Source: Bacillota bacterium (GTDB lineage Bacteria > Bacillota > Limnochordia > DTU087). Taken from it: 44,975 bases of DNA. The stretch lies in assembly GCA_012519025.1 (NCBI GenBank), contig JAAYQZ010000049.1, positions 1 to 44,975 of the forward strand, read 5' to 3'. The notes below the pieces were generated by a model. The model was not told where the DNA came from, searched no databases, and saw only the letters and a program-made list of their open reading frames with translations. Shown here one piece after another: positions 1 through 44,975 of the stretch (within the stretch, counting starts at the first letter, position 1; each line of letters begins with the position of its first letter). Both the position numbers and the translations under genes were made by a program.

Positions 1-903
1 ACCTGTATGCCCAAAAGCTGAAGGGGAGATCAAATCACCGCCTGACGAAAAACCTTTGCCCTTCATCTGCCAGCCGATACTGCGGCTTTCCTGCAGATGG
101 GGCGTACGATCGGTCCTGATCAAACGGACGGTAGCCGGATGCAAAAACTGTTTAGGGCCGTGTGCTCCTTCGGCCAAAAGCATCCTGGCAAACACTCCCA
201 GGTCGCCGGCTGTTGCAAAAAGCCCAGCATTACCGCTTACTCCTCCTAAAAATCGGCTGTTCTCATCATGGACACATCCTCTAAGAAACCGTTTCTCAAA
301 AGGACACCATTCAGTATAGGCAATGCGTTCGTAAAGCTCGGTGGGGGGATTGTGATATGTACTTTCCATACCCAACGGCTCTAAAATCTCATCATTGACA
401 AACAGATCTAAAGATACTCCAGCACATTTCTCAATGATTTTCGCAAGCAGTATGTAGTTTAAACATGAGTACAACACTTGGGTCCCCGGTGTGAAAGCCA
501 ATTTAGTGTGTAAAATATGTTTGACTACCCCATCGGGATTTTGCAGGAAACGATAAAACTCTGTTTGGGAAATCCCCGTCGTGTGGGTCATAAGACCAGC
601 AACTGTAATATCTGCCTTATCCGCGGGGACACTTGGGAAGAAATCGGTCAGCGTGTCGGTTAGACTAAGACATCCGGCTTCAACCAACAGCAAAGCCGCT
701 GTTGTAGTGCCGACAACTTTTGTTAAGGACGCAAGGTCATAGATTGTATCTTCCCCAACCTCCAAAGCATCGGGGAAAAAACTTGTGTGGCCCATCCCAT
801 AAGGACCAAACGCTTTCCTTCCGCATCCTACCATCATCACTGCACCGGGTGTATGTCTGTCTTCCACAAACTGTTTCACTAAGGCGCGGGTTTTTGCCAA
901 CAT
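1..903 (-). CDS. Serine hydrolase, beta-lactamase/penicillin-binding-protein-like (partial, C-terminus off the window)
   Basis: Read on the minus strand from an ATG at 903 and open to the window edge (301 codons). The class C beta-lactamase/esterase fold is shown by three motifs: Ser59-Leu-Thr-Lys62 (SxxK nucleophile), a YSCLNY segment corresponding to the YxN motif, and FGHTG as the last visible residues, the HTG that follows the third active-site strand. No signal peptide is seen, so it is probably cytoplasmic. It lies 27 nt after the HAD gene and is the last visible gene of the sugar-importer operon. GGGAG about 10 nt before the ATG supports the start. The likely role is an esterase, transpeptidase-like enzyme or amide hydrolase rather than antibiotic resistance; the substrate is unknown. 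The end is missing only because the window ends. Confidence 0.85.
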   Translation of the reverse strand, partial: MLAKTRALVKQFVEDRHTPGAVMMVGCGRKAFGPYGMGHTSFFPDALEVGEDTIYDLASLTKVVGTTTAALLLVEAGCLSLTDTLTDFFPSVPADKADITVAGLMTHTTGISQTEFYRFLQNPDGVVKHILHTKLAFTPGTQVLYSCLNYILLAKIIEKCAGVSLDLFVNDEILEPLGMESTYHNPPTELYERIAYTEWCPFEKRFLRGCVHDENSRFLGGVSGNAGLFATAGDLGVFARMLLAEGAHGPKQFLHPATVRLIRTDRTPHLQESRSIGWQMKGKGFSSGGDLISPSAFGHTG

Positions 904-930
904 TTTAACCTGACTCCCTTCTTGGTGTGG

Positions 931-1746
931 TTAGGATCTAGAAATATATTCGACTATATCCAGCACTTCTCGTAAATCGCAAATTATACAGTAGGGCGTG
1001 CAATCATCCACCTTTACATCAGGGTAAGCAACCACGCCGGGGTCATTGGAAACAGCCAGCTCAACCAAGGCTTTTATAGATTCATCATACGGTCTTTCCC
1101 AGGGGGCCAGGGATTTAACTTTGTGCTCCAAAGCTGTCTCCTCCACCATCCACACCGGCTGCAAGCCGGCCTCGGCGGCCCCCCAAACATCATGGATAAT
1201 CATGTCTCCCACGTGAAGCCGAAAGTGATCATCATCTTGAAAGGCAGCATGATAAATGACAGGAAAAGGCTTGACAATGCCAACCATCTCAGGGGTAATA
1301 AACTTCTTGAAATATTGCCGCAGCCCAATAGCCTCCATCACGGGATTTTGGTATTTATAGAACCCATTGGTCACTACAGCAAGTCTTATGCCTGTATTGA
1401 ACAGTTCAGCCAAAACCCGGGCAGCATGGGGATATGCCCAAACATAATCAGGAGTGCAATATTTAACAACGAGCTTTTCCACATCGAAATGCTGGGGACT
1501 GCCCACATGTTTCGCAACATCATTTATAATATCATCCCAATCGTATGCCCCTACATAATCACCGTTTAAAAGCCTTTGCAGCGCTTCTTCTCGAATCATT
1601 TTCATGACGGCTGCGGCTGCTTTAGCGGAGGAAAGCCCGGCCTGTACAGCCAATATCTCCCCTATTTCCGCTGTAACCTCAGGAAACACACCTCGACCAA
1701 AGGGATTTTGCTGCAAAACCCCATCTAAATCAAAAGTAATCAGCAA
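931..1746 (-). CDS. HAD-superfamily hydrolase (phosphatase-like)
   Basis: All four HAD motifs are visible: the nucleophile motif DLDGVL at the extreme N-terminus, VVTNG (motif II), a lysine in IVKPFP (motif III), and HVGDMIIHDVWGA (motif IV, with GD and the following Asp). A helical cap sits between motifs I and II. I place the start at a TTG at 1746 because GGAAGG lies 6 nt upstream and the catalytic Asp then falls near residue 6. A longer reading from 1782 has no ribosome site and would overlap the end of the upstream spacer. It follows the sugar permease by about 50 nt in the same operon, so a sugar-phosphate substrate is plausible but not shown. Confidence 0.85.
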   Translation of the reverse strand: MLITFDLDGVLQQNPFGRGVFPEVTAEIGEILAVQAGLSSAKAAAAVMKMIREEALQRLLNGDYVGAYDWDDIINDVAKHVGSPQHFDVEKLVVKYCTPDYVWAYPHAARVLAELFNTGIRLAVVTNGFYKYQNPVMEAIGLRQYFKKFITPEMVGIVKPFPVIYHAAFQDDDHFRLHVGDMIIHDVWGAAEAGLQPVWMVEETALEHKVKSLAPWERPYDESIKALVELAVSNDPGVVAYPDVKVDDCTPYCIICDLREVLDIVEYISRS

Positions 1747-1797
1747 GTCCAACCTTCCTTTCCCAGCACTTGGACAATGCATTGGATATTTGACAAA

Positions 1798-2628
1798 TCA
1801 TCCTTTCAAGGCTCCTACCGTAACTCCTTCCAAGAAATACCGCTGGAAAATAAGAAATACTGTGAGCATGGGGATGGCGGCAAAAGTAGCCCCCGCCATT
1901 AATACAGCAAACTGCATCGGCACTTCTTCTTGAATGAGAGTCAGACCCACCTGCAGTGTGCGCATAGTAGAGCTGCGGGTGATAATTAGCGGCCAAAGAA
2001 ACGCATTCCACTGTCCCACAAAGGTAAATATGCCAAGCACCGCTAAACCCGGTTTGGCAAGAGGCAAAACAATTCTTTGAAACAGTGCCCACTCACTGCA
2101 GCCATCGATTTTTGCCGCATCCAGCAATTCCGATGGTAAGGTACTGATCTGCTGTTTCATCAAAAACACCCCAAAGGGCCCTGCAATCCCGGGAGCTATC
2201 AAACCGGCATATGTATCCAGAAAGCACAGTTTGCTCATTAACAAATACAGGGGAATCAGCGTCACTTGGGCGGGCACCATCATGGAGCCCACATACAGCC
2301 AGAAAAGAAATTGATCACCGATGAATTCCTTTTTGGCAAAAGTGTAGCCGGCTAAAGCTGCCAGAAAAACATGCAGCAATGTCACTGTACCCGCCACAAC
2401 AGCACTGTTTAACGTCCATGTCCAGATATATGGGCGACCTAGGAATCTTCGCATATTGTCCAACGTAGGATTAGCAGGAATCCATTCCGGAGGGAATTCC
2501 ATTGTTAAGGAAGGCCTTTGAAAAGCGGTGCAGACCATCCAATATAAAGGCAGTACCGCAGCAAGGGCCATAACAATCAAAAGAATAAATGACACAATCT
2601 TACCAACCGGCATTTTCCGTTTTACCAC
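1798..2628 (-). CDS. Carbohydrate ABC transporter permease, MalG/UgpE type
   Basis: This is a 276-residue integral membrane protein with about six hydrophobic segments, the first at residues 10-32. The cytoplasmic EAA loop that contacts the ATPase is clear (DAAKIDGCSEWALFQRIVLP). It starts at GTG 2628 after AAAGGAGGTGG. It is the inner-membrane partner of the permease just upstream (14 nt gap) and receives substrate from the binding protein at 3628-4971. The family imports oligosaccharides or glycerol phosphodiesters. The substrate cannot be read from sequence. No ATPase is encoded nearby, so a shared MsmK/UgpC-type ATPase elsewhere is likely. Confidence 0.95.
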   Translation of the reverse strand: MVKRKMPVGKIVSFILLIVMALAAVLPLYWMVCTAFQRPSLTMEFPPEWIPANPTLDNMRRFLGRPYIWTWTLNSAVVAGTVTLLHVFLAALAGYTFAKKEFIGDQFLFWLYVGSMMVPAQVTLIPLYLLMSKLCFLDTYAGLIAPGIAGPFGVFLMKQQISTLPSELLDAAKIDGCSEWALFQRIVLPLAKPGLAVLGIFTFVGQWNAFLWPLIITRSSTMRTLQVGLTLIQEEVPMQFAVLMAGATFAAIPMLTVFLIFQRYFLEGVTVGALKG

Positions 2629-2642
2629 TTAGGCCACCTCCT

Positions 2643-3524
2643 TTAATATTCCACTTCTCCACCAAGCCAGCGAAACTGGACAATCGCAAAGCAAAACACT
2701 ACTGCAAATAACACGACGGCCATAGCTGAAGCCGGACCGAATCTAAAACTGCGAAATGCTTTTTCATAGATTAAATACACGATGGTAATAGTCGAAAATT
2801 GGGGACCACCTTTAGTCATGGTATAAATCTGTGTAAATACCTGGAATGAAGATATGGTACCCATGACAACCAGATATAGAATGGTGGGCCGCAGCAATGG
2901 TAAAGTAATGCGAAACCATGTAACGAGTTTAGAAGCCCCATCCAGTTCCGCTGCTTCATAAAGATGAACGGGGATACCGTTCATTGACGCAGAAATAAGA
3001 ACTATAGATGAACCTCCGCCCATGACAACGGTCTGTGCGATAATGGCAGGTAAAGCAGTTTTTGTGTTTCCTAACCATGCTACAGCCGGTTTTCCAAACA
3101 GGGATAAAAAGTAGTTCAACAACCCAAAAGGCGGGTTATATATCCAAAGCCATATCATGGAAATAATGACGGCAGAGGTAATGTGGGGCATGTAAAACAC
3201 AGCTTTAAAAAAAGTCTGGATAGACTTGCGGAAGGGAAAGATCAACGCCGATATGATCAATGCTTTGCCAAGCCAAAGCGGTACTACCCCCAAAGCATAG
3301 AAAAAGTTATTGCGCAGTGATACCCAAAAGATCCTGTCTGTCGCGATCATACGATAATTGTCCAATCCAATAAACTCTGAGCCCCATATTTGGTAATCTA
3401 TCAGGCTTAAAAAAACCGACCATACCACAGGAAACAAGAAAAACGTACCAAACAGTATAAAGCTGGGCAAGAGAAATATATATGCCCATTTGTCTTTCTT
3501 AAGCCTTGTCCATACATTGGCCAT
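2643..3524 (-). CDS. Carbohydrate ABC transporter permease, MalF/UgpA type
   Basis: This is a permease of about 293 residues with an N-terminal membrane segment at roughly residues 15-35 and five further hydrophobic stretches. The EAA loop reads EAAELDGASKLVTWFRITLP. I prefer the ATG at 3524 over the adjacent TTG because GGGGAGGTAG sits at normal distance from it. It is the second gene of the operon, after the binding protein, and pairs with the MalG-like protein to form the translocation channel. A long stem-loop in its leader, between the binding-protein gene and this one, may lower its expression relative to the binding protein. Confidence 0.95.
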   Translation of the reverse strand: MANVWTRLKKDKWAYIFLLPSFILFGTFFLFPVVWSVFLSLIDYQIWGSEFIGLDNYRMIATDRIFWVSLRNNFFYALGVVPLWLGKALIISALIFPFRKSIQTFFKAVFYMPHITSAVIISMIWLWIYNPPFGLLNYFLSLFGKPAVAWLGNTKTALPAIIAQTVVMGGGSSIVLISASMNGIPVHLYEAAELDGASKLVTWFRITLPLLRPTILYLVVMGTISSFQVFTQIYTMTKGGPQFSTITIVYLIYEKAFRSFRFGPASAMAVVLFAVVFCFAIVQFRWLGGEVEY

Positions 3525-3543
3525 CAAAAGCTACCTCCCCTTC

Positions 3544-3590
3544 GTGCACCCCGGGACGGGCCAATAAACAGCCCGCCCCACGCAGTGCAC
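3544..3590 (-). promoter_or_regulatory. Intercistronic stem-loop between sugar-binding protein and permease genes
   Basis: On the minus strand an inner 9-bp G/C-rich stem (3571-3579 with 3553-3561, one G-T wobble, 9-nt loop) is capped by an outer GTGCAC/GTGCAC pairing (3585-3590 with 3544-3549). No U-run follows, so it is not a standard terminator. Its position right after a binding-protein gene fits an RNA-stability or partial-termination element that keeps binding protein in excess over permeases. Confidence 0.6.
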
Positions 3591-3627
3591 CATGAATCCA
3601 ATGCTTTTCCGATATGCAAGGCAATTG

Positions 3628-4971
3628 TTATTTTCCAAATAAAATGCGGTTAGCTTCTTTGGCAAAATCCTTGAGGGCATCTTCCGGAGCCTTATCTTTT
3701 GTGAAAGCCGCCTCAAAAGCAGCTTGCCAAAACTTGCTGGCTTCACTAAAATCCACATCCGGACTGCCGTAATAAGGTACTCCATGGCTTAATGCATTGG
3801 CATATACTCCAACATCATCGGCAAAGACACTGTCATCATAGAGATTTTCATTGACAGACTTTCTGGCAGTGATATAAAGCAGCGATTTAAGCAACCTGGT
3901 ATTATCAGTGTCGGTCAAGAATTTGCCCAATTCCATGACTTTTTCCCGTTTCTTTGCGTCTTTCTGCTTGAAGACTACAAATCCACCGCAGGCATAGTGT
4001 GCCACAGGTCCTATTTCAGGAATGTGAGGGTATTGAGCAATTTTCACTTCAAAAGGTTCATCAAGTTTCCCCTCATTGACAGCACGGTAAATGCGACCAA
4101 TTTCGTAGGGGCCGCCGTAGCCGATGGCCGTCCTTTGGCTGTGAAACAGATTAATTATGTCGTAAATACCCATACCTTCCGCACCGCGGGGAGCAATTTG
4201 ATGATCGTAGATCATGTCTACCATAAATTCCAAGCCCGCAATACCTTCAGTTGAGTCGATAACGATTTCTGTTTCATCTTCATTGAACATACTCGCTCCC
4301 CGCATATAAAACCAGGCGGGATTATTTTCAGAGTCTTGAGCGCCTAAAGCCAGCGCATAATGATCATTAATGCCGTCCCCATCCACATCCCAAGAGAGTT
4401 TTTTCGCCGCAGCCAAAAACTCGTCCAAAGTCCAGGAGCGATCGGGTAAGGCAGGCAGATCGAGCCCCCGTTCAGCAAAAATTCTGGGATTCAAAAGCAT
4501 GGTAGAGCCCATACCGTTTGTGCCGTAGCTGCGGGGAAACAGGTAATGCTTTCCATCAGCCGCAAGGTAATTGTAGGCTTCGGGATACCAATCTGCCACA
4601 TCTGCGGCAGTGACAAAATCATCCACCGGTTCCAACAAACCTCTTACTGCCCATTCTTTCTTGTAGAAACTGGAGACATCAGGGGGATTCCCGGCCAAAA
4701 TGGCCGCAGAGAGTTTTTCCATAAAGCCGACGTTGGGTACAACCTCAAACTTGATCTCAACATCGGGATGCAGCCGTTCAAACTCCTGTTTCACCCATTC
4801 CGGGTAATCGTCACCGGTTACAGCATGCTCCCCTGTAAACCCCGGAGGTTCTATGCGCCAAGGGTTCAACCACCACGTTATAGTGACCTTCTTGGCCACC
4901 GCGGCTTGAGATAATACCAAAGCCAAAATGGCAGCCAAAATCAGCGCAGCTATCCGGCATCGCTTAGTCAT
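3628..4971 (-). CDS. Extracellular solute-binding protein, family 1 (sugar ABC transporter)
   Basis: This is a 447-residue secreted binding protein that captures a sugar and delivers it to the permeases downstream. The N-terminus is a Sec signal (basic MTKRCR, hydrophobic core, AVA before KKVTITWW) without a lipobox cysteine. The mature start ITWWLNPW, the segment FERLHPDVEIKFEVVPNVGFMEKLSAAILAGNPPD read in parts, and DLPALPDRSWTLDEF are typical of family 1. The start at ATG 4971 follows AAGGAGGAATAGGC. It is first in a five-gene operon and its leader carries a GCAGGA-N17-GAATA element. The lack of a lipid anchor suggests either a periplasm or release from the cell. Confidence 0.94.
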   Translation of the reverse strand: MTKRCRIAALILAAILALVLSQAAVAKKVTITWWLNPWRIEPPGFTGEHAVTGDDYPEWVKQEFERLHPDVEIKFEVVPNVGFMEKLSAAILAGNPPDVSSFYKKEWAVRGLLEPVDDFVTAADVADWYPEAYNYLAADGKHYLFPRSYGTNGMGSTMLLNPRIFAERGLDLPALPDRSWTLDEFLAAAKKLSWDVDGDGINDHYALALGAQDSENNPAWFYMRGASMFNEDETEIVIDSTEGIAGLEFMVDMIYDHQIAPRGAEGMGIYDIINLFHSQRTAIGYGGPYEIGRIYRAVNEGKLDEPFEVKIAQYPHIPEIGPVAHYACGGFVVFKQKDAKKREKVMELGKFLTDTDNTRLLKSLLYITARKSVNENLYDDSVFADDVGVYANALSHGVPYYGSPDVDFSEASKFWQAAFEAAFTKDKAPEDALKDFAKEANRILFGK

Positions 4972-5005
4972 TGCCTATTCCTCCTTATTTTTGGTGTTGC
5001 CTAAC

Positions 5006-5033
5006 TATTCATTGCTATTGGCTCGATTCCTGC
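5006..5033 (-). promoter_or_regulatory. Recurrent leader element GCAGGA-N17-GAATA (copy before the sugar-binding protein)
   Basis: GCAGGA (5033-5028 on the minus strand) is followed exactly 17 nt later by GAATA. It points toward the binding-protein gene and ends about 34 nt before its ATG. The same spacing occurs before three other genes in the window. Its function is unknown; it could be an operator, a start-site element or an RNA leader. Confidence 0.45.
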
Positions 5034-5079
5034 ATATTTGGGATTATTTACTGAATTGAAATCAGGGGATCACTATTGA

Positions 5080-5105
5080 GCAGGAGTAGTTCCGGCAGCG
5101 CTGAA
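5080..5105 (+). promoter_or_regulatory. Recurrent leader element GCAGGA-N17-GAA (copy before the ChbG-like gene)
   Basis: GCAGGA at 5080-5085 is followed after exactly 17 nt by GAA (5103-5105), in the direction of the deacetylase gene and 35 nt before its ATG. It is the divergent partner of the copy at 5006-5033, so both genes leaving this intergenic region carry one. Confidence 0.45.
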
Positions 5106-5140
5106 AGATAGGTTGACATTTCTTCTTGAGGAGGGAGAAC

Positions 5141-5992
5141 ATGACCCACAGACGGCTTACAAAGCTTTTAATCGTACATTGTGATGATATCGGAATGAGC
5201 AGGGAAGCCAATGCCGCGGCCAAAGAGCTTTTAATTCGGGGTTCTGCCACAAGTGGCAGTGTTATGATGCCTTGCCCATGGGCCTACGAGTTTATGACCT
5301 GGTTTAAAGAGCATTCTCAGCTTGATATAGGCATCCACATCACTTTGACAAGTGAGTGGCAAAGTTATCGCTGGCGTCCTTTAACTCAATCCCCAAGTCT
5401 TGTTGATGAATCTGGATTTATGTACAGAACTACACAGGAAACAGCTTTAAATGCCTCTTCGGCAGATGTTGCCCGGGAAACACTTAAACAGATTAAACAG
5501 GCCTTTGATTGGGGAGCCGCACCCACACACATTGATACTCACATGGGGGCTTCTTTAGCCCGATTGGATCTAGCAAAAGTATATATAGATGCTGCGCAGG
5601 AATATGCGATTTCACCTATGGTTGTAGATCCTGATCCGAAACTTCAAGCAGAACTTCTCAACCAAGGTTATGACCCGAATTTGTTAGACCTTATGCAAAG
5701 TGTCAGTACCCCTAAAATAACGGCCCTTTACGGCGCCGCGGAAGGTCGAACATATGCGGAGAAGAAAAAGCTGATCTATAAACAGTTGGAGAATTTGGAA
5801 TCCGGACTTACATATTTTATCATCCACCCGGCTTTAGAAAGTGACAGTATGCGAATTATCACCGATTCGTGGCAGCAGCGGGCATGGGAATATCGTATTT
5901 TCATGGAACCGGAAACCAAGGACAAGATAGAGGAATTGGGAATTAGGCTGACCAATTGGCGGGAACTGGCAGGAACACCGCCCGAAATTTAG
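5141..5992 (+). CDS. ChbG/YdjC-family carbohydrate deacetylase
   Basis: This is a 283-residue protein of the family that removes N-acetyl groups from chitooligosaccharides or related amino sugars with a divalent metal. Visible metal-site motifs are HCDDIG (Asp15-Asp16), GIHITLTSEW, and THIDTHMG. The hydrophobic strand before the DD motif is typical of the beta/alpha barrel. The start at ATG 5141 is fixed by GGAGGGAGAAC directly upstream; a TTG at 5126 lies within that ribosome site and is unlikely. It is cytoplasmic, with no signal. It is transcribed alone and ends in a clear terminator. It diverges from the sugar importer, which may bring in its substrate. Confidence 0.9.
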   Translation: MTHRRLTKLLIVHCDDIGMSREANAAAKELLIRGSATSGSVMMPCPWAYEFMTWFKEHSQLDIGIHITLTSEWQSYRWRPLTQSPSLVDESGFMYRTTQETALNASSADVARETLKQIKQAFDWGAAPTHIDTHMGASLARLDLAKVYIDAAQEYAISPMVVDPDPKLQAELLNQGYDPNLLDLMQSVSTPKITALYGAAEGRTYAEKKKLIYKQLENLESGLTYFIIHPALESDSMRIITDSWQQRAWEYRIFMEPETKDKIEELGIRLTNWRELAGTPPEI

Positions 5993-6002
5993 CGCTGGAA
6001 AG

Positions 6003-6052
6003 GGGGACCATCTGGCAGATGTGAAAGCTCATCCACGGGTCCCCGCTTTTTT
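6003..6052 (+). terminator. Rho-independent terminator of the ChbG-like gene
   Basis: GGGGACC (6003-6009) pairs with GGTCCCC (6038-6044). The arms enclose a smaller ATCTGGCAGAT hairpin and are followed by a run of six T from 6047. It stands between two convergent genes. Confidence 0.8.
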
Positions 6053-6070
6053 AGTTTGTAGGCATTTAAA

Positions 6071-7171
6071 TTAGTGGGGTTCGGCACCTGAAGCACCCCG
6101 GCTGCGCATAATCTGAGCCATCCCTTCTGTAACTTCAACAGTGCCATCCTGCAGTACCCAGAGCGCCTCAACCCCCGGCAGGGACTCCACAAGTTTTTTG
6201 CTTTTCTCCAAAGGCAGCAAGAACAGCTCGGTAGATAGGAAATCGGCCACACCGGAATCCTCTGCAACTACCGACACCGCCTGATAATAGTCTCCGGGCA
6301 TTAAAGTCTCGGGATCAATAATGTGGTGCAAAAGCCGGCCGTCCACCACGTAATATCGCTGGTAATCACCACTGGTCACAACAGAGGCATTGTTTATGAA
6401 AACTACATCCAATAAACCATCATCCGCCACGACAGAAGCTCTCGGATCTTGAATCCCAACTCCCCAGCGTTCCCGCAAATCATCTAATGGTTTACCTATA
6501 CCTCGAATATTGCCTCCGGCGCTGATCAAACAGGAATCAAACCCCATCTCCTCGAGCTCCAACGCCACGAGTTCTGTGGCGTAGCCTTTGGCCACAGCGC
6601 CAACGTCCAGGCGCATTCTGCCATCGGGCAGGAAAACAGTTCCTTTTTGTTCATCAACGATGATATCATCTATACTGCTGTACTCTGCAGCTGCTTGTAG
6701 TTCGTGCACAGGAGGCAGTTTCGCCTGTGCGGGGTCAATCCGCCCGACATCCCTGTAGTCATGCCAAATCCCAAGCACCGGGCCCAAAGCAATATTGGTT
6801 TTGCCTTCGGTAAGGGCATACCACTTTTTAGAAAACAAAATCATGTCAACTATTTCTTCGGCAACTTCTACCGGTCTAATGCCGGCATTTTCGTTAATAG
6901 TTTTGACATTATTAACGCCTGAATAGCTTTGGTAAATATCATAATAGCGATGCAGTTCTTGAAAGCGCTTATGGGCATAATTGAAGTATTCTTTAAACTG
7001 TTTTTCATTGCTTGTGTAACCAACGATGATAGTGACTGTGTCAAAGGTATCCATGAAACTATCGGTGTATTTTTCATAGGTGGGATTTTTACCACGTTCA
7101 TAAACAAAAAAAACGCCTGCAATTAAAATCGCCGCCAAAATAAGGATTACCCATCTCCGTCCAAACCACAT
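6071..7171 (-). CDS. apbE: FAD:protein FMN transferase (ApbE)
   Basis: This enzyme transfers FMN from FAD to a Thr or Ser of extracytoplasmic flavoproteins. The family core is clear: DVGAVAKGYATE, the glycine-rich ISAGGNIRGIGKP, then TSGDYQRY, HHIIDPETLMP and the late metal-binding segment ADFLSTELFLLP. The N-terminus (WVILILAAILIAGVFFVY) is a membrane anchor rather than a lipoprotein signal. The start at ATG 7171 follows GGGAGG by 7 nt; a TTG five codons earlier overlaps that site. A TTGTGG-N18-TATAAT promoter lies just upstream. The gene sits downstream of a secreted tandem-repeat protein that may be its substrate. Confidence 0.95.
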   Translation of the reverse strand: MWFGRRWVILILAAILIAGVFFVYERGKNPTYEKYTDSFMDTFDTVTIIVGYTSNEKQFKEYFNYAHKRFQELHRYYDIYQSYSGVNNVKTINENAGIRPVEVAEEIVDMILFSKKWYALTEGKTNIALGPVLGIWHDYRDVGRIDPAQAKLPPVHELQAAAEYSSIDDIIVDEQKGTVFLPDGRMRLDVGAVAKGYATELVALELEEMGFDSCLISAGGNIRGIGKPLDDLRERWGVGIQDPRASVVADDGLLDVVFINNASVVTSGDYQRYYVVDGRLLHHIIDPETLMPGDYYQAVSVVAEDSGVADFLSTELFLLPLEKSKKLVESLPGVEALWVLQDGTVEVTEGMAQIMRSRGASGAEPH

Positions 7172-7200
7172 GCAATTGCCTCCCAAAACACTTTTCCCCT

Positions 7201-7230
7201 ATTATACCCGACAAGAAGCCTCCCCCACAA
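7201..7230 (-). promoter_or_regulatory. Sigma-A-like promoter of apbE
   Basis: The minus strand carries TTGTGG (7230-7225), an 18-nt spacer and a perfect TATAAT (7206-7201), about 30 nt before the apbE ATG. The -35 box lies in the loop of the upstream hairpin at 7218-7241, so read-through from the upstream gene and local initiation may interact. Confidence 0.6.
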
Positions 7231-7241
7231 TGGAGGGAGGC
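7218..7241 (-). terminator. Hairpin after the tandem-repeat protein gene
   Basis: GCCTCCC and GGGAGGC arms (7241-7235 and 7224-7218) enclose a 10-nt loop and are followed on the minus strand by TTCTTGT, a weak U-tract. It is probably an intrinsic or partial terminator between the secreted protein gene and apbE. Confidence 0.55.
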
Positions 7242-7275
7242 CCTATCCACGCATATAGCATCTTAACTGTTTAAA

Positions 7276-8307
7276 CTAGTTTGCGTTCCCGTATGCTTCG
7301 CTGATCGCTGCAAGGTAACTTTCCACTGTCATTGTAACACTGGAAGTCAGCTCAGGCACGTCAGGTACTGCAACGTGGGCATCGTCAATCCGCTTAACCT
7401 TAAGCTCTTGAATCTCTTTAACAGTCTTTCCTACCATCCAACGACCAAGTTCTGCGGCCTGCTCGTACCATTCCTTGCCAATGGAGGAAACTCTGCCCAT
7501 TCCATAATCATCTTTAAGTTCCATTTTGCTCTTGATAGCCGCGCTGCGATCAGCTGTTACTTTAGCTGTGCGCTGATCAAAAGGTACTTTGCTTTGAATG
7601 GTGTCAATGCTGGCACCAACCACTTTGCCATCAGCATCAAACAAAGCGGCAACCATAGTCGTATCAACTTGGGCAGCGGCGGGGCGGGAAGAAGCTATAG
7701 AAACCTCGTGACCAAGACCGAGCTTCACACCGCCAGCGACAACAGACTCAGCATTTTCCCAGGCCTTTTCTACCGCAGCAATATAATCCTGCACAGTCAT
7801 GGTGACCAAAGAAGTAAGCTCGGGGACATCAGGTACTGCCGGATGGGCAGCGTCTCTAGCTTTGACTTTCATGGCCTTAACTTCAGCCACCGTTTTCCCA
7901 ACCATCCAGTTTTCCAATTCAGCAGCCTGTTCAAACCACTCTTTACCAATACCGGAGACCATACCCATACCGTAAGCATCGCCCAGTTCTTTTTTAGTTT
8001 TACCCAGTGCATTTAAGTCACTGGAAACAGTAAAATCTTTGTTGAAATTAACTTTGGTCTGAGCTGCATCTAAAACAACATGCACAATCTTACCATCGCT
8101 GTCAAAAGCTGCGGCAGCAGTTACACTGTCAACCTGTGCCATAGGTGGTACGACATTCCCTCTGGCATCGGTACCAAGATCAGTTGAGCTGGCAATAGAG
8201 GTTACCTGACCAAGGCCCAATTTCACCGGCTCTCCAGCGGCATGGCCCAAAGAAGACAAGGCCATTACAGTAGTAAGTAACACAGTAATTAAAAAGATTT
8301 TTCTCAC
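7276..8307 (-). CDS. Secreted tandem-duplicated protein of unknown function, paired with ApbE
   Basis: This is a 343-residue protein with a Sec signal (residues 1-24, ending GHAA) and two homologous units at about residues 28-187 and 194-342. Both units share VKLGLG, SIASS, AQVD, FDxDGK, DYGMG or AYGMG, SxIGKEW(F/Y)EQAAEL, WMVGKTV, and AVPDVPELTS-VTMTV. I recognise this repeat as typical of uncharacterised Firmicutes proteins but know no proven function. Being next to ApbE suggests a flavin carrier, yet the usual flavinylation motif (S/T-G-A-T/S) is absent from both units. It starts at GTG 8307 after AAAGGGGGAAA, and a good promoter lies 120 nt upstream. It acts outside the membrane. Confidence 0.85.
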   Translation of the reverse strand: MRKIFLITVLLTTVMALSSLGHAAGEPVKLGLGQVTSIASSTDLGTDARGNVVPPMAQVDSVTAAAAFDSDGKIVHVVLDAAQTKVNFNKDFTVSSDLNALGKTKKELGDAYGMGMVSGIGKEWFEQAAELENWMVGKTVAEVKAMKVKARDAAHPAVPDVPELTSLVTMTVQDYIAAVEKAWENAESVVAGGVKLGLGHEVSIASSRPAAAQVDTTMVAALFDADGKVVGASIDTIQSKVPFDQRTAKVTADRSAAIKSKMELKDDYGMGRVSSIGKEWYEQAAELGRWMVGKTVKEIQELKVKRIDDAHVAVPDVPELTSSVTMTVESYLAAISEAYGNAN

Positions 8308-8426
8308 AGGAAATTTCCCCCTTTGGTTAGTCTGCTATCATCCACAGTAATCGTATAGGATTATTGCTTCAATGAATGCCTCCCTTGCAAAATACTAATC
8401 TAGCCACTTTTAATTTTATCACCACT

Positions 8427-8455
8427 ATTCTACCACAGGAAAGAATGATAGCCAA
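8427..8455 (-). promoter_or_regulatory. Sigma-A-like promoter of the tandem-repeat protein gene
   Basis: The minus strand shows TTGGCT (8455-8450), a 17-nt spacer and TAGAAT (8432-8427). The resulting leader would be roughly 110 nt, long enough to hold regulation, though I see no known riboswitch in it. Confidence 0.6.
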
Positions 8456-8515
8456 GATAAATTCGTGAAAGTGAGTACTGTATCAATTAAAATGGTGGAA
8501 AACCGCCGATTTCAA

Positions 8516-8541
8516 AAGGCTGGCTCCCTGGAACCAGCCTT
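8516..8541 (-). terminator. Rho-independent terminator of the sulfatase operon
   Basis: AAGGCTGG and CCAGCCTT arms (8541-8534 and 8523-8516) enclose a 10-nt loop. TTTT follows on the minus strand, 32 nt after the sulfatase stop. Confidence 0.7.
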
Positions 8542-8572
8542 ATCGGTCGGGTTCTTCTGTTCTATTCCAAGT

Positions 8573-10024
8573 TTAGTGTCTTACATCAATGTGGTAGTGT
8601 TCTGTATGAAAACCGGGCCACCCTTGATTGCGGCGATCCCGCTCTGTATCACCTTTGCGGGGTAATGTGATCAAGCGCTCCCCATCAGAGAATTCTCCAC
8701 CCCGCCTTTGATCCCTCGCTACTAGCTCAGCATGGAGTTCTTCGCATTTTTCGGCATAGTCTTTGGAAACCGCCAAGTTCGTCAACTCATGGGGATCGTC
8801 TTCAAGATTAAACAACTGCTCCTGCCCACCCTCGGGATACCAGATATATTTCCAAACTCCGTCGGTGATTCCAAAATATGATGGTTCGTCATTAGCAGTT
8901 GATTCAACATAGCGTCGGGGCTTCGATATTTCTCCCCGGGCCAAAGCGATGAGATCCATCCCATCAACATCCTCGGGCACACTGCCACCTGCCGCTGCAA
9001 GCAAAGTCGGGAGAATATCGGCGTGTGTTACCGGTGTTGTCACCTTGGTGCCGTGCATGCGATTTCCCCAACTTTTCGGCATTCTAAGTACATAAGGTAC
9101 GTGTGAAGAAGATTCATGGAAAAACACTTTACCGCCTGTATTGTGATCCCCGAGATACTCCCCATGATCTGATGTGTAGATGATTAGGGTATCATTGAAA
9201 AGATCCAAATCCTGAAGCGCCGCGAAGACTCGACCCATATTGTAATCGATTTGAGTAATCAAGCCGTAGTAGGCCGCACGGGCTTCCCGTATAACCTCCG
9301 GTGGTACCTGATCTGAGGACCAACCCTGCCGCAAGCGCTCAAAGGCTTCAGGGCAGGCATCATCTTTTGCCCAATCACCAACAAAGGGCTCTGGAATCGG
9401 GCTGTTGCGATACATGGAATAGTAAGGCTCAGGCGGATCAAAAGGTGGATGCGGCTTTGTATATGAACACCACAGGAAGAAAGGTACAGACGGATCCCGT
9501 CTTTCTTTAATGTATTCAACACACTGCTCCGAAATCCAAGAGGTCAAGGTGAGAGATTCAGGGACTGTGGACATGGTAGGGTAAAGTTCATTTTGTCCCA
9601 GCCCATGCCGCATCGGCTGATAGGGTGAGCCGGATTTAGCCATTTCTCTGTAATAATCTGCCGGCAAAATCATCTCATCAAAACCGTGTCGAACACGTTC
9701 CGGACCAAAATGCATTTTTCCAATTGCAGCCGTCTGATAGCCCAATTCCCGCAAGTAAGCCGGCAAAGTATCATGCCTGCCCATAACGTTTGTTGTCGGA
9801 CCATTCCCCCTCATACCATGGGTGCCCACAAACTTACCGGTCATAATACCGACCCTGGCCGGTACACATATGGGACAATCGGAGTAAGCAGCAGAAAACG
9901 TCACTCCTTCCCGGGCCAGAACATCGTAGTGAGGTGTGCGCATAAAGCTCGGTGCCGCATCACCAGCAGCATCGAACCGCTGCTGGTCTGTGGTGATTAG
10001 CAAAATATTTGGTGCCGTTGTCAT
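8573..10024 (-). CDS. Sulfatase, Cys-type (arylsulfatase family)
   Basis: This 483-residue sulfatase would remove sulfate esters from sugars or other alcohols. The signature CVPAR (Cys53, motif CxPxR) is the site converted to formylglycine. Other family marks are DQQR at residues 13-16 (calcium ligand), GKMHFG, and SDHGEYLGDH (second metal site). No signal peptide is present, so the substrate is probably imported or the enzyme is intracellular. It starts at ATG 10024 after AAGGAGG. It follows the Gfo/Idh oxidoreductase by 29 nt in one operon and ends in a terminator. No maturase (anaerobic SME) is encoded in this window, so activation depends on a gene elsewhere. Confidence 0.95.
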   Translation of the reverse strand: MTTAPNILLITTDQQRFDAAGDAAPSFMRTPHYDVLAREGVTFSAAYSDCPICVPARVGIMTGKFVGTHGMRGNGPTTNVMGRHDTLPAYLRELGYQTAAIGKMHFGPERVRHGFDEMILPADYYREMAKSGSPYQPMRHGLGQNELYPTMSTVPESLTLTSWISEQCVEYIKERRDPSVPFFLWCSYTKPHPPFDPPEPYYSMYRNSPIPEPFVGDWAKDDACPEAFERLRQGWSSDQVPPEVIREARAAYYGLITQIDYNMGRVFAALQDLDLFNDTLIIYTSDHGEYLGDHNTGGKVFFHESSSHVPYVLRMPKSWGNRMHGTKVTTPVTHADILPTLLAAAGGSVPEDVDGMDLIALARGEISKPRRYVESTANDEPSYFGITDGVWKYIWYPEGGQEQLFNLEDDPHELTNLAVSKDYAEKCEELHAELVARDQRRGGEFSDGERLITLPRKGDTERDRRNQGWPGFHTEHYHIDVRH

Positions 10025-10053
10025 GTGTCATCCTCCTTGCGAAAAAATCTTCA

Positions 10054-11073
10054 TTAAAGGACCTCGACCCACTTTCCCACCCTTACCGCTTTCTGCAGGG
10101 CATCCATAACCCTCATATTCTTGTACGCGTCTTCAGGATCAACCGGCAAAGGCTGTTTGGCCAAAACTGCATCACAAAATGCTTTTACCTGCAGTTCGTA
10201 AGCTGACACAAAGGGAAGAGTTTCTTTGACAGCACCATCTTGCTCACCATAACCAACCCTTCCACCTATGATAAGTTCCGCCGGTGCATCTTCTGCCTTC
10301 CACGGGCGCCTAACTGTTATAACACCTTCCGTACCTACAATATCCATACACTGTCTTGGGGCTGCATCAAAGCTCACATCAAAGGATGCCACCTTACCGT
10401 TGGGGAAATTTAAGATACCAACCATAGAGGTGTCTACGTTATTTTCCAATTCAGCTTGGGCCGCTACAGTTACTGGTTCTTGATCAAAAATCAGGCGGGC
10501 ACTGTGGACACAATAGCATCCAACATCCATCAAACTGCCTCCGGCAAGAGTTTCACTGTAGCGGATGTTTGCCTTATCGGGCAGTGGGAATGAAAAAGCA
10601 GATCTAATCAACTTAGGTTCACCGATGTGACCCTCGGAGATTATAGTTTTGATCCGATCATATTGAGGATGAAACTGGTACATGAATGCCTCCATGAAAA
10701 ACACACCGGAGTCTTCACAAAAATCAATTATGCGTCGGGCTTCAAGGGCATCTATGGCAGCAGGTTTCTCACAAAGAACATGTTTGCCGGCTTTGGCTGC
10801 TTTAATAGTCCATTCCGCATGCAAGCTGTTGGGCAAGGGTATATACACAGCATCAATCTCGGGGTCATTCAAGAGCTCTTCATATGACTTGTACATTTTA
10901 ACACTTTCCAGATCCTTACCGGTATCTTTACTAAGCTGGTTCAAATAAGGTTTGAGCTTCTCCGCCCCGCGACTTGCCACTGCCTCCAGCTTTGCTTCCG
11001 CTGTATTCAATATGGCCGGCACCACAGAAATAAGACCTATGCGGGCCGTACTTAGAATTCCCCACTTGACCAC
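10054..11073 (-). CDS. Gfo/Idh/MocA-family NAD(P)-dependent oxidoreductase
   Basis: This is a 339-residue sugar or inositol dehydrogenase-like protein. The N-terminal nucleotide-binding fold begins at WGILSTARIG, and the conserved CEKPAA motif (the EKP lysine) follows the GKHVL strand. GGSLMDVGCY and the C-terminal sheet region match the family. The start is a GTG at 11073 preceded by AAAGGAG; longer in-frame readings lack ribosome sites. Its operon partner is the sulfatase, suggesting the two process one sulfated sugar or polyol, although substrate and cofactor cannot be read here. The MFS operon diverges upstream across a 240-base spacer. Confidence 0.92.
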   Translation of the reverse strand: MVKWGILSTARIGLISVVPAILNTAEAKLEAVASRGAEKLKPYLNQLSKDTGKDLESVKMYKSYEELLNDPEIDAVYIPLPNSLHAEWTIKAAKAGKHVLCEKPAAIDALEARRIIDFCEDSGVFFMEAFMYQFHPQYDRIKTIISEGHIGEPKLIRSAFSFPLPDKANIRYSETLAGGSLMDVGCYCVHSARLIFDQEPVTVAAQAELENNVDTSMVGILNFPNGKVASFDVSFDAAPRQCMDIVGTEGVITVRRPWKAEDAPAELIIGGRVGYGEQDGAVKETLPFVSAYELQVKAFCDAVLAKQPLPVDPEDAYKNMRVMDALQKAVRVGKWVEVL

Positions 11074-11220
11074 ATTATCTCTCCTTTGTTTGCGGTGTGT
11101 TTGCACCATTTTCATTCCACACAAATGCTATTCATCCTTTTTAGATCTACCTATAGGGATATGGTTTAGATCCTAATCTTCTCAAGCTTTAGAACCGGAA
11201 TGCTTAATGAGACCTGTTCT

Positions 11221-11246
11221 GCAGGAGTTTATCTGTATCTCGAGAA
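11221..11246 (+). promoter_or_regulatory. Recurrent leader element GCAGGA-N17-GAA (copy before the MFS gene)
   Basis: GCAGGA at 11221-11226 and GAA at 11244-11246 keep the exact 17-nt spacing seen before three other genes, oriented toward the MFS transporter and about 67 nt before its ATG. In the rest of the 240-base spacer I see no convincing -35/-10 pair. Confidence 0.4.
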
Positions 11247-11313
11247 AGACACTGAGGTATAAACTAAATGCAAGCCAACGCGCTTCATAATCCTAAAAAC
11301 GCCAGGTGATATA

Positions 11314-12957
11314 ATGCCAAATCCTGCAGCTCAATCCAAAACAACTTTTGCCGGGGTGTCCGGTGAAATACAAAAAGACTTGAATCTTTCTATTCGAGAA
11401 GGGGCCCTAAATACCGTGTTTTCCACGGTGATTACCGGTTCTTTTTTAGTTGGTTTTGCCTTAGAGCTCGGCGCCACCAAGGCTCAAATCGGTCTGCTCG
11501 CGGCTTTACCGCCTATGCTAAATGTGGTTCAGATTCTTGGCTCTTACTTTGTGACCAAAGTAGGCAGTTCGAAGCGGGTATGCGTCTTAAGTGCAGGCCT
11601 TTACCGATTGGTATGGTTATGTATCGCTTTGATACCTTTGATGATGTTTTGGTCTACCGGCCAATGGGGGGCTGTAACAGTACTTATTGCCTTTCTGACC
11701 GTTGCCAGCCTATTTGCTTCTCTAAGTGGAGTCGCCTGGATGACATGGGTTACTGAACTTGTGCCCGAGTCTGTGCGGGGGCGTTTTTTTGGGCGCCGCA
11801 ACATGATAGCCAGTGCCGCCGGAATGGTAGCATCTTTAGCTGCCGCCCAGTTCATAGATGGTTGGCAAATGAGTCAAAGCACATCTTCCGGACGGTTGAT
11901 GGGTTTTACCATATTATTCGGCGCAGGTTTGGCTTTCGGGATCGTGGGACTATTGGGACTGAGCCGCATTTCCGATGTTAAACTATCCAACAGCGGGAGT
12001 GAGTCTTCCTTTTGGCAGGACATCAGGCGCCCCTTTAAAGATCAAGGTTTTTTGCGGTGGATCCTATTTTCCACAATTTGGGCTTTTGCCGTTGGAGTCG
12101 GCAGCCCCTTCTTTGATGTGTATTTGTTAGATGATCTAGGCATGCAGTTTTCCTTGATTGCTATCTTGGGATTGGTCAGAGGGATTACAAACACCTTTGG
12201 AATGCGTCTTTGGGGCAATCTAGTAGACGGCATTGGGAGCAAACCGCTTTTGACAATATGCTCTGTAGGCGGGGCTTTGGTCCCTTTGTTGTGGGTGCTT
12301 GCAACTCCATCAAATTGGAGCATTCTTTGGGCGGTCTATTTTCTAAATGGACTTGCTTGGTCCGGTATCGGACTTGCCTCTTCCCAGCTGCTGATGTCCA
12401 CCGCTCCTCGGGAAAGTGCCAGTATGTATTTTGCTGTATTTGCGGCCATTACCGGTATCGCCGGCACAATTTCTCCCCTGCTTGGTGGCTCCTTGGCCGG
12501 CATATTTACTCCCCTTACTTTAGAGGTAGGTACAGTGAGTTTGGGCGGTTTACAGCTTCTATTTATAGTGACTGCAGTGCTGCGCTTACTGTCTTTGCTT
12601 TTGCTCAAACCGGTACCGGTGGCTAAGGACATGTCACTGGGGGAGATGATGACAAAGCTAAAAGCACTATCACCTTTGCAGGGACTCAAAATGCAGCAGC
12701 TCGGCGCCCACGCAGTGGAATCGACTTTTCTGCATATTGCCGAAGGTACGCTGCAAAGCGAGCGGCGCATCCGCGTACTCCTGGATCGCGGTATTGCCGT
12801 GACAGATCAGGTTAGAACCGCAACCAGGCAAATGGAAGGAAAAATCGATGCCGGTCTTTCCAGATGGGAAATGCTGTTGCAGACCCTCACAAATCCTTTA
12901 GTGAGATTCGTAAAACAAGTGATAAGATTTTTAAGGGATGATGAAAGTGATAAATAA
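11314..12957 (+). CDS. MFS transporter with a C-terminal cytoplasmic extension
   Basis: This 547-residue protein has about 12 hydrophobic segments in residues 1-433 and the MFS-type inter-helix motif PESVRGRFFGRRN (loop 2-3 region is less clear). Related proteins export drugs or import sugars; the substrate is not evident. Unusual is a charged, helical tail of about 114 residues after the last membrane helix, with LDRGIAVTDQVRTATRQME-like heptads that suggest a coiled coil. It starts at ATG 11314 with AGGTG upstream. The channel-like gene follows after 23 nt, so the two proteins are likely made together. Confidence 0.88.
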   Translation: MPNPAAQSKTTFAGVSGEIQKDLNLSIREGALNTVFSTVITGSFLVGFALELGATKAQIGLLAALPPMLNVVQILGSYFVTKVGSSKRVCVLSAGLYRLVWLCIALIPLMMFWSTGQWGAVTVLIAFLTVASLFASLSGVAWMTWVTELVPESVRGRFFGRRNMIASAAGMVASLAAAQFIDGWQMSQSTSSGRLMGFTILFGAGLAFGIVGLLGLSRISDVKLSNSGSESSFWQDIRRPFKDQGFLRWILFSTIWAFAVGVGSPFFDVYLLDDLGMQFSLIAILGLVRGITNTFGMRLWGNLVDGIGSKPLLTICSVGGALVPLLWVLATPSNWSILWAVYFLNGLAWSGIGLASSQLLMSTAPRESASMYFAVFAAITGIAGTISPLLGGSLAGIFTPLTLEVGTVSLGGLQLLFIVTAVLRLLSLLLLKPVPVAKDMSLGEMMTKLKALSPLQGLKMQQLGAHAVESTFLHIAEGTLQSERRIRVLLDRGIAVTDQVRTATRQMEGKIDAGLSRWEMLLQTLTNPLVRFVKQVIRFLRDDESDK

Positions 12958-12980
12958 CTTGTAAAGGGGTTTTAGCGTTT

Positions 12981-13814
12981 ATGGTGGGACATTTCCAAGT
13001 GTTTTATCGGGCCTTAACTGACCAAATAGCAGGCTTACTTGCAGCGTATTTGCCCCGCATTGGTCACGGAGTAATAATCATTATTATTGGTGCCATTGTT
13101 GCGGCCTTTGGGCGCAAACTAATTCAATTTGTCCTAAGGCTGCTCGGTGTTGACGTTTTTTTAGGCAGACTCGGAGTAGATCGCCTGCTAGAACAGGAAA
13201 AAATCAGCCGCAAACCCTCACAATTGGTGGGCGCTTTATTTTTCGGGTTAGCCTGGTTTATGGCAGTCTTGATGGCGCTGGATGTTTTGGGGTTGGAGAC
13301 TGCCTCTTTGCTGTTGGAAAATCTGGTAGGTTACTTGCCCAGATTGATCACATCCCTTGTGATGCTGGGCCTTGGGCTATATGCCGTAGATTTCATCACC
13401 GATTTGTTAAAGGAACTGTATCTTCCTAACCGGCCCTCGCTTACGCCGACAATAGTAGCCTTTACCCGCTGGGGGCTTACACTGCTTGTGGTGTTGGCAG
13501 TTATGGAGCATTTAGGAATAGCCAAATCTCTGGTCACATTGATATTATCCACTGCATTAGGAGGCACAGCCCTTACTTTGGTGTTGGCTTTCGGACTAGG
13601 AGGCATAGATTGGGCGAAAAACGTCTTAGCAGGCCACACGCTTAAGCGGCACACGCAAAAAGGCCGTTATATATTGTGGCAAGCGGAAAAGCTCCAGATT
13701 CAAAAAATCGGTCTAACTGCCACAGAACTGCAAAGGCAAAACAGCGACGAGATCTTGCTGATCGCCAACACAATGTTGCTGGCGGATGTTCTCCATATGC
13801 CGACTGAGCACTAA
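12981..13814 (+). CDS. Membrane protein with conserved TM-helix repeats (small MscS/CmpX-like)
   Basis: This is a 277-residue protein with about five membrane helices (residues near 25-45, 85-105, 113-135, 160-177 and 182-205). Glycine-rich pore-like helices such as TALGGTALTLVLAFGLGG resemble the helix lining MscS-type channels. The beta domain that follows that helix in true MscS proteins is missing; only about 70 polar residues remain. This matches the 'conserved TM helix' group often annotated as mechanosensitive-like. The start at ATG 12981 is preceded by AAAGGGG. It forms an operon with the MFS gene and overlaps the convergent gene at its 3' end by 4 nt. Confidence 0.75.
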   Translation: MVGHFQVFYRALTDQIAGLLAAYLPRIGHGVIIIIIGAIVAAFGRKLIQFVLRLLGVDVFLGRLGVDRLLEQEKISRKPSQLVGALFFGLAWFMAVLMALDVLGLETASLLLENLVGYLPRLITSLVMLGLGLYAVDFITDLLKELYLPNRPSLTPTIVAFTRWGLTLLVVLAVMEHLGIAKSLVTLILSTALGGTALTLVLAFGLGGIDWAKNVLAGHTLKRHTQKGRYILWQAEKLQIQKIGLTATELQRQNSDEILLIANTMLLADVLHMPTEH

Positions 13815-14236
13815 AGCAAAAAAAGCAAACCATCTCGAAGATCAAAATACGCTAAAGCCGTAAGTCCAGCCTTTTCCGTCAATCTAATTGTCAGTATTTG
13901 CGGGTCTGAGCCGGGCAGCATGGGAATAGAAAGATAAAACTCCGCAGCAACGGTTCCCCGGGGGCGAACTGCAACCATCAACCGCTCCCCGGGCATAATA
14001 GTCCAATCCGCCGGAGGCTGTATGGTCAAATAACCTTGAATTCTGCTATCAGTCTTGTTTGTTAGGATCAGCTGTACTTCACCAAACGAATCAGGAGGTG
14101 GAAAAGGCTTGGTGTATCGCAAACGCAGCCGGACTTTATCTTTTATCCCACCCGGGAGCGGTGCCAGGATGTGTTTATCCACCAATTCCACCCCTTCCTT
14201 ATTTAATGCAGGGATATTAATCAAACAGTTCCCCAT
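13811..14236 (-). CDS. Small beta-rich protein of unknown function
   Basis: This 141-residue protein has no signal and alternating hydrophobic/polar strands (VRLRLRYTKPF, GEVQLILTNKT, IQGYLTIQPPADW, MVAVRPRGTVAAEFYLSI) that suggest an Ig-like or NEW3-type beta sandwich. I do not recognise a named family. Its ATG directly follows the PHP gene stop (TAA then ATG), so translation is probably coupled. A later start near GGAAGGGG, about ten codons in, is also possible. It is the last gene of the flavin reductase-NagA-PHP run. Confidence 0.6.
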   Translation of the reverse strand: MGNCLINIPALNKEGVELVDKHILAPLPGGIKDKVRLRLRYTKPFPPPDSFGEVQLILTNKTDSRIQGYLTIQPPADWTIMPGERLMVAVRPRGTVAAEFYLSIPMLPGSDPQILTIRLTEKAGLTALAYFDLRDGLLFLL

Positions 14237-15028
14237 TTATATTTTTGCCAAAGCACCGGTGTAGTCTTGAATCTCCCTTTCTGGCACAATACAATCTGAC
14301 ATCTGCAGCCCCACTTTTTCGGCAATTTCCTTCACGAACACATAGCGGCCGATTTGCGCTAATGAATGGGCATCCGAACCTAATACAATCTTTACTCCCG
14401 CCTGTTTGGCAAGTTCAAACAATCGATAATAAGTGGCTCTTTGCTGGGGATTTGTTTTGTTGGACATTCCTTCATTTAGTTCTACGGCCACTTGATATTC
14501 CCGACAGCTTTCCATTATTTCTCGAAAATCATCTAAAACAGGGCCTTCAAAAGCCTGAACCATGGAAAGTTGACTAATTAGGGCTCCAGGGTGTGCTAAA
14601 GCATTAGGCCGGGCTGTGGAAATGGTTTTATGCACCCACTCCAGCCACTTTGCATAAATTGTTTGCTCGTCTTTAGATTCCCGAAAACTACCGTCATGCC
14701 ACCATATATCAGTGCCGGGGAATTTGTGGAAGGAAGCAATAACCCAATCAAGTCCATCGGTCGGACTCACCAGCGTCCCGTCCAAACGAGAGGCATCGGC
14801 ATCTATTTCCGCGCCGAGCACAACATTGGGATCATCCGGCAGTTCTTCGGCAATTTTTTGAATACGCTTTATATCCTTGGGCACAAAAATATGTTCCGTT
14901 ATGGCTATGCGAGACAAACCGACTTCCCGCTGTTTTTGATGTATGGCATCCACAGTGACATCATCATGGGAATGGCCGGAATATATGGTATGGACATGGG
15001 AGTCATATGCAAATATATCTGTTGACAT
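14237..15028 (-). CDS. PHP-domain phosphoesterase (histidinol-phosphatase-like)
   Basis: This 263-residue metal-dependent hydrolase has the PHP motifs in order: DSHVHTIYSGHS (motif I), AITEH (motif II), a Glu in GAEIDAD, HPGAL, and SDAHS near the C-terminus. Members hydrolyse phosphate esters such as histidinol phosphate, or short nucleic-acid phosphodiesters. No his operon neighbours are present, so a general phosphoesterase role is safer. I choose the ATG at 15028 with GGTGG upstream; a GTG three codons earlier is possible. It follows nagA by about 30 nt. Confidence 0.88.
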   Translation of the reverse strand: MSTDIFAYDSHVHTIYSGHSHDDVTVDAIHQKQREVGLSRIAITEHIFVPKDIKRIQKIAEELPDDPNVVLGAEIDADASRLDGTLVSPTDGLDWVIASFHKFPGTDIWWHDGSFRESKDEQTIYAKWLEWVHKTISTARPNALAHPGALISQLSMVQAFEGPVLDDFREIMESCREYQVAVELNEGMSNKTNPQQRATYYRLFELAKQAGVKIVLGSDAHSLAQIGRYVFVKEIAEKVGLQMSDCIVPEREIQDYTGALAKI

Positions 15029-15057
15029 GATTACCACCGCTTTCTGTAACTGTGCAT

Positions 15058-16269
15058 TCAGGAGGCAAAGACCTCCTGCCCACCGACAAAAGTTCTTACA
15101 ACGGAAAGTTCTTCGTCTAAGACTGTAATATCCCCGTATTTACCCGCGTCGAGACTGCCGGTCACATCATTAATACCCAGGATTCTCGCCGGTGTGGCTG
15201 TAGCCATTTCAACCGCCTCTTTCAGCGGAATACCTGCCAGCTCCACCATAGTGCGGACCAAGTCATTCCCGGTAACAACACTGCCGGCAAAAGCGCTCCC
15301 ATCCGGCAGCCAGGCAACTCCATCATCAACAATAATCTCTTGACCTTCTGCGGCACTTCCCAGAATATACCTGCCCTCTCCCATTCCTGCCGGTGCCAAC
15401 GCATCAGAACAAAGGGCCATGCCCTGGGAGCCTTTGCATTTATAGGCGAGCTTTAGAAGAGCAGGTGGCAAATGCTTACCATCGGCAATCACTTCCACTG
15501 TCAAAGAGTCCAAAAGCAGACCTGATTCCACCGGGCCGGCCACCCGGAAACAATTCACCCTTCTCACACCCGGCATCCCGGACCACAGGTGAGTTATATG
15601 AGAATAACCGGCATCTACTGCCTGGAGTATCTCTTCATAGGTGGCATTGGAATGCCCTATAGCAGCGAGAATGCCCCTTTTTCGTAGTTCACGGCCCAAT
15701 TCAAGGCCACCGGGCAGTTCCGGTGCAGCTGACACCCGCACAATAAACGGATACTTGTCAAGTATCTGTAGGTACTCATCTCGATCAGGGTACTTTAGGT
15801 AGCGGGGATCCTGGGCTCCGCGCTGCTCGTATGAAAAATATGGTCCTTCCAAATGCACACCCCAAAGGCGGGCACCAGTTATGCTGTCACGGCAGCTTGC
15901 GAAATTGTCCAATGCCGCCTCCAGTTGAGACAGTGAACTTGTTAAAGTAGTTGGTATTAAACTGGTAGTACCTCCGGCGGCGTGACTTGCGGCCATGGCT
16001 GCAAGTGCTGCTTTTGAGGCATCCATAAAGTCCCCGCCACCTCCACCGTGAGCATGCATATCAATAAACCCGGGCACTATCCATGCCCCGCCTACATCTA
16101 TATTAGGCAAGGCTTGAAAAGTCCCGGCACTGTTTTCATCATCCATGTCAAATACTTGGGCGATCTTTTCGCCGCGTATGTGTATGCCTCCCCGGTTCAG
16201 AACCCGGTGGGGAGTCATTACCCTGCCGTTTACAAGGCAAAATTCTTTTGTTAGACCGCTTTTCACCAT
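15058..16269 (-). CDS. nagA: N-acetylglucosamine-6-phosphate deacetylase
   Basis: This roughly 403-residue amidohydrolase converts GlcNAc-6-P to GlcN-6-P plus acetate in the cytoplasm. Visible family motifs are PGFIDMHAHGGGGGDFMD (metal HxH and glycine-rich loop), HLEGPYFS (metal Glu), AIGHSNATYEE (His), THLWSGMPGV (usual form THLFNAM) and CSDALAPAGMG (catalytic Asp). The ATG at 16269 has GAAAGGG at about 9 nt; an ATG three codons earlier overlaps that site. No nagB lies in the window. It stands before the PHP gene and after the flavin reductase gene on the same strand. With the ChbG-like gene it points to amino-sugar use. Confidence 0.93.
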   Translation of the reverse strand: MVKSGLTKEFCLVNGRVMTPHRVLNRGGIHIRGEKIAQVFDMDDENSAGTFQALPNIDVGGAWIVPGFIDMHAHGGGGGDFMDASKAALAAMAASHAAGGTTSLIPTTLTSSLSQLEAALDNFASCRDSITGARLWGVHLEGPYFSYEQRGAQDPRYLKYPDRDEYLQILDKYPFIVRVSAAPELPGGLELGRELRKRGILAAIGHSNATYEEILQAVDAGYSHITHLWSGMPGVRRVNCFRVAGPVESGLLLDSLTVEVIADGKHLPPALLKLAYKCKGSQGMALCSDALAPAGMGEGRYILGSAAEGQEIIVDDGVAWLPDGSAFAGSVVTGNDLVRTMVELAGIPLKEAVEMATATPARILGINDVTGSLDAGKYGDITVLDEELSVVRTFVGGQEVFAS

Positions 16270-16348
16270 TTCGCCCATCCCTTTCGGACCGCAAGGAGAT
16301 CACCAAGCCCCAGCGATTTGGTATTTGCAGAGATTTGAATTATCTATG

Positions 16349-16388
16349 AAAAAGCCGCCACACCCGGACAAATTAGGTCTGCGGCGGC
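16349..16388 (-). terminator. Rho-independent terminator of the flavin reductase gene
   Basis: On the minus strand GCCGCC (16388-16383) pairs with GGCGGC (16359-16354), extended inward by GCA/TGT-type pairs, and five T follow. It separates the flavin reductase from nagA, which must then have its own promoter. Confidence 0.75.
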
Positions 16389-16422
16389 AGATATCTTACT
16401 TTCTCGCCGGTTTCCCGCTCAG

Positions 16423-16944
16423 TCAATCACTGCTGAGCTCGGCTTCGCCCATTTTATATCCCTGTGCCCAAGTGTACAACCGCTTTGTGTCTTCATCTTC
16501 ATGTTGGTGAGATGCCAACACTTCACCAACAAAGATCACATGGTCACCGGTTTCCAGTTGAGATACCAGTTTGCATTCGAAATTCGCCACGGCATCGCTT
16601 AAAAGCAGTGAGTCTATGGATACAGTAGGTTGGGTGGCCACTGGAAATTCCGCCATTTTGTCAAGTTCGCGGCCGGAGTTGGTCCCATAAAACAAGGCAG
16701 CTTCTGCCATTTCGCCGGATGGAAATGATAATACAAATTCCCCCGCTTTTTCTATTACTTTCCGGGAGTAGCGGGTTAAGCCTACCGAGATGGCAAACAT
16801 TGGCGGCTCATGGGAAGTAATCATAGTCCAACCCAGAGTGATGGGATTGTATCTGCCTTCGGGTGTTTTGGCAACAACAATAACCACGCCCTCAGGGTAT
16901 TTCCCCAAGATCGCTTGTTTGTAATCCCTTTGGATCTGCATCAT
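16423..16944 (-). CDS. Flavin reductase-like FMN-binding protein (split barrel)
   Basis: This 173-residue protein has the split beta-barrel pattern of flavin reductase/HpaC-like proteins: PEGVVIVVAKTPEGRYNPITLGWTMITSHEPPMFAISV read in parts, then RYSRKVIEKAGEFVLSFP and FECKLVSQLETGDHVIFVGEVLA. Such proteins bind FMN and reduce flavin or act as electron carriers in anaerobes. It is cytoplasmic and starts at ATG 16944 after AAGGAGAAG. It is monocistronic, with its own terminator. A divergent peptide-type ABC operon begins 280 bases away. The partner enzyme is unknown. Confidence 0.9.
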   Translation of the reverse strand: MMQIQRDYKQAILGKYPEGVVIVVAKTPEGRYNPITLGWTMITSHEPPMFAISVGLTRYSRKVIEKAGEFVLSFPSGEMAEAALFYGTNSGRELDKMAEFPVATQPTVSIDSLLLSDAVANFECKLVSQLETGDHVIFVGEVLASHQHEDEDTKRLYTWAQGYKMGEAELSSD

Positions 16945-17086
16945 TCTTCTCCTTCCATTTAATCAAAGGTTTTTCAGTTACCGACTCTACTCGCATAATC
17001 AATACTTATCTTTTTAGTTGTTTTTTCCTTTACCGCGGCCCTAGGGAATGAATTTAACCTGATCTTTAGCCATCACTCGACGAATA

Positions 17087-17097
17087 TATACAGTATA
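17087..17097. promoter_or_regulatory. Small palindrome in the spacer upstream of the family-5 binding protein
   Basis: TATAC-A-GTATA is an 11-bp perfect palindrome in the 280-base divergent spacer (16945-17224). A weak version of the recurrent leader (CTGATC, 17 nt, GAATA) overlaps it at 17059-17086. It may be an operator, but this is uncertain because AT-rich palindromes arise easily by chance. I find no convincing promoter elsewhere in the spacer. Confidence 0.25.
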
Positions 17098-17224
17098 CAA
17101 AGCAAAGATGTACGGATAACGTTATTAGCTGCTATTTCCTGTGGACGAAAAAAAGGGTTGTCAGGCCAAAACGTCTAATATCACAGTTATAGGTCAGTAA
17201 AATATAATTATACGGAGGTAAGAT

Positions 17225-18736
17225 ATGCGTAGGCAATTGAGTTTTGTGTTGGCAGTACTGTTGATGCTCACTCTTGGCGGAGCAGCATTTGCCGCCAATG
17301 ACACATTGGTGATCGGAACAGGTGCTGAAGCTGTGGGTCTGGAGCCCAGGCTGGAAACTGATGTCCCCTCTTTTGAACGCATCAACGTAATCATGGAGCC
17401 TTTGGTCAAATTCGATGTCGAGATGAATATTGTGCCGGCCCTGGCCACCAGCTGGGACTTTGGTGATGATGATTTATCTCTCAGTTTTGACTTGCGAGAA
17501 GGCGTGACTTGGCACGATGGCACACCTTTCACGGCTGAAGACGTAAAGTACACTTTTGAATGGGTTTTGGATGCTGCTAATGCGGCGCCAAACCGTGGGC
17601 TGTATGCCGATGTATCTGAAATTGAAGTAGTCAACGACCACCGGGTTACTTTCCACCTGGGCAGTCGCTATGCATTTTTGCTTAACAACATTGCACGTAT
17701 GCCCATAACCCCTGCCCATGACGGCGATAGAGCGGATTTCCGCCAAAGCCCCATCGGGACCGGGCCATACATCCTACAAAGCTGGACGCGAGATGACCGC
17801 ATGACCCTGAAGGCTAATGAGAACTACTGGGGCGGTAAACCAAATGTTCCCAACTTAGTTTTCCGTACGGTACCGGAGAACTCCACTCGGCTGTTGGCCT
17901 TTGAAGCCGGCGAAATCGATATCTTCCAAGGCGGCGTCGTTCCTCAGGAACTGAGTCGCTTAGAGCAAGATGACAGATTCGCTGTGCAGCGTGCACCGGG
18001 TACCGGCTATAACTACCTCGGCTTCAATACCAAAGTAGGAGCCTTATCTGATGTAAGAGTGCGCCAGGCACTGAGTTATGTAATCAACCGCAAGGGTATT
18101 GTTGATCGGGTATTGGCCGGTATCGGCACCCCGGGCATTGGACCCATCCCAGAGGCTCTGCCCTGGTTTAATCCCGATGTAATGAGGTATGATTACAGCC
18201 CAGATACTGCCAAAGAGCTGCTTGCTGACGCAGGCTATAAGCCGGGCGACATCAATATTCGTTTGTTTACCAACGAGAACCCTGACCGGATGAGAATTGC
18301 GGAGATCCTGCAGTTTGAAGCTAAGCAAGTCGGTATCAATGTCGATGTAACCATCGAAGAGTGGGGTGCATACCTCAGCCGCGTGCAGGAAACAGATGAC
18401 TTTGACATCTTCATCCTGGGATGGAGCGGTCAGCTAGATCCGGATCGGGCTATGATCCGTCAGTTCCACACAGATGGTGCCAATAACTACGGCAAGTATT
18501 CCAACAAACAGCTGGATACTTTGCTTGAATACGGCCGGACTGTTGCACCAGATTCTAAAGAGTCCTTTGATGTTTACAACACTGCACAGGAAATTGTTGT
18601 TCGCGAGGTTCCCTACGGCTTCATCAACTACTCCGAAGAAGTCGGTTTGCACCATAAATATATCAAGAACTGGACAGTTCACCCTTATGGAGCTGGAGCT
18701 TGGCAAGATGTGCACCTGATGGTCAAAGACAAATAA
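17225..18736 (+). CDS. ABC transporter substrate-binding protein, family 5 (peptide/nickel/oligosaccharide type)
   Basis: This is a 503-residue secreted binding protein. The N-terminus is a Sec signal (RRQ, hydrophobic stretch, AAFA before ANDTL) without a lipobox. The family-5 signature region is clear: LREGVTWHDGTPFTAEDVKYTFEW, then IGTGPYILQSWTRDDRMTLKANENYW, and later VRQALSYVINRKGIVDRVL. The family binds di- and oligopeptides, nickel or short oligosaccharides. The many sugar genes nearby leave the ligand open. It starts at ATG 17225 after GGAGGTAAG. A strong hairpin separates it from the permease genes. Confidence 0.94.
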   Translation: MRRQLSFVLAVLLMLTLGGAAFAANDTLVIGTGAEAVGLEPRLETDVPSFERINVIMEPLVKFDVEMNIVPALATSWDFGDDDLSLSFDLREGVTWHDGTPFTAEDVKYTFEWVLDAANAAPNRGLYADVSEIEVVNDHRVTFHLGSRYAFLLNNIARMPITPAHDGDRADFRQSPIGTGPYILQSWTRDDRMTLKANENYWGGKPNVPNLVFRTVPENSTRLLAFEAGEIDIFQGGVVPQELSRLEQDDRFAVQRAPGTGYNYLGFNTKVGALSDVRVRQALSYVINRKGIVDRVLAGIGTPGIGPIPEALPWFNPDVMRYDYSPDTAKELLADAGYKPGDINIRLFTNENPDRMRIAEILQFEAKQVGINVDVTIEEWGAYLSRVQETDDFDIFILGWSGQLDPDRAMIRQFHTDGANNYGKYSNKQLDTLLEYGRTVAPDSKESFDVYNTAQEIVVREVPYGFINYSEEVGLHHKYIKNWTVHPYGAGAWQDVHLMVKDK

Positions 18737-18757
18737 GATAGTATAAAAATGCAGTCA

Positions 18758-18792
18758 GAGGATGCCAGATGACGAACTCATCTGGTATCCTC
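18758..18792 (+). promoter_or_regulatory. Intercistronic stem-loop after the family-5 binding protein
   Basis: A 15-bp stem (18758-18772 with 18778-18792, one G-T wobble) carries a 5-nt loop CGAAC. No U-run follows, so transcription can continue into the permease genes. It is placed to shield the binding-protein mRNA from 3' decay. Confidence 0.7.
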
Positions 18793-18867
18793 CGCGTCAA
18801 AGAACACCTCCCGGTAGATTCCCTTGAATATATTATCTACTGATGTTGGGGGAAGGAGTACTTTTTT

Positions 18868-19851
18868 ATGTCTCGCTACATTATCCGACGGCTTTTGCAG
18901 CTTATTCCACTGCTCGTCGGCATCTCCATACTGGTTTTCTTACTGGTGCACCTGTCCCCGGGAGATCCGATTCGCATGCTTTTAGGTGAAGATGCTACTG
19001 CTGACGACGTGGCCCGGCTCAACGAAGTTTATGGTTTTGATCAACCACTTTATGTCCAGTATTTCCGATGGCTGCTCAACGCAGTCAGGGGGGACTTGGG
19101 GGTTTCCATCCGCCAGGGTATTCCGGTTAACACCCTGATTTTCGAACGGCTGGGGGCCACGTTGGAGCTGGCCTTAGCCTCAGTAGTCATTGCCATTATT
19201 TTGGGGATTCCTCTCGGTATCATTGCCGCGGTTAAACGCGGGTCTATTTGGGACTATTTAAGTATGGTAATTGCTTTAATAGGTGTATCTACACCGGGCT
19301 TTTGGTTAGGCCTTATTTTATTATCCCATGTGGCCTTAAAAACAGACTGGCTGCCTATGTTCGGTCGGGATGGTTCCATCTTTAAGGGTATTTGGGTATT
19401 GTTTACTCAATTTCGCTTTGATGAGCTGAGCAAAGGAATTCGTTATGTGCTTTTACCGGCTTTCAGCATCGGAACAGGCATGATGGCCATCATTACCAGA
19501 CTTACCCGTTCCAGTCTTTTGGAGGTTTTGGGCCGTGATTACATCCGTACAGCCAGAGCTAAAGGACTCAGCCATCAGATAGTGGTTCTCAAGCACGCTT
19601 TGCGGAATGCTTTGCTGCCGGTAATTACAATCATTGGGATTCAATTTGGGGCCATGTTGGGTGGAGCAGTAGTAACGGAAACAGTCTTTGCTTGGCCGGG
19701 AGTGGGACGTTTAATTATCAATGCCATCAGTCAGCGGGATTTCCCCATCATTCAGGGGGGCGTTTTAATGATGGCTATGATTTTCACCCTGGTAAATTTG
19801 GCTGTTGATTTAAGCTACGCCCTAGTCAATCCCCGGATTCGGTATGAATAA
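18868..19851 (+). CDS. ABC transporter permease, DppB/OppB type
   Basis: This 327-residue inner-membrane permease has the DppB hallmarks: the N-terminal MSRYIIRRLLQLIPLLVGISILVF read in parts, LLVHLSPGDPIRMLLGE, and the EAA-type loop YIRTARAKGLSHQIVVLKHALRNALLP. About six helices are predicted. It starts at ATG 18868 after GGGGGAAGGAG. It forms the channel with the DppC-like protein 14 nt downstream. The substrate follows from the family-5 binding protein and is not certain. Confidence 0.95.
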   Translation: MSRYIIRRLLQLIPLLVGISILVFLLVHLSPGDPIRMLLGEDATADDVARLNEVYGFDQPLYVQYFRWLLNAVRGDLGVSIRQGIPVNTLIFERLGATLELALASVVIAIILGIPLGIIAAVKRGSIWDYLSMVIALIGVSTPGFWLGLILLSHVALKTDWLPMFGRDGSIFKGIWVLFTQFRFDELSKGIRYVLLPAFSIGTGMMAIITRLTRSSLLEVLGRDYIRTARAKGLSHQIVVLKHALRNALLPVITIIGIQFGAMLGGAVVTETVFAWPGVGRLIINAISQRDFPIIQGGVLMMAMIFTLVNLAVDLSYALVNPRIRYE

Positions 19852-19865
19852 GGGAGGCCCGAAGC

Positions 19866-20696
19866 GTGAAACAGATTCTTAAAAACAAAAGCGCTCTTAC
19901 TGGAATTATCCTGATAGGCATATTAATCTTTGTGGCGATATTTGCTGAGAAGATTGCACCGAAAGATCCATATGAAATGGACATTTGGGAAAGCTACAGA
20001 CCGCCGGAGGGCCTAAAAGGTGAATATATTTTGGGAACCGATGATATGGGCAGGGACGTACTGAGCCGCATATTGGTTGGAGCCCGCATTTCCTTATTGG
20101 TGGCAGCTGTAGCTACCGGTGTTTCCTTGTTTTTCGGTGTGACTTTGGGGGCTGTAGCAGGTTATGTCGGTGGTGCGACTGATGCTTTAATCATGCGTTT
20201 TATGGATTTGATCTTGGCCTTCCCTTCCATTTTGTTGGCTATTGCTATTGTGGCCTCTATCGGCCCCGGTGTCGTTAATGCCATGTTGGCTATTGCCATT
20301 GTGCGTATACCTGCCATGGTAAGAGTGACTAGGAGCATGGTACTTGAGCTCAAAGAAGAAGAGTTTGTTATGGCAGGCCGGGCACTGGGGCTTTCCCATG
20401 CCAGAATTTTATTTCGCCATATATTGATCAACTGCTATGCACCTATCTTGGTGGTGGCCACTTTGAATATGGGCACTGCGATCACAGTTGAGGCCACTTT
20501 GAGTTTCCTGGGACTTGGTGCACAGCCACCTATTATCAGCTGGGGGCGAATGCTGGCCTTAGGACGAGAAGCTATTCGCTCTGCCCCCTATATGACCCTT
20601 TACCCGGGGCTTGCCATAGTTTTTACTGTATTGGGGTTCAACTTCCTTGGGGATGGTCTTAGAGATATATCCGATCCCCAGCTTAGGGGTAGATAA
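19866..20696 (+). CDS. ABC transporter permease, DppC/OppC type
   Basis: This 276-residue permease has an N-terminal membrane segment (residues 10-27) and the extracytoplasmic segment KDPYEMDIWESYRPPEG. It also carries GTDDMGRDVLSRILVGARISL, the DppC hallmark, and the EAA loop FVMAGRALGLSHARILFRHILIN. It starts at GTG 19866 after GGGAGGCCC. It is the last gene of its operon and a terminator follows within a few bases. The usual ATPase genes dppD and dppF are absent, so the transporter must borrow ATPases encoded elsewhere. Confidence 0.95.
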   Translation: MKQILKNKSALTGIILIGILIFVAIFAEKIAPKDPYEMDIWESYRPPEGLKGEYILGTDDMGRDVLSRILVGARISLLVAAVATGVSLFFGVTLGAVAGYVGGATDALIMRFMDLILAFPSILLAIAIVASIGPGVVNAMLAIAIVRIPAMVRVTRSMVLELKEEEFVMAGRALGLSHARILFRHILINCYAPILVVATLNMGTAITVEATLSFLGLGAQPPIISWGRMLALGREAIRSAPYMTLYPGLAIVFTVLGFNFLGDGLRDISDPQLRGR

Positions 20697-20724
20697 AAAA
20701 AGGGCCCATCTAGGGCCCTTTTTT
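20697..20724. terminator. Bidirectional Rho-independent terminator
   Basis: A-run, GGGCCC (20702-20707), ATCTA loop, GGGCCC (20713-20718), T-run. The A and T runs make it work in both directions, and it separates the permease operon from the convergent chemoreceptor, whose stop codon lies in the T-run. Confidence 0.9.
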
Positions 20725-22585
20725 ATGTGCCGATCTCGAAGCGGCGGATCAAAGCCAACAAGTCTTCTGCCATATGGCTTAAATCCTGGGCCCTAGAAGC
20801 CAAACTCTCAACGATGGCCGATTGTTCTTCAGTCATAGCGGCCATCTCCTGGCTTCCTTCTCCTATAACGGTTATGCCTTTTGTAATACTTTGAATCTGA
20901 TCTGTTAAGTGAGTCGCTTCCTCCAAAATACCTTTAAGAGAGCCACTACCAACCCTAACTATGTTCGATGTTTCTTGGGCTTTATGCACACCGGCCTCCA
21001 TACCTTCCACTGCCCTTTGTGTATCGCCTTGAATATCGGCGACCAAGGCAGCAATATCTTGGGTGGCCTGCTGAGACTGTTCGGAAAGTGTCCTTACTTC
21101 CTCTGCCACTACAGCGAACCCGCGCCCGTGCTCACCGGCCCTGGCCGCTTCAATGCTGGCATTTAGGGCAAGCAAATTGGTTTGCTCAGAGATGTCTGTA
21201 ATTACCTCCACAATTTGACTGATAGCAACAGAGCTTTTGCCCAGATTATCTATGACCTGACCCAAGGCCTCTATATCTTGGCGAAGTTCATCTGTATGGG
21301 CTACAGTTGTTTCCAGTGCGTTTTCGCCCTCATTTACCATACTGGATATTTGCGAAGCTGATGCAGAAAGATCCACGGCACTGGTGTGCATCGTTTGAAC
21401 GGTAGCTGCAAATTCTGTGGCGGTATTGGCCATCTCCGTAATCGATGCACCGGTCTCTTCCGTTCCGGCAGACAGCTCTAGGGAATATGTCTGTACATTA
21501 TATCCCGATTGCTGGACATTGGCTATCAGGCCCTTTAAGGCATCGACCATTTCCGTGAACGCCTGGGACAGGGAACCAATTTCATCTCTTCGCTCAATAG
21601 AAACCGAGTGTCTAAGATCCCCTTTGGCCAAAAGCTCGGCATTCTCCGTAAGTACAATAATGGGTCTAATCAGTTGATCAGAAAACAGCGAAGCGGCCAA
21701 TATTCCCACTAAAAGAGCCACCAATAGAACCGGTACAAGTCTCTTGCGCAAAACATCCAATCCTGCCAACACATCACTCGTCCTGGTGATTTGAGCGCTA
21801 GACCATCCTGTAATGGGTATCGGGGCATAGGCAATGGTCATTTCCACCCCGTCCAGGACGAAGTTCTCCAGCGCATTGCCACCGGCCAGCATGTGTGCGG
21901 CGATTTCTTTGAGCTTGGGATGCTCATCAACGAATCTGCTGTTGCCTACATATTTGCTATCTTGGTGGGCTATAGTATTGGAATTATTATCAATCAGCCA
22001 CCCGTATCCATGCTTGTTCAGTTCCTCTTGGGCCAAAAGATTCCAAATGTAATCAAATTTTACTGCAGCACCCAGCACTCCGGCAAACTCATCATCATAC
22101 CCAATGATAGGCCGTGCTACTATGAAAACCGGATCTTTAGTTGTCGTACTGGGCAAGGGGTCGGAAAACGCAACTTGGCCTGTTTCCACAACTTGGCGGA
22201 AATAGGCAGTACTGCCGATCTGCATTGTATCGCCCCATGTCGTGTTTGCGCTTCCGCTTAAATCTGCTACAAACATCATTTCATAATCTGGATGATCTTC
22301 CAAAATCCCCTCCAGCATGGGCTTTTGCTCAGTCCAGTTCATGCCTTTAATACCTGTTGCCCCGGATACGGCATCAACCTCTCGACTGGCCGACTGCACC
22401 CAGTTGGAAATGATTTCCGCCGTTTGCAGTGCTTCAGTTTTTGCCCCGTTGGCGATGGTGTCCTGCAGTACATCTCGTGCCTGCAAATAGGCCACAAATG
22501 TTGTTCCTATAACTATTGCAAAAATAATCAAGCCCGTCCCAAGGATCAGTTTGCCTTTTAGTCCCAAGCCTTTTCCGTTACTCAC
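20723..22585 (-). CDS. Methyl-accepting chemotaxis protein (dCache-type sensor)
   Basis: This transmembrane chemoreceptor of about 620 residues has an N-terminal helix near residues 10-35, an extracytoplasmic dCache-like sensor ([23 protein letters not shown], then [31 protein letters not shown], read in parts), and a second helix near 285-305. A HAMP segment follows, then the signalling hairpin whose tip reads [33 protein letters not shown] in parts. The start is GTG 22585 by its distance from GAGAGG; a GTG two codons earlier is possible. It has a sigma-A-like promoter and a palindrome in its leader. The ligand is unknown; the neighbours hint at peptides or sugars. Confidence 0.94.
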
Positions 22586-22625
22586 TGGCACCTACCTCTC
22601 TGCTAACAGCCTACATATTTTTTGT

Positions 22626-22640
22626 TAGTAATGATTACTA
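22626..22640. promoter_or_regulatory. 15-bp palindrome in the chemoreceptor leader
   Basis: TAGTAAT-G-ATTACTA is a perfect 7-1-7 palindrome just downstream of the predicted -10 box of the chemoreceptor at 22655-22660. A repressor bound there would block early transcription. No regulator gene lies nearby to name. Confidence 0.4.
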
Positions 22641-22654
22641 TATTTTACTTATTT

Positions 22655-22682
22655 AGTATATCATGTTCATGCTTTTTAGCAA
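22655..22682 (-). promoter_or_regulatory. Sigma-A-like promoter of the chemoreceptor at 20723-22585
   Basis: The minus strand carries TTGCTA (22682-22677), a 16-nt spacer and TATACT (22660-22655). The -35 box overlaps the stop end of the upstream GH3 gene, so the chemoreceptor can be transcribed both alone and by read-through. Confidence 0.5.
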
Positions 22683-24835
22683 CTTGTCGGGGGCTGTGCA
22701 AACATGAACTCAACTTCCACCGCCTTCCCTTCTACTCTAAACCCGCCTTTTACTAGGTTTTGCAGGTCGGCATTTTCACCCATTCCAGCAGGCTGCCTTC
22801 CTCCCACTATCACCTCAAACAGACCCGGTTCCACGACACGTGTGCCTGTTTCCATCACTACAGCCATATCAAACGCTGTCAAAGTAAAACAGACCCTTTG
22901 GCGCTTTTTAGGCTTTAGATGGACGCGATGGAACCCTTTCAGGGCGTGGATGGGAACAGAGGCATGTGCTTTTGCGTCTTTAAGGTAAAGCTGGATGACT
23001 TCGTCACCGGCCAAAGTCCCGGTATTCTCCACAGTAACTTCCACTTGGATGCTTTCCCCGGCCTGAATCGAACCTGATGTTATATTAAGATCTGAATAAG
23101 CAAAGTCTGTATAGCTGAGACCGTGACCGAAAGGATATAATGGTGTCCCTTGAAAATATCTGTAAGTGCGGTTGACCATACTGTAATCTTCAAAATCCGG
23201 AAGATCATCCACAGATTTGTAAAAAGTGATAGGCAACCTGCCTGCCGGATTGTAGTCTCCAAAAAGCACATCTGCTGCCGCCCGGCCGCCTTCCTCACCG
23301 GGATACCATGCTGCGAGTATAGCCGAAACATGCTCTTTTGCCCAATTAACGGCGATGGCGGTCCCGCTCATTAACACTACTATTGTGGGAGTGCCGGTGG
23401 CATAAACCGCCTGCATCAGCTGTTCCTGCACACCCAACAGTGTGATGTCTCCCAAATCACCCCCATCACCTTCTTCTCCCTCAATTCGAGGTGAAAGACC
23501 AAGACAGAGAATGGCAACATCAGACTTTCCGGCTATCTCAACAGCTGCAGCGAACCCTTCCTGAGAATCACCGCGCAGGTCGCAGCCTTGAGTGTGGTAA
23601 ACAATAGTCTCGGGGCTGACTTTCTCCTTAATGCCGTATAAGGGTGTAGTATAGCGGGAAGGGGTACCATTGTAATTACCCAAAAGGGCATCGAGATTAT
23701 CTATGTTGGGTCCGATGACTGCAACTGAATTTACCTCTTTGCTGATAGGCAAAATCCCATCGTTTTTCAACAAAACTATCGACTCTCGGGCCGCTTCCAA
23801 AGCCAACTTTCGATGTGTGTCAGAGTCATTTACTGCATATGGGATCTGGCTGTATGAAACTGTTTCTTCTGGATCGAACATTCCCAGTTCCATCCTGGCT
23901 TTAAACAGCCGTTTCACTGCCTTATCCAGCGTCCTCTCTTTTACGAGGTCCTCCTTAACAGCATCAATAAGCAGGGCATAAAGGGTGCCGCAGCACAAAT
24001 CACAGCCGTTGTTCATGGCCAATGCAGCGGCTTCCAGGGGAGTTTCTACTATTTTGTGGAATTTGTAAAAATCACTGATGGCCCAGCAGTCGGATACGAT
24101 GTAGCCATCAAAACCCCATTTGCCCCTTAGAATATCTTCCAACAGAGTCTTACTTGCACAGCAAGGCTCACCATTGGTCCGGTTGTATGCACCCATAACT
24201 GAGCGTGCTTTCCCGGCCTTGATGGCTGCTTCAAAAGCTGGCAGATAAGTTTCCCACAGATCTTTGTTGTTCACTTTTGCATCAAAACTGTGCCTTTCCG
24301 CCTCAGGTCCACTGTGTACAGCAAAATGTTTGGGCGTGGCGACTACCTTCAAATACTTGGGATCATCCCCCTGCAGGCCTTTTATGAAAGCAACAGCAAG
24401 CCGACTTGTCAGATAGGGATCTTCTCCGTACGTCTCCTGTCCTCGGCCCCAGCGAGGATCTCTGAAGACATTTATATTTGGCGACCACATAGTCAAACCT
24501 GTGTATATGTCGCGAATGCCTTGACGTACAAACTCATGGTGTTTAGCTCGGGCTTCGTCAGCAACAGCCGCGGCAACTTCATGCAGCAAGTGTTCGTTCC
24601 AGGCTGCCGCCAGGCCAATAGCTTGAGGAAATACTGTAGCAATTCCGGCCCGCCCTACACCGTGCAAACACTCATTCCACCAGTTATAGGAGGGAATCCC
24701 CAGTCTGGGGATGGCAGCTGCGCTATGCACAGTTTGAGACACTTTCTCTTCCAATGTCATGCGGTCGACAAGATCATTTACCCTAGTGTTAAAATCGAGG
24801 GCGGGATCGAGAAACGGATACTCTGTTAATTCCAT
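22676..24835 (-). CDS. Glycoside hydrolase family 3, beta-xylosidase-like
   Basis: This 719-residue GH3 enzyme has the (alpha/beta)8 domain, the alpha/beta sandwich and a C-terminal fibronectin-III-like domain (from about residue 590; VEVTVENTGTLAGDEVIQLYL). The nucleophile is Asp249 in GYIVSDCWAI. Lys169-His170 and DPRWGRGQETYGEDP are conserved sugar-binding segments. SYNWWNECLHGV and the whole N-terminus match the beta-xylosidase branch rather than broad beta-glucosidases. It has no signal peptide, so it acts on imported xylo-oligosaccharides or similar. It starts at ATG 24835 after GGGGAGGAG. It is last in the run nucleoside hydrolase-GNAT-esterase-GH3. Confidence 0.93.
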   Translation of the reverse strand: MELTEYPFLDPALDFNTRVNDLVDRMTLEEKVSQTVHSAAAIPRLGIPSYNWWNECLHGVGRAGIATVFPQAIGLAAAWNEHLLHEVAAAVADEARAKHHEFVRQGIRDIYTGLTMWSPNINVFRDPRWGRGQETYGEDPYLTSRLAVAFIKGLQGDDPKYLKVVATPKHFAVHSGPEAERHSFDAKVNNKDLWETYLPAFEAAIKAGKARSVMGAYNRTNGEPCCASKTLLEDILRGKWGFDGYIVSDCWAISDFYKFHKIVETPLEAAALAMNNGCDLCCGTLYALLIDAVKEDLVKERTLDKAVKRLFKARMELGMFDPEETVSYSQIPYAVNDSDTHRKLALEAARESIVLLKNDGILPISKEVNSVAVIGPNIDNLDALLGNYNGTPSRYTTPLYGIKEKVSPETIVYHTQGCDLRGDSQEGFAAAVEIAGKSDVAILCLGLSPRIEGEEGDGGDLGDITLLGVQEQLMQAVYATGTPTIVVLMSGTAIAVNWAKEHVSAILAAWYPGEEGGRAAADVLFGDYNPAGRLPITFYKSVDDLPDFEDYSMVNRTYRYFQGTPLYPFGHGLSYTDFAYSDLNITSGSIQAGESIQVEVTVENTGTLAGDEVIQLYLKDAKAHASVPIHALKGFHRVHLKPKKRQRVCFTLTAFDMAVVMETGTRVVEPGLFEVIVGGRQPAGMGENADLQNLVKGGFRVEGKAVEVEFMFAQPPTSC

Positions 24836-24877
24836 AGTGCTCCTCCCCTTTTTTTTAAAAATATGGGGCTTCCTCTT

Positions 24878-26116
24878 TTACTTGGCGGGCCGGTAAGGTG
24901 CTTTGTTCTTTTGCGAAAACACCCATTCCCGGACAGCATTCGTGCTGTACACCTGCATCCACGAAAGATGCCCATTGGGTAAAATAGTTCCCGGAATATA
25001 TTCTGTGTACAATATGTCGGCACCAAGCGCCTCTGCCTTGGCCAGCTGTCTGATGGCCGCGGTGTCTGCTTTCTCACCTCGTAGAAAACCGTTCCAAGCT
25101 TCATCTCCCACTTGTTTAGCTGCAACCGACCCAAGTTCTTCCAGCTGTTTGAACGTTCTGCGCATACCTTCTACTAATGGCGGCATATCATCGGCAGCTA
25201 TAAAACCCCAAATAGGTTTGTTGAGCAATTTTTTCACTTGCTTATCTTGATATGTTCTGGCACCACATACCGTAAGCAAAGCGGCATAGAGCGTTGGTTC
25301 ATCCATAGCCAGCATGAAAGTCCCCATAGACCCCATAGATAAGCCGGTACCGTAAATTCTGCTGGTATCTATGTTATGTAATTCTATCAGTTCATGAATA
25401 ACGTTTAATACGTTTTTCAAAGCATAAGAAGCCTCATAAACCGGCTCTTCTTTTGTTCCTACATTCACGGCCCAGCTTGTATCCAAAGGGCACTGGGGGG
25501 CCAGTACATAACAAGGGTGTGCGGCTTGAGCAGCAGGAGTCGCCCATTCTAAGGCACTGCGATTGGCCAAAAGCTGTGTGATGTTGTTGTCGCCTCGCTC
25601 GCCGGCCCCATGCAAAAACACCACCAATGGCAGTGCTTCCTGTCTATCTTTAGGCTCAAACAGGCGATAGTCTAATGTTGTGCCATGGTGCATGTTCTGG
25701 TAGGTATGTGCCCCAAAGATGCCGTCAACTTCCAGGTTGCACTCCTCTGTATTGACAAAAGAACCGGCAGGCAGCTGCATTCCTCCCAAAGCAGATATAT
25801 TCCGCTTCTGCACCACACTTAGACAGATAGGTAGGCGGTGATTAGATTGATTTGCGTAAAGCAAGGTGCTGCCAACGGGACTTCCCGGAACAGGATCAAC
25901 AGCTAATTCAAGCATTACATAGGAACCCCTATTTTGCACATCACCCTTACCGCCGCTGTCGTTTACATAGCAGCGAGTGATAGAGCGACCCGGCACAGAA
26001 AACATTTCCCCGGAAACTGAACCGGCAGCTATCTGTTCCGGATACTTTAAAGCAACTGCTGTCACTTTTTGACCCTCTTCTAATGTCTCCGCAATCGAGA
26101 TTACCCTCACTTTCAC
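24878..26116 (-). CDS. EstA-like carbohydrate or phenolic ester esterase with N-terminal Ig-like domain
   Basis: This 412-residue protein has an N-terminal Ig-like beta domain (about residues 1-105) and an alpha/beta hydrolase domain beginning at LPLVVFLHGAGERG (oxyanion-hole region). The nucleophile is Ser260 in GLSMGS. Asp in AADDMPP and His in LPNGHLSW complete a likely triad. The layout resembles the Thermotoga EstA type. No signal peptide is seen. It starts at GTG 26116 after AAGGAGGG. Next to a xylosidase it may deacylate acetylated or feruloylated oligosaccharides, but this is inference. Confidence 0.85.
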   Translation of the reverse strand: MKVRVISIAETLEEGQKVTAVALKYPEQIAAGSVSGEMFSVPGRSITRCYVNDSGGKGDVQNRGSYVMLELAVDPVPGSPVGSTLLYANQSNHRLPICLSVVQKRNISALGGMQLPAGSFVNTEECNLEVDGIFGAHTYQNMHHGTTLDYRLFEPKDRQEALPLVVFLHGAGERGDNNITQLLANRSALEWATPAAQAAHPCYVLAPQCPLDTSWAVNVGTKEEPVYEASYALKNVLNVIHELIELHNIDTSRIYGTGLSMGSMGTFMLAMDEPTLYAALLTVCGARTYQDKQVKKLLNKPIWGFIAADDMPPLVEGMRRTFKQLEELGSVAAKQVGDEAWNGFLRGEKADTAAIRQLAKAEALGADILYTEYIPGTILPNGHLSWMQVYSTNAVREWVFSQKNKAPYRPAK

Positions 26117-26194
26117 GGTTATACCCTCCTTGTAACATGACCGTTTTTTTAATTGCCCCTACCAGTGAACCTAACGTATGGGTTGCAGTTTTCC

Positions 26195-26683
26195 TTAAAG
26201 CCTTTTAAAGTAGCGAGCAATGGGCAAAACTGTAAAACCGGCCTTTTCATATGTGGCTCTGGCCGGCTCGTGGCCGGGATCGCCACCGGTTTCCACCATG
26301 GCAGTCTTCATCCCCCGCGATTTCATGATATCTAAAGCGAAATGTGTGAGCGCTGTACCTATTCCCTGTCCTTGATGCTTTGGGTCAACAGCGAGCATAT
26401 AGATTTCACCGACATTGTTTTCTTCATTCAACTTAAGTACCACAAATCCCACAACAGCACCGGAATCGGGGTGTTTAGCCACCCATGTACTGTCCTGTTT
26501 GGCAAGACAGGTAGCTTCGATGGTTTCTGCCTGAGTGAGAGGCCAGTGTGGGTACAGCTCTTCAAAGACAGCCGACCCCAACACTTCTTTTAATGAACTA
26601 AAAACCGGTGCCCAGGCCCGCAGTGACAACCTGAGCACACAATCCAAGTCATCTGGTGTGTAGGTTTCTATTTTGAATTCCAT
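26195..26683 (-). CDS. GNAT-family N-acetyltransferase
   Basis: This is a 162-residue acetyl-CoA-dependent transferase. Motif A is visible as IYMLAVDPKHQGQGIGTALTHFAL (the Q/RxxGxG/A pyrophosphate loop), followed by MKTAMVETGGDPGHEPARATYEKAGFTVLP. This arrangement resembles small-molecule acetyltransferases rather than ribosomal ones. It starts at ATG 26683 after AAGGAGG. It sits between the nucleoside hydrolase and the esterase in one run of genes. The substrate is unknown. Confidence 0.9.
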   Translation of the reverse strand: MEFKIETYTPDDLDCVLRLSLRAWAPVFSSLKEVLGSAVFEELYPHWPLTQAETIEATCLAKQDSTWVAKHPDSGAVVGFVVLKLNEENNVGEIYMLAVDPKHQGQGIGTALTHFALDIMKSRGMKTAMVETGGDPGHEPARATYEKAGFTVLPIARYFKRL

Positions 26684-26712
26684 ATTTTCCTCCTTAGGTT
26701 CGACTGGTATTT

Positions 26713-27615
26713 CTAAACCCCTTCCACAGTTTGGAAGTACTCATTGAAAAACCCTTTCACATCAACCTGGGTGGCGATTCGATTGTTCGTCTTGCTAATC
26801 TTCGGATCCCACAAAGTCATTCCTTTAAGCATACTGCTTTTTAGTTCGATCTCGATCAAACCAGTCTGATATTCCATCAGGTGGGGTGCAAATATAGCAG
26901 CTGCAGCTAAGGGATCATGAAACGTAATTATAGGGGATTGTCTTGACCACACTTCCGCAGCATCCCGGATGAGATCCAACACACCGCCTTTAAGCTTTTT
27001 ACCCCACTGTTCCCTAGGCATGCAGCATTTTGTAGTTACATCAAGACCTACGGAAAGTTTGGACAAACAATCTGTATCATAGACAATGAAAGCCGCATGG
27101 GGATCAAGCAGCATATTCCATTCTACAGGGTAACGAACATGCTCATTGGGGAATGAGAATACGCCCGCCATCATGACCAGCGATTTCAGCAAACTCGGTA
27201 TTTCGGGATCCAGCTTAAACAATACAGCTATATTGGTCAAAGGCCCTATAGTCAAAAGTGTGATTTCATGGGGTCGGCTGCGGATGGTTTCTCTTAAAAA
27301 ATCAACTGCAGTGTTGGAAACAAAGTCTGAAGCATGGGGCCATTGATCGAGAATTTCCCCCTGCTGGGCCACTGTCTGCCGCTGGGGAACTAACAAAGGG
27401 TTCCCCAAGCCGGCATGAATGGGCACATTATCCCGGCCTGCCGCTTTGCATACCGCATCTGCTAACATAGCCCGTTTTTCCGGTTCACCGGACACAGTGG
27501 TAACACCCAACAAGTCGCATCTTGGGTGAGCCAAAAGATATGTAAGGCAAAGCGCATCATCAATATCAGAACCAATGTCGGTGTCTAAGATGACGGGTAT
27601 CTGCTTATCAACCAT
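26713..27615 (-). CDS. Inosine/uridine-preferring nucleoside hydrolase
   Basis: This roughly 300-residue enzyme cleaves the N-glycosidic bond of ribonucleosides. The calcium site DTDIGSDIDDA is at the N-terminus, the family TIGPLTNIA and the metal-ligand region FHDPLAAAA are present, and MMAGVF matches the fold. The ATG at 27615 follows AGGAGGGCTATC; an earlier in-frame start has no ribosome site. It begins the run that ends in the GH3 gene. Nucleoside salvage supplies ribose and bases, which fits the ribose-type importer elsewhere in the window, though no shared regulation is shown. Confidence 0.93.
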   Translation of the reverse strand: MVDKQIPVILDTDIGSDIDDALCLTYLLAHPRCDLLGVTTVSGEPEKRAMLADAVCKAAGRDNVPIHAGLGNPLLVPQRQTVAQQGEILDQWPHASDFVSNTAVDFLRETIRSRPHEITLLTIGPLTNIAVLFKLDPEIPSLLKSLVMMAGVFSFPNEHVRYPVEWNMLLDPHAAFIVYDTDCLSKLSVGLDVTTKCCMPREQWGKKLKGGVLDLIRDAAEVWSRQSPIITFHDPLAAAAIFAPHLMEYQTGLIEIELKSSMLKGMTLWDPKISKTNNRIATQVDVKGFFNEYFQTVEGV

Positions 27616-27700
27616 GATAGCCCTCCTAAGAGATTGGTGATAATATCTTTCTCTCAAGAAAGGCAGGGTCCTTTGTCAATACCCATAATCTTTAAAACCC

Positions 27701-28138
27701 CTACATACAGCTGAGCTCCATTTCCAAGCGATCAAGTGCAGCAAGAATGTCTACGACTTCATCTTGGACTCTTTTTGCCTCCTCACGGCTTTGATTGATC
27801 TTGTTTTGTGTGATCCAGTCGGAGACTATGTTGTCAAAGACAATGTCCATAAACCGCTGAAAATCCGTTATTCCCACACTTACCTCAATAGCCACATGAA
27901 CACTGCCGAGCTTTTCCTGGAGCTCGACAAGACTCTGCTGTACCTCGTTTAAAAGGGTTTCTGCCTGCCGGATCTTTTTGTGTTTGATCATACCGGTCAG
28001 CACACCCCCACCGAGCATATCGTAAAAACCCCAACCACGTGCACTTTTTAGATTTTTCTCCACTTCCTGAAGCAAAGCAATTACTTCATGGGCAATGGCT
28101 CGTGTTTCATTGATTGCTTTCAACTGATCCATATCCAC
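27701..28138 (-). CDS. Uncharacterised helical protein
   Basis: This 145-residue protein with no signal peptide is made mostly of amphipathic helices (QLKAINETRAIAHEVIALLQEVE, then IRQAETLLNEVQQSLVELQEKL, read in parts), with a coiled-coil character. A distinctive SARGWGFYDMLGGGVLTGMIKHKK segment near residues 30-50 is of a type I associate with uncharacterised Firmicutes proteins. I cannot name a function. The GTG at 28138 follows AGGAGGG by 7 nt, which is better than the longer reading. It is divergent from the rhamnosidase gene and probably monocistronic. Confidence 0.7.
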   Translation of the reverse strand: MDMDQLKAINETRAIAHEVIALLQEVEKNLKSARGWGFYDMLGGGVLTGMIKHKKIRQAETLLNEVQQSLVELQEKLGSVHVAIEVSVGITDFQRFMDIVFDNIVSDWITQNKINQSREEAKRVQDEVVDILAALDRLEMELSCM

Positions 28139-28304
28139 GGAATATCCCTCCTCAGCTCCCAAAATGTCGAACCAAAACACAGTCTTACCCGGCACTGCCC
28201 GGTTTGTACTCCTTTGTCAAGATACTGCTGTTTCCTTCATTTCAGCTGAAGATGCTGGCCAAAAACAGATCTCCCCCCTATCAACCAGGCCTAAGAGCGA
28301 AAAT

Positions 28305-28335
28305 CCCAATAGACCACAGAAGTCCATCTACTGGG
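28305..28335. promoter_or_regulatory. Imperfect inverted repeat before the rhamnosidase gene
   Basis: CCCAATAGA (28305-28313) and TCTACTGGG (28327-28335) pair at 8 of 9 positions around a 13-nt loop. The repeat ends just before the leader element at 28341. It could be an operator or an RNA hairpin; the rest of the spacer 28139-28396 shows nothing else clear. Confidence 0.3.
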
Positions 28336-28340
28336 AGTTT

Positions 28341-28368
28341 GCAGGAAACTCATCCGTTGTCGGGAATA
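28341..28368 (+). promoter_or_regulatory. Recurrent leader element GCAGGA-N17-GAATA (copy before the rhamnosidase)
   Basis: GCAGGA at 28341-28346 and GAATA at 28364-28368 repeat the exact spacing of the copy before the sugar-binding protein. Here GCAGG is also the loop of a short GAGTTT/AAACTC stem. The element ends 28 nt before the ATG. Confidence 0.45.
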
Positions 28369-28396
28369 TTTACAAAAAGACTAAAGGAGATGTCAC

Positions 28397-31075
28397 ATGG
28401 TAGAGCCTAAACAAGCAGGGCCACAACCACCGAGCGATTTACGTTTAGAATACGTTTCAGAGCCTTTGGGGATTGAGCGTTTAAATCCCAGACTCAGCTG
28501 GCAGCTGGAGCACAGCAAAGCTAACGAATACCAAACTGCATATCAAGTAATCATAGCCGATGCACGGAACTTGGTCGAATCAGGCAAAGGTAATGTTTGG
28601 AACAGCGGCAAGATTGAGTGTTCACATTCCATTAATATCGTTTACCAAGGACCGCAATTGAAACCCTGCCAAAGGTACTATTGGTCTGTGCGTTGGTGGG
28701 ACAGCAAAAACAATCCGAGCAGTCACAGTCCTGTCGCTGCCTTTGATACCGGCCTGCCCCATGACCAGTGGCAAGCCCATTGGATCAGCAGCAGTGATCA
28801 TGCTGATCGGGATTCCATAACCTGTAAGTCCGGTTACAATTTACGGCCGGGTAGCCTTTTTCGCAAAGAATTCAATCTGGATCAGCCGGTGACCCGGGCC
28901 CGCATGTATATTTCCGGAATTGGTTACTATGAGCTTCGCATCAACGGGCATAAAGTTGGCGACCGTGTTCTGGAGCCCGGGCAAACAGATTACAAAAAGA
29001 CAGTACTTTACTCTGTATATGATGTTGCGCATATATTGGAAAGCGGCACTAATGCACTGGGTGTTATGCTCGGGAATGGCCGCTACTGCAGTTTCCGCTG
29101 GCAGCAGGATGCTCTTTTTGGTTATGACGGCCTCCCAAGCCTGAAAGCGGAACTGCACATTACTTATGCAGATGGTACAGTGGATAAAATCCTCACCGAT
29201 ACAACATGGAAAACCGCACGGGGCCCTGTGGGAGTAAACGGTATTTTTTATGGCGAGGTGTATGATGCACGCAAAGAAACAGCCGGTTGGGACAAGAAGG
29301 GTCTCAATGACGAGGAGTGGACCCAGGCAGTTAAAGTAAAAGGCCCCGGAGGACACATGAGAGCACAGATTATGCCGCCCATTAGAGTAACCAAACGGTT
29401 CCAACCGACTAAAGTTCTAAATCCCGATCCCGGTGTCTATATTTATGATCTTGGTCAAAACATTACCGGTTGGGCGCGCCTTAAAGTACAGGGGCCTTCC
29501 GGCACTGCCGTTAAAATGCGTTATTCCGAGGTCCTGGATGCCGAAGGCCGACTGGATCCCCGCATTAACAGAGCAGCTGCATCCACCGATACGTACATTC
29601 TCAAAGGTCAAGGCGTCGAGATTTATGAACCGCGCTTTACCTACCACGGCTTTAGATATGTAGAAGTCACCGGTTACCCCGGTACACCGGCCTTAGATAG
29701 TTTGGAAGGTTGTTTTGTACACACAGATGTCGACTATACAGGTGGGTTTTCGTCATCGAACCCCCTGTTTAACCAAATCCATCAAAATGTCATCTATGGA
29801 CAGCTGGCCAACTTGATGAGTGTACCCACAGATTGCCCGCAAAGGGATGAACGCATGGGCTGGATGGGCGATGCTCAGCTGGTTGCCGAGGAGTCTATTT
29901 ACAACTTTGATATGGCGGCCTTTTATGTGAAATACCTGCAAGATATTAAAGATGCCCAAAAAGAGGATGGCAGTTTATCCGATGTGATTCCACCATACTG
30001 GCCGCTTTACCCAGCAGATCCCGCTTGGGGCACAGCCTATATCACCCTAGCATGGGAAATGTATCGTTTCTACCGCGATACGGAAGTTTTAAAAGAGCAT
30101 TATACTGGTATGAAAAAGTATGTGAGGTTTTTGGAATCCATAGAAGAAGATGGGCTTGTCGCCCACATCAAATACGGGGAATGGTGCTCACCGGGCAGCG
30201 TGCCCCCTAAACGCAACCCTAGGGAGCTCACATCCGCTTTTTATTATTACCATGATGTAATGCGCTTGGGACAGATTGCGGATGTTTTGGGTAAGCGGGA
30301 AGATGCCGTTTACTTTGGAAATAAAGCCCAAGCTATTAGAGAAGCCTTCAACAAAAAATATTTCCATGACGATATAAAGGCATACGGCAACAATGATCAG
30401 ACTTCAAACGTGTTGGGTCTGCAGTTGGGCCTAACACCGGAGGGTGCGGCAGAAGCAGTCGTTAAAAACCTCATCGCCCATATTGAAGAACAGACAGATT
30501 ACCATTTTGACACAGGCATTATCGGCACCCGCTATATGCTGGATACCCTCACCGAATGGGGATACAAGGAGACAGCCTACCGCATGATGACTCAAGAAAG
30601 CTATCCCAGCCATGGCTACATGATCAAAGAAGGTGCAACTACTATCTGGGAAAGATGGGAGAAGCTCACAGGTACCGGCATGAACTCCCACAATCACATC
30701 ATGTTTGGCACCGTTGACACCTGGTTTTACAAATCTTTGGCCGGTATTCAGCTTGGTGAACCGGGATGGGAAAAAATCACCATCAAACCGATCATACCAA
30801 AAGCACTGGCTCATGCCGATGGTTCGATCAAAACACTTAAGGGACAGATTTCATCTTCATGGAGCCGATGTAAAGACGGGTTTAAGATGTACGTCACTAT
30901 TCCTGTTAACTGCCAAGCTGACTTGTTTGTCCCGAAGCTTGATTACAAAACATTTAAAGCAAGTGTAAATGGACGGACTATGGCAGCTGATGTCTTTAAT
31001 CTTGTTCAGGAACATGGTGACTACTATTACAAACTCACCGGCGGTTCCGGCTGCTACACTTTTACTTTGAGTTAG
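28397..31075 (+). CDS. Alpha-L-rhamnosidase, glycoside hydrolase family 78
   Basis: This 892-residue enzyme releases terminal L-rhamnose from plant glycosides or pectic oligosaccharides. The N-terminal fibronectin-like domain begins PPSDLRLEYVSEPLGIERLNPRLSW in parts, then RKEFNLDQPVTRARMYISGIGYYEL (accessory beta domain), and the (alpha/alpha)6 catalytic domain follows. The segment DCPQRDERMGWMGDAQ holds the catalytic-acid Glu and the sugar-binding Asp residues of the family, and TTIWERWEKL holds the proposed base Glu. The length is normal. It has no signal peptide. It starts at ATG 28397 after AAAGGAG. It is monocistronic, with a leader element upstream. Confidence 0.95.
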   Translation: MVEPKQAGPQPPSDLRLEYVSEPLGIERLNPRLSWQLEHSKANEYQTAYQVIIADARNLVESGKGNVWNSGKIECSHSINIVYQGPQLKPCQRYYWSVRWWDSKNNPSSHSPVAAFDTGLPHDQWQAHWISSSDHADRDSITCKSGYNLRPGSLFRKEFNLDQPVTRARMYISGIGYYELRINGHKVGDRVLEPGQTDYKKTVLYSVYDVAHILESGTNALGVMLGNGRYCSFRWQQDALFGYDGLPSLKAELHITYADGTVDKILTDTTWKTARGPVGVNGIFYGEVYDARKETAGWDKKGLNDEEWTQAVKVKGPGGHMRAQIMPPIRVTKRFQPTKVLNPDPGVYIYDLGQNITGWARLKVQGPSGTAVKMRYSEVLDAEGRLDPRINRAAASTDTYILKGQGVEIYEPRFTYHGFRYVEVTGYPGTPALDSLEGCFVHTDVDYTGGFSSSNPLFNQIHQNVIYGQLANLMSVPTDCPQRDERMGWMGDAQLVAEESIYNFDMAAFYVKYLQDIKDAQKEDGSLSDVIPPYWPLYPADPAWGTAYITLAWEMYRFYRDTEVLKEHYTGMKKYVRFLESIEEDGLVAHIKYGEWCSPGSVPPKRNPRELTSAFYYYHDVMRLGQIADVLGKREDAVYFGNKAQAIREAFNKKYFHDDIKAYGNNDQTSNVLGLQLGLTPEGAAEAVVKNLIAHIEEQTDYHFDTGIIGTRYMLDTLTEWGYKETAYRMMTQESYPSHGYMIKEGATTIWERWEKLTGTGMNSHNHIMFGTVDTWFYKSLAGIQLGEPGWEKITIKPIIPKALAHADGSIKTLKGQISSSWSRCKDGFKMYVTIPVNCQADLFVPKLDYKTFKASVNGRTMAADVFNLVQEHGDYYYKLTGGSGCYTFTLS

Positions 31076-31089
31076 CTTACAAAGCACGG

Positions 31090-31265
31090 GTTCGTCAAAA
31101 TTGAGATTTCCTTGCGGCGGCTCGCCAGTATCAAAACAGTTCCGGTCGGGCCGCCGGTTACGTTGCCCTTGTGAAAGAAGGCTCCCAAGGGTTTAATATA
31201 GCCGCCGTGCCTCCCATGAGCGCGCAATGCCCTTCTGTATTTTCCACCCAATGCCCGGGGCTGCT
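31090..31265. ncRNA. Candidate structured RNA or repeat (GC-rich segment)
   Basis: This stretch between the rhamnosidase and the DUF1028 gene is clearly more GC-rich than its surroundings and can fold. An outer helix pairs CGGCGGC (31115-31121) with GCCGCCG (31201-31207), and a nested hairpin pairs CCCTTG (31167-31172) with CAAGGG (31187-31192). CCGG-type pairs lie around 31143-31158. On the plus strand it ends 14 nt before an intrinsic terminator. The orientation is uncertain. It could be a known RNA family (raiA-type RNAs of Firmicutes are one to test), a dispersed repeat, or a gene remnant. Confidence 0.35.
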
Positions 31266-31278
31266 TTTCCCACACACT

Positions 31279-31305
31279 AAAACCACCGCGAAATACGGTG
31301 GTTTT
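31279..31305. terminator. Bidirectional Rho-independent terminator
   Basis: AAAACCACCG and CGGTGGTTTT form a perfect 10-bp stem with loop CGAAATA. The A and T ends serve both strands. On the minus strand it lies about 28 nt after the DUF1028 stop; on the plus strand it ends the GC-rich candidate RNA region after the rhamnosidase. Confidence 0.85.
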
Positions 31306-31332
31306 ATCTAAGGATTGCATATTATATGAAAA

Positions 31333-32235
31333 TCATCTTGGGCTCCCATGCCTTTGCAAGTAGGCAAAAACGTCTTCATCAATCACGGCGCCTTCCTGCA
31401 TGCGCTCTTCGAAATTTTCCACCCGATGGTAAGCCTCCAAAGCCGCTTTAGTATTTTCATCGAATTGCCCTGTTAAATTTCCTTCATAAAAACCGTTTTC
31501 CTGAAGCAGTGTTTGAAGTTCCAAAGCAAGTTCCCCTTCAATCTTTAGCAACCTATCAGGATCTGCCTTTTTAAAATACAAGTCAAACAGATCCATGAGC
31601 CGCATCAGTTCCTTAATTGGCTCTTTATGATCATCAACTCTCAAGTCCATATATTTGTCATTGAAACCACCATACCCGCCTTTGTCCTTTACGATCAATA
31701 TCGCGGCTGATTGTTTGCCCCTGCGATCCCCACCGGCTTTTTGCCCTGCATCAAGTGCAGCTGCCAACCTGCGGGCCAATTCTCCTTCGGTCTGCTCAAA
31801 TGACAAGGCCATGGCATTCACAGTCTCTTCACTGACTAAAATATTACCCTGACAGGCATAATTGGGCCCAGTGCGGCCCCCTGCCCAATCGAAACAGCCA
31901 TCACCAGTGTAGGTGGCAGCATTGCCTTTGGCATCCACGATTCCTACCTGTCTTAGATGCCGCTCTTGGTCTTTCTCTGTCAAAATCTCCAGCACCTCTT
32001 CTACCGTCTTCCCTTCTTCCAACAGTGCCAATCCTTCCGGCCCATAGCTTGTATTAGCCCATGACTGTGTGGCAATGGCCCCGACACCGGCTTTGGCAAA
32101 CGGCACCACAGCCCCGGAAGCCAAAAACTTTGACTGTACAGCAATCCCAAATTCCTCGGTTTTCGGATCATACCCAACGATGGAAAATGTGGCAATCGGC
32201 GTATCTGCCGGCCGATTGGGACTCCTAAAAGTCAC
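31333..32235 (-). CDS. DUF1028 family Ntn-hydrolase-like protein with C-terminal peptidoglycan-binding-like domain
   Basis: This 300-residue protein matches DUF1028: TFSIVGYDPKTEEFGIAVQSKF, GAIATQSWANTSYGPEGL, GDGCFDWAGG, GPNYACQGNIL and DLRVDDHKEPI (each read in parts). After about residue 225 follows a small domain (ELQTLLQENGFYEGNLTGQFDENTKAALEAY in parts) of the peptidoglycan-binding-like type found in many members. The biochemical role is not established; an Ntn-hydrolase fold is suggested for the family. No signal peptide is present. It starts at GTG 32235. It follows the first MATE gene by 59 nt. Confidence 0.9.
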   Translation of the reverse strand: MTFRSPNRPADTPIATFSIVGYDPKTEEFGIAVQSKFLASGAVVPFAKAGVGAIATQSWANTSYGPEGLALLEEGKTVEEVLEILTEKDQERHLRQVGIVDAKGNAATYTGDGCFDWAGGRTGPNYACQGNILVSEETVNAMALSFEQTEGELARRLAAALDAGQKAGGDRRGKQSAAILIVKDKGGYGGFNDKYMDLRVDDHKEPIKELMRLMDLFDLYFKKADPDRLLKIEGELALELQTLLQENGFYEGNLTGQFDENTKAALEAYHRVENFEERMQEGAVIDEDVFAYLQRHGSPR

Positions 32236-32294
32236 ATCAAAGCACCCCTTTTTCTTTATGTAGTGAGGGCGTCACACGCCTTCTGCAAACATCT

Positions 32295-33707
32295 CTATTT
32301 GGCCGCTGCTGTCTCCTGCATAAGCGCTGCATCACCACCGAGTGGGATACCCTCTTCCAAGGCCTGTTTAAAAACCTGCCGCCTGGCGTAAAAGAAGCTG
32401 GCCACTTGGCCGAGGCCGGCCAAAGCCCAAGTGACGGGATAACACATATAAAGGACAGTAATAGTCGGATACCAGGCAAATACTGTTGCCAGCCATACAA
32501 TCCGCATTAAACAGGCTCCCACAAGGGTACAAAGCATGGGCAAAATGGAATACCCCATGGCCCTGGTCAGCCCGGGAAATACATTCATAAACCCGCAGGT
32601 AAAATAGGTAATCATCATGATCTTCATTCGCATCATACCCACGTCGAGCACTTCCGGGTTGGCGGTGTAAAGACCAAGCAGACTGCGGCCAAAAAATAAC
32701 GTCAATCCACTCACAACAATCCAGGTGGTGAAAATCAAAACAGTACACACTTTGGCGATGGCATCTACCCGCTCATACCGTTTGGCTCCTATACTCTGCC
32801 CTGTAAAAGTAATGGCAGCGTTATAGTAGGCATTCATAGCTGTTCCCACAAAGCTTTCCACATTCCCCGCTGCCGCACTGGCGGCAACGACTGTGGAGCC
32901 AAAAGAATTAACAGCTGACTGGATTAAGACATTGGAAAGCGAAAACAAAAGACCTTGAAGCCCCGCCGGCAATCCGATCTTTACAATATCCACAAGTTCC
33001 ATTTTATTTACTCGCAAAAGCCCGAGTCTAAGCTGCAAAGGCCCGTCACTTCTTGCAAGACAAGTCACAATCAAAAACAGTGCCATATACTGTGAAATAA
33101 CGGTGGCTAAAGCCACACCCCGGACACTCATCCCTAGATTGATGACAAAAAACATATTTAGAACAACATTAACTATACCTGTGATGGTTAAATAGTACAT
33201 AGGACGCCGGCTGTCTCCGGCTGCCCGCAAAACAGCGGCTCCAAAATTGTACACCATACTGGCCGGCAGACCAAAAAAATAAATCCTTGTGTACACCGCA
33301 GACAGTTCAATAATATCCTCAGGGGTCCCCATCATATTTAATAGAGGTTTGCAGGCAAATAAACCTGCAATCATGACGACTATACCGCTGACCGCACTTA
33401 CAGAGATAGATGTATGAACTGAGCGGCTGATGGCATCGGGTTTGCCTGCACCGTAAGCCTGGGCCACAACGACACTTGTCCCTACTGCAAGTCCCATAAA
33501 CAAATTAACAATCAGACCAATCAATGAACCGGTTGCACCTACAGCAGCTAGTGCTTCACTACCGGAGTACCGTCCGACAACTACCATATCTGCAGCATTA
33601 AACAAAAGCTGTAAAAGATTCATAGCCATGATCGGCACTGCGAAAAACAGCATATTGCCAAGCAGCGAGCGATGGGGCATTTCCAAATTTTGCGACTCCG
33701 GGCTCAT
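32295..33707 (-). CDS. MATE-family multidrug/metabolite efflux transporter (copy 1)
   Basis: This 470-residue exporter has 12 expected helices and typical MATE segments: AVPIMAMNLLQLLFNAADMVVVGRYSG, VAVGTSVVVAQAYGAG in similar form, and GLPAGLQGLLFSLSNVLIQSAVN (each read in parts). It probably uses a Na+ or H+ gradient. A close paralogue (about three quarters identical by eye, even to the C-terminal TAAA tail) lies at 35190-36605. The ATG at 33707 has AAAGGAG upstream. It shares a 21-bp promoter box with the paralogue. The DUF1028 gene follows. Confidence 0.94.
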   Translation of the reverse strand: MSPESQNLEMPHRSLLGNMLFFAVPIMAMNLLQLLFNAADMVVVGRYSGSEALAAVGATGSLIGLIVNLFMGLAVGTSVVVAQAYGAGKPDAISRSVHTSISVSAVSGIVVMIAGLFACKPLLNMMGTPEDIIELSAVYTRIYFFGLPASMVYNFGAAVLRAAGDSRRPMYYLTITGIVNVVLNMFFVINLGMSVRGVALATVISQYMALFLIVTCLARSDGPLQLRLGLLRVNKMELVDIVKIGLPAGLQGLLFSLSNVLIQSAVNSFGSTVVAASAAAGNVESFVGTAMNAYYNAAITFTGQSIGAKRYERVDAIAKVCTVLIFTTWIVVSGLTLFFGRSLLGLYTANPEVLDVGMMRMKIMMITYFTCGFMNVFPGLTRAMGYSILPMLCTLVGACLMRIVWLATVFAWYPTITVLYMCYPVTWALAGLGQVASFFYARRQVFKQALEEGIPLGGDAALMQETAAAK

Positions 33708-33736
33708 GGTGTGTATACTTCTCCTTTTTTGTTTTT

Positions 33737-33769
33737 ATCATATCATGGCGATGTTAACAATGTTTGATC
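33737..33769 (-). promoter_or_regulatory. Promoter of MATE copy 1 with a conserved 21-bp box
   Basis: The minus strand carries a box containing GATCAAACATTGTTAACAT plus CG (33769-33749), six bases, then TATGAT (33742-33737) as the -10. The box takes the place of a normal -35. The same box with one base changed and the same spacing stands before MATE copy 2. It overlaps the end of the GGDEF gene. Confidence 0.6.
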
Positions 33770-35002
33770 TTGTGCTGCTCTCTTCTTGCTTTCCTTGACA
33801 GCATACATGCTGGTATCTGCCTCTCTCAACAGCCTGTCCATATCCAGGGAATCCCCCGCCGCCAAGAAAGCCGAACCTATACTAACCCCTAGACCTTGCA
33901 GCCGCTCACTGGTGCGAATCCACTCATCCAAAGCAGTTTGAATGCGGCCCTGAATTCTCATCATTTTATTAAAGTCAACACCCCGCAGGACTACAACAAA
34001 CTCATCACCGCCAAACCGGCAGGCGATATCATTGTCTCTTACTGTCTCTGCCAGTCGTTCGGAAAAAGCCTTTAAAACCTCATCTCCATACAAGTGACCG
34101 TATCTATCATTGATAGATTTGAAGTTGTCCAAATCCAATACCAAAAGGCCCATACCCTTGTCGGCCTCCGTCATTTCAGGCCAATGCTTTGCCATCTCCT
34201 CAAGCATTCCCTGACGATTGAACTGACCAGTCAGGGCATCTGTCCACGCCATTTCTTTTAGTTCTGAAGCAATCAAGCTGTAAGGCTCCTCAATACCCTG
34301 AATCATAATTCCTTCAAAGATGACATAGTAAGATGCGACCTTAAGCAGATGACCTACCGCGTTTGAAATACCGTAAACATCGGTGTAAAGGGTGAAAGCC
34401 AGCTCTGATAGGGCTGTAATGATCATGGCAAGACTTATGACCTTCCACGAACCGGCCATGACCCGATCACGCCTCATATATAAAGCATATGCACCACCCA
34501 ACAGCAGAGCAATAAATGCATACTCATTCCATATTTTAAAGGTAGTAAGGCCCTGCCCTTCTATGAAACACGCGGGAAACACAGGATATACCATAATGGT
34601 GATTAAAAAACCGGTAGTAACTGCGGTATAAACGGCACCAACAGCTTTACGGTTAATCTTCCTGTGGGCTATGAAAATCACTAGAAACAAAGAGATTGTC
34701 TCCAAGAACCGGCCGGCAATCCACAACTGAGTCGGGGCATCAGAGTCAAATGCGGGAAATACACCCATCCCCTTGTAGGTCAAAGTATGCATAAAGTCTA
34801 AAATCGCAACATGCAGATAAGCAATACCTAAAAATAAAAAACTATCATTCTTAGAATGATGATAAGTCTTGGTACCTAAGACGTAGATTAAAGCCGCGCA
34901 TAAAATTGCAAAACCTTCAACTAAAGCATGGAAGAATAAATAATTAACCTCAGAGACGAAATACAAAATGACACCTGAAAGCAGCGATAATATTACAGCC
35001 AC
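33743..35002 (-). CDS. Diguanylate cyclase with N-terminal MASE3 membrane sensor
   Basis: This is a 419-residue protein. Residues 1-240 form about seven membrane helices of the MASE3 type (FFHALVEGFAILCAALIY, YLHVAILDFMHTLTYKGMGVF and RFLETISLFLVIFIAHRKINR, read in parts). The C-terminal GGDEF domain makes c-di-GMP: the active-site motif is RFGGDEF, and RDND five residues before it is the inhibitory I-site, so product feedback is expected. It starts at GTG 35002 after AGAAGGG. It lies between the two MATE genes with its own promoter at 35067-35095. The signal sensed is unknown. Confidence 0.95.
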   Translation of the reverse strand: MAVILSLLSGVILYFVSEVNYLFFHALVEGFAILCAALIYVLGTKTYHHSKNDSFLFLGIAYLHVAILDFMHTLTYKGMGVFPAFDSDAPTQLWIAGRFLETISLFLVIFIAHRKINRKAVGAVYTAVTTGFLITIMVYPVFPACFIEGQGLTTFKIWNEYAFIALLLGGAYALYMRRDRVMAGSWKVISLAMIITALSELAFTLYTDVYGISNAVGHLLKVASYYVIFEGIMIQGIEEPYSLIASELKEMAWTDALTGQFNRQGMLEEMAKHWPEMTEADKGMGLLVLDLDNFKSINDRYGHLYGDEVLKAFSERLAETVRDNDIACRFGGDEFVVVLRGVDFNKMMRIQGRIQTALDEWIRTSERLQGLGVSIGSAFLAAGDSLDMDRLLREADTSMYAVKESKKRAAQDQTLLTSP

Positions 35003-35066
35003 CCCGGCACGTCCCTTCTAGGGCCTCAGAACCGTTGCCTGCGACACTCCCTGTGTTATTGCCTTC

Positions 35067-35095
35067 ATTATACATATAACAATACCGATTAACAA
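35067..35095 (-). promoter_or_regulatory. Sigma-A-like promoter of the GGDEF gene
   Basis: The minus strand carries TTGTTA (35095-35090), a 17-nt spacer and TATAAT (35072-35067). This is the best sigma-A match in the window and gives a leader of about 55 nt. Confidence 0.7.
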
Positions 35096-35128
35096 CATTT
35101 TCCGCACAGTTTTGTGGCAGCAATTAAA

Positions 35129-35161
35129 GGCCATCACCTCACTCCAAGCAAGATGATGACC
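35129..35161 (-). terminator. Probable terminator of MATE copy 2
   Basis: GGTCATCA (35161-35154) pairs with TGATGGCC (35136-35129), one wobble, 17-nt loop, followed by TTTAATTG. The weak U-tract allows some read-through into the GGDEF gene. Confidence 0.5.
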
Positions 35162-35189
35162 TGTACGACCATTTGTTAGTATTTTGTAT

Positions 35190-36605
35190 CTATCTCGCCG
35201 CCGCCGTTTGAGGCAATCCAGGCGCTTTTGTGTCATCGCCGTCCTCATCTTCCAATTCAGCCCGCTTCAAAACTTGTCTGCGGGCATAGAAAAAGCTGGC
35301 TATCTGCCCGGCCCCTGCTATGGCCCAGGTTACCGGGTAACACCAAAACAAAACAGCGAACGTGGGATACCAAGCAAAGACAGTAACCAACCAAACTATG
35401 CGCATGAGACATGCACCAATCAACGTGGAGAGCATGGGCAGTATAGAATACCCCATTGCTCTGGTCAAGCCGGGGAAGACACTCATAATGCCGCAGGTAA
35501 AGTATGTGGCCATGGTGATCTTCATATGCACCATACCGATATCTATGACTTCCGCGTTGGTAGTATAGAAACCAAGCAAAGCCCTGCCGAAAAAGAGAGT
35601 TACCCCACCCAACACAATCCAAGTTGTGAAAATCAAAACCGTACAGACTTTTGCAATGGAATCGATTTGATCGTATTTTTTTGCCCCCACACTTTGGCCG
35701 GTAAACGTGATAGCCGCGTTGTAGTAAGCATTCATCGCTGTGCTGACAAAACCCTCTACATTCCCGGCCGTGGACCTGGCCGCAACTACCGCGGAACCAA
35801 AGGAATTAACCGCCGACTGAATCAGCACATTGGAAATGGAAAAAAGTAAACTCTGTAATCCTGCAGGTAAACCCACTTTGGTTATGTCCTTAAGTTTTTC
35901 CCTATCTACACGCAGAAGGTGCCATCTAAGACGAATGGCACCTTCACTTCTGACAAGGCAAGCCAAAATCATAACCATTGCCAGATATTGTGATATAACC
36001 GTAGCCCATGCTACACCGGCTACACTCATATCAAATACTATCACAAATATCAGGTTGAATATCACGTTGACAATTCCGCTGATAGTCAGGTAATACATAG
36101 GTCTTCGACTATCACCAATAGCGCGCAGGATTGCTGCGCCGAAGTTGTATATCATGCTGGCAGGAAGACCGAGGAAATATATACGAATGTACAGTGCCGA
36201 TAATTCAATAATATCCTCAGGGGTACCCATAACACCAAGTAAACGCTCACAAACCAATAATCCTGCCACCATTACCACCAAACCGTTAAAAACGCTGATG
36301 GCCATAGAGGTGTGCACAGAGCGACTAATAGCATCTGGGTTGCCCGCACCATAATCCTGCGCAACAACGACACTTGTTCCAACGGAAAGTCCCATGAATA
36401 AAGTAACAATTAGATTGATTAAAGAGCCGGTGGCCCCTACTGCCGCCAAAGCGTGACTGCCTGAGAACCGCCCTACAACTACCATGTCTGCTGCATTGAA
36501 GAGCAGTTGTAAGACGTTCATGGCCATAATTGGCAGAGCAAAAATAAGCATCCTCCGAAGCAACGACTGATCTACTAATTCGAATTCCCGGGCCTGTGGG
36601 GCCAT
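35190..36605 (-). CDS. MATE-family multidrug/metabolite efflux transporter (copy 2)
   Basis: This 471-residue paralogue of the transporter at 32295-33707 shares long identical runs such as NAYYNAAITFTGQS and GLTRAMGYSILPML. It uses the ATG at 36605 preceded by AAAGGAAG; a longer reading upstream would run through the promoter. Differences cluster in loops and near the C-terminus, where it is more charged. A tandem duplication with the GGDEF gene caught between the copies is the simplest origin. Substrates may differ between the copies. Confidence 0.94.
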   Translation of the reverse strand: MAPQAREFELVDQSLLRRMLIFALPIMAMNVLQLLFNAADMVVVGRFSGSHALAAVGATGSLINLIVTLFMGLSVGTSVVVAQDYGAGNPDAISRSVHTSMAISVFNGLVVMVAGLLVCERLLGVMGTPEDIIELSALYIRIYFLGLPASMIYNFGAAILRAIGDSRRPMYYLTISGIVNVIFNLIFVIVFDMSVAGVAWATVISQYLAMVMILACLVRSEGAIRLRWHLLRVDREKLKDITKVGLPAGLQSLLFSISNVLIQSAVNSFGSAVVAARSTAGNVEGFVSTAMNAYYNAAITFTGQSVGAKKYDQIDSIAKVCTVLIFTTWIVLGGVTLFFGRALLGFYTTNAEVIDIGMVHMKITMATYFTCGIMSVFPGLTRAMGYSILPMLSTLIGACLMRIVWLVTVFAWYPTFAVLFWCYPVTWAIAGAGQIASFFYARRQVLKRAELEDEDGDDTKAPGLPQTAAAR

Positions 36606-36644
36606 AAAATACCCGCTTCCTTTGCTAATATGTTGTTTGTGTCC

Positions 36645-36677
36645 AGCATACCACACCGATGTTAATAATGTTTGATC
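36645..36677 (-). promoter_or_regulatory. Promoter of MATE copy 2 with a conserved 21-bp box
   Basis: The minus strand carries a box containing GATCAAACATTATTAACAT plus CG (36677-36657), six bases, then TATGCT (36650-36645). It differs from the box of copy 1 at one position, while the flanking leader sequences are not alike, which argues for functional conservation. Confidence 0.6.
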
Positions 36678-36801
36678 AAAACCACCCTTTCACCCAAATC
36701 ATGCCTTCAATACACTGCACGCATATCCTCCCAACTAATTCAAGTTTACCCTCGGCCCGTTTACAGTTTATACCGCATTCCCATCCAAATCCTAATTTTC
36801 C

Positions 36802-36829
36802 TACAGTTTGGCAGGACTAATGCCGATAC
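36802..36829 (+). promoter_or_regulatory. Sigma-28-like (flagellar) promoter of the second chemoreceptor
   Basis: TACA (36802-36805), a 16-nt spacer and GCCGATAC (36822-36829) closely match the flagellar sigma consensus TAAA-N15-GCCGATAA. It lies just before the ribosome site of a chemoreceptor gene, as expected. GCAGGA at 36811 overlaps it but lacks the GAA partner. Confidence 0.65.
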
Positions 36830-36850
36830 TTATATTAGGAGGGGATAAAT

Positions 36851-38698
36851 TTGAATAAATTTCGTACTCTCTCTTTTAAAACATCACTAATGTTTACAGT
36901 AATAGCCTTAATCCCGTTGATCATGGGAATGGGTTACTCTGTCCTGATTGGCCAAAAAACTATAGCCGATGGAATCCAGCGAGAAATCACCACTTTAGGA
37001 AGTAAAAACATTGACTTCATCGAGGAGTGGTTTGAACAGCGAATGAGGGAAATGAAGACCATTGCTCAATACCCCGCGGCACAGAACATCGATCAAGATG
37101 CCCTGGAGCCGATTTTACGAGCAGCGCAGCAGCAGCTGCTGCATTATGAGAATATTATTTATGTAGACCCGAATGGTCGGGGAGTCACAGCTTCCAACAA
37201 GGAAACAGATGTTTTAGGATTTGATGTATGGGATCGTGATTGGTTCCAACAGGTTCGAACCGGTAAAGACACTTTTTCAGAGCCTTTACTATCAAGGGCT
37301 ACAGGTAATCTCGTGGTAACCACCGCCGCCCCGGTCTTGAAAAATGGAACCTTCCTCGGTACAGTTAGAGGCGCAGTTCAATTGGACACTTTGGTTGAAC
37401 TGGTGGGTAACCAAGAAATCTGCTATGATGGGCAAAGCTATTTGGTAGATCAACAAGGAGTCCCTGTTACTTTAGTAAGGGGTCTTACAACAGAAACGGA
37501 CGCGCCCCTTACCACATTTGCCGCAAAGGAGATTGCATCAGGCAAACGAGGTTTTTCCAAATACATGGGACCCGACGGCAGTGAGGTGTTTGGCATGTAT
37601 GCTTATATGCCCCTTGCCGGGTTGGGATTAATTGTCGAAGTACCGGTAGAGCAGGCTTTTAAGGCAACAGCAGACCTGGTGATGCGCAGCACGATATTTG
37701 CTTTAATCATGGGAGCAGTCGCACTGTTTTTGGGAATGCTTTTTGCCCGCTATTTGACAAAGCCCATCCACGGCATAGTGACCAATTTGGCAAAACTCAC
37801 CCAAGGGGATTTATCCGGAGCGTATGCGTCAAACCGCAGTGATGAAATAGGCGACATCCAAGCATCCATCAGCGAACTGCAAACTCAGTGGCGAACCATG
37901 CTCGGCGAGATCAATGCCTTAGTAACCCGCTCCATGACCACCGGAGAACAGCTGGCAGCGACGAGCCAACAAAACTCTGCCGCGGTTGAAGAAATTGCTT
38001 CCGCCGCAAATAACTTTACACAGACGGTATCAGCACTGCGGGGCAAAACCGAGAAAATGGCGGAGCATTCAGGGCAAGCGAGCCAAGCCTCTTTGGCCGG
38101 ACAAAAACAGATGGAGCAGGCAGTAGGTGCAGTAGAGCAAAGCGTAGCATCGAGCAAAGAAGCGGTCTTATCCCTAGCTGATATTTCTGAGCAAGCGAAA
38201 GAAATTCAAGCCGTAGTCAATATAGTTTCAGACATTGCCGATCAAACAAACCTGTTGGCCTTAAACGCCGCCATTGAGGCGGCAAGGGCCGGTGAACAAG
38301 GGCGAGGCTTTGCGGTGGTGGCTGAGGAAGTGCGCAAATTGGCAGAGCAAAGTCAAGCATCTACAGGATCTATAGCTGCTATAGTAGACAATCTGCAAAA
38401 CCAACTGCAACACGGTGCCAACATTATGAGCGCCACAGGAGAAGCTGTCAGTGAAGTCAACGAGATTTTCAATGAAACAACCCGAGTGTTTCAAGAGATC
38501 ACCGAAACAGTCGCCACAACCCTACAACTCGTCAATGAAGTGGCTGAAGACACCGCCGAGCTTGATGTAACCAGCCAGGAAATATCAGCATCCACCGAAG
38601 AACAAGCGGCATCCACAGCTGAGATCGCGGAAGCCGCCAATGCCATCGGCAATATAGGCGTACAGTTGGAAGAACTGATGCAGCGTTTTCGTCTATAA
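36851..38698 (+). CDS. Methyl-accepting chemotaxis protein (dCache-type sensor)
   Basis: This 615-residue chemoreceptor has a first helix near residues 10-32 and a dCache-type sensor domain ([48 protein letters not shown] and [23 protein letters not shown], read in parts). A second helix near 280-302, a HAMP segment ([19 protein letters not shown]) and the signalling tip [32 protein letters not shown] (in parts) follow. It starts at TTG 36851 with a strong AGGAGGGG. A sigma-28-like promoter ties it to the flagellar regulon. It ends directly against the convergent sugar permease gene with no base between the two stop codons. Confidence 0.95.
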
Positions 38699-39742
38699 TT
38701 ATGCGCTTTCTTTCCTTTGCAGCAGCACTGCAAATATCACAATCAGACCTTTAAAAGCCTCCCTGAGGAAGGGTGGCACCCCGAAAAGGTTAAGCAGGTT
38801 ATTCATGACTGCAATAATCAACATTCCCAATACAGTACCAATAATGGTTCCCCGACCGCCGCTCATAACTGTCCCACCGACGATTGCGGCAGCAATGGCA
38901 TCCATTTCATATCCGCTTCCCGCATTGGCAAAATCCATGGAGCCGATGCGGGAAACCTGGATTACGGAGGCTATTGCAACCAAAATGCCCATCAAAGAAT
39001 AGGCTCTTGTCTTCACCCGCTCCACATTAACACCGGAAAGCCGGGCAGCCCTTTCGTTGGAACCTACAGCTATTACCTGCCGGCCAAAAACGGTTCGTGT
39101 AGCAATATAGTGAAGCACTGCCGCAACAACGAGCCAATAAATGATTGGCATAAACATTAAATTGCCTACAGTCAAATTCGATATTTTGAGAAACTCCCGC
39201 GGAACCCGGGGGTTATATCCCTGCATGAAGTGTTGTGTAACACTGCGGAAGATTTTCATGGCCCCTAAGGTTGCCACAAAGGGAGCAATTCTGCCCTTGG
39301 TAATCAAAAGGCCAATCACGGTTCCAAGCACATAACCGAGAATTATGGCTGTACCCACTGTCAATATGAAAGCAGGTATACCTGTGAGCCCCATTTTGAG
39401 GAAAAGTCCTTTTGGTCCCGTATCAAGTAAGGTCATGATCACGGCACCGGTAGCCACCAAAGTGGAACCAACTGCTAGATCAATTCCTCCGGTAATGATC
39501 ACCATAGTCATACCCAATGAGACAATACCGATACCAGCATTATTTCTGAGAATATTTATCCAGTTGCGAGCCCAGGAACTAAACCAGTGGCCTACCGAAC
39601 TGTAATCAAAACCGAGAACCACTGTCTGTAGGATAATCAAAATTACAAGTACTAAAACTGTACCAAAATGGGAATCCGCTGCTCCTCGACTCTCAAACCA
39701 ACCTCTAATCCTGCTTTGTTCTTGACGTGTTCCTGCATGCAT
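38699..39742 (-). CDS. Ribose/galactose-type ABC transporter permease (RbsC family)
   Basis: This 347-residue permease has eight to ten hydrophobic segments and the family segments GIGIVSLGMTMVIITGGIDLAVGS, GLLITKGRIAPFVATLGAM, and AIAAAIVGGTVMSGGRGTIIGTVLG (each read in parts). It is the channel for the sugar taken up by the binding protein at 41320-42246 and powered by the ATPase just upstream (14 nt gap). The exact sugar is unknown: ribose, xylose, galactose and others use the same family. It starts at ATG 39742. Confidence 0.94.
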   Translation of the reverse strand: MHAGTRQEQSRIRGWFESRGAADSHFGTVLVLVILIILQTVVLGFDYSSVGHWFSSWARNWINILRNNAGIGIVSLGMTMVIITGGIDLAVGSTLVATGAVIMTLLDTGPKGLFLKMGLTGIPAFILTVGTAIILGYVLGTVIGLLITKGRIAPFVATLGAMKIFRSVTQHFMQGYNPRVPREFLKISNLTVGNLMFMPIIYWLVVAAVLHYIATRTVFGRQVIAVGSNERAARLSGVNVERVKTRAYSLMGILVAIASVIQVSRIGSMDFANAGSGYEMDAIAAAIVGGTVMSGGRGTIIGTVLGMLIIAVMNNLLNLFGVPPFLREAFKGLIVIFAVLLQRKESA

Positions 39743-39756
39743 GTCCGTACCCGCCT

Positions 39757-41247
39757 TTAACTTGCAGCCAAGCTCCCACCGGTTGCAAGTCTCATAATAT
39801 CATGCTCAGTCATGGTATCACCTGAGACTTCACCTTGAATTTCACCCTGATACATTACTAAAGCCCTGTCACACAATCTGATAATTTCCGCGGCTTCACT
39901 GGATAAAACCACGATAGCCATTCCCTCTTCCGCCAACCTCAGAACAATATCATAGATCTCTTCCTTGGCCCCCACATCTACCCCTTGGGTGGGATTATCA
40001 AGGATCAAGATTTTAGGGCCGGCCGGAAGCCATTTGGCCAATACCACCTTCTGCTGGTTGCCTCCGGAAAGTGTGTTAATATTGTCGGTGTTTTTTCGCA
40101 TCCTAATGGCCAACCTAGTTTTTTGCTCAGCAAACAAGTTTTCCTGTTTCTTCTTGTCGATGATCCCCTGCCGTGCAAAAAGCGGCCAAGTAACTATAGA
40201 GGCATTTTCTAAGACATTCATATCTTTAATAATACTGTTTTCCTTGCGGTTGCCAGGAAGATAACCGATTCCCAAGTTTAATGCTTGTTCTGTACCATGC
40301 AGCCGCGCGCGCCTGTCTTCTATAAATATATCCCCAGATACAATAGGTTCTGCCCCGAAAATGGCTTGGAACAGCTCACTACGCCCATCACCCAAAAGAC
40401 CCGTCAATCCAAGAATTTCTCCCTTGCTTACATTCAGACTCACATTGCGGAAAGCATGGGTATGGCATAGGTTTTCTACACGTAAAACTTCTGGGCCGAT
40501 GATCTTTTGTCTTGTTAAGACGTCTGTACTAATATCATGGCCAACCATAAACCGGGCCAAATCATCGGCGGTAACATCCGTGACAAGCCCCTCTGCAACC
40601 AACTCGCCATCACGCAGGACCATGTATCGCTCACAAATCTCCATAACTTCATTGAGTTTATGGGAAATAAAAATGATGCCTACTCCCTGCTTTTTTAGGG
40701 TATCCATCATCTCGAAAACCCGCTTGATCTCCGGCGCAGTCAACGAGGTAGTTGGTTCATCCATTATAATAACAGAGGCATCCATCATAATGGCACGGCA
40801 GATCTCAACAATCTGCTTATAAGAGGCATCCAAGTTTCTCACCATTGTTTTTGGATCCAAATCAATATTCATCCTGCCGAAAATTGCTTCTGTTTCAGCA
40901 CGCATTCTGTCAAGATCCAATCTTCCCCATTTATTGACTGGTTCTCGCCCCAAAAACATATTCTCGAAAATCGGAAGATCGTTAATAAGGTTAAGCTCTT
41001 GATGAATAAAGGCAATACCTGCATTAAGTGAATCTGCCGGAGTAGCAAACTCAACCTCTGAGCCGTTAATATAAATCCTCCCGGAGTCCCGTTGATGTAC
41101 ACCTCCGAGGATGTTCATAAGGGTAGACTTTCCTGCACCGTTTTCCCCAATTAAAGCACATATTTCTCCGCCTTTAATGGTGATGGTAACATCTTTAAGG
41201 ACCCGATGGGCACCGAAGGATTTGTTTATGTTCTCCATGCGGATCAT
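39757..41247 (-). CDS. Sugar ABC transporter ATP-binding protein, two ABC domains (RbsA/MglA family)
   Basis: This is a 496-residue double ATPase. The first domain has Walker A GENGAGKST and Walker B IIMDEPTTSL, but its signature reads LDASYKQ instead of the common LSVGQQQ. The second has the degenerate Walker A GLLGDGRSE usual for the family, a strong signature LSGGNQQKVVLAKW, and LILDNPTQGVDVGAKEEI. It energises uptake by the RbsC-like permease. It starts at ATG 41247 with no strong ribosome site, after a long hairpin that follows the binding-protein gene. This suggests low translation relative to the binding protein. Confidence 0.94.
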   Translation of the reverse strand: MIRMENINKSFGAHRVLKDVTITIKGGEICALIGENGAGKSTLMNILGGVHQRDSGRIYINGSEVEFATPADSLNAGIAFIHQELNLINDLPIFENMFLGREPVNKWGRLDLDRMRAETEAIFGRMNIDLDPKTMVRNLDASYKQIVEICRAIMMDASVIIMDEPTTSLTAPEIKRVFEMMDTLKKQGVGIIFISHKLNEVMEICERYMVLRDGELVAEGLVTDVTADDLARFMVGHDISTDVLTRQKIIGPEVLRVENLCHTHAFRNVSLNVSKGEILGLTGLLGDGRSELFQAIFGAEPIVSGDIFIEDRRARLHGTEQALNLGIGYLPGNRKENSIIKDMNVLENASIVTWPLFARQGIIDKKKQENLFAEQKTRLAIRMRKNTDNINTLSGGNQQKVVLAKWLPAGPKILILDNPTQGVDVGAKEEIYDIVLRLAEEGMAIVVLSSEAAEIIRLCDRALVMYQGEIQGEVSGDTMTEHDIMRLATGGSLAAS

Positions 41248-41275
41248 TCAATCACATCCAGAGCTGTAATGGGAA

Positions 41276-41308
41276 AGTGCAAGGAAAGGCAAAGCCTTCC
41301 CCTGCACT
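41276..41308 (-). promoter_or_regulatory. Intercistronic stem-loop after the ribose-type binding protein
   Basis: A continuous 15-bp stem (41308-41294 with 41290-41276, two G-T wobbles) closes a 3-nt loop. TTTCCC follows, a poor U-tract, so it is more likely an mRNA-stabilising hairpin or partial terminator between the binding protein and ATPase genes. Confidence 0.7.
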
Positions 41309-41319
41309 GTGTTTGCGTT

Positions 41320-42246
41320 TTAGTAAGGTGAGTGTGGATCGAGGAAATCTTGGTAATTGTCTTTATCCACAATGGTGGTAGGAATAATCTTGACCATCTC
41401 GACCTCTTCACCTTTTAGAACCTGCAGAGCCACGTCTACAGCATCTTTTACCATAGCAGGGCTGTAAAGGGCAGACTGCAGCCAGATGTCGTCGTTTTCC
41501 GGCATCATATTGAAGTATTCCTGCATACCGCCACCGCCGGTAATCACTTGAATATCGGTGCGGCCGGCTTCTCGAATAGCCTGCAGTACCCCTACAGACG
41601 TTTCATCGTCCATGGAATAAACCGCATCAATTTTCGGATTGCGAGTCAGAATATCAGCAAAGTCTTTCAAGCCGTCTTCCCTAGTAAACTGGGTGGCATA
41701 GGTTAGTATGTTTAGATCGGGAGCAATCTCAGCCACTGTATCCAAGAAACCCTTTTTCCTGAGTGCAGATACAGAACCGGAACTGGGAACTTCCAGCATA
41801 ACTACGGTTGCCTCTGGGCCCACCTTATCAACAATGTAGTGGCCACCTTGGATACCCATGTCCTCGTTGTCACCCGCCACTCGATAAACGCCATCAAGAT
41901 CAATGACTATATCGAAGTTAACTACGGGGATTCCTGCATCCAGTGCACGCTGCATAGAAACTTCCATGCCTTCCCACTGCGGGAACGCCACTATGGCTTC
42001 TGCACCCCAGGTCATCAAATCATCCAGCTGTGCTGTCATTTCCTCCGCATTACCACTGGTTTGAATGCGGTAGACGACCTCATCTGCAAGCTCCTTACAG
42101 CGGGCTTCAGCATGGTAAGCTACTGCAGCAACCCAACCATGGGTGACAGCAGGGGCTAAGATGCCGATCTTGTACTGTTCCGCCGCGGCTGCGGAACCGG
42201 AAACAACTAATGCTAGTACCAAAACTAAGAAGACAATTCTTTTCAC
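41320..42246 (-). CDS. Sugar ABC transporter substrate-binding protein (periplasmic-binding-protein type I, RbsB-like)
   Basis: This 308-residue secreted protein has a Sec signal (MKRIVFLVLVLALVVSGSAAAA) without a cysteine lipobox. Mature segments YKIGILAPAVTHGWVAAVAYHAEARCKEL, AIVAFPQWEGMEVSMQRALDAGIPVVNFD and VYSMDDETSVGVLQAI (each read in parts) match type I sugar-binding proteins. HGW and the Trp/Asp positions are typical ligand contacts. It starts at GTG 42246 after AAGGGGGAAG. It is the first gene of binding protein-ATPase-permease. The 131-base upstream spacer contains GCAGGG (minus strand, 42316-42311), a degenerate relative of the recurrent leader element. Confidence 0.94.
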   Translation of the reverse strand: MKRIVFLVLVLALVVSGSAAAAEQYKIGILAPAVTHGWVAAVAYHAEARCKELADEVVYRIQTSGNAEEMTAQLDDLMTWGAEAIVAFPQWEGMEVSMQRALDAGIPVVNFDIVIDLDGVYRVAGDNEDMGIQGGHYIVDKVGPEATVVMLEVPSSGSVSALRKKGFLDTVAEIAPDLNILTYATQFTREDGLKDFADILTRNPKIDAVYSMDDETSVGVLQAIREAGRTDIQVITGGGGMQEYFNMMPENDDIWLQSALYSPAMVKDAVDVALQVLKGEEVEMVKIIPTTIVDKDNYQDFLDPHSPY

Positions 42247-42377
42247 TGCACTTCCCCCTTAAGTGTGTAATTGGTTTTCTCTTTATATCTACTACTCAAA
42301 GGGGTAAATTCCCTGCATGGCTAGGCACTGAGTTCACTGGGATTTTCTTCGCCTTCATCCAAAATGTTGGGCCGAAA

Positions 42378-43115
42378 TTATTGATTCAATATACGCTTTA
42401 GAAATTCCCGGGTCCGCCCCTCAGACGGGTTGTTGAAAATCTGTTGTGGTGAACCTTCTTCAGCAATGACACCGTCGTCCATAAAAACCACCCGATCAGC
42501 TACCTCCTCTGCAAACCCCATTTCATGGGTGACCACCAGCATGGTCAATCCTGACTCAGCAAGTTCTTTCATAACCTTGAGAACTTCCCCTACCATCTCA
42601 GGATCCAAAGCAGATGTAGGCTCATCAAAAAGCATCACATCGGGATTCATGGAAAGTGCTCGGGCGATAGCCACCCGCTGTTTTTGGCCTCCTGACAGCT
42701 GTTTGGGTTTGGCATGAATAAACTGCTCCATACCAACCATCCGCAAATACTCCATAGCCACAGCTTCAGCCTCCTGCCTGGAGCGCTTAAGAAGCTTAAC
42801 TTGCCCTACTGTGCAGTTGCCTAATGCATCGTGATTGTTGAACAAATTGAATTGCTGAAAAACCATACCCAGTTTCTGTCTGTATTTATAAACATCGTGC
42901 TGTTCATTTAAAATATCTTCACCTTTGTATATAACTCGACCACCACAAGGTTTCTCCAGCAGATTGATGCAGCGGAGAAGAGTAGATTTACCGGAACCGG
43001 AGGAGCCGATAATGCAAACCACTTCACCCTTGGTGACGGAAAAATTGATGTCCTTTAAGACTACATTGTCGCCAAAAGACTTGCTTAAATGCTCAACTTC
43101 AATAATATTCACCAC
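42378..43115 (-). CDS. Polar amino acid ABC transporter ATP-binding protein (GlnQ type)
   Basis: This 245-residue ATPase has Walker [10 protein letters not shown], the Q-loop [10 protein letters not shown], signature [15 protein letters not shown], Walker [15 protein letters not shown] and switch His in VVTHEMGFA, all intact. It drives uptake by the permease 12 nt upstream. Tandem GTG codons at 43115 and 43112 follow GGGGGGAGAGG, and either can start. It is the last gene of the amino-acid importer operon; no clear terminator is visible before the ribose-type operon. Confidence 0.95.
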
Positions 43116-43127
43116 GGCCTCTCCCCC

Positions 43128-43889
43128 CTAATTCGGATTGCCCAGCCTGAACATGTCTTCGGGCGCGGCTACTTGCATTTGGTTTAATGTATAGCTTTCC
43201 GGTCCATCCATTTTCCGTTCCAAATGTCTTAAAATGCGGGTCACGGTAAAAGTCATGATGAAATAAATAATGCAGGCGACGAAAAAAGCTTCGAAATACC
43301 TGAAATTATTGCCGGCAACAGACTTAGTTTGGAAATATAGTTCAGTAACCGATATAACATTGAGAACGGAAGTATCCTTAATATTAATCACAAATTCGTT
43401 GCCTGTGGCAGGCAAAATATTGCGGATAGCCTGCGGAAGCACTACATTAAGCATGGTTTCCAAATGGTTCATCCCAATGGCATGGGCTGCTTCAAACTGC
43501 CCTCGATCTACTGAAATAATGCCGCCCCGAACTATTTCCGCCATATAGGCGCCTGTGTTGATGGACACGATAAAAATCGCGGCAAACAAACGATCCATAT
43601 GGATATTAAATGCCATGGCCGTACCGTAAAAAATCACCATGGCTTGGACGATCATGGGAGTCCCCCGGAAAAACTCAATATAGGACGCAAGCAAAGCATT
43701 GACGACTTTGAGCGAAATCCTTTTTATTCCCCGCTCCGGTGTGGGCATTGTACGAATTACTCCGATGCATAAACCTATTAGGGAGCCAATTACAGTGCCG
43801 ATGATGGAAATCAATAAAGTAATACCGGCACCTCGCAAAAACATAGTCCAGTATTCAGATAAAATGCGTGTAACCCATTCTAGACTCAT
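43128..43889 (-). CDS. Polar amino acid ABC transporter permease (GlnP/HisM type)
   Basis: This 253-residue permease has about five helices and the family segments GAGITLLISIIGTVIGSLIGL, EFFRGTPMIVQAMVIFYG, and the EAA loop EAAHAIGMNHLETMLNVVLPQAIRN followed by ILPATGNEFVINIKDTSVL (each read in parts). The ATG at 43889 follows AAAGGGAGAGAACG; the longer upstream reading runs through a hairpin and has no ribosome site. It sits between the binding protein and GlnQ genes. Confidence 0.95.
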   Translation of the reverse strand: MSLEWVTRILSEYWTMFLRGAGITLLISIIGTVIGSLIGLCIGVIRTMPTPERGIKRISLKVVNALLASYIEFFRGTPMIVQAMVIFYGTAMAFNIHMDRLFAAIFIVSINTGAYMAEIVRGGIISVDRGQFEAAHAIGMNHLETMLNVVLPQAIRNILPATGNEFVINIKDTSVLNVISVTELYFQTKSVAGNNFRYFEAFFVACIIYFIMTFTVTRILRHLERKMDGPESYTLNQMQVAAPEDMFRLGNPN

Positions 43890-43924
43890 CGTTCTCTCCC
43901 TTTTTAACCAAACTGCATTTATTT

Positions 43925-43960
43925 GAAAAACCGACTGCATAATAATGTAGCCGGTTTTTC
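43925..43960 (-). promoter_or_regulatory. Intercistronic stem-loop after the amino-acid-binding protein
   Basis: A 12-bp stem (43960-43949 with 43936-43925, one wobble) encloses a 12-nt loop. The 3' arm itself holds five T, so it could act as a leaky terminator. It lies between the binding-protein stop and the permease ATG. Confidence 0.65.
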
Positions 43961-43978
43961 ATTCACAAGGTTCAATGA

Positions 43979-44803
43979 CTAATTTGATACAGGTTGGTTC
44001 AAAATAGCATTATCCATAATCCTTTGTTGTTCTTCTGAAGAAATCCCTTTAAGTATATCGTTGATTTTCGAGGTAAGCTGGCTGCCTTTTTTGAGCCCCA
44101 CAGCAACTGCAGTATCTTCCGGTGAGGTCTTAAAGCCATCTGTAAATGTGACCATTTTGAAGTCCGGGTTAGCAGCTTCGGCACTTACTCCCTCCGGCCG
44201 CTCCGAAACATACCCATCTATAAAGCCTGACTGAAGAGCTACCCGCATGGCAGGGAAATTATCCATTGCCGCTTCCTTGATCACTCCGTCGATTTGATCA
44301 ATCACTTCATAGTGAAACGTATTTAGCTGTGCTGTGATCTTTGCGCCGACGAAATCCCGCAAAGATGTGGCGTTTTCGTACTCACTGCCGTTTTTCACCA
44401 CAATGACCAAGTCCGATTCATAGTATATATCCGAGAAGTCAATCGTCTCTTTGCGTTTTTCAGTGGGCGACATACCAGCTATAATCGCATCAATTTTTCC
44501 GGAAGTCAAAGATGGGGTCAGCCCGTCCCATTCCGTTTTAACAATTACGAGCTCATGTCCAAGCCCCTCTGCAATACGTTTTGCAATCTCTACATCGTAA
44601 CCACCGGCATATTCCGGACTGCCGTCAATCTTTACAGCGCCATTATCGCTGGACACCTGGGTCCAGTTAAAGGGTGGATAGTCAGCCTCAAGACCAACCC
44701 GGAATACTTCACTGCCTCCGCCGGTTTTTTTCGTTCCGCACCCCGAAAGCATCAAACCCGTTACCAGCACAAGGGCAATCACTAAAAATAGTCTTTTCCT
44801 CAC
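43979..44803 (-). CDS. Polar amino acid ABC transporter substrate-binding lipoprotein (GlnH/ArtJ type)
   Basis: This is a 274-residue family-3 binding protein. It has a lipoprotein signal with lipobox LSGC (Cys at about residue 22), unlike the other three binding proteins in the window. Mature segments FRVGLEADYPPFNW, GYDVEIAKRIAEGLGHELVIVKTEWDGLTPSL and IIAGMSPTEKRKETIDFSD (each read in parts) are classic. It starts at GTG 44803 after GAAAGGGGA. A terminator-like hairpin stands in its leader. The likely ligand is a polar amino acid or cystine; the exact one is unknown. Confidence 0.95.
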   Translation of the reverse strand: MRKRLFLVIALVLVTGLMLSGCGTKKTGGGSEVFRVGLEADYPPFNWTQVSSDNGAVKIDGSPEYAGGYDVEIAKRIAEGLGHELVIVKTEWDGLTPSLTSGKIDAIIAGMSPTEKRKETIDFSDIYYESDLVIVVKNGSEYENATSLRDFVGAKITAQLNTFHYEVIDQIDGVIKEAAMDNFPAMRVALQSGFIDGYVSERPEGVSAEAANPDFKMVTFTDGFKTSPEDTAVAVGLKKGSQLTSKINDILKGISSEEQQRIMDNAILNQPVSN

Positions 44804-44856
44804 TGCTAAATCCCCTTTCAGTAGAATTTGGCTTGTCCTTAAGTGTTAAAAAATAA

Positions 44857-44878
44857 AACCTGAGACGGATCTCAGGTT
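44857..44878 (-). terminator. Terminator-like hairpin upstream of the amino-acid importer
   Basis: AACCTGAG and CTCAGGTT arms with a 6-nt loop are followed on the minus strand by TTATTTTTT. It either ends a gene beyond the window or attenuates the importer. GCAGGA lies upstream at 44955-44950 on the same strand, which favours a leader. The rest of 44879-44975 shows no recognised riboswitch or T-box. Confidence 0.6.
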
Positions 44879-44975
44879 CTTCCCAACACCCCTCATTTTC
44901 CCCGAACGAGATAGCACACCTCAACAGGCCGGGACGCCTATTAAGACAATCCTGCAATTATTCACTGCAGAATCA

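Follow-up and report, generated by a model that had tools for sequence, protein, structure and literature searches.

A predicted sigma-H promoter element upstream of sugar uptake and breakdown genes in an uncultured Bacillota class

The window analysed here, a stretch of 44,975 bases, corresponds to contig 141 in a draft genome of 2.40 Mb with a completeness of 98.6%. It carries the hexamer GCAGGA followed after exactly 17 bases by GAA in front of four unrelated genes, which raises the question of what kind of signal this is and how many other genes share it. From sequence comparisons, we find that the element is very probably a sigma-H (SigH/Spo0H) promoter of the form RNAGGA-N17/18-GAAT.

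Spaced elements in the leaders of the window

We found the four sites of the preliminary description exactly where it had placed them, and they are the only GCAGGA-N17-GAA matches in the whole window, in which about 0.85 would be expected by chance given 42 occurrences of GCAGGA. All four are directed at their gene and lie in non-coding leaders, the latter with p ~7e-5 because non-coding sequence makes up 4,164 of the 44,975 bases. On the minus strand, the predicted SigH-type promoter at 5006-5033 (-35 GCAGGA at 5033-5028, N17, -10 GAATA at 5010-5006) lies ~36 nt before the start, at 4971, of a gene for an extracellular solute-binding protein (SBP_bac_1; 3628-4971, minus; Pfam PF01547), the gene that opens an operon for a sugar ABC importer. 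Back to back with it, the predicted promoter at 5080-5105 (plus; GCAGGA-N17-GAA) lies 35 nt before the likely ATG, at 5141, of a YdjC/ChbG-like deacetylase gene (5141-5992, plus; PF04794). The third, at 11221-11246 (plus; GCAGGA-N17-GAA), precedes the start of an MFS transporter gene (11314-12957, plus; PF07690) by 67 nt, and the fourth, at 28341-28368 (plus; GCAGGA-N17-GAATA), precedes that of a GH78-type alpha-L-rhamnosidase gene (28397-31075, plus; PF17389 and PF08531) by 30 nt. These distances, counted from the end of GAA, are close to the 28-67 nt first reported.

Beyond these four, we observe AAAGGA-N17-GAAT at 11140-11115 on the minus strand, a predicted SigH-type promoter for a divergent Gfo/Idh/MocA oxidoreductase gene (10054-11073, minus; PF22725/PF01408; likely ATG at 11073 with the ribosome site AAAGGAGAG) and the sulfatase gene behind it. 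Given the element pairs at 5006-5105 and 11115-11246, two divergent intergenic regions would thus hold back-to-back promoters of SigH type. Across the five sites the -35 box fits RNAGGA, being GCAGGA in four and AAAGGA in the fifth, and the -10 box reads GAA in 5/5, continued as GAAT at 5033 (minus), 28341 and 11140 (minus) and as GAAA at 5080 and 11221.

Genome-wide spacing of the two boxes

We examined 765 kb of genome stretches together with the window (810 kb, about a third of the genome), with genes called by a simple home-made dicodon model. Among 63 GCAGGA in gene-facing leaders, GAA follows at N17 in 32 (binomial p ~1e-37) and at N18 in 11, with a count of 0-2 at each of the other spacings from 8 to 29. 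The proposed enrichment of the spaced motif in leaders is therefore borne out in this sample, and the equal frequency in coding regions that would have spoken against it is not seen, as the 543 coding GCAGGA display no spacing peak (12 at N17, within a range of 5-19 across spacings). As a control, reverse-strand leaders are partly contaminated by divergent genes and were replaced by the spacing scan and by coding GCAGGA; for whole genomes we used the N20 spacing, a backwards-pattern control being poor because the backwards pattern is a different hexamer.

Additionally, an unsupervised 5-mer/gap/3-mer dyad scan of 490 leaders ranked GCAGG-N18-GAA, which is the same element as GCAGGA-N17-GAA, at the top, above the SigA-like TTGAC-N18-TAT. 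Upon aligning the flanks of 30 leader sites, we observe a weak A/T run 3' of GCAGGA, T or A as the base next after GAA, and no T at the position three bases 5' of GAA (the R position). The distance from element to start in the sampled leaders is 47 to 205 nt. The four sites in the window belong to a large class of promoters.

Comparison with known SigH promoters

SigH is the transition-phase sigma factor of Bacillota, tied to starvation and sporulation, and its B. subtilis consensus in the literature is RNAGGAWWW-N11-RNNGAATWW, in which RNAGGA and GAA are separated by 17 bases. The flank preferences of the 30 leader sites agree with this consensus. A spacer of 17 or 18, as seen for the 63 leader GCAGGA, is also found in 30 published C. 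difficile SigH promoters with AGGN-N17/18-GAA, 15 of them at 17 and 15 at 18 (Table 3 of PMC7438776); these are the 30 of 40 entries in which both boxes are visible, the 10 entries lacking or departing from one box having been left out and spacing not having been a selection criterion. Furthermore, with a matrix based solely on the C. difficile promoters, 80 leaders score at least 10 in the forward direction against 22 in reverse.

The element thus resembles the SigH promoters of B. subtilis and C. difficile in its -35 AGGA, its -10 GAAT and its 17-18 spacer, and the systems are also alike in having the element before spo0A and a SigH gene in the genome. Two differences are apparent. The C. 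difficile promoters favour AAAGGA or AGAGGA, whereas the -35 here is mostly GCAGGA, its initial GC being a local preference outside the C. difficile consensus, and the targets here, unlike those of the two model species, include sugar importers and glycosidases.

In terms of mechanism, GCAGGA would be the -35 and GAA(T) the -10 read by RNA polymerase carrying SigH, with region 4 of the factor expected to contact RNAGGA and region 2 GAAT across the 17 or 18 intervening bases. Transcription would begin a few bases 3' of GAAT, and SigH would presumably bind these sites and drive expression at the growth transition or upon starvation. If the four sites and that at 11140-11115 are SigH promoters, genes of sugar import and breakdown would come under SigH.

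Conservation across the class and the spo0A locus

Conservation in orthologous leaders, which the preliminary description had named as a check, is observed for the MFS gene, with GCAGGA-N17-GAA kept in three relatives (G001, G004 and G005) at 68-73% protein identity. The orthologues of the sugar-binding protein keep the N17 spacing with other, weaker -35 boxes (GGAGGT in G001, AAAGGA in G003, GAAGGG in G002 and G004), and the Gfo/Idh orthologue in G001 has GGAGGA-N17-GAAT in its leader. Across the class, GCAGGA-N17-GAA exceeds its N20 control in 61/61 genomes, with a median ratio of 3.2. Leader-specific peaks, based on small numbers, are found in G026, G049 and G054, that of G049 lying in NNAGGA and not in GCAGGA.

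spo0A is a textbook SigH target. It is likewise a SigH target in C. difficile (PMC7438776). In the genome under study, GCAGGAATGTTTTGTTGGTTAGCGAA stands ~107 nt 5' of the receiver start of spo0A (C127), with the element at C127:1168. Among 26 spo0A loci of the class with readable orientation, [AG]NAGG[ATG]-N17/18-GAA lies upstream in 24, 23 of them with RNAGGA, while on the reverse strand the element occurs in 0/26, with ~0.06 per locus expected by chance. The genome carries two spo0A genes (C127:1275-2054 and C153:12533-13324), both above the family cut-off, and duplicated spo0A is common among relatives.

Another occurrence of GCAGGA-N17-GAA lies within dnaG (C44:480-505), ~0.8 kb 5' of sigA, and is conserved in the family. 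The sigA operon of B. subtilis has a SigH-dependent promoter, P3. We set aside the dnaG site as a P3-like promoter of sigA, as it is located in protein-coding sequence, for which reason its conservation may stem from the protein.

The cognate sigma factor

Canonical SigH is encoded in the genome (C132) and scores 375 bits on TIGR02859, whose cut-off is 294.8. There is also a SigH-type paralogue, SigH2 (C163:9875-10456), which reaches 253 bits on TIGR02859 and passes NF006148, NF006145 and NF006147 at their cut-offs. The third SigH-like factor (C125:24260-24844) is more remote, with 114 bits, under all cut-offs. SigA, recognised by its sequence and its location after dnaG, is also encoded, as are SigE, SigG and SigK. 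The trio of SigH-type factors recurs in most of 60 related genomes.

With three SigH-type factors (375, 253 and 114 bits) in the genome, the element is most likely read by canonical SigH, possibly together with the paralogue SigH2. We consider it rather improbable that the promoters belong to SigH2 or to the third factor instead, the sugar genes then forming a separate regulon. Most of the class carries all three factors, and G054, with no SigH above the cut-off, yet has 152 N17 matches against 45 controls; moreover, SigH and SigH2 have stretches of regions 2.4/4.2 such as TRQKHIPLNSY and KSIDNA in common, so that an overlap in their recognition is plausible. However, family f13, in which no match falls within the SigH2 range, retains the N17 excess (median ratio 2.6, as against 3.3 in the others). 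The element also precedes spo0A, which canonical SigH is known to control.

In the high-GC genome G026 (stretches L127-L146), GCAGGA prefers N17 whereas GGAGGA and GAAGGA prefer N18, in small numbers, a split by -35 version that might stem from ribosome sites or from the presence of two SigH-type factors. A division of N17 and N18 between SigH and SigH2 was rejected, since family f13, without a match in the SigH2 range, has both spacings.

Readings other than a promoter

Among the roles first proposed, that of a promoter for a global regulator, most likely SigH, stands, while an operator, a conserved mRNA 5' end and a small-RNA target fit worse, because the boxes are fixed, the spacer is 17 or 18, the sigma consensus is matched and the element is placed before spo0A across the class. 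An operator bound by a repressor or activator is very unlikely: a catabolite regulator would suit the sugar genes, but the element is asymmetric and gene-directed and allows a spacing of 17 or 18 as promoters do, and the genes served are as diverse as HU, parB, divIC, glmU, degS and yajC. The leader location and the moderate distance from the start codon would also agree with a conserved mRNA 5' end, a leader structure or a small-RNA target, yet this is highly implausible given start distances of 47 to 205 nt, an unconserved sequence between the boxes, boxes that are those of a known sigma consensus, and an Rfam scan that matched 0 families in the window. That the four sites are chance matches in a short window, from a motif picked post hoc by eye with ~0.85 matches expected, has a negligible probability and is refuted by the genome-wide spacing peak (p ~1e-37), in addition to the conservation in relatives.

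Breadth of the predicted regulon

Returning to the SigH promoter reading, the genes that directly follow exact sites in the sampled sequence include those for HU, ParB, DivIC, a PBP5-type carboxypeptidase, a GlmU-like protein and DegS, and further CheW, signal peptidase, YajC, RecD2 and a ComM-like protein; sugar genes behind exact sites include those for ROK, Gfo/Idh, GH127, MFS and class II aldolase proteins. From the excess of NNAGGA at N17/N18 over other spacings, we estimate that ~78 of 490 leaders, or ~16%, carry the element. The promoter class is of a known kind, with a target set that is broad and partly unusual, and any novelty may lie in how broad the regulon is (~16% of leaders) in a class that has been little studied and has two to three SigH-like factors.

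An expanded SigH regulon has been described in Sporomusa sphaeroides KIAC, where the SigH motif (AGGA/GAAT, 17-18 spacers) was assigned to 322 start sites, or 16.1% of assigned promoter motifs, and covers many metabolic genes (PMC12456013). It has AGGA-N17/18-GAAT in common with the element described here, and its share of assigned motifs is about the same as the share of leaders that we estimate here from sequence. The highlighted targets in Sporomusa are Wood-Ljungdahl genes (PMC12456013), whereas the predicted targets here, in another class, are genes of sugar uptake and breakdown. This suggests that sugar use in the class is tied to SigH, much as was recently reported for the Wood-Ljungdahl genes of Sporomusa (PMC12456013), and an expanded SigH regulon is probably not limited to one acetogen lineage. 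More tentatively, SigH might have become a near-housekeeping second sigma factor in this class, with the duplicated factors sharing or dividing some hundreds of promoters, through which the decision to sporulate would be linked with sugar foraging and with envelope and chromosome functions. The element itself offers a promoter map that is ready for use in a class-wide group of uncultured bacteria carrying sporulation sigma genes.

Other sites in the window

The preliminary description had also drawn in three hexamers without a spaced partner, and these are indeed present, namely GCAGGA at 36811-36816 (plus) before a chemoreceptor, GCAGGA at 44950-44955 (minus) before an amino-acid binding protein and GCAGGG at 42311-42316 (minus) before a ribose-type binding protein. 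Their membership is not convincing: all three lack GAA at both N17 and N18, the doubtful GCAGGG having GTA at N18, and they are therefore not to be grouped with the four. A weak candidate by pattern alone is GTAGGA-N18-GAAT at 36778-36804 (minus), 148 nt 5' of a MatE gene (35190-36656). Finally, an inverted repeat, GTGCAGGGGAAGG...CCTTTCCTTGCAC, lies at 41230-41345 on the minus strand, in the gap that separates the gene for the ribose-type binding protein from its neighbour.

Follow-up and report, generated by a model that had tools for sequence, protein, structure and literature searches.

The locus described here raises the question of what an ApbE-type FMN transferase does beside a secreted, internally duplicated protein that lacks the usual flavinylation motif. 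The window (the whole stretch of DNA analysed, 44,975 nucleotides) encodes on its minus strand a membrane-anchored ApbE (6071-7186; PF02424, E = 3.2e-62) and, about 90 bases upstream of this open reading frame, a protein of 343 amino acids with a GTG start (7276-8307, minus strand), whose N-terminus is a hydrophobic signal-like helix. Its two halves are repeats of about 155 residues, domain 1 (residues 25-188; 7744-8235, minus strand) and domain 2 (residues 191-343; 7279-7737, minus strand), identical at 89 of 160 positions (56%, E = 4e-56). This bears out the arrangement reported in the first-pass annotation, whose marker segments, IGKEW, WMVGKTV and VPELTS-VTMTV, were found in each half. Nothing above the cut-off was obtained for the secreted protein in Pfam or NCBIfam; PF04205 (FMN_bind) does not match it even at E ≤ 10 and gave no match at this gene in the search of its own genome, and Pfam likewise returned neither DUF2271 nor DUF3570. 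The weak Pfam, NCBIfam and single-sequence PDB matches were mutually inconsistent and were discarded. The explanation that we favour, with a probability of about 0.72, is that the protein is a PplA-like extracytosolic flavoprotein that receives its flavins at T169 and T325 from a dedicated ApbE and carries electrons outward. This explanation draws on computed results for the gene pairing, the homology to PplA-type proteins, the register of the heptad, the conservation of its acceptor residue, the ApbE clade and the occupation of the PplA slot in other genomes.

A family scan over one genome per species returned 171 relatives, and all those kept belong to Bacillota. The set used here, 79 fetched loci plus the window, comprises 81 proteins with 163 domains, and 79 of the 81 proteins have exactly two domains. 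A version with four domains occurs in Sedimentibacter hydroxybenzoicus (L027:5560-7920). ApbE adjoins the family gene in 66 of the 80 loci across Bacillota, in 64 of them downstream on the same strand and typically after a gap of about 100 bases. Given adjacency at this frequency, the pairing is not attributable to chance, and the link proposed in the first-pass annotation, against which frequent occurrence without ApbE would have spoken, withstands this check. Among the 14 loci without an adjacent ApbE, three stop at a contig edge and 11 do not. Within 101 related genomes, a set that overlaps with the former, 12 have a strong family match, with an ApbE in all 12 and an adjacent one in 11; weak matches to the family profile in several genomes (E of about 1e-4, in the signal-peptide region) were disregarded. 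Members that lack an adjacent ApbE are those at L013, L035, L037, L043, L046, L051, L058, L062, L063, L066 and L077, some of which are second copies beside an ApbE-linked member in the same genome (for example L046/L024 and L037/L044). The idea that the family occurs where FMN_bind is absent was rejected, as 27 of 29 family genomes also carry FMN_bind. In the part of the literature that was searched, no published description of the family was found.

ApbE targets the heptad D-x-x-[ST]-G-A-[ST] and attaches FMN to its last residue; in a model substrate, changing A to V or G to A leaves about 50% flavinylation, while changing T to A abolishes it (PMC12052999). The strict heptad is present in none of the 163 aligned domains, and neither is the G-A pair. 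The absence of the usual motif, as stated in the first-pass annotation, is therefore correct to the extent that the protein has no [ST]GA[ST], but the VPELTS-VTMTV segment itself contains the variant heptads ELTSLVT in domain 1 (7801-7821, minus strand) and ELTSSVT in domain 2 (7333-7353, minus strand), with predicted acceptors T169 and T325. Since in alignments with related proteins these coincide with the canonical heptad, the motif is altered rather than missing. Across the family the heptad usually reads [DE]-L-x-S-[S/L/T]-V-T, at the same place and spacing as the canonical one; all 163 domains begin it with D or E (position 1) and end it with T (157 domains) or S (6 domains) at position 7, whereas a few members are intermediate, with D-L-x-A-G-V-T or D-L-x-A-G-C-T.

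RnfD is among the established kinds of ApbE target, and seven genomes of the window's taxonomic family have DG-x-[SA]-T-V-T at its ApbE site, nearly the same letters as those of the secreted family, although RnfD and NqrB are integral membrane proteins of a different family and fold; the textbook G was found in none of the 30 RnfD heptads examined (L218-L247). Because PplA-like relatives carry V and these RnfD proteins read as they do, both the G and the A substitution are, to judge from the alignments, found at accepted ApbE sites of putatively flavinylated proteins. In the secreted family both residues are replaced simultaneously, a double change for which the literature covered holds no in vitro test. 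From the heptads we infer covalent FMN at T169 and T325. Flavinylation at a new motif, one of the options raised by the first-pass annotation, thus gains computational support, with the qualification that the site looks like a diverged form of the known motif at the homologous position and not an unrelated one.

Profile comparisons link the family to PplA-type FMN_bind proteins. The family profile matches PDB entry 2kzx, a PplA-type FMN_bind domain with the motif DAISGAT (itself scoring FMN_bind at E = 1.6e-7), with E = 3.8e-4 and the motif in register. Against the domains of PplA/cAD1-like tandem proteins, collected with the 2kzx sequence and cleared of one family member (L176), hhalign gives a probability of 96.7% (E = 3.6e-10), compared with 0.1-0.3% for shuffled or reversed controls; the heptads of these relatives read DAISGVS, DDIAGVS or DAVTGCT. 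A second connection is provided by bridging proteins in four other genomes (G041, G059, G062, G066; for example L128:718-2496 and L130:1009-2841), which combine one FMN_bind domain, the only domain that Pfam recognises in them, with two larger related repeats carrying DVVTGAT or close variants. Their domains align to the family over 156 columns (probability 97.3%, E = 1.7e-11). Direct comparison is weak, with a probability of 5% for ordinary FMN_bind domains and 11% for canonical-motif PplA domains, and the profile link runs via the SGVS subset and the bridging domains. By these profiles the window protein is a distant relative of PplA-type flavoproteins, with a homologous domain and the site in register, and does not stand apart from the known flavoproteins. 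The homology rests on sequence profiles, given that Foldseek searches of the PDB with the full-length and single-domain models gave no match at E ≤ 1e-3 and no FMN_bind structure among the best 50 matches. The AlphaFold2 models are of high confidence (pLDDT 95.9 for the full length and 95.8 for residues 192-343) and predict a meander of three strands that leads into helices, the last of which directly follows the heptad. The top Foldseek matches, MHC-like and IscU-like (the best of them IscU-like, TM 0.3-0.5), were treated as uninformative owing to their low TM scores.

The adjoining ApbE shares with ApbE/FmnB proteins (PF02424) the Pfam match, the catalytic triad (S272-H288-D315), the FmnB-type arginine (R277) and the metal-site threonine (T319). 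It differs from them in its phylogenetic position. In a tree of 99 ApbE sequences, a very long branch supported at 100/100 separates the 66 that are family-linked, including that of the window, from the ordinary ApbEs of the window's genome and its relatives and from PplA-linked ApbEs. Within the clade the serine is conserved in 66 of 66 sequences, the histidine in 65 of 66, the aspartate in 65 of 65 and the arginine in 66 of 66, and the metal-site threonine is retained too. The loop that reads DPxTGYP elsewhere is DPxTLMP (L in 64 of 66 clade members, G in 33 of 33 others), and further changes, M to F, S to N, D to N and T to A, affect positions conserved in ordinary ApbEs. These changes would fit the altered heptad. 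By computation, the family-linked ApbEs are thus a dedicated clade whose catalytic residues are intact.

The loss of the G-A core from all 163 domains also suits a different reading, akin to the non-covalent binding and the assistance to ApbE that the first-pass annotation had considered as well, namely that a PplA-type descendant now binds flavin non-covalently, either to carry it or, as a chaperone, to pass FAD or FMN on to ApbE. Since the ApbEs of Enterococcus faecalis and Listeria monocytogenes can hydrolyse FAD to FMN (PMC4767422), the adjoining enzyme could supply free FMN. The acceptor hydroxyl and the D/E residue are nevertheless kept in 163 of 163 domains, neither being obviously needed for a non-covalent site, and the ApbE retains all its catalytic residues, which makes this reading improbable. 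It is also rather unlikely, and slightly more so, that the ApbE modifies RnfD, RnfG or NDH2 and that the secreted protein, for instance a cell-surface binding protein, is unrelated to it and simply shares the operon. Other ApbE-type sites do occur in the same genome (RnfG DMITGAT, RnfD DTISMAT, NDH2 DGTSGAT), and in a related genome (G081), with four FMN_bind matches, the sole ApbE is family-linked. However, a second, ordinary ApbE is available in the EET (extracellular electron transfer) locus of the window's own genome, the ApbEs beside family genes group in a single clade tied to the family, and the pairwise divergence of ApbE and partner is correlated across loci (Mantel r = 0.85, 0 of 2000 permutations), a correlation to which shared species history contributes.

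Flavinylation of the secreted protein by its own ApbE is also consistent with the EET context. In Listeria, the EET set includes EetB, which exports flavin, the ApbE FmnB, and PplA, which is labelled at two sites (PMC9973259). In 16 loci the family pair lies inside a Listeria-type EET gene cluster, in the PplA slot, among components confirmed by Pfam: a membrane-anchored NDH2 and a polyprenyl synthase (HepS), a UbiA prenyltransferase (DmkA-type) in most clusters, and NusG_II (EetA-like) and PF07456 (EetB) in many. True PplA-like genes hold the same slot in other genomes, so the role in extracellular electron transfer put forward in the first-pass annotation is supported by this placement. In each of Faecalicatena contorta, Muricomes intestini and Clostridium C105KSO13, FMN_bind matches just one protein, whose size is that of RnfG, and these EET isolates therefore lack a second, Pfam-recognisable PplA. 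The pair in the window is itself not within an EET locus; that of its genome is found on a different contig, where it includes an ordinary ApbE but no PplA, the only FMN_bind protein of the genome being RnfG. That the flavinylated protein serves some purpose other than EET, for instance delivering electrons to a dedicated extracytosolic reductase, is very improbable: for the majority of the window protein's close relatives, the surrounding 6 kb or so is free of EET genes and the contexts vary, but the 16 loci, though those of more distant relatives, are inside EET clusters, and the EET locus of the same genome is without a PplA.

According to the favoured explanation, the secreted protein would belong to the PplA/cAD1 branch of the FMN_bind superfamily and act outside the cytosol. 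The adjoining ApbE would use FAD outside the membrane and, in each domain, link FMN by an ester bond to the threonine that ends [DE]-x-x-S-x-V-T (T169 and T325), producing an electron carrier with two flavins. A membrane pool filled by NDH2 and quinone, and possibly by Rnf, would then be drained by this carrier towards extracellular acceptors, as by PplA in Listeria. With PplA and the cAD1-precursor lipoprotein (2kzx-type, CPE2226/3o6u-type) the family has in common two tandem domains, secretion or a lipid anchor, the adjacent ApbE, the slot among NDH2/DmkA-type genes and ApbE in EET loci, and profile homology with the site in register, including V at position 6 in part of the PplA-like proteins. 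The family is distinguished by the replacement of the position-5 G by S, L, T or K in nearly all members, by longer domains with SxIGKEWxEQ and GKT segments, by escaping PF04205 and by a partner ApbE from a separate clade. Overall its sequence suggests a so far unrecognised relative of PplA, a shuttle that carries flavin, with an altered attachment signal and its own version of ApbE.

A survey published in 2021 left about 4% of apbE-bearing genomes without a recognised substrate and noted that less prevalent substrates are still unidentified (PMC8238504). The same work described DUF2271 and DUF3570 as ApbE substrates outside FMN_bind, which resemble the present family in their discovery from apbE neighbourhoods, their extracytosolic location and their candidate or proven flavinylation, but which carry [ST]GA[ST] and have no sequence match to it. 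Because searches by motif demand [ST]GA[ST], they would overlook this family, which is a candidate substrate. If it is indeed flavinylated, the recognition rule of ApbE would become wider, the extracellular carrier missing from certain clostridial EET loci (among them those of Faecalicatena contorta and Muricomes intestini) would be accounted for, and a second ApbE/tag pair for the flavin labelling of proteins would be at hand. A bolder proposal, which we hold only tentatively and at somewhat less than even odds, is that the pair is orthogonal: this ApbE would recognise [DE]-x-x-S-[STL]-V-T, its substrate would be a poor one for ordinary ApbEs, and the pair would also provide the PplA equivalent of clostridial EET loci that seemingly lack one.

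Some further observations concern other flavin-related proteins. The RnfD of the window's genome (L085:3687-5027) has an (SAAT/AAAT)n insertion of 13 repeats just before DTISMAT. EET-associated NDH2 proteins contain an Ala-rich loop between their C-terminal membrane helices (L086:9006-10925 in the same genome; elsewhere for example L078:1843-3876, L055, L053 and L187) in which D-[AG]-x-[STA]-[SAG]-A-[TS], as DAVSSAT, DAVTAAT or DGTSGAT, occurs one to three times. These heptads, of which the literature covered makes no mention, look like putative ApbE sites within NDH2 itself. Finally, about 8 kb from the pair, the window contains an open reading frame (16423-16944, minus strand) whose translation resembles a flavin reductase-type protein.
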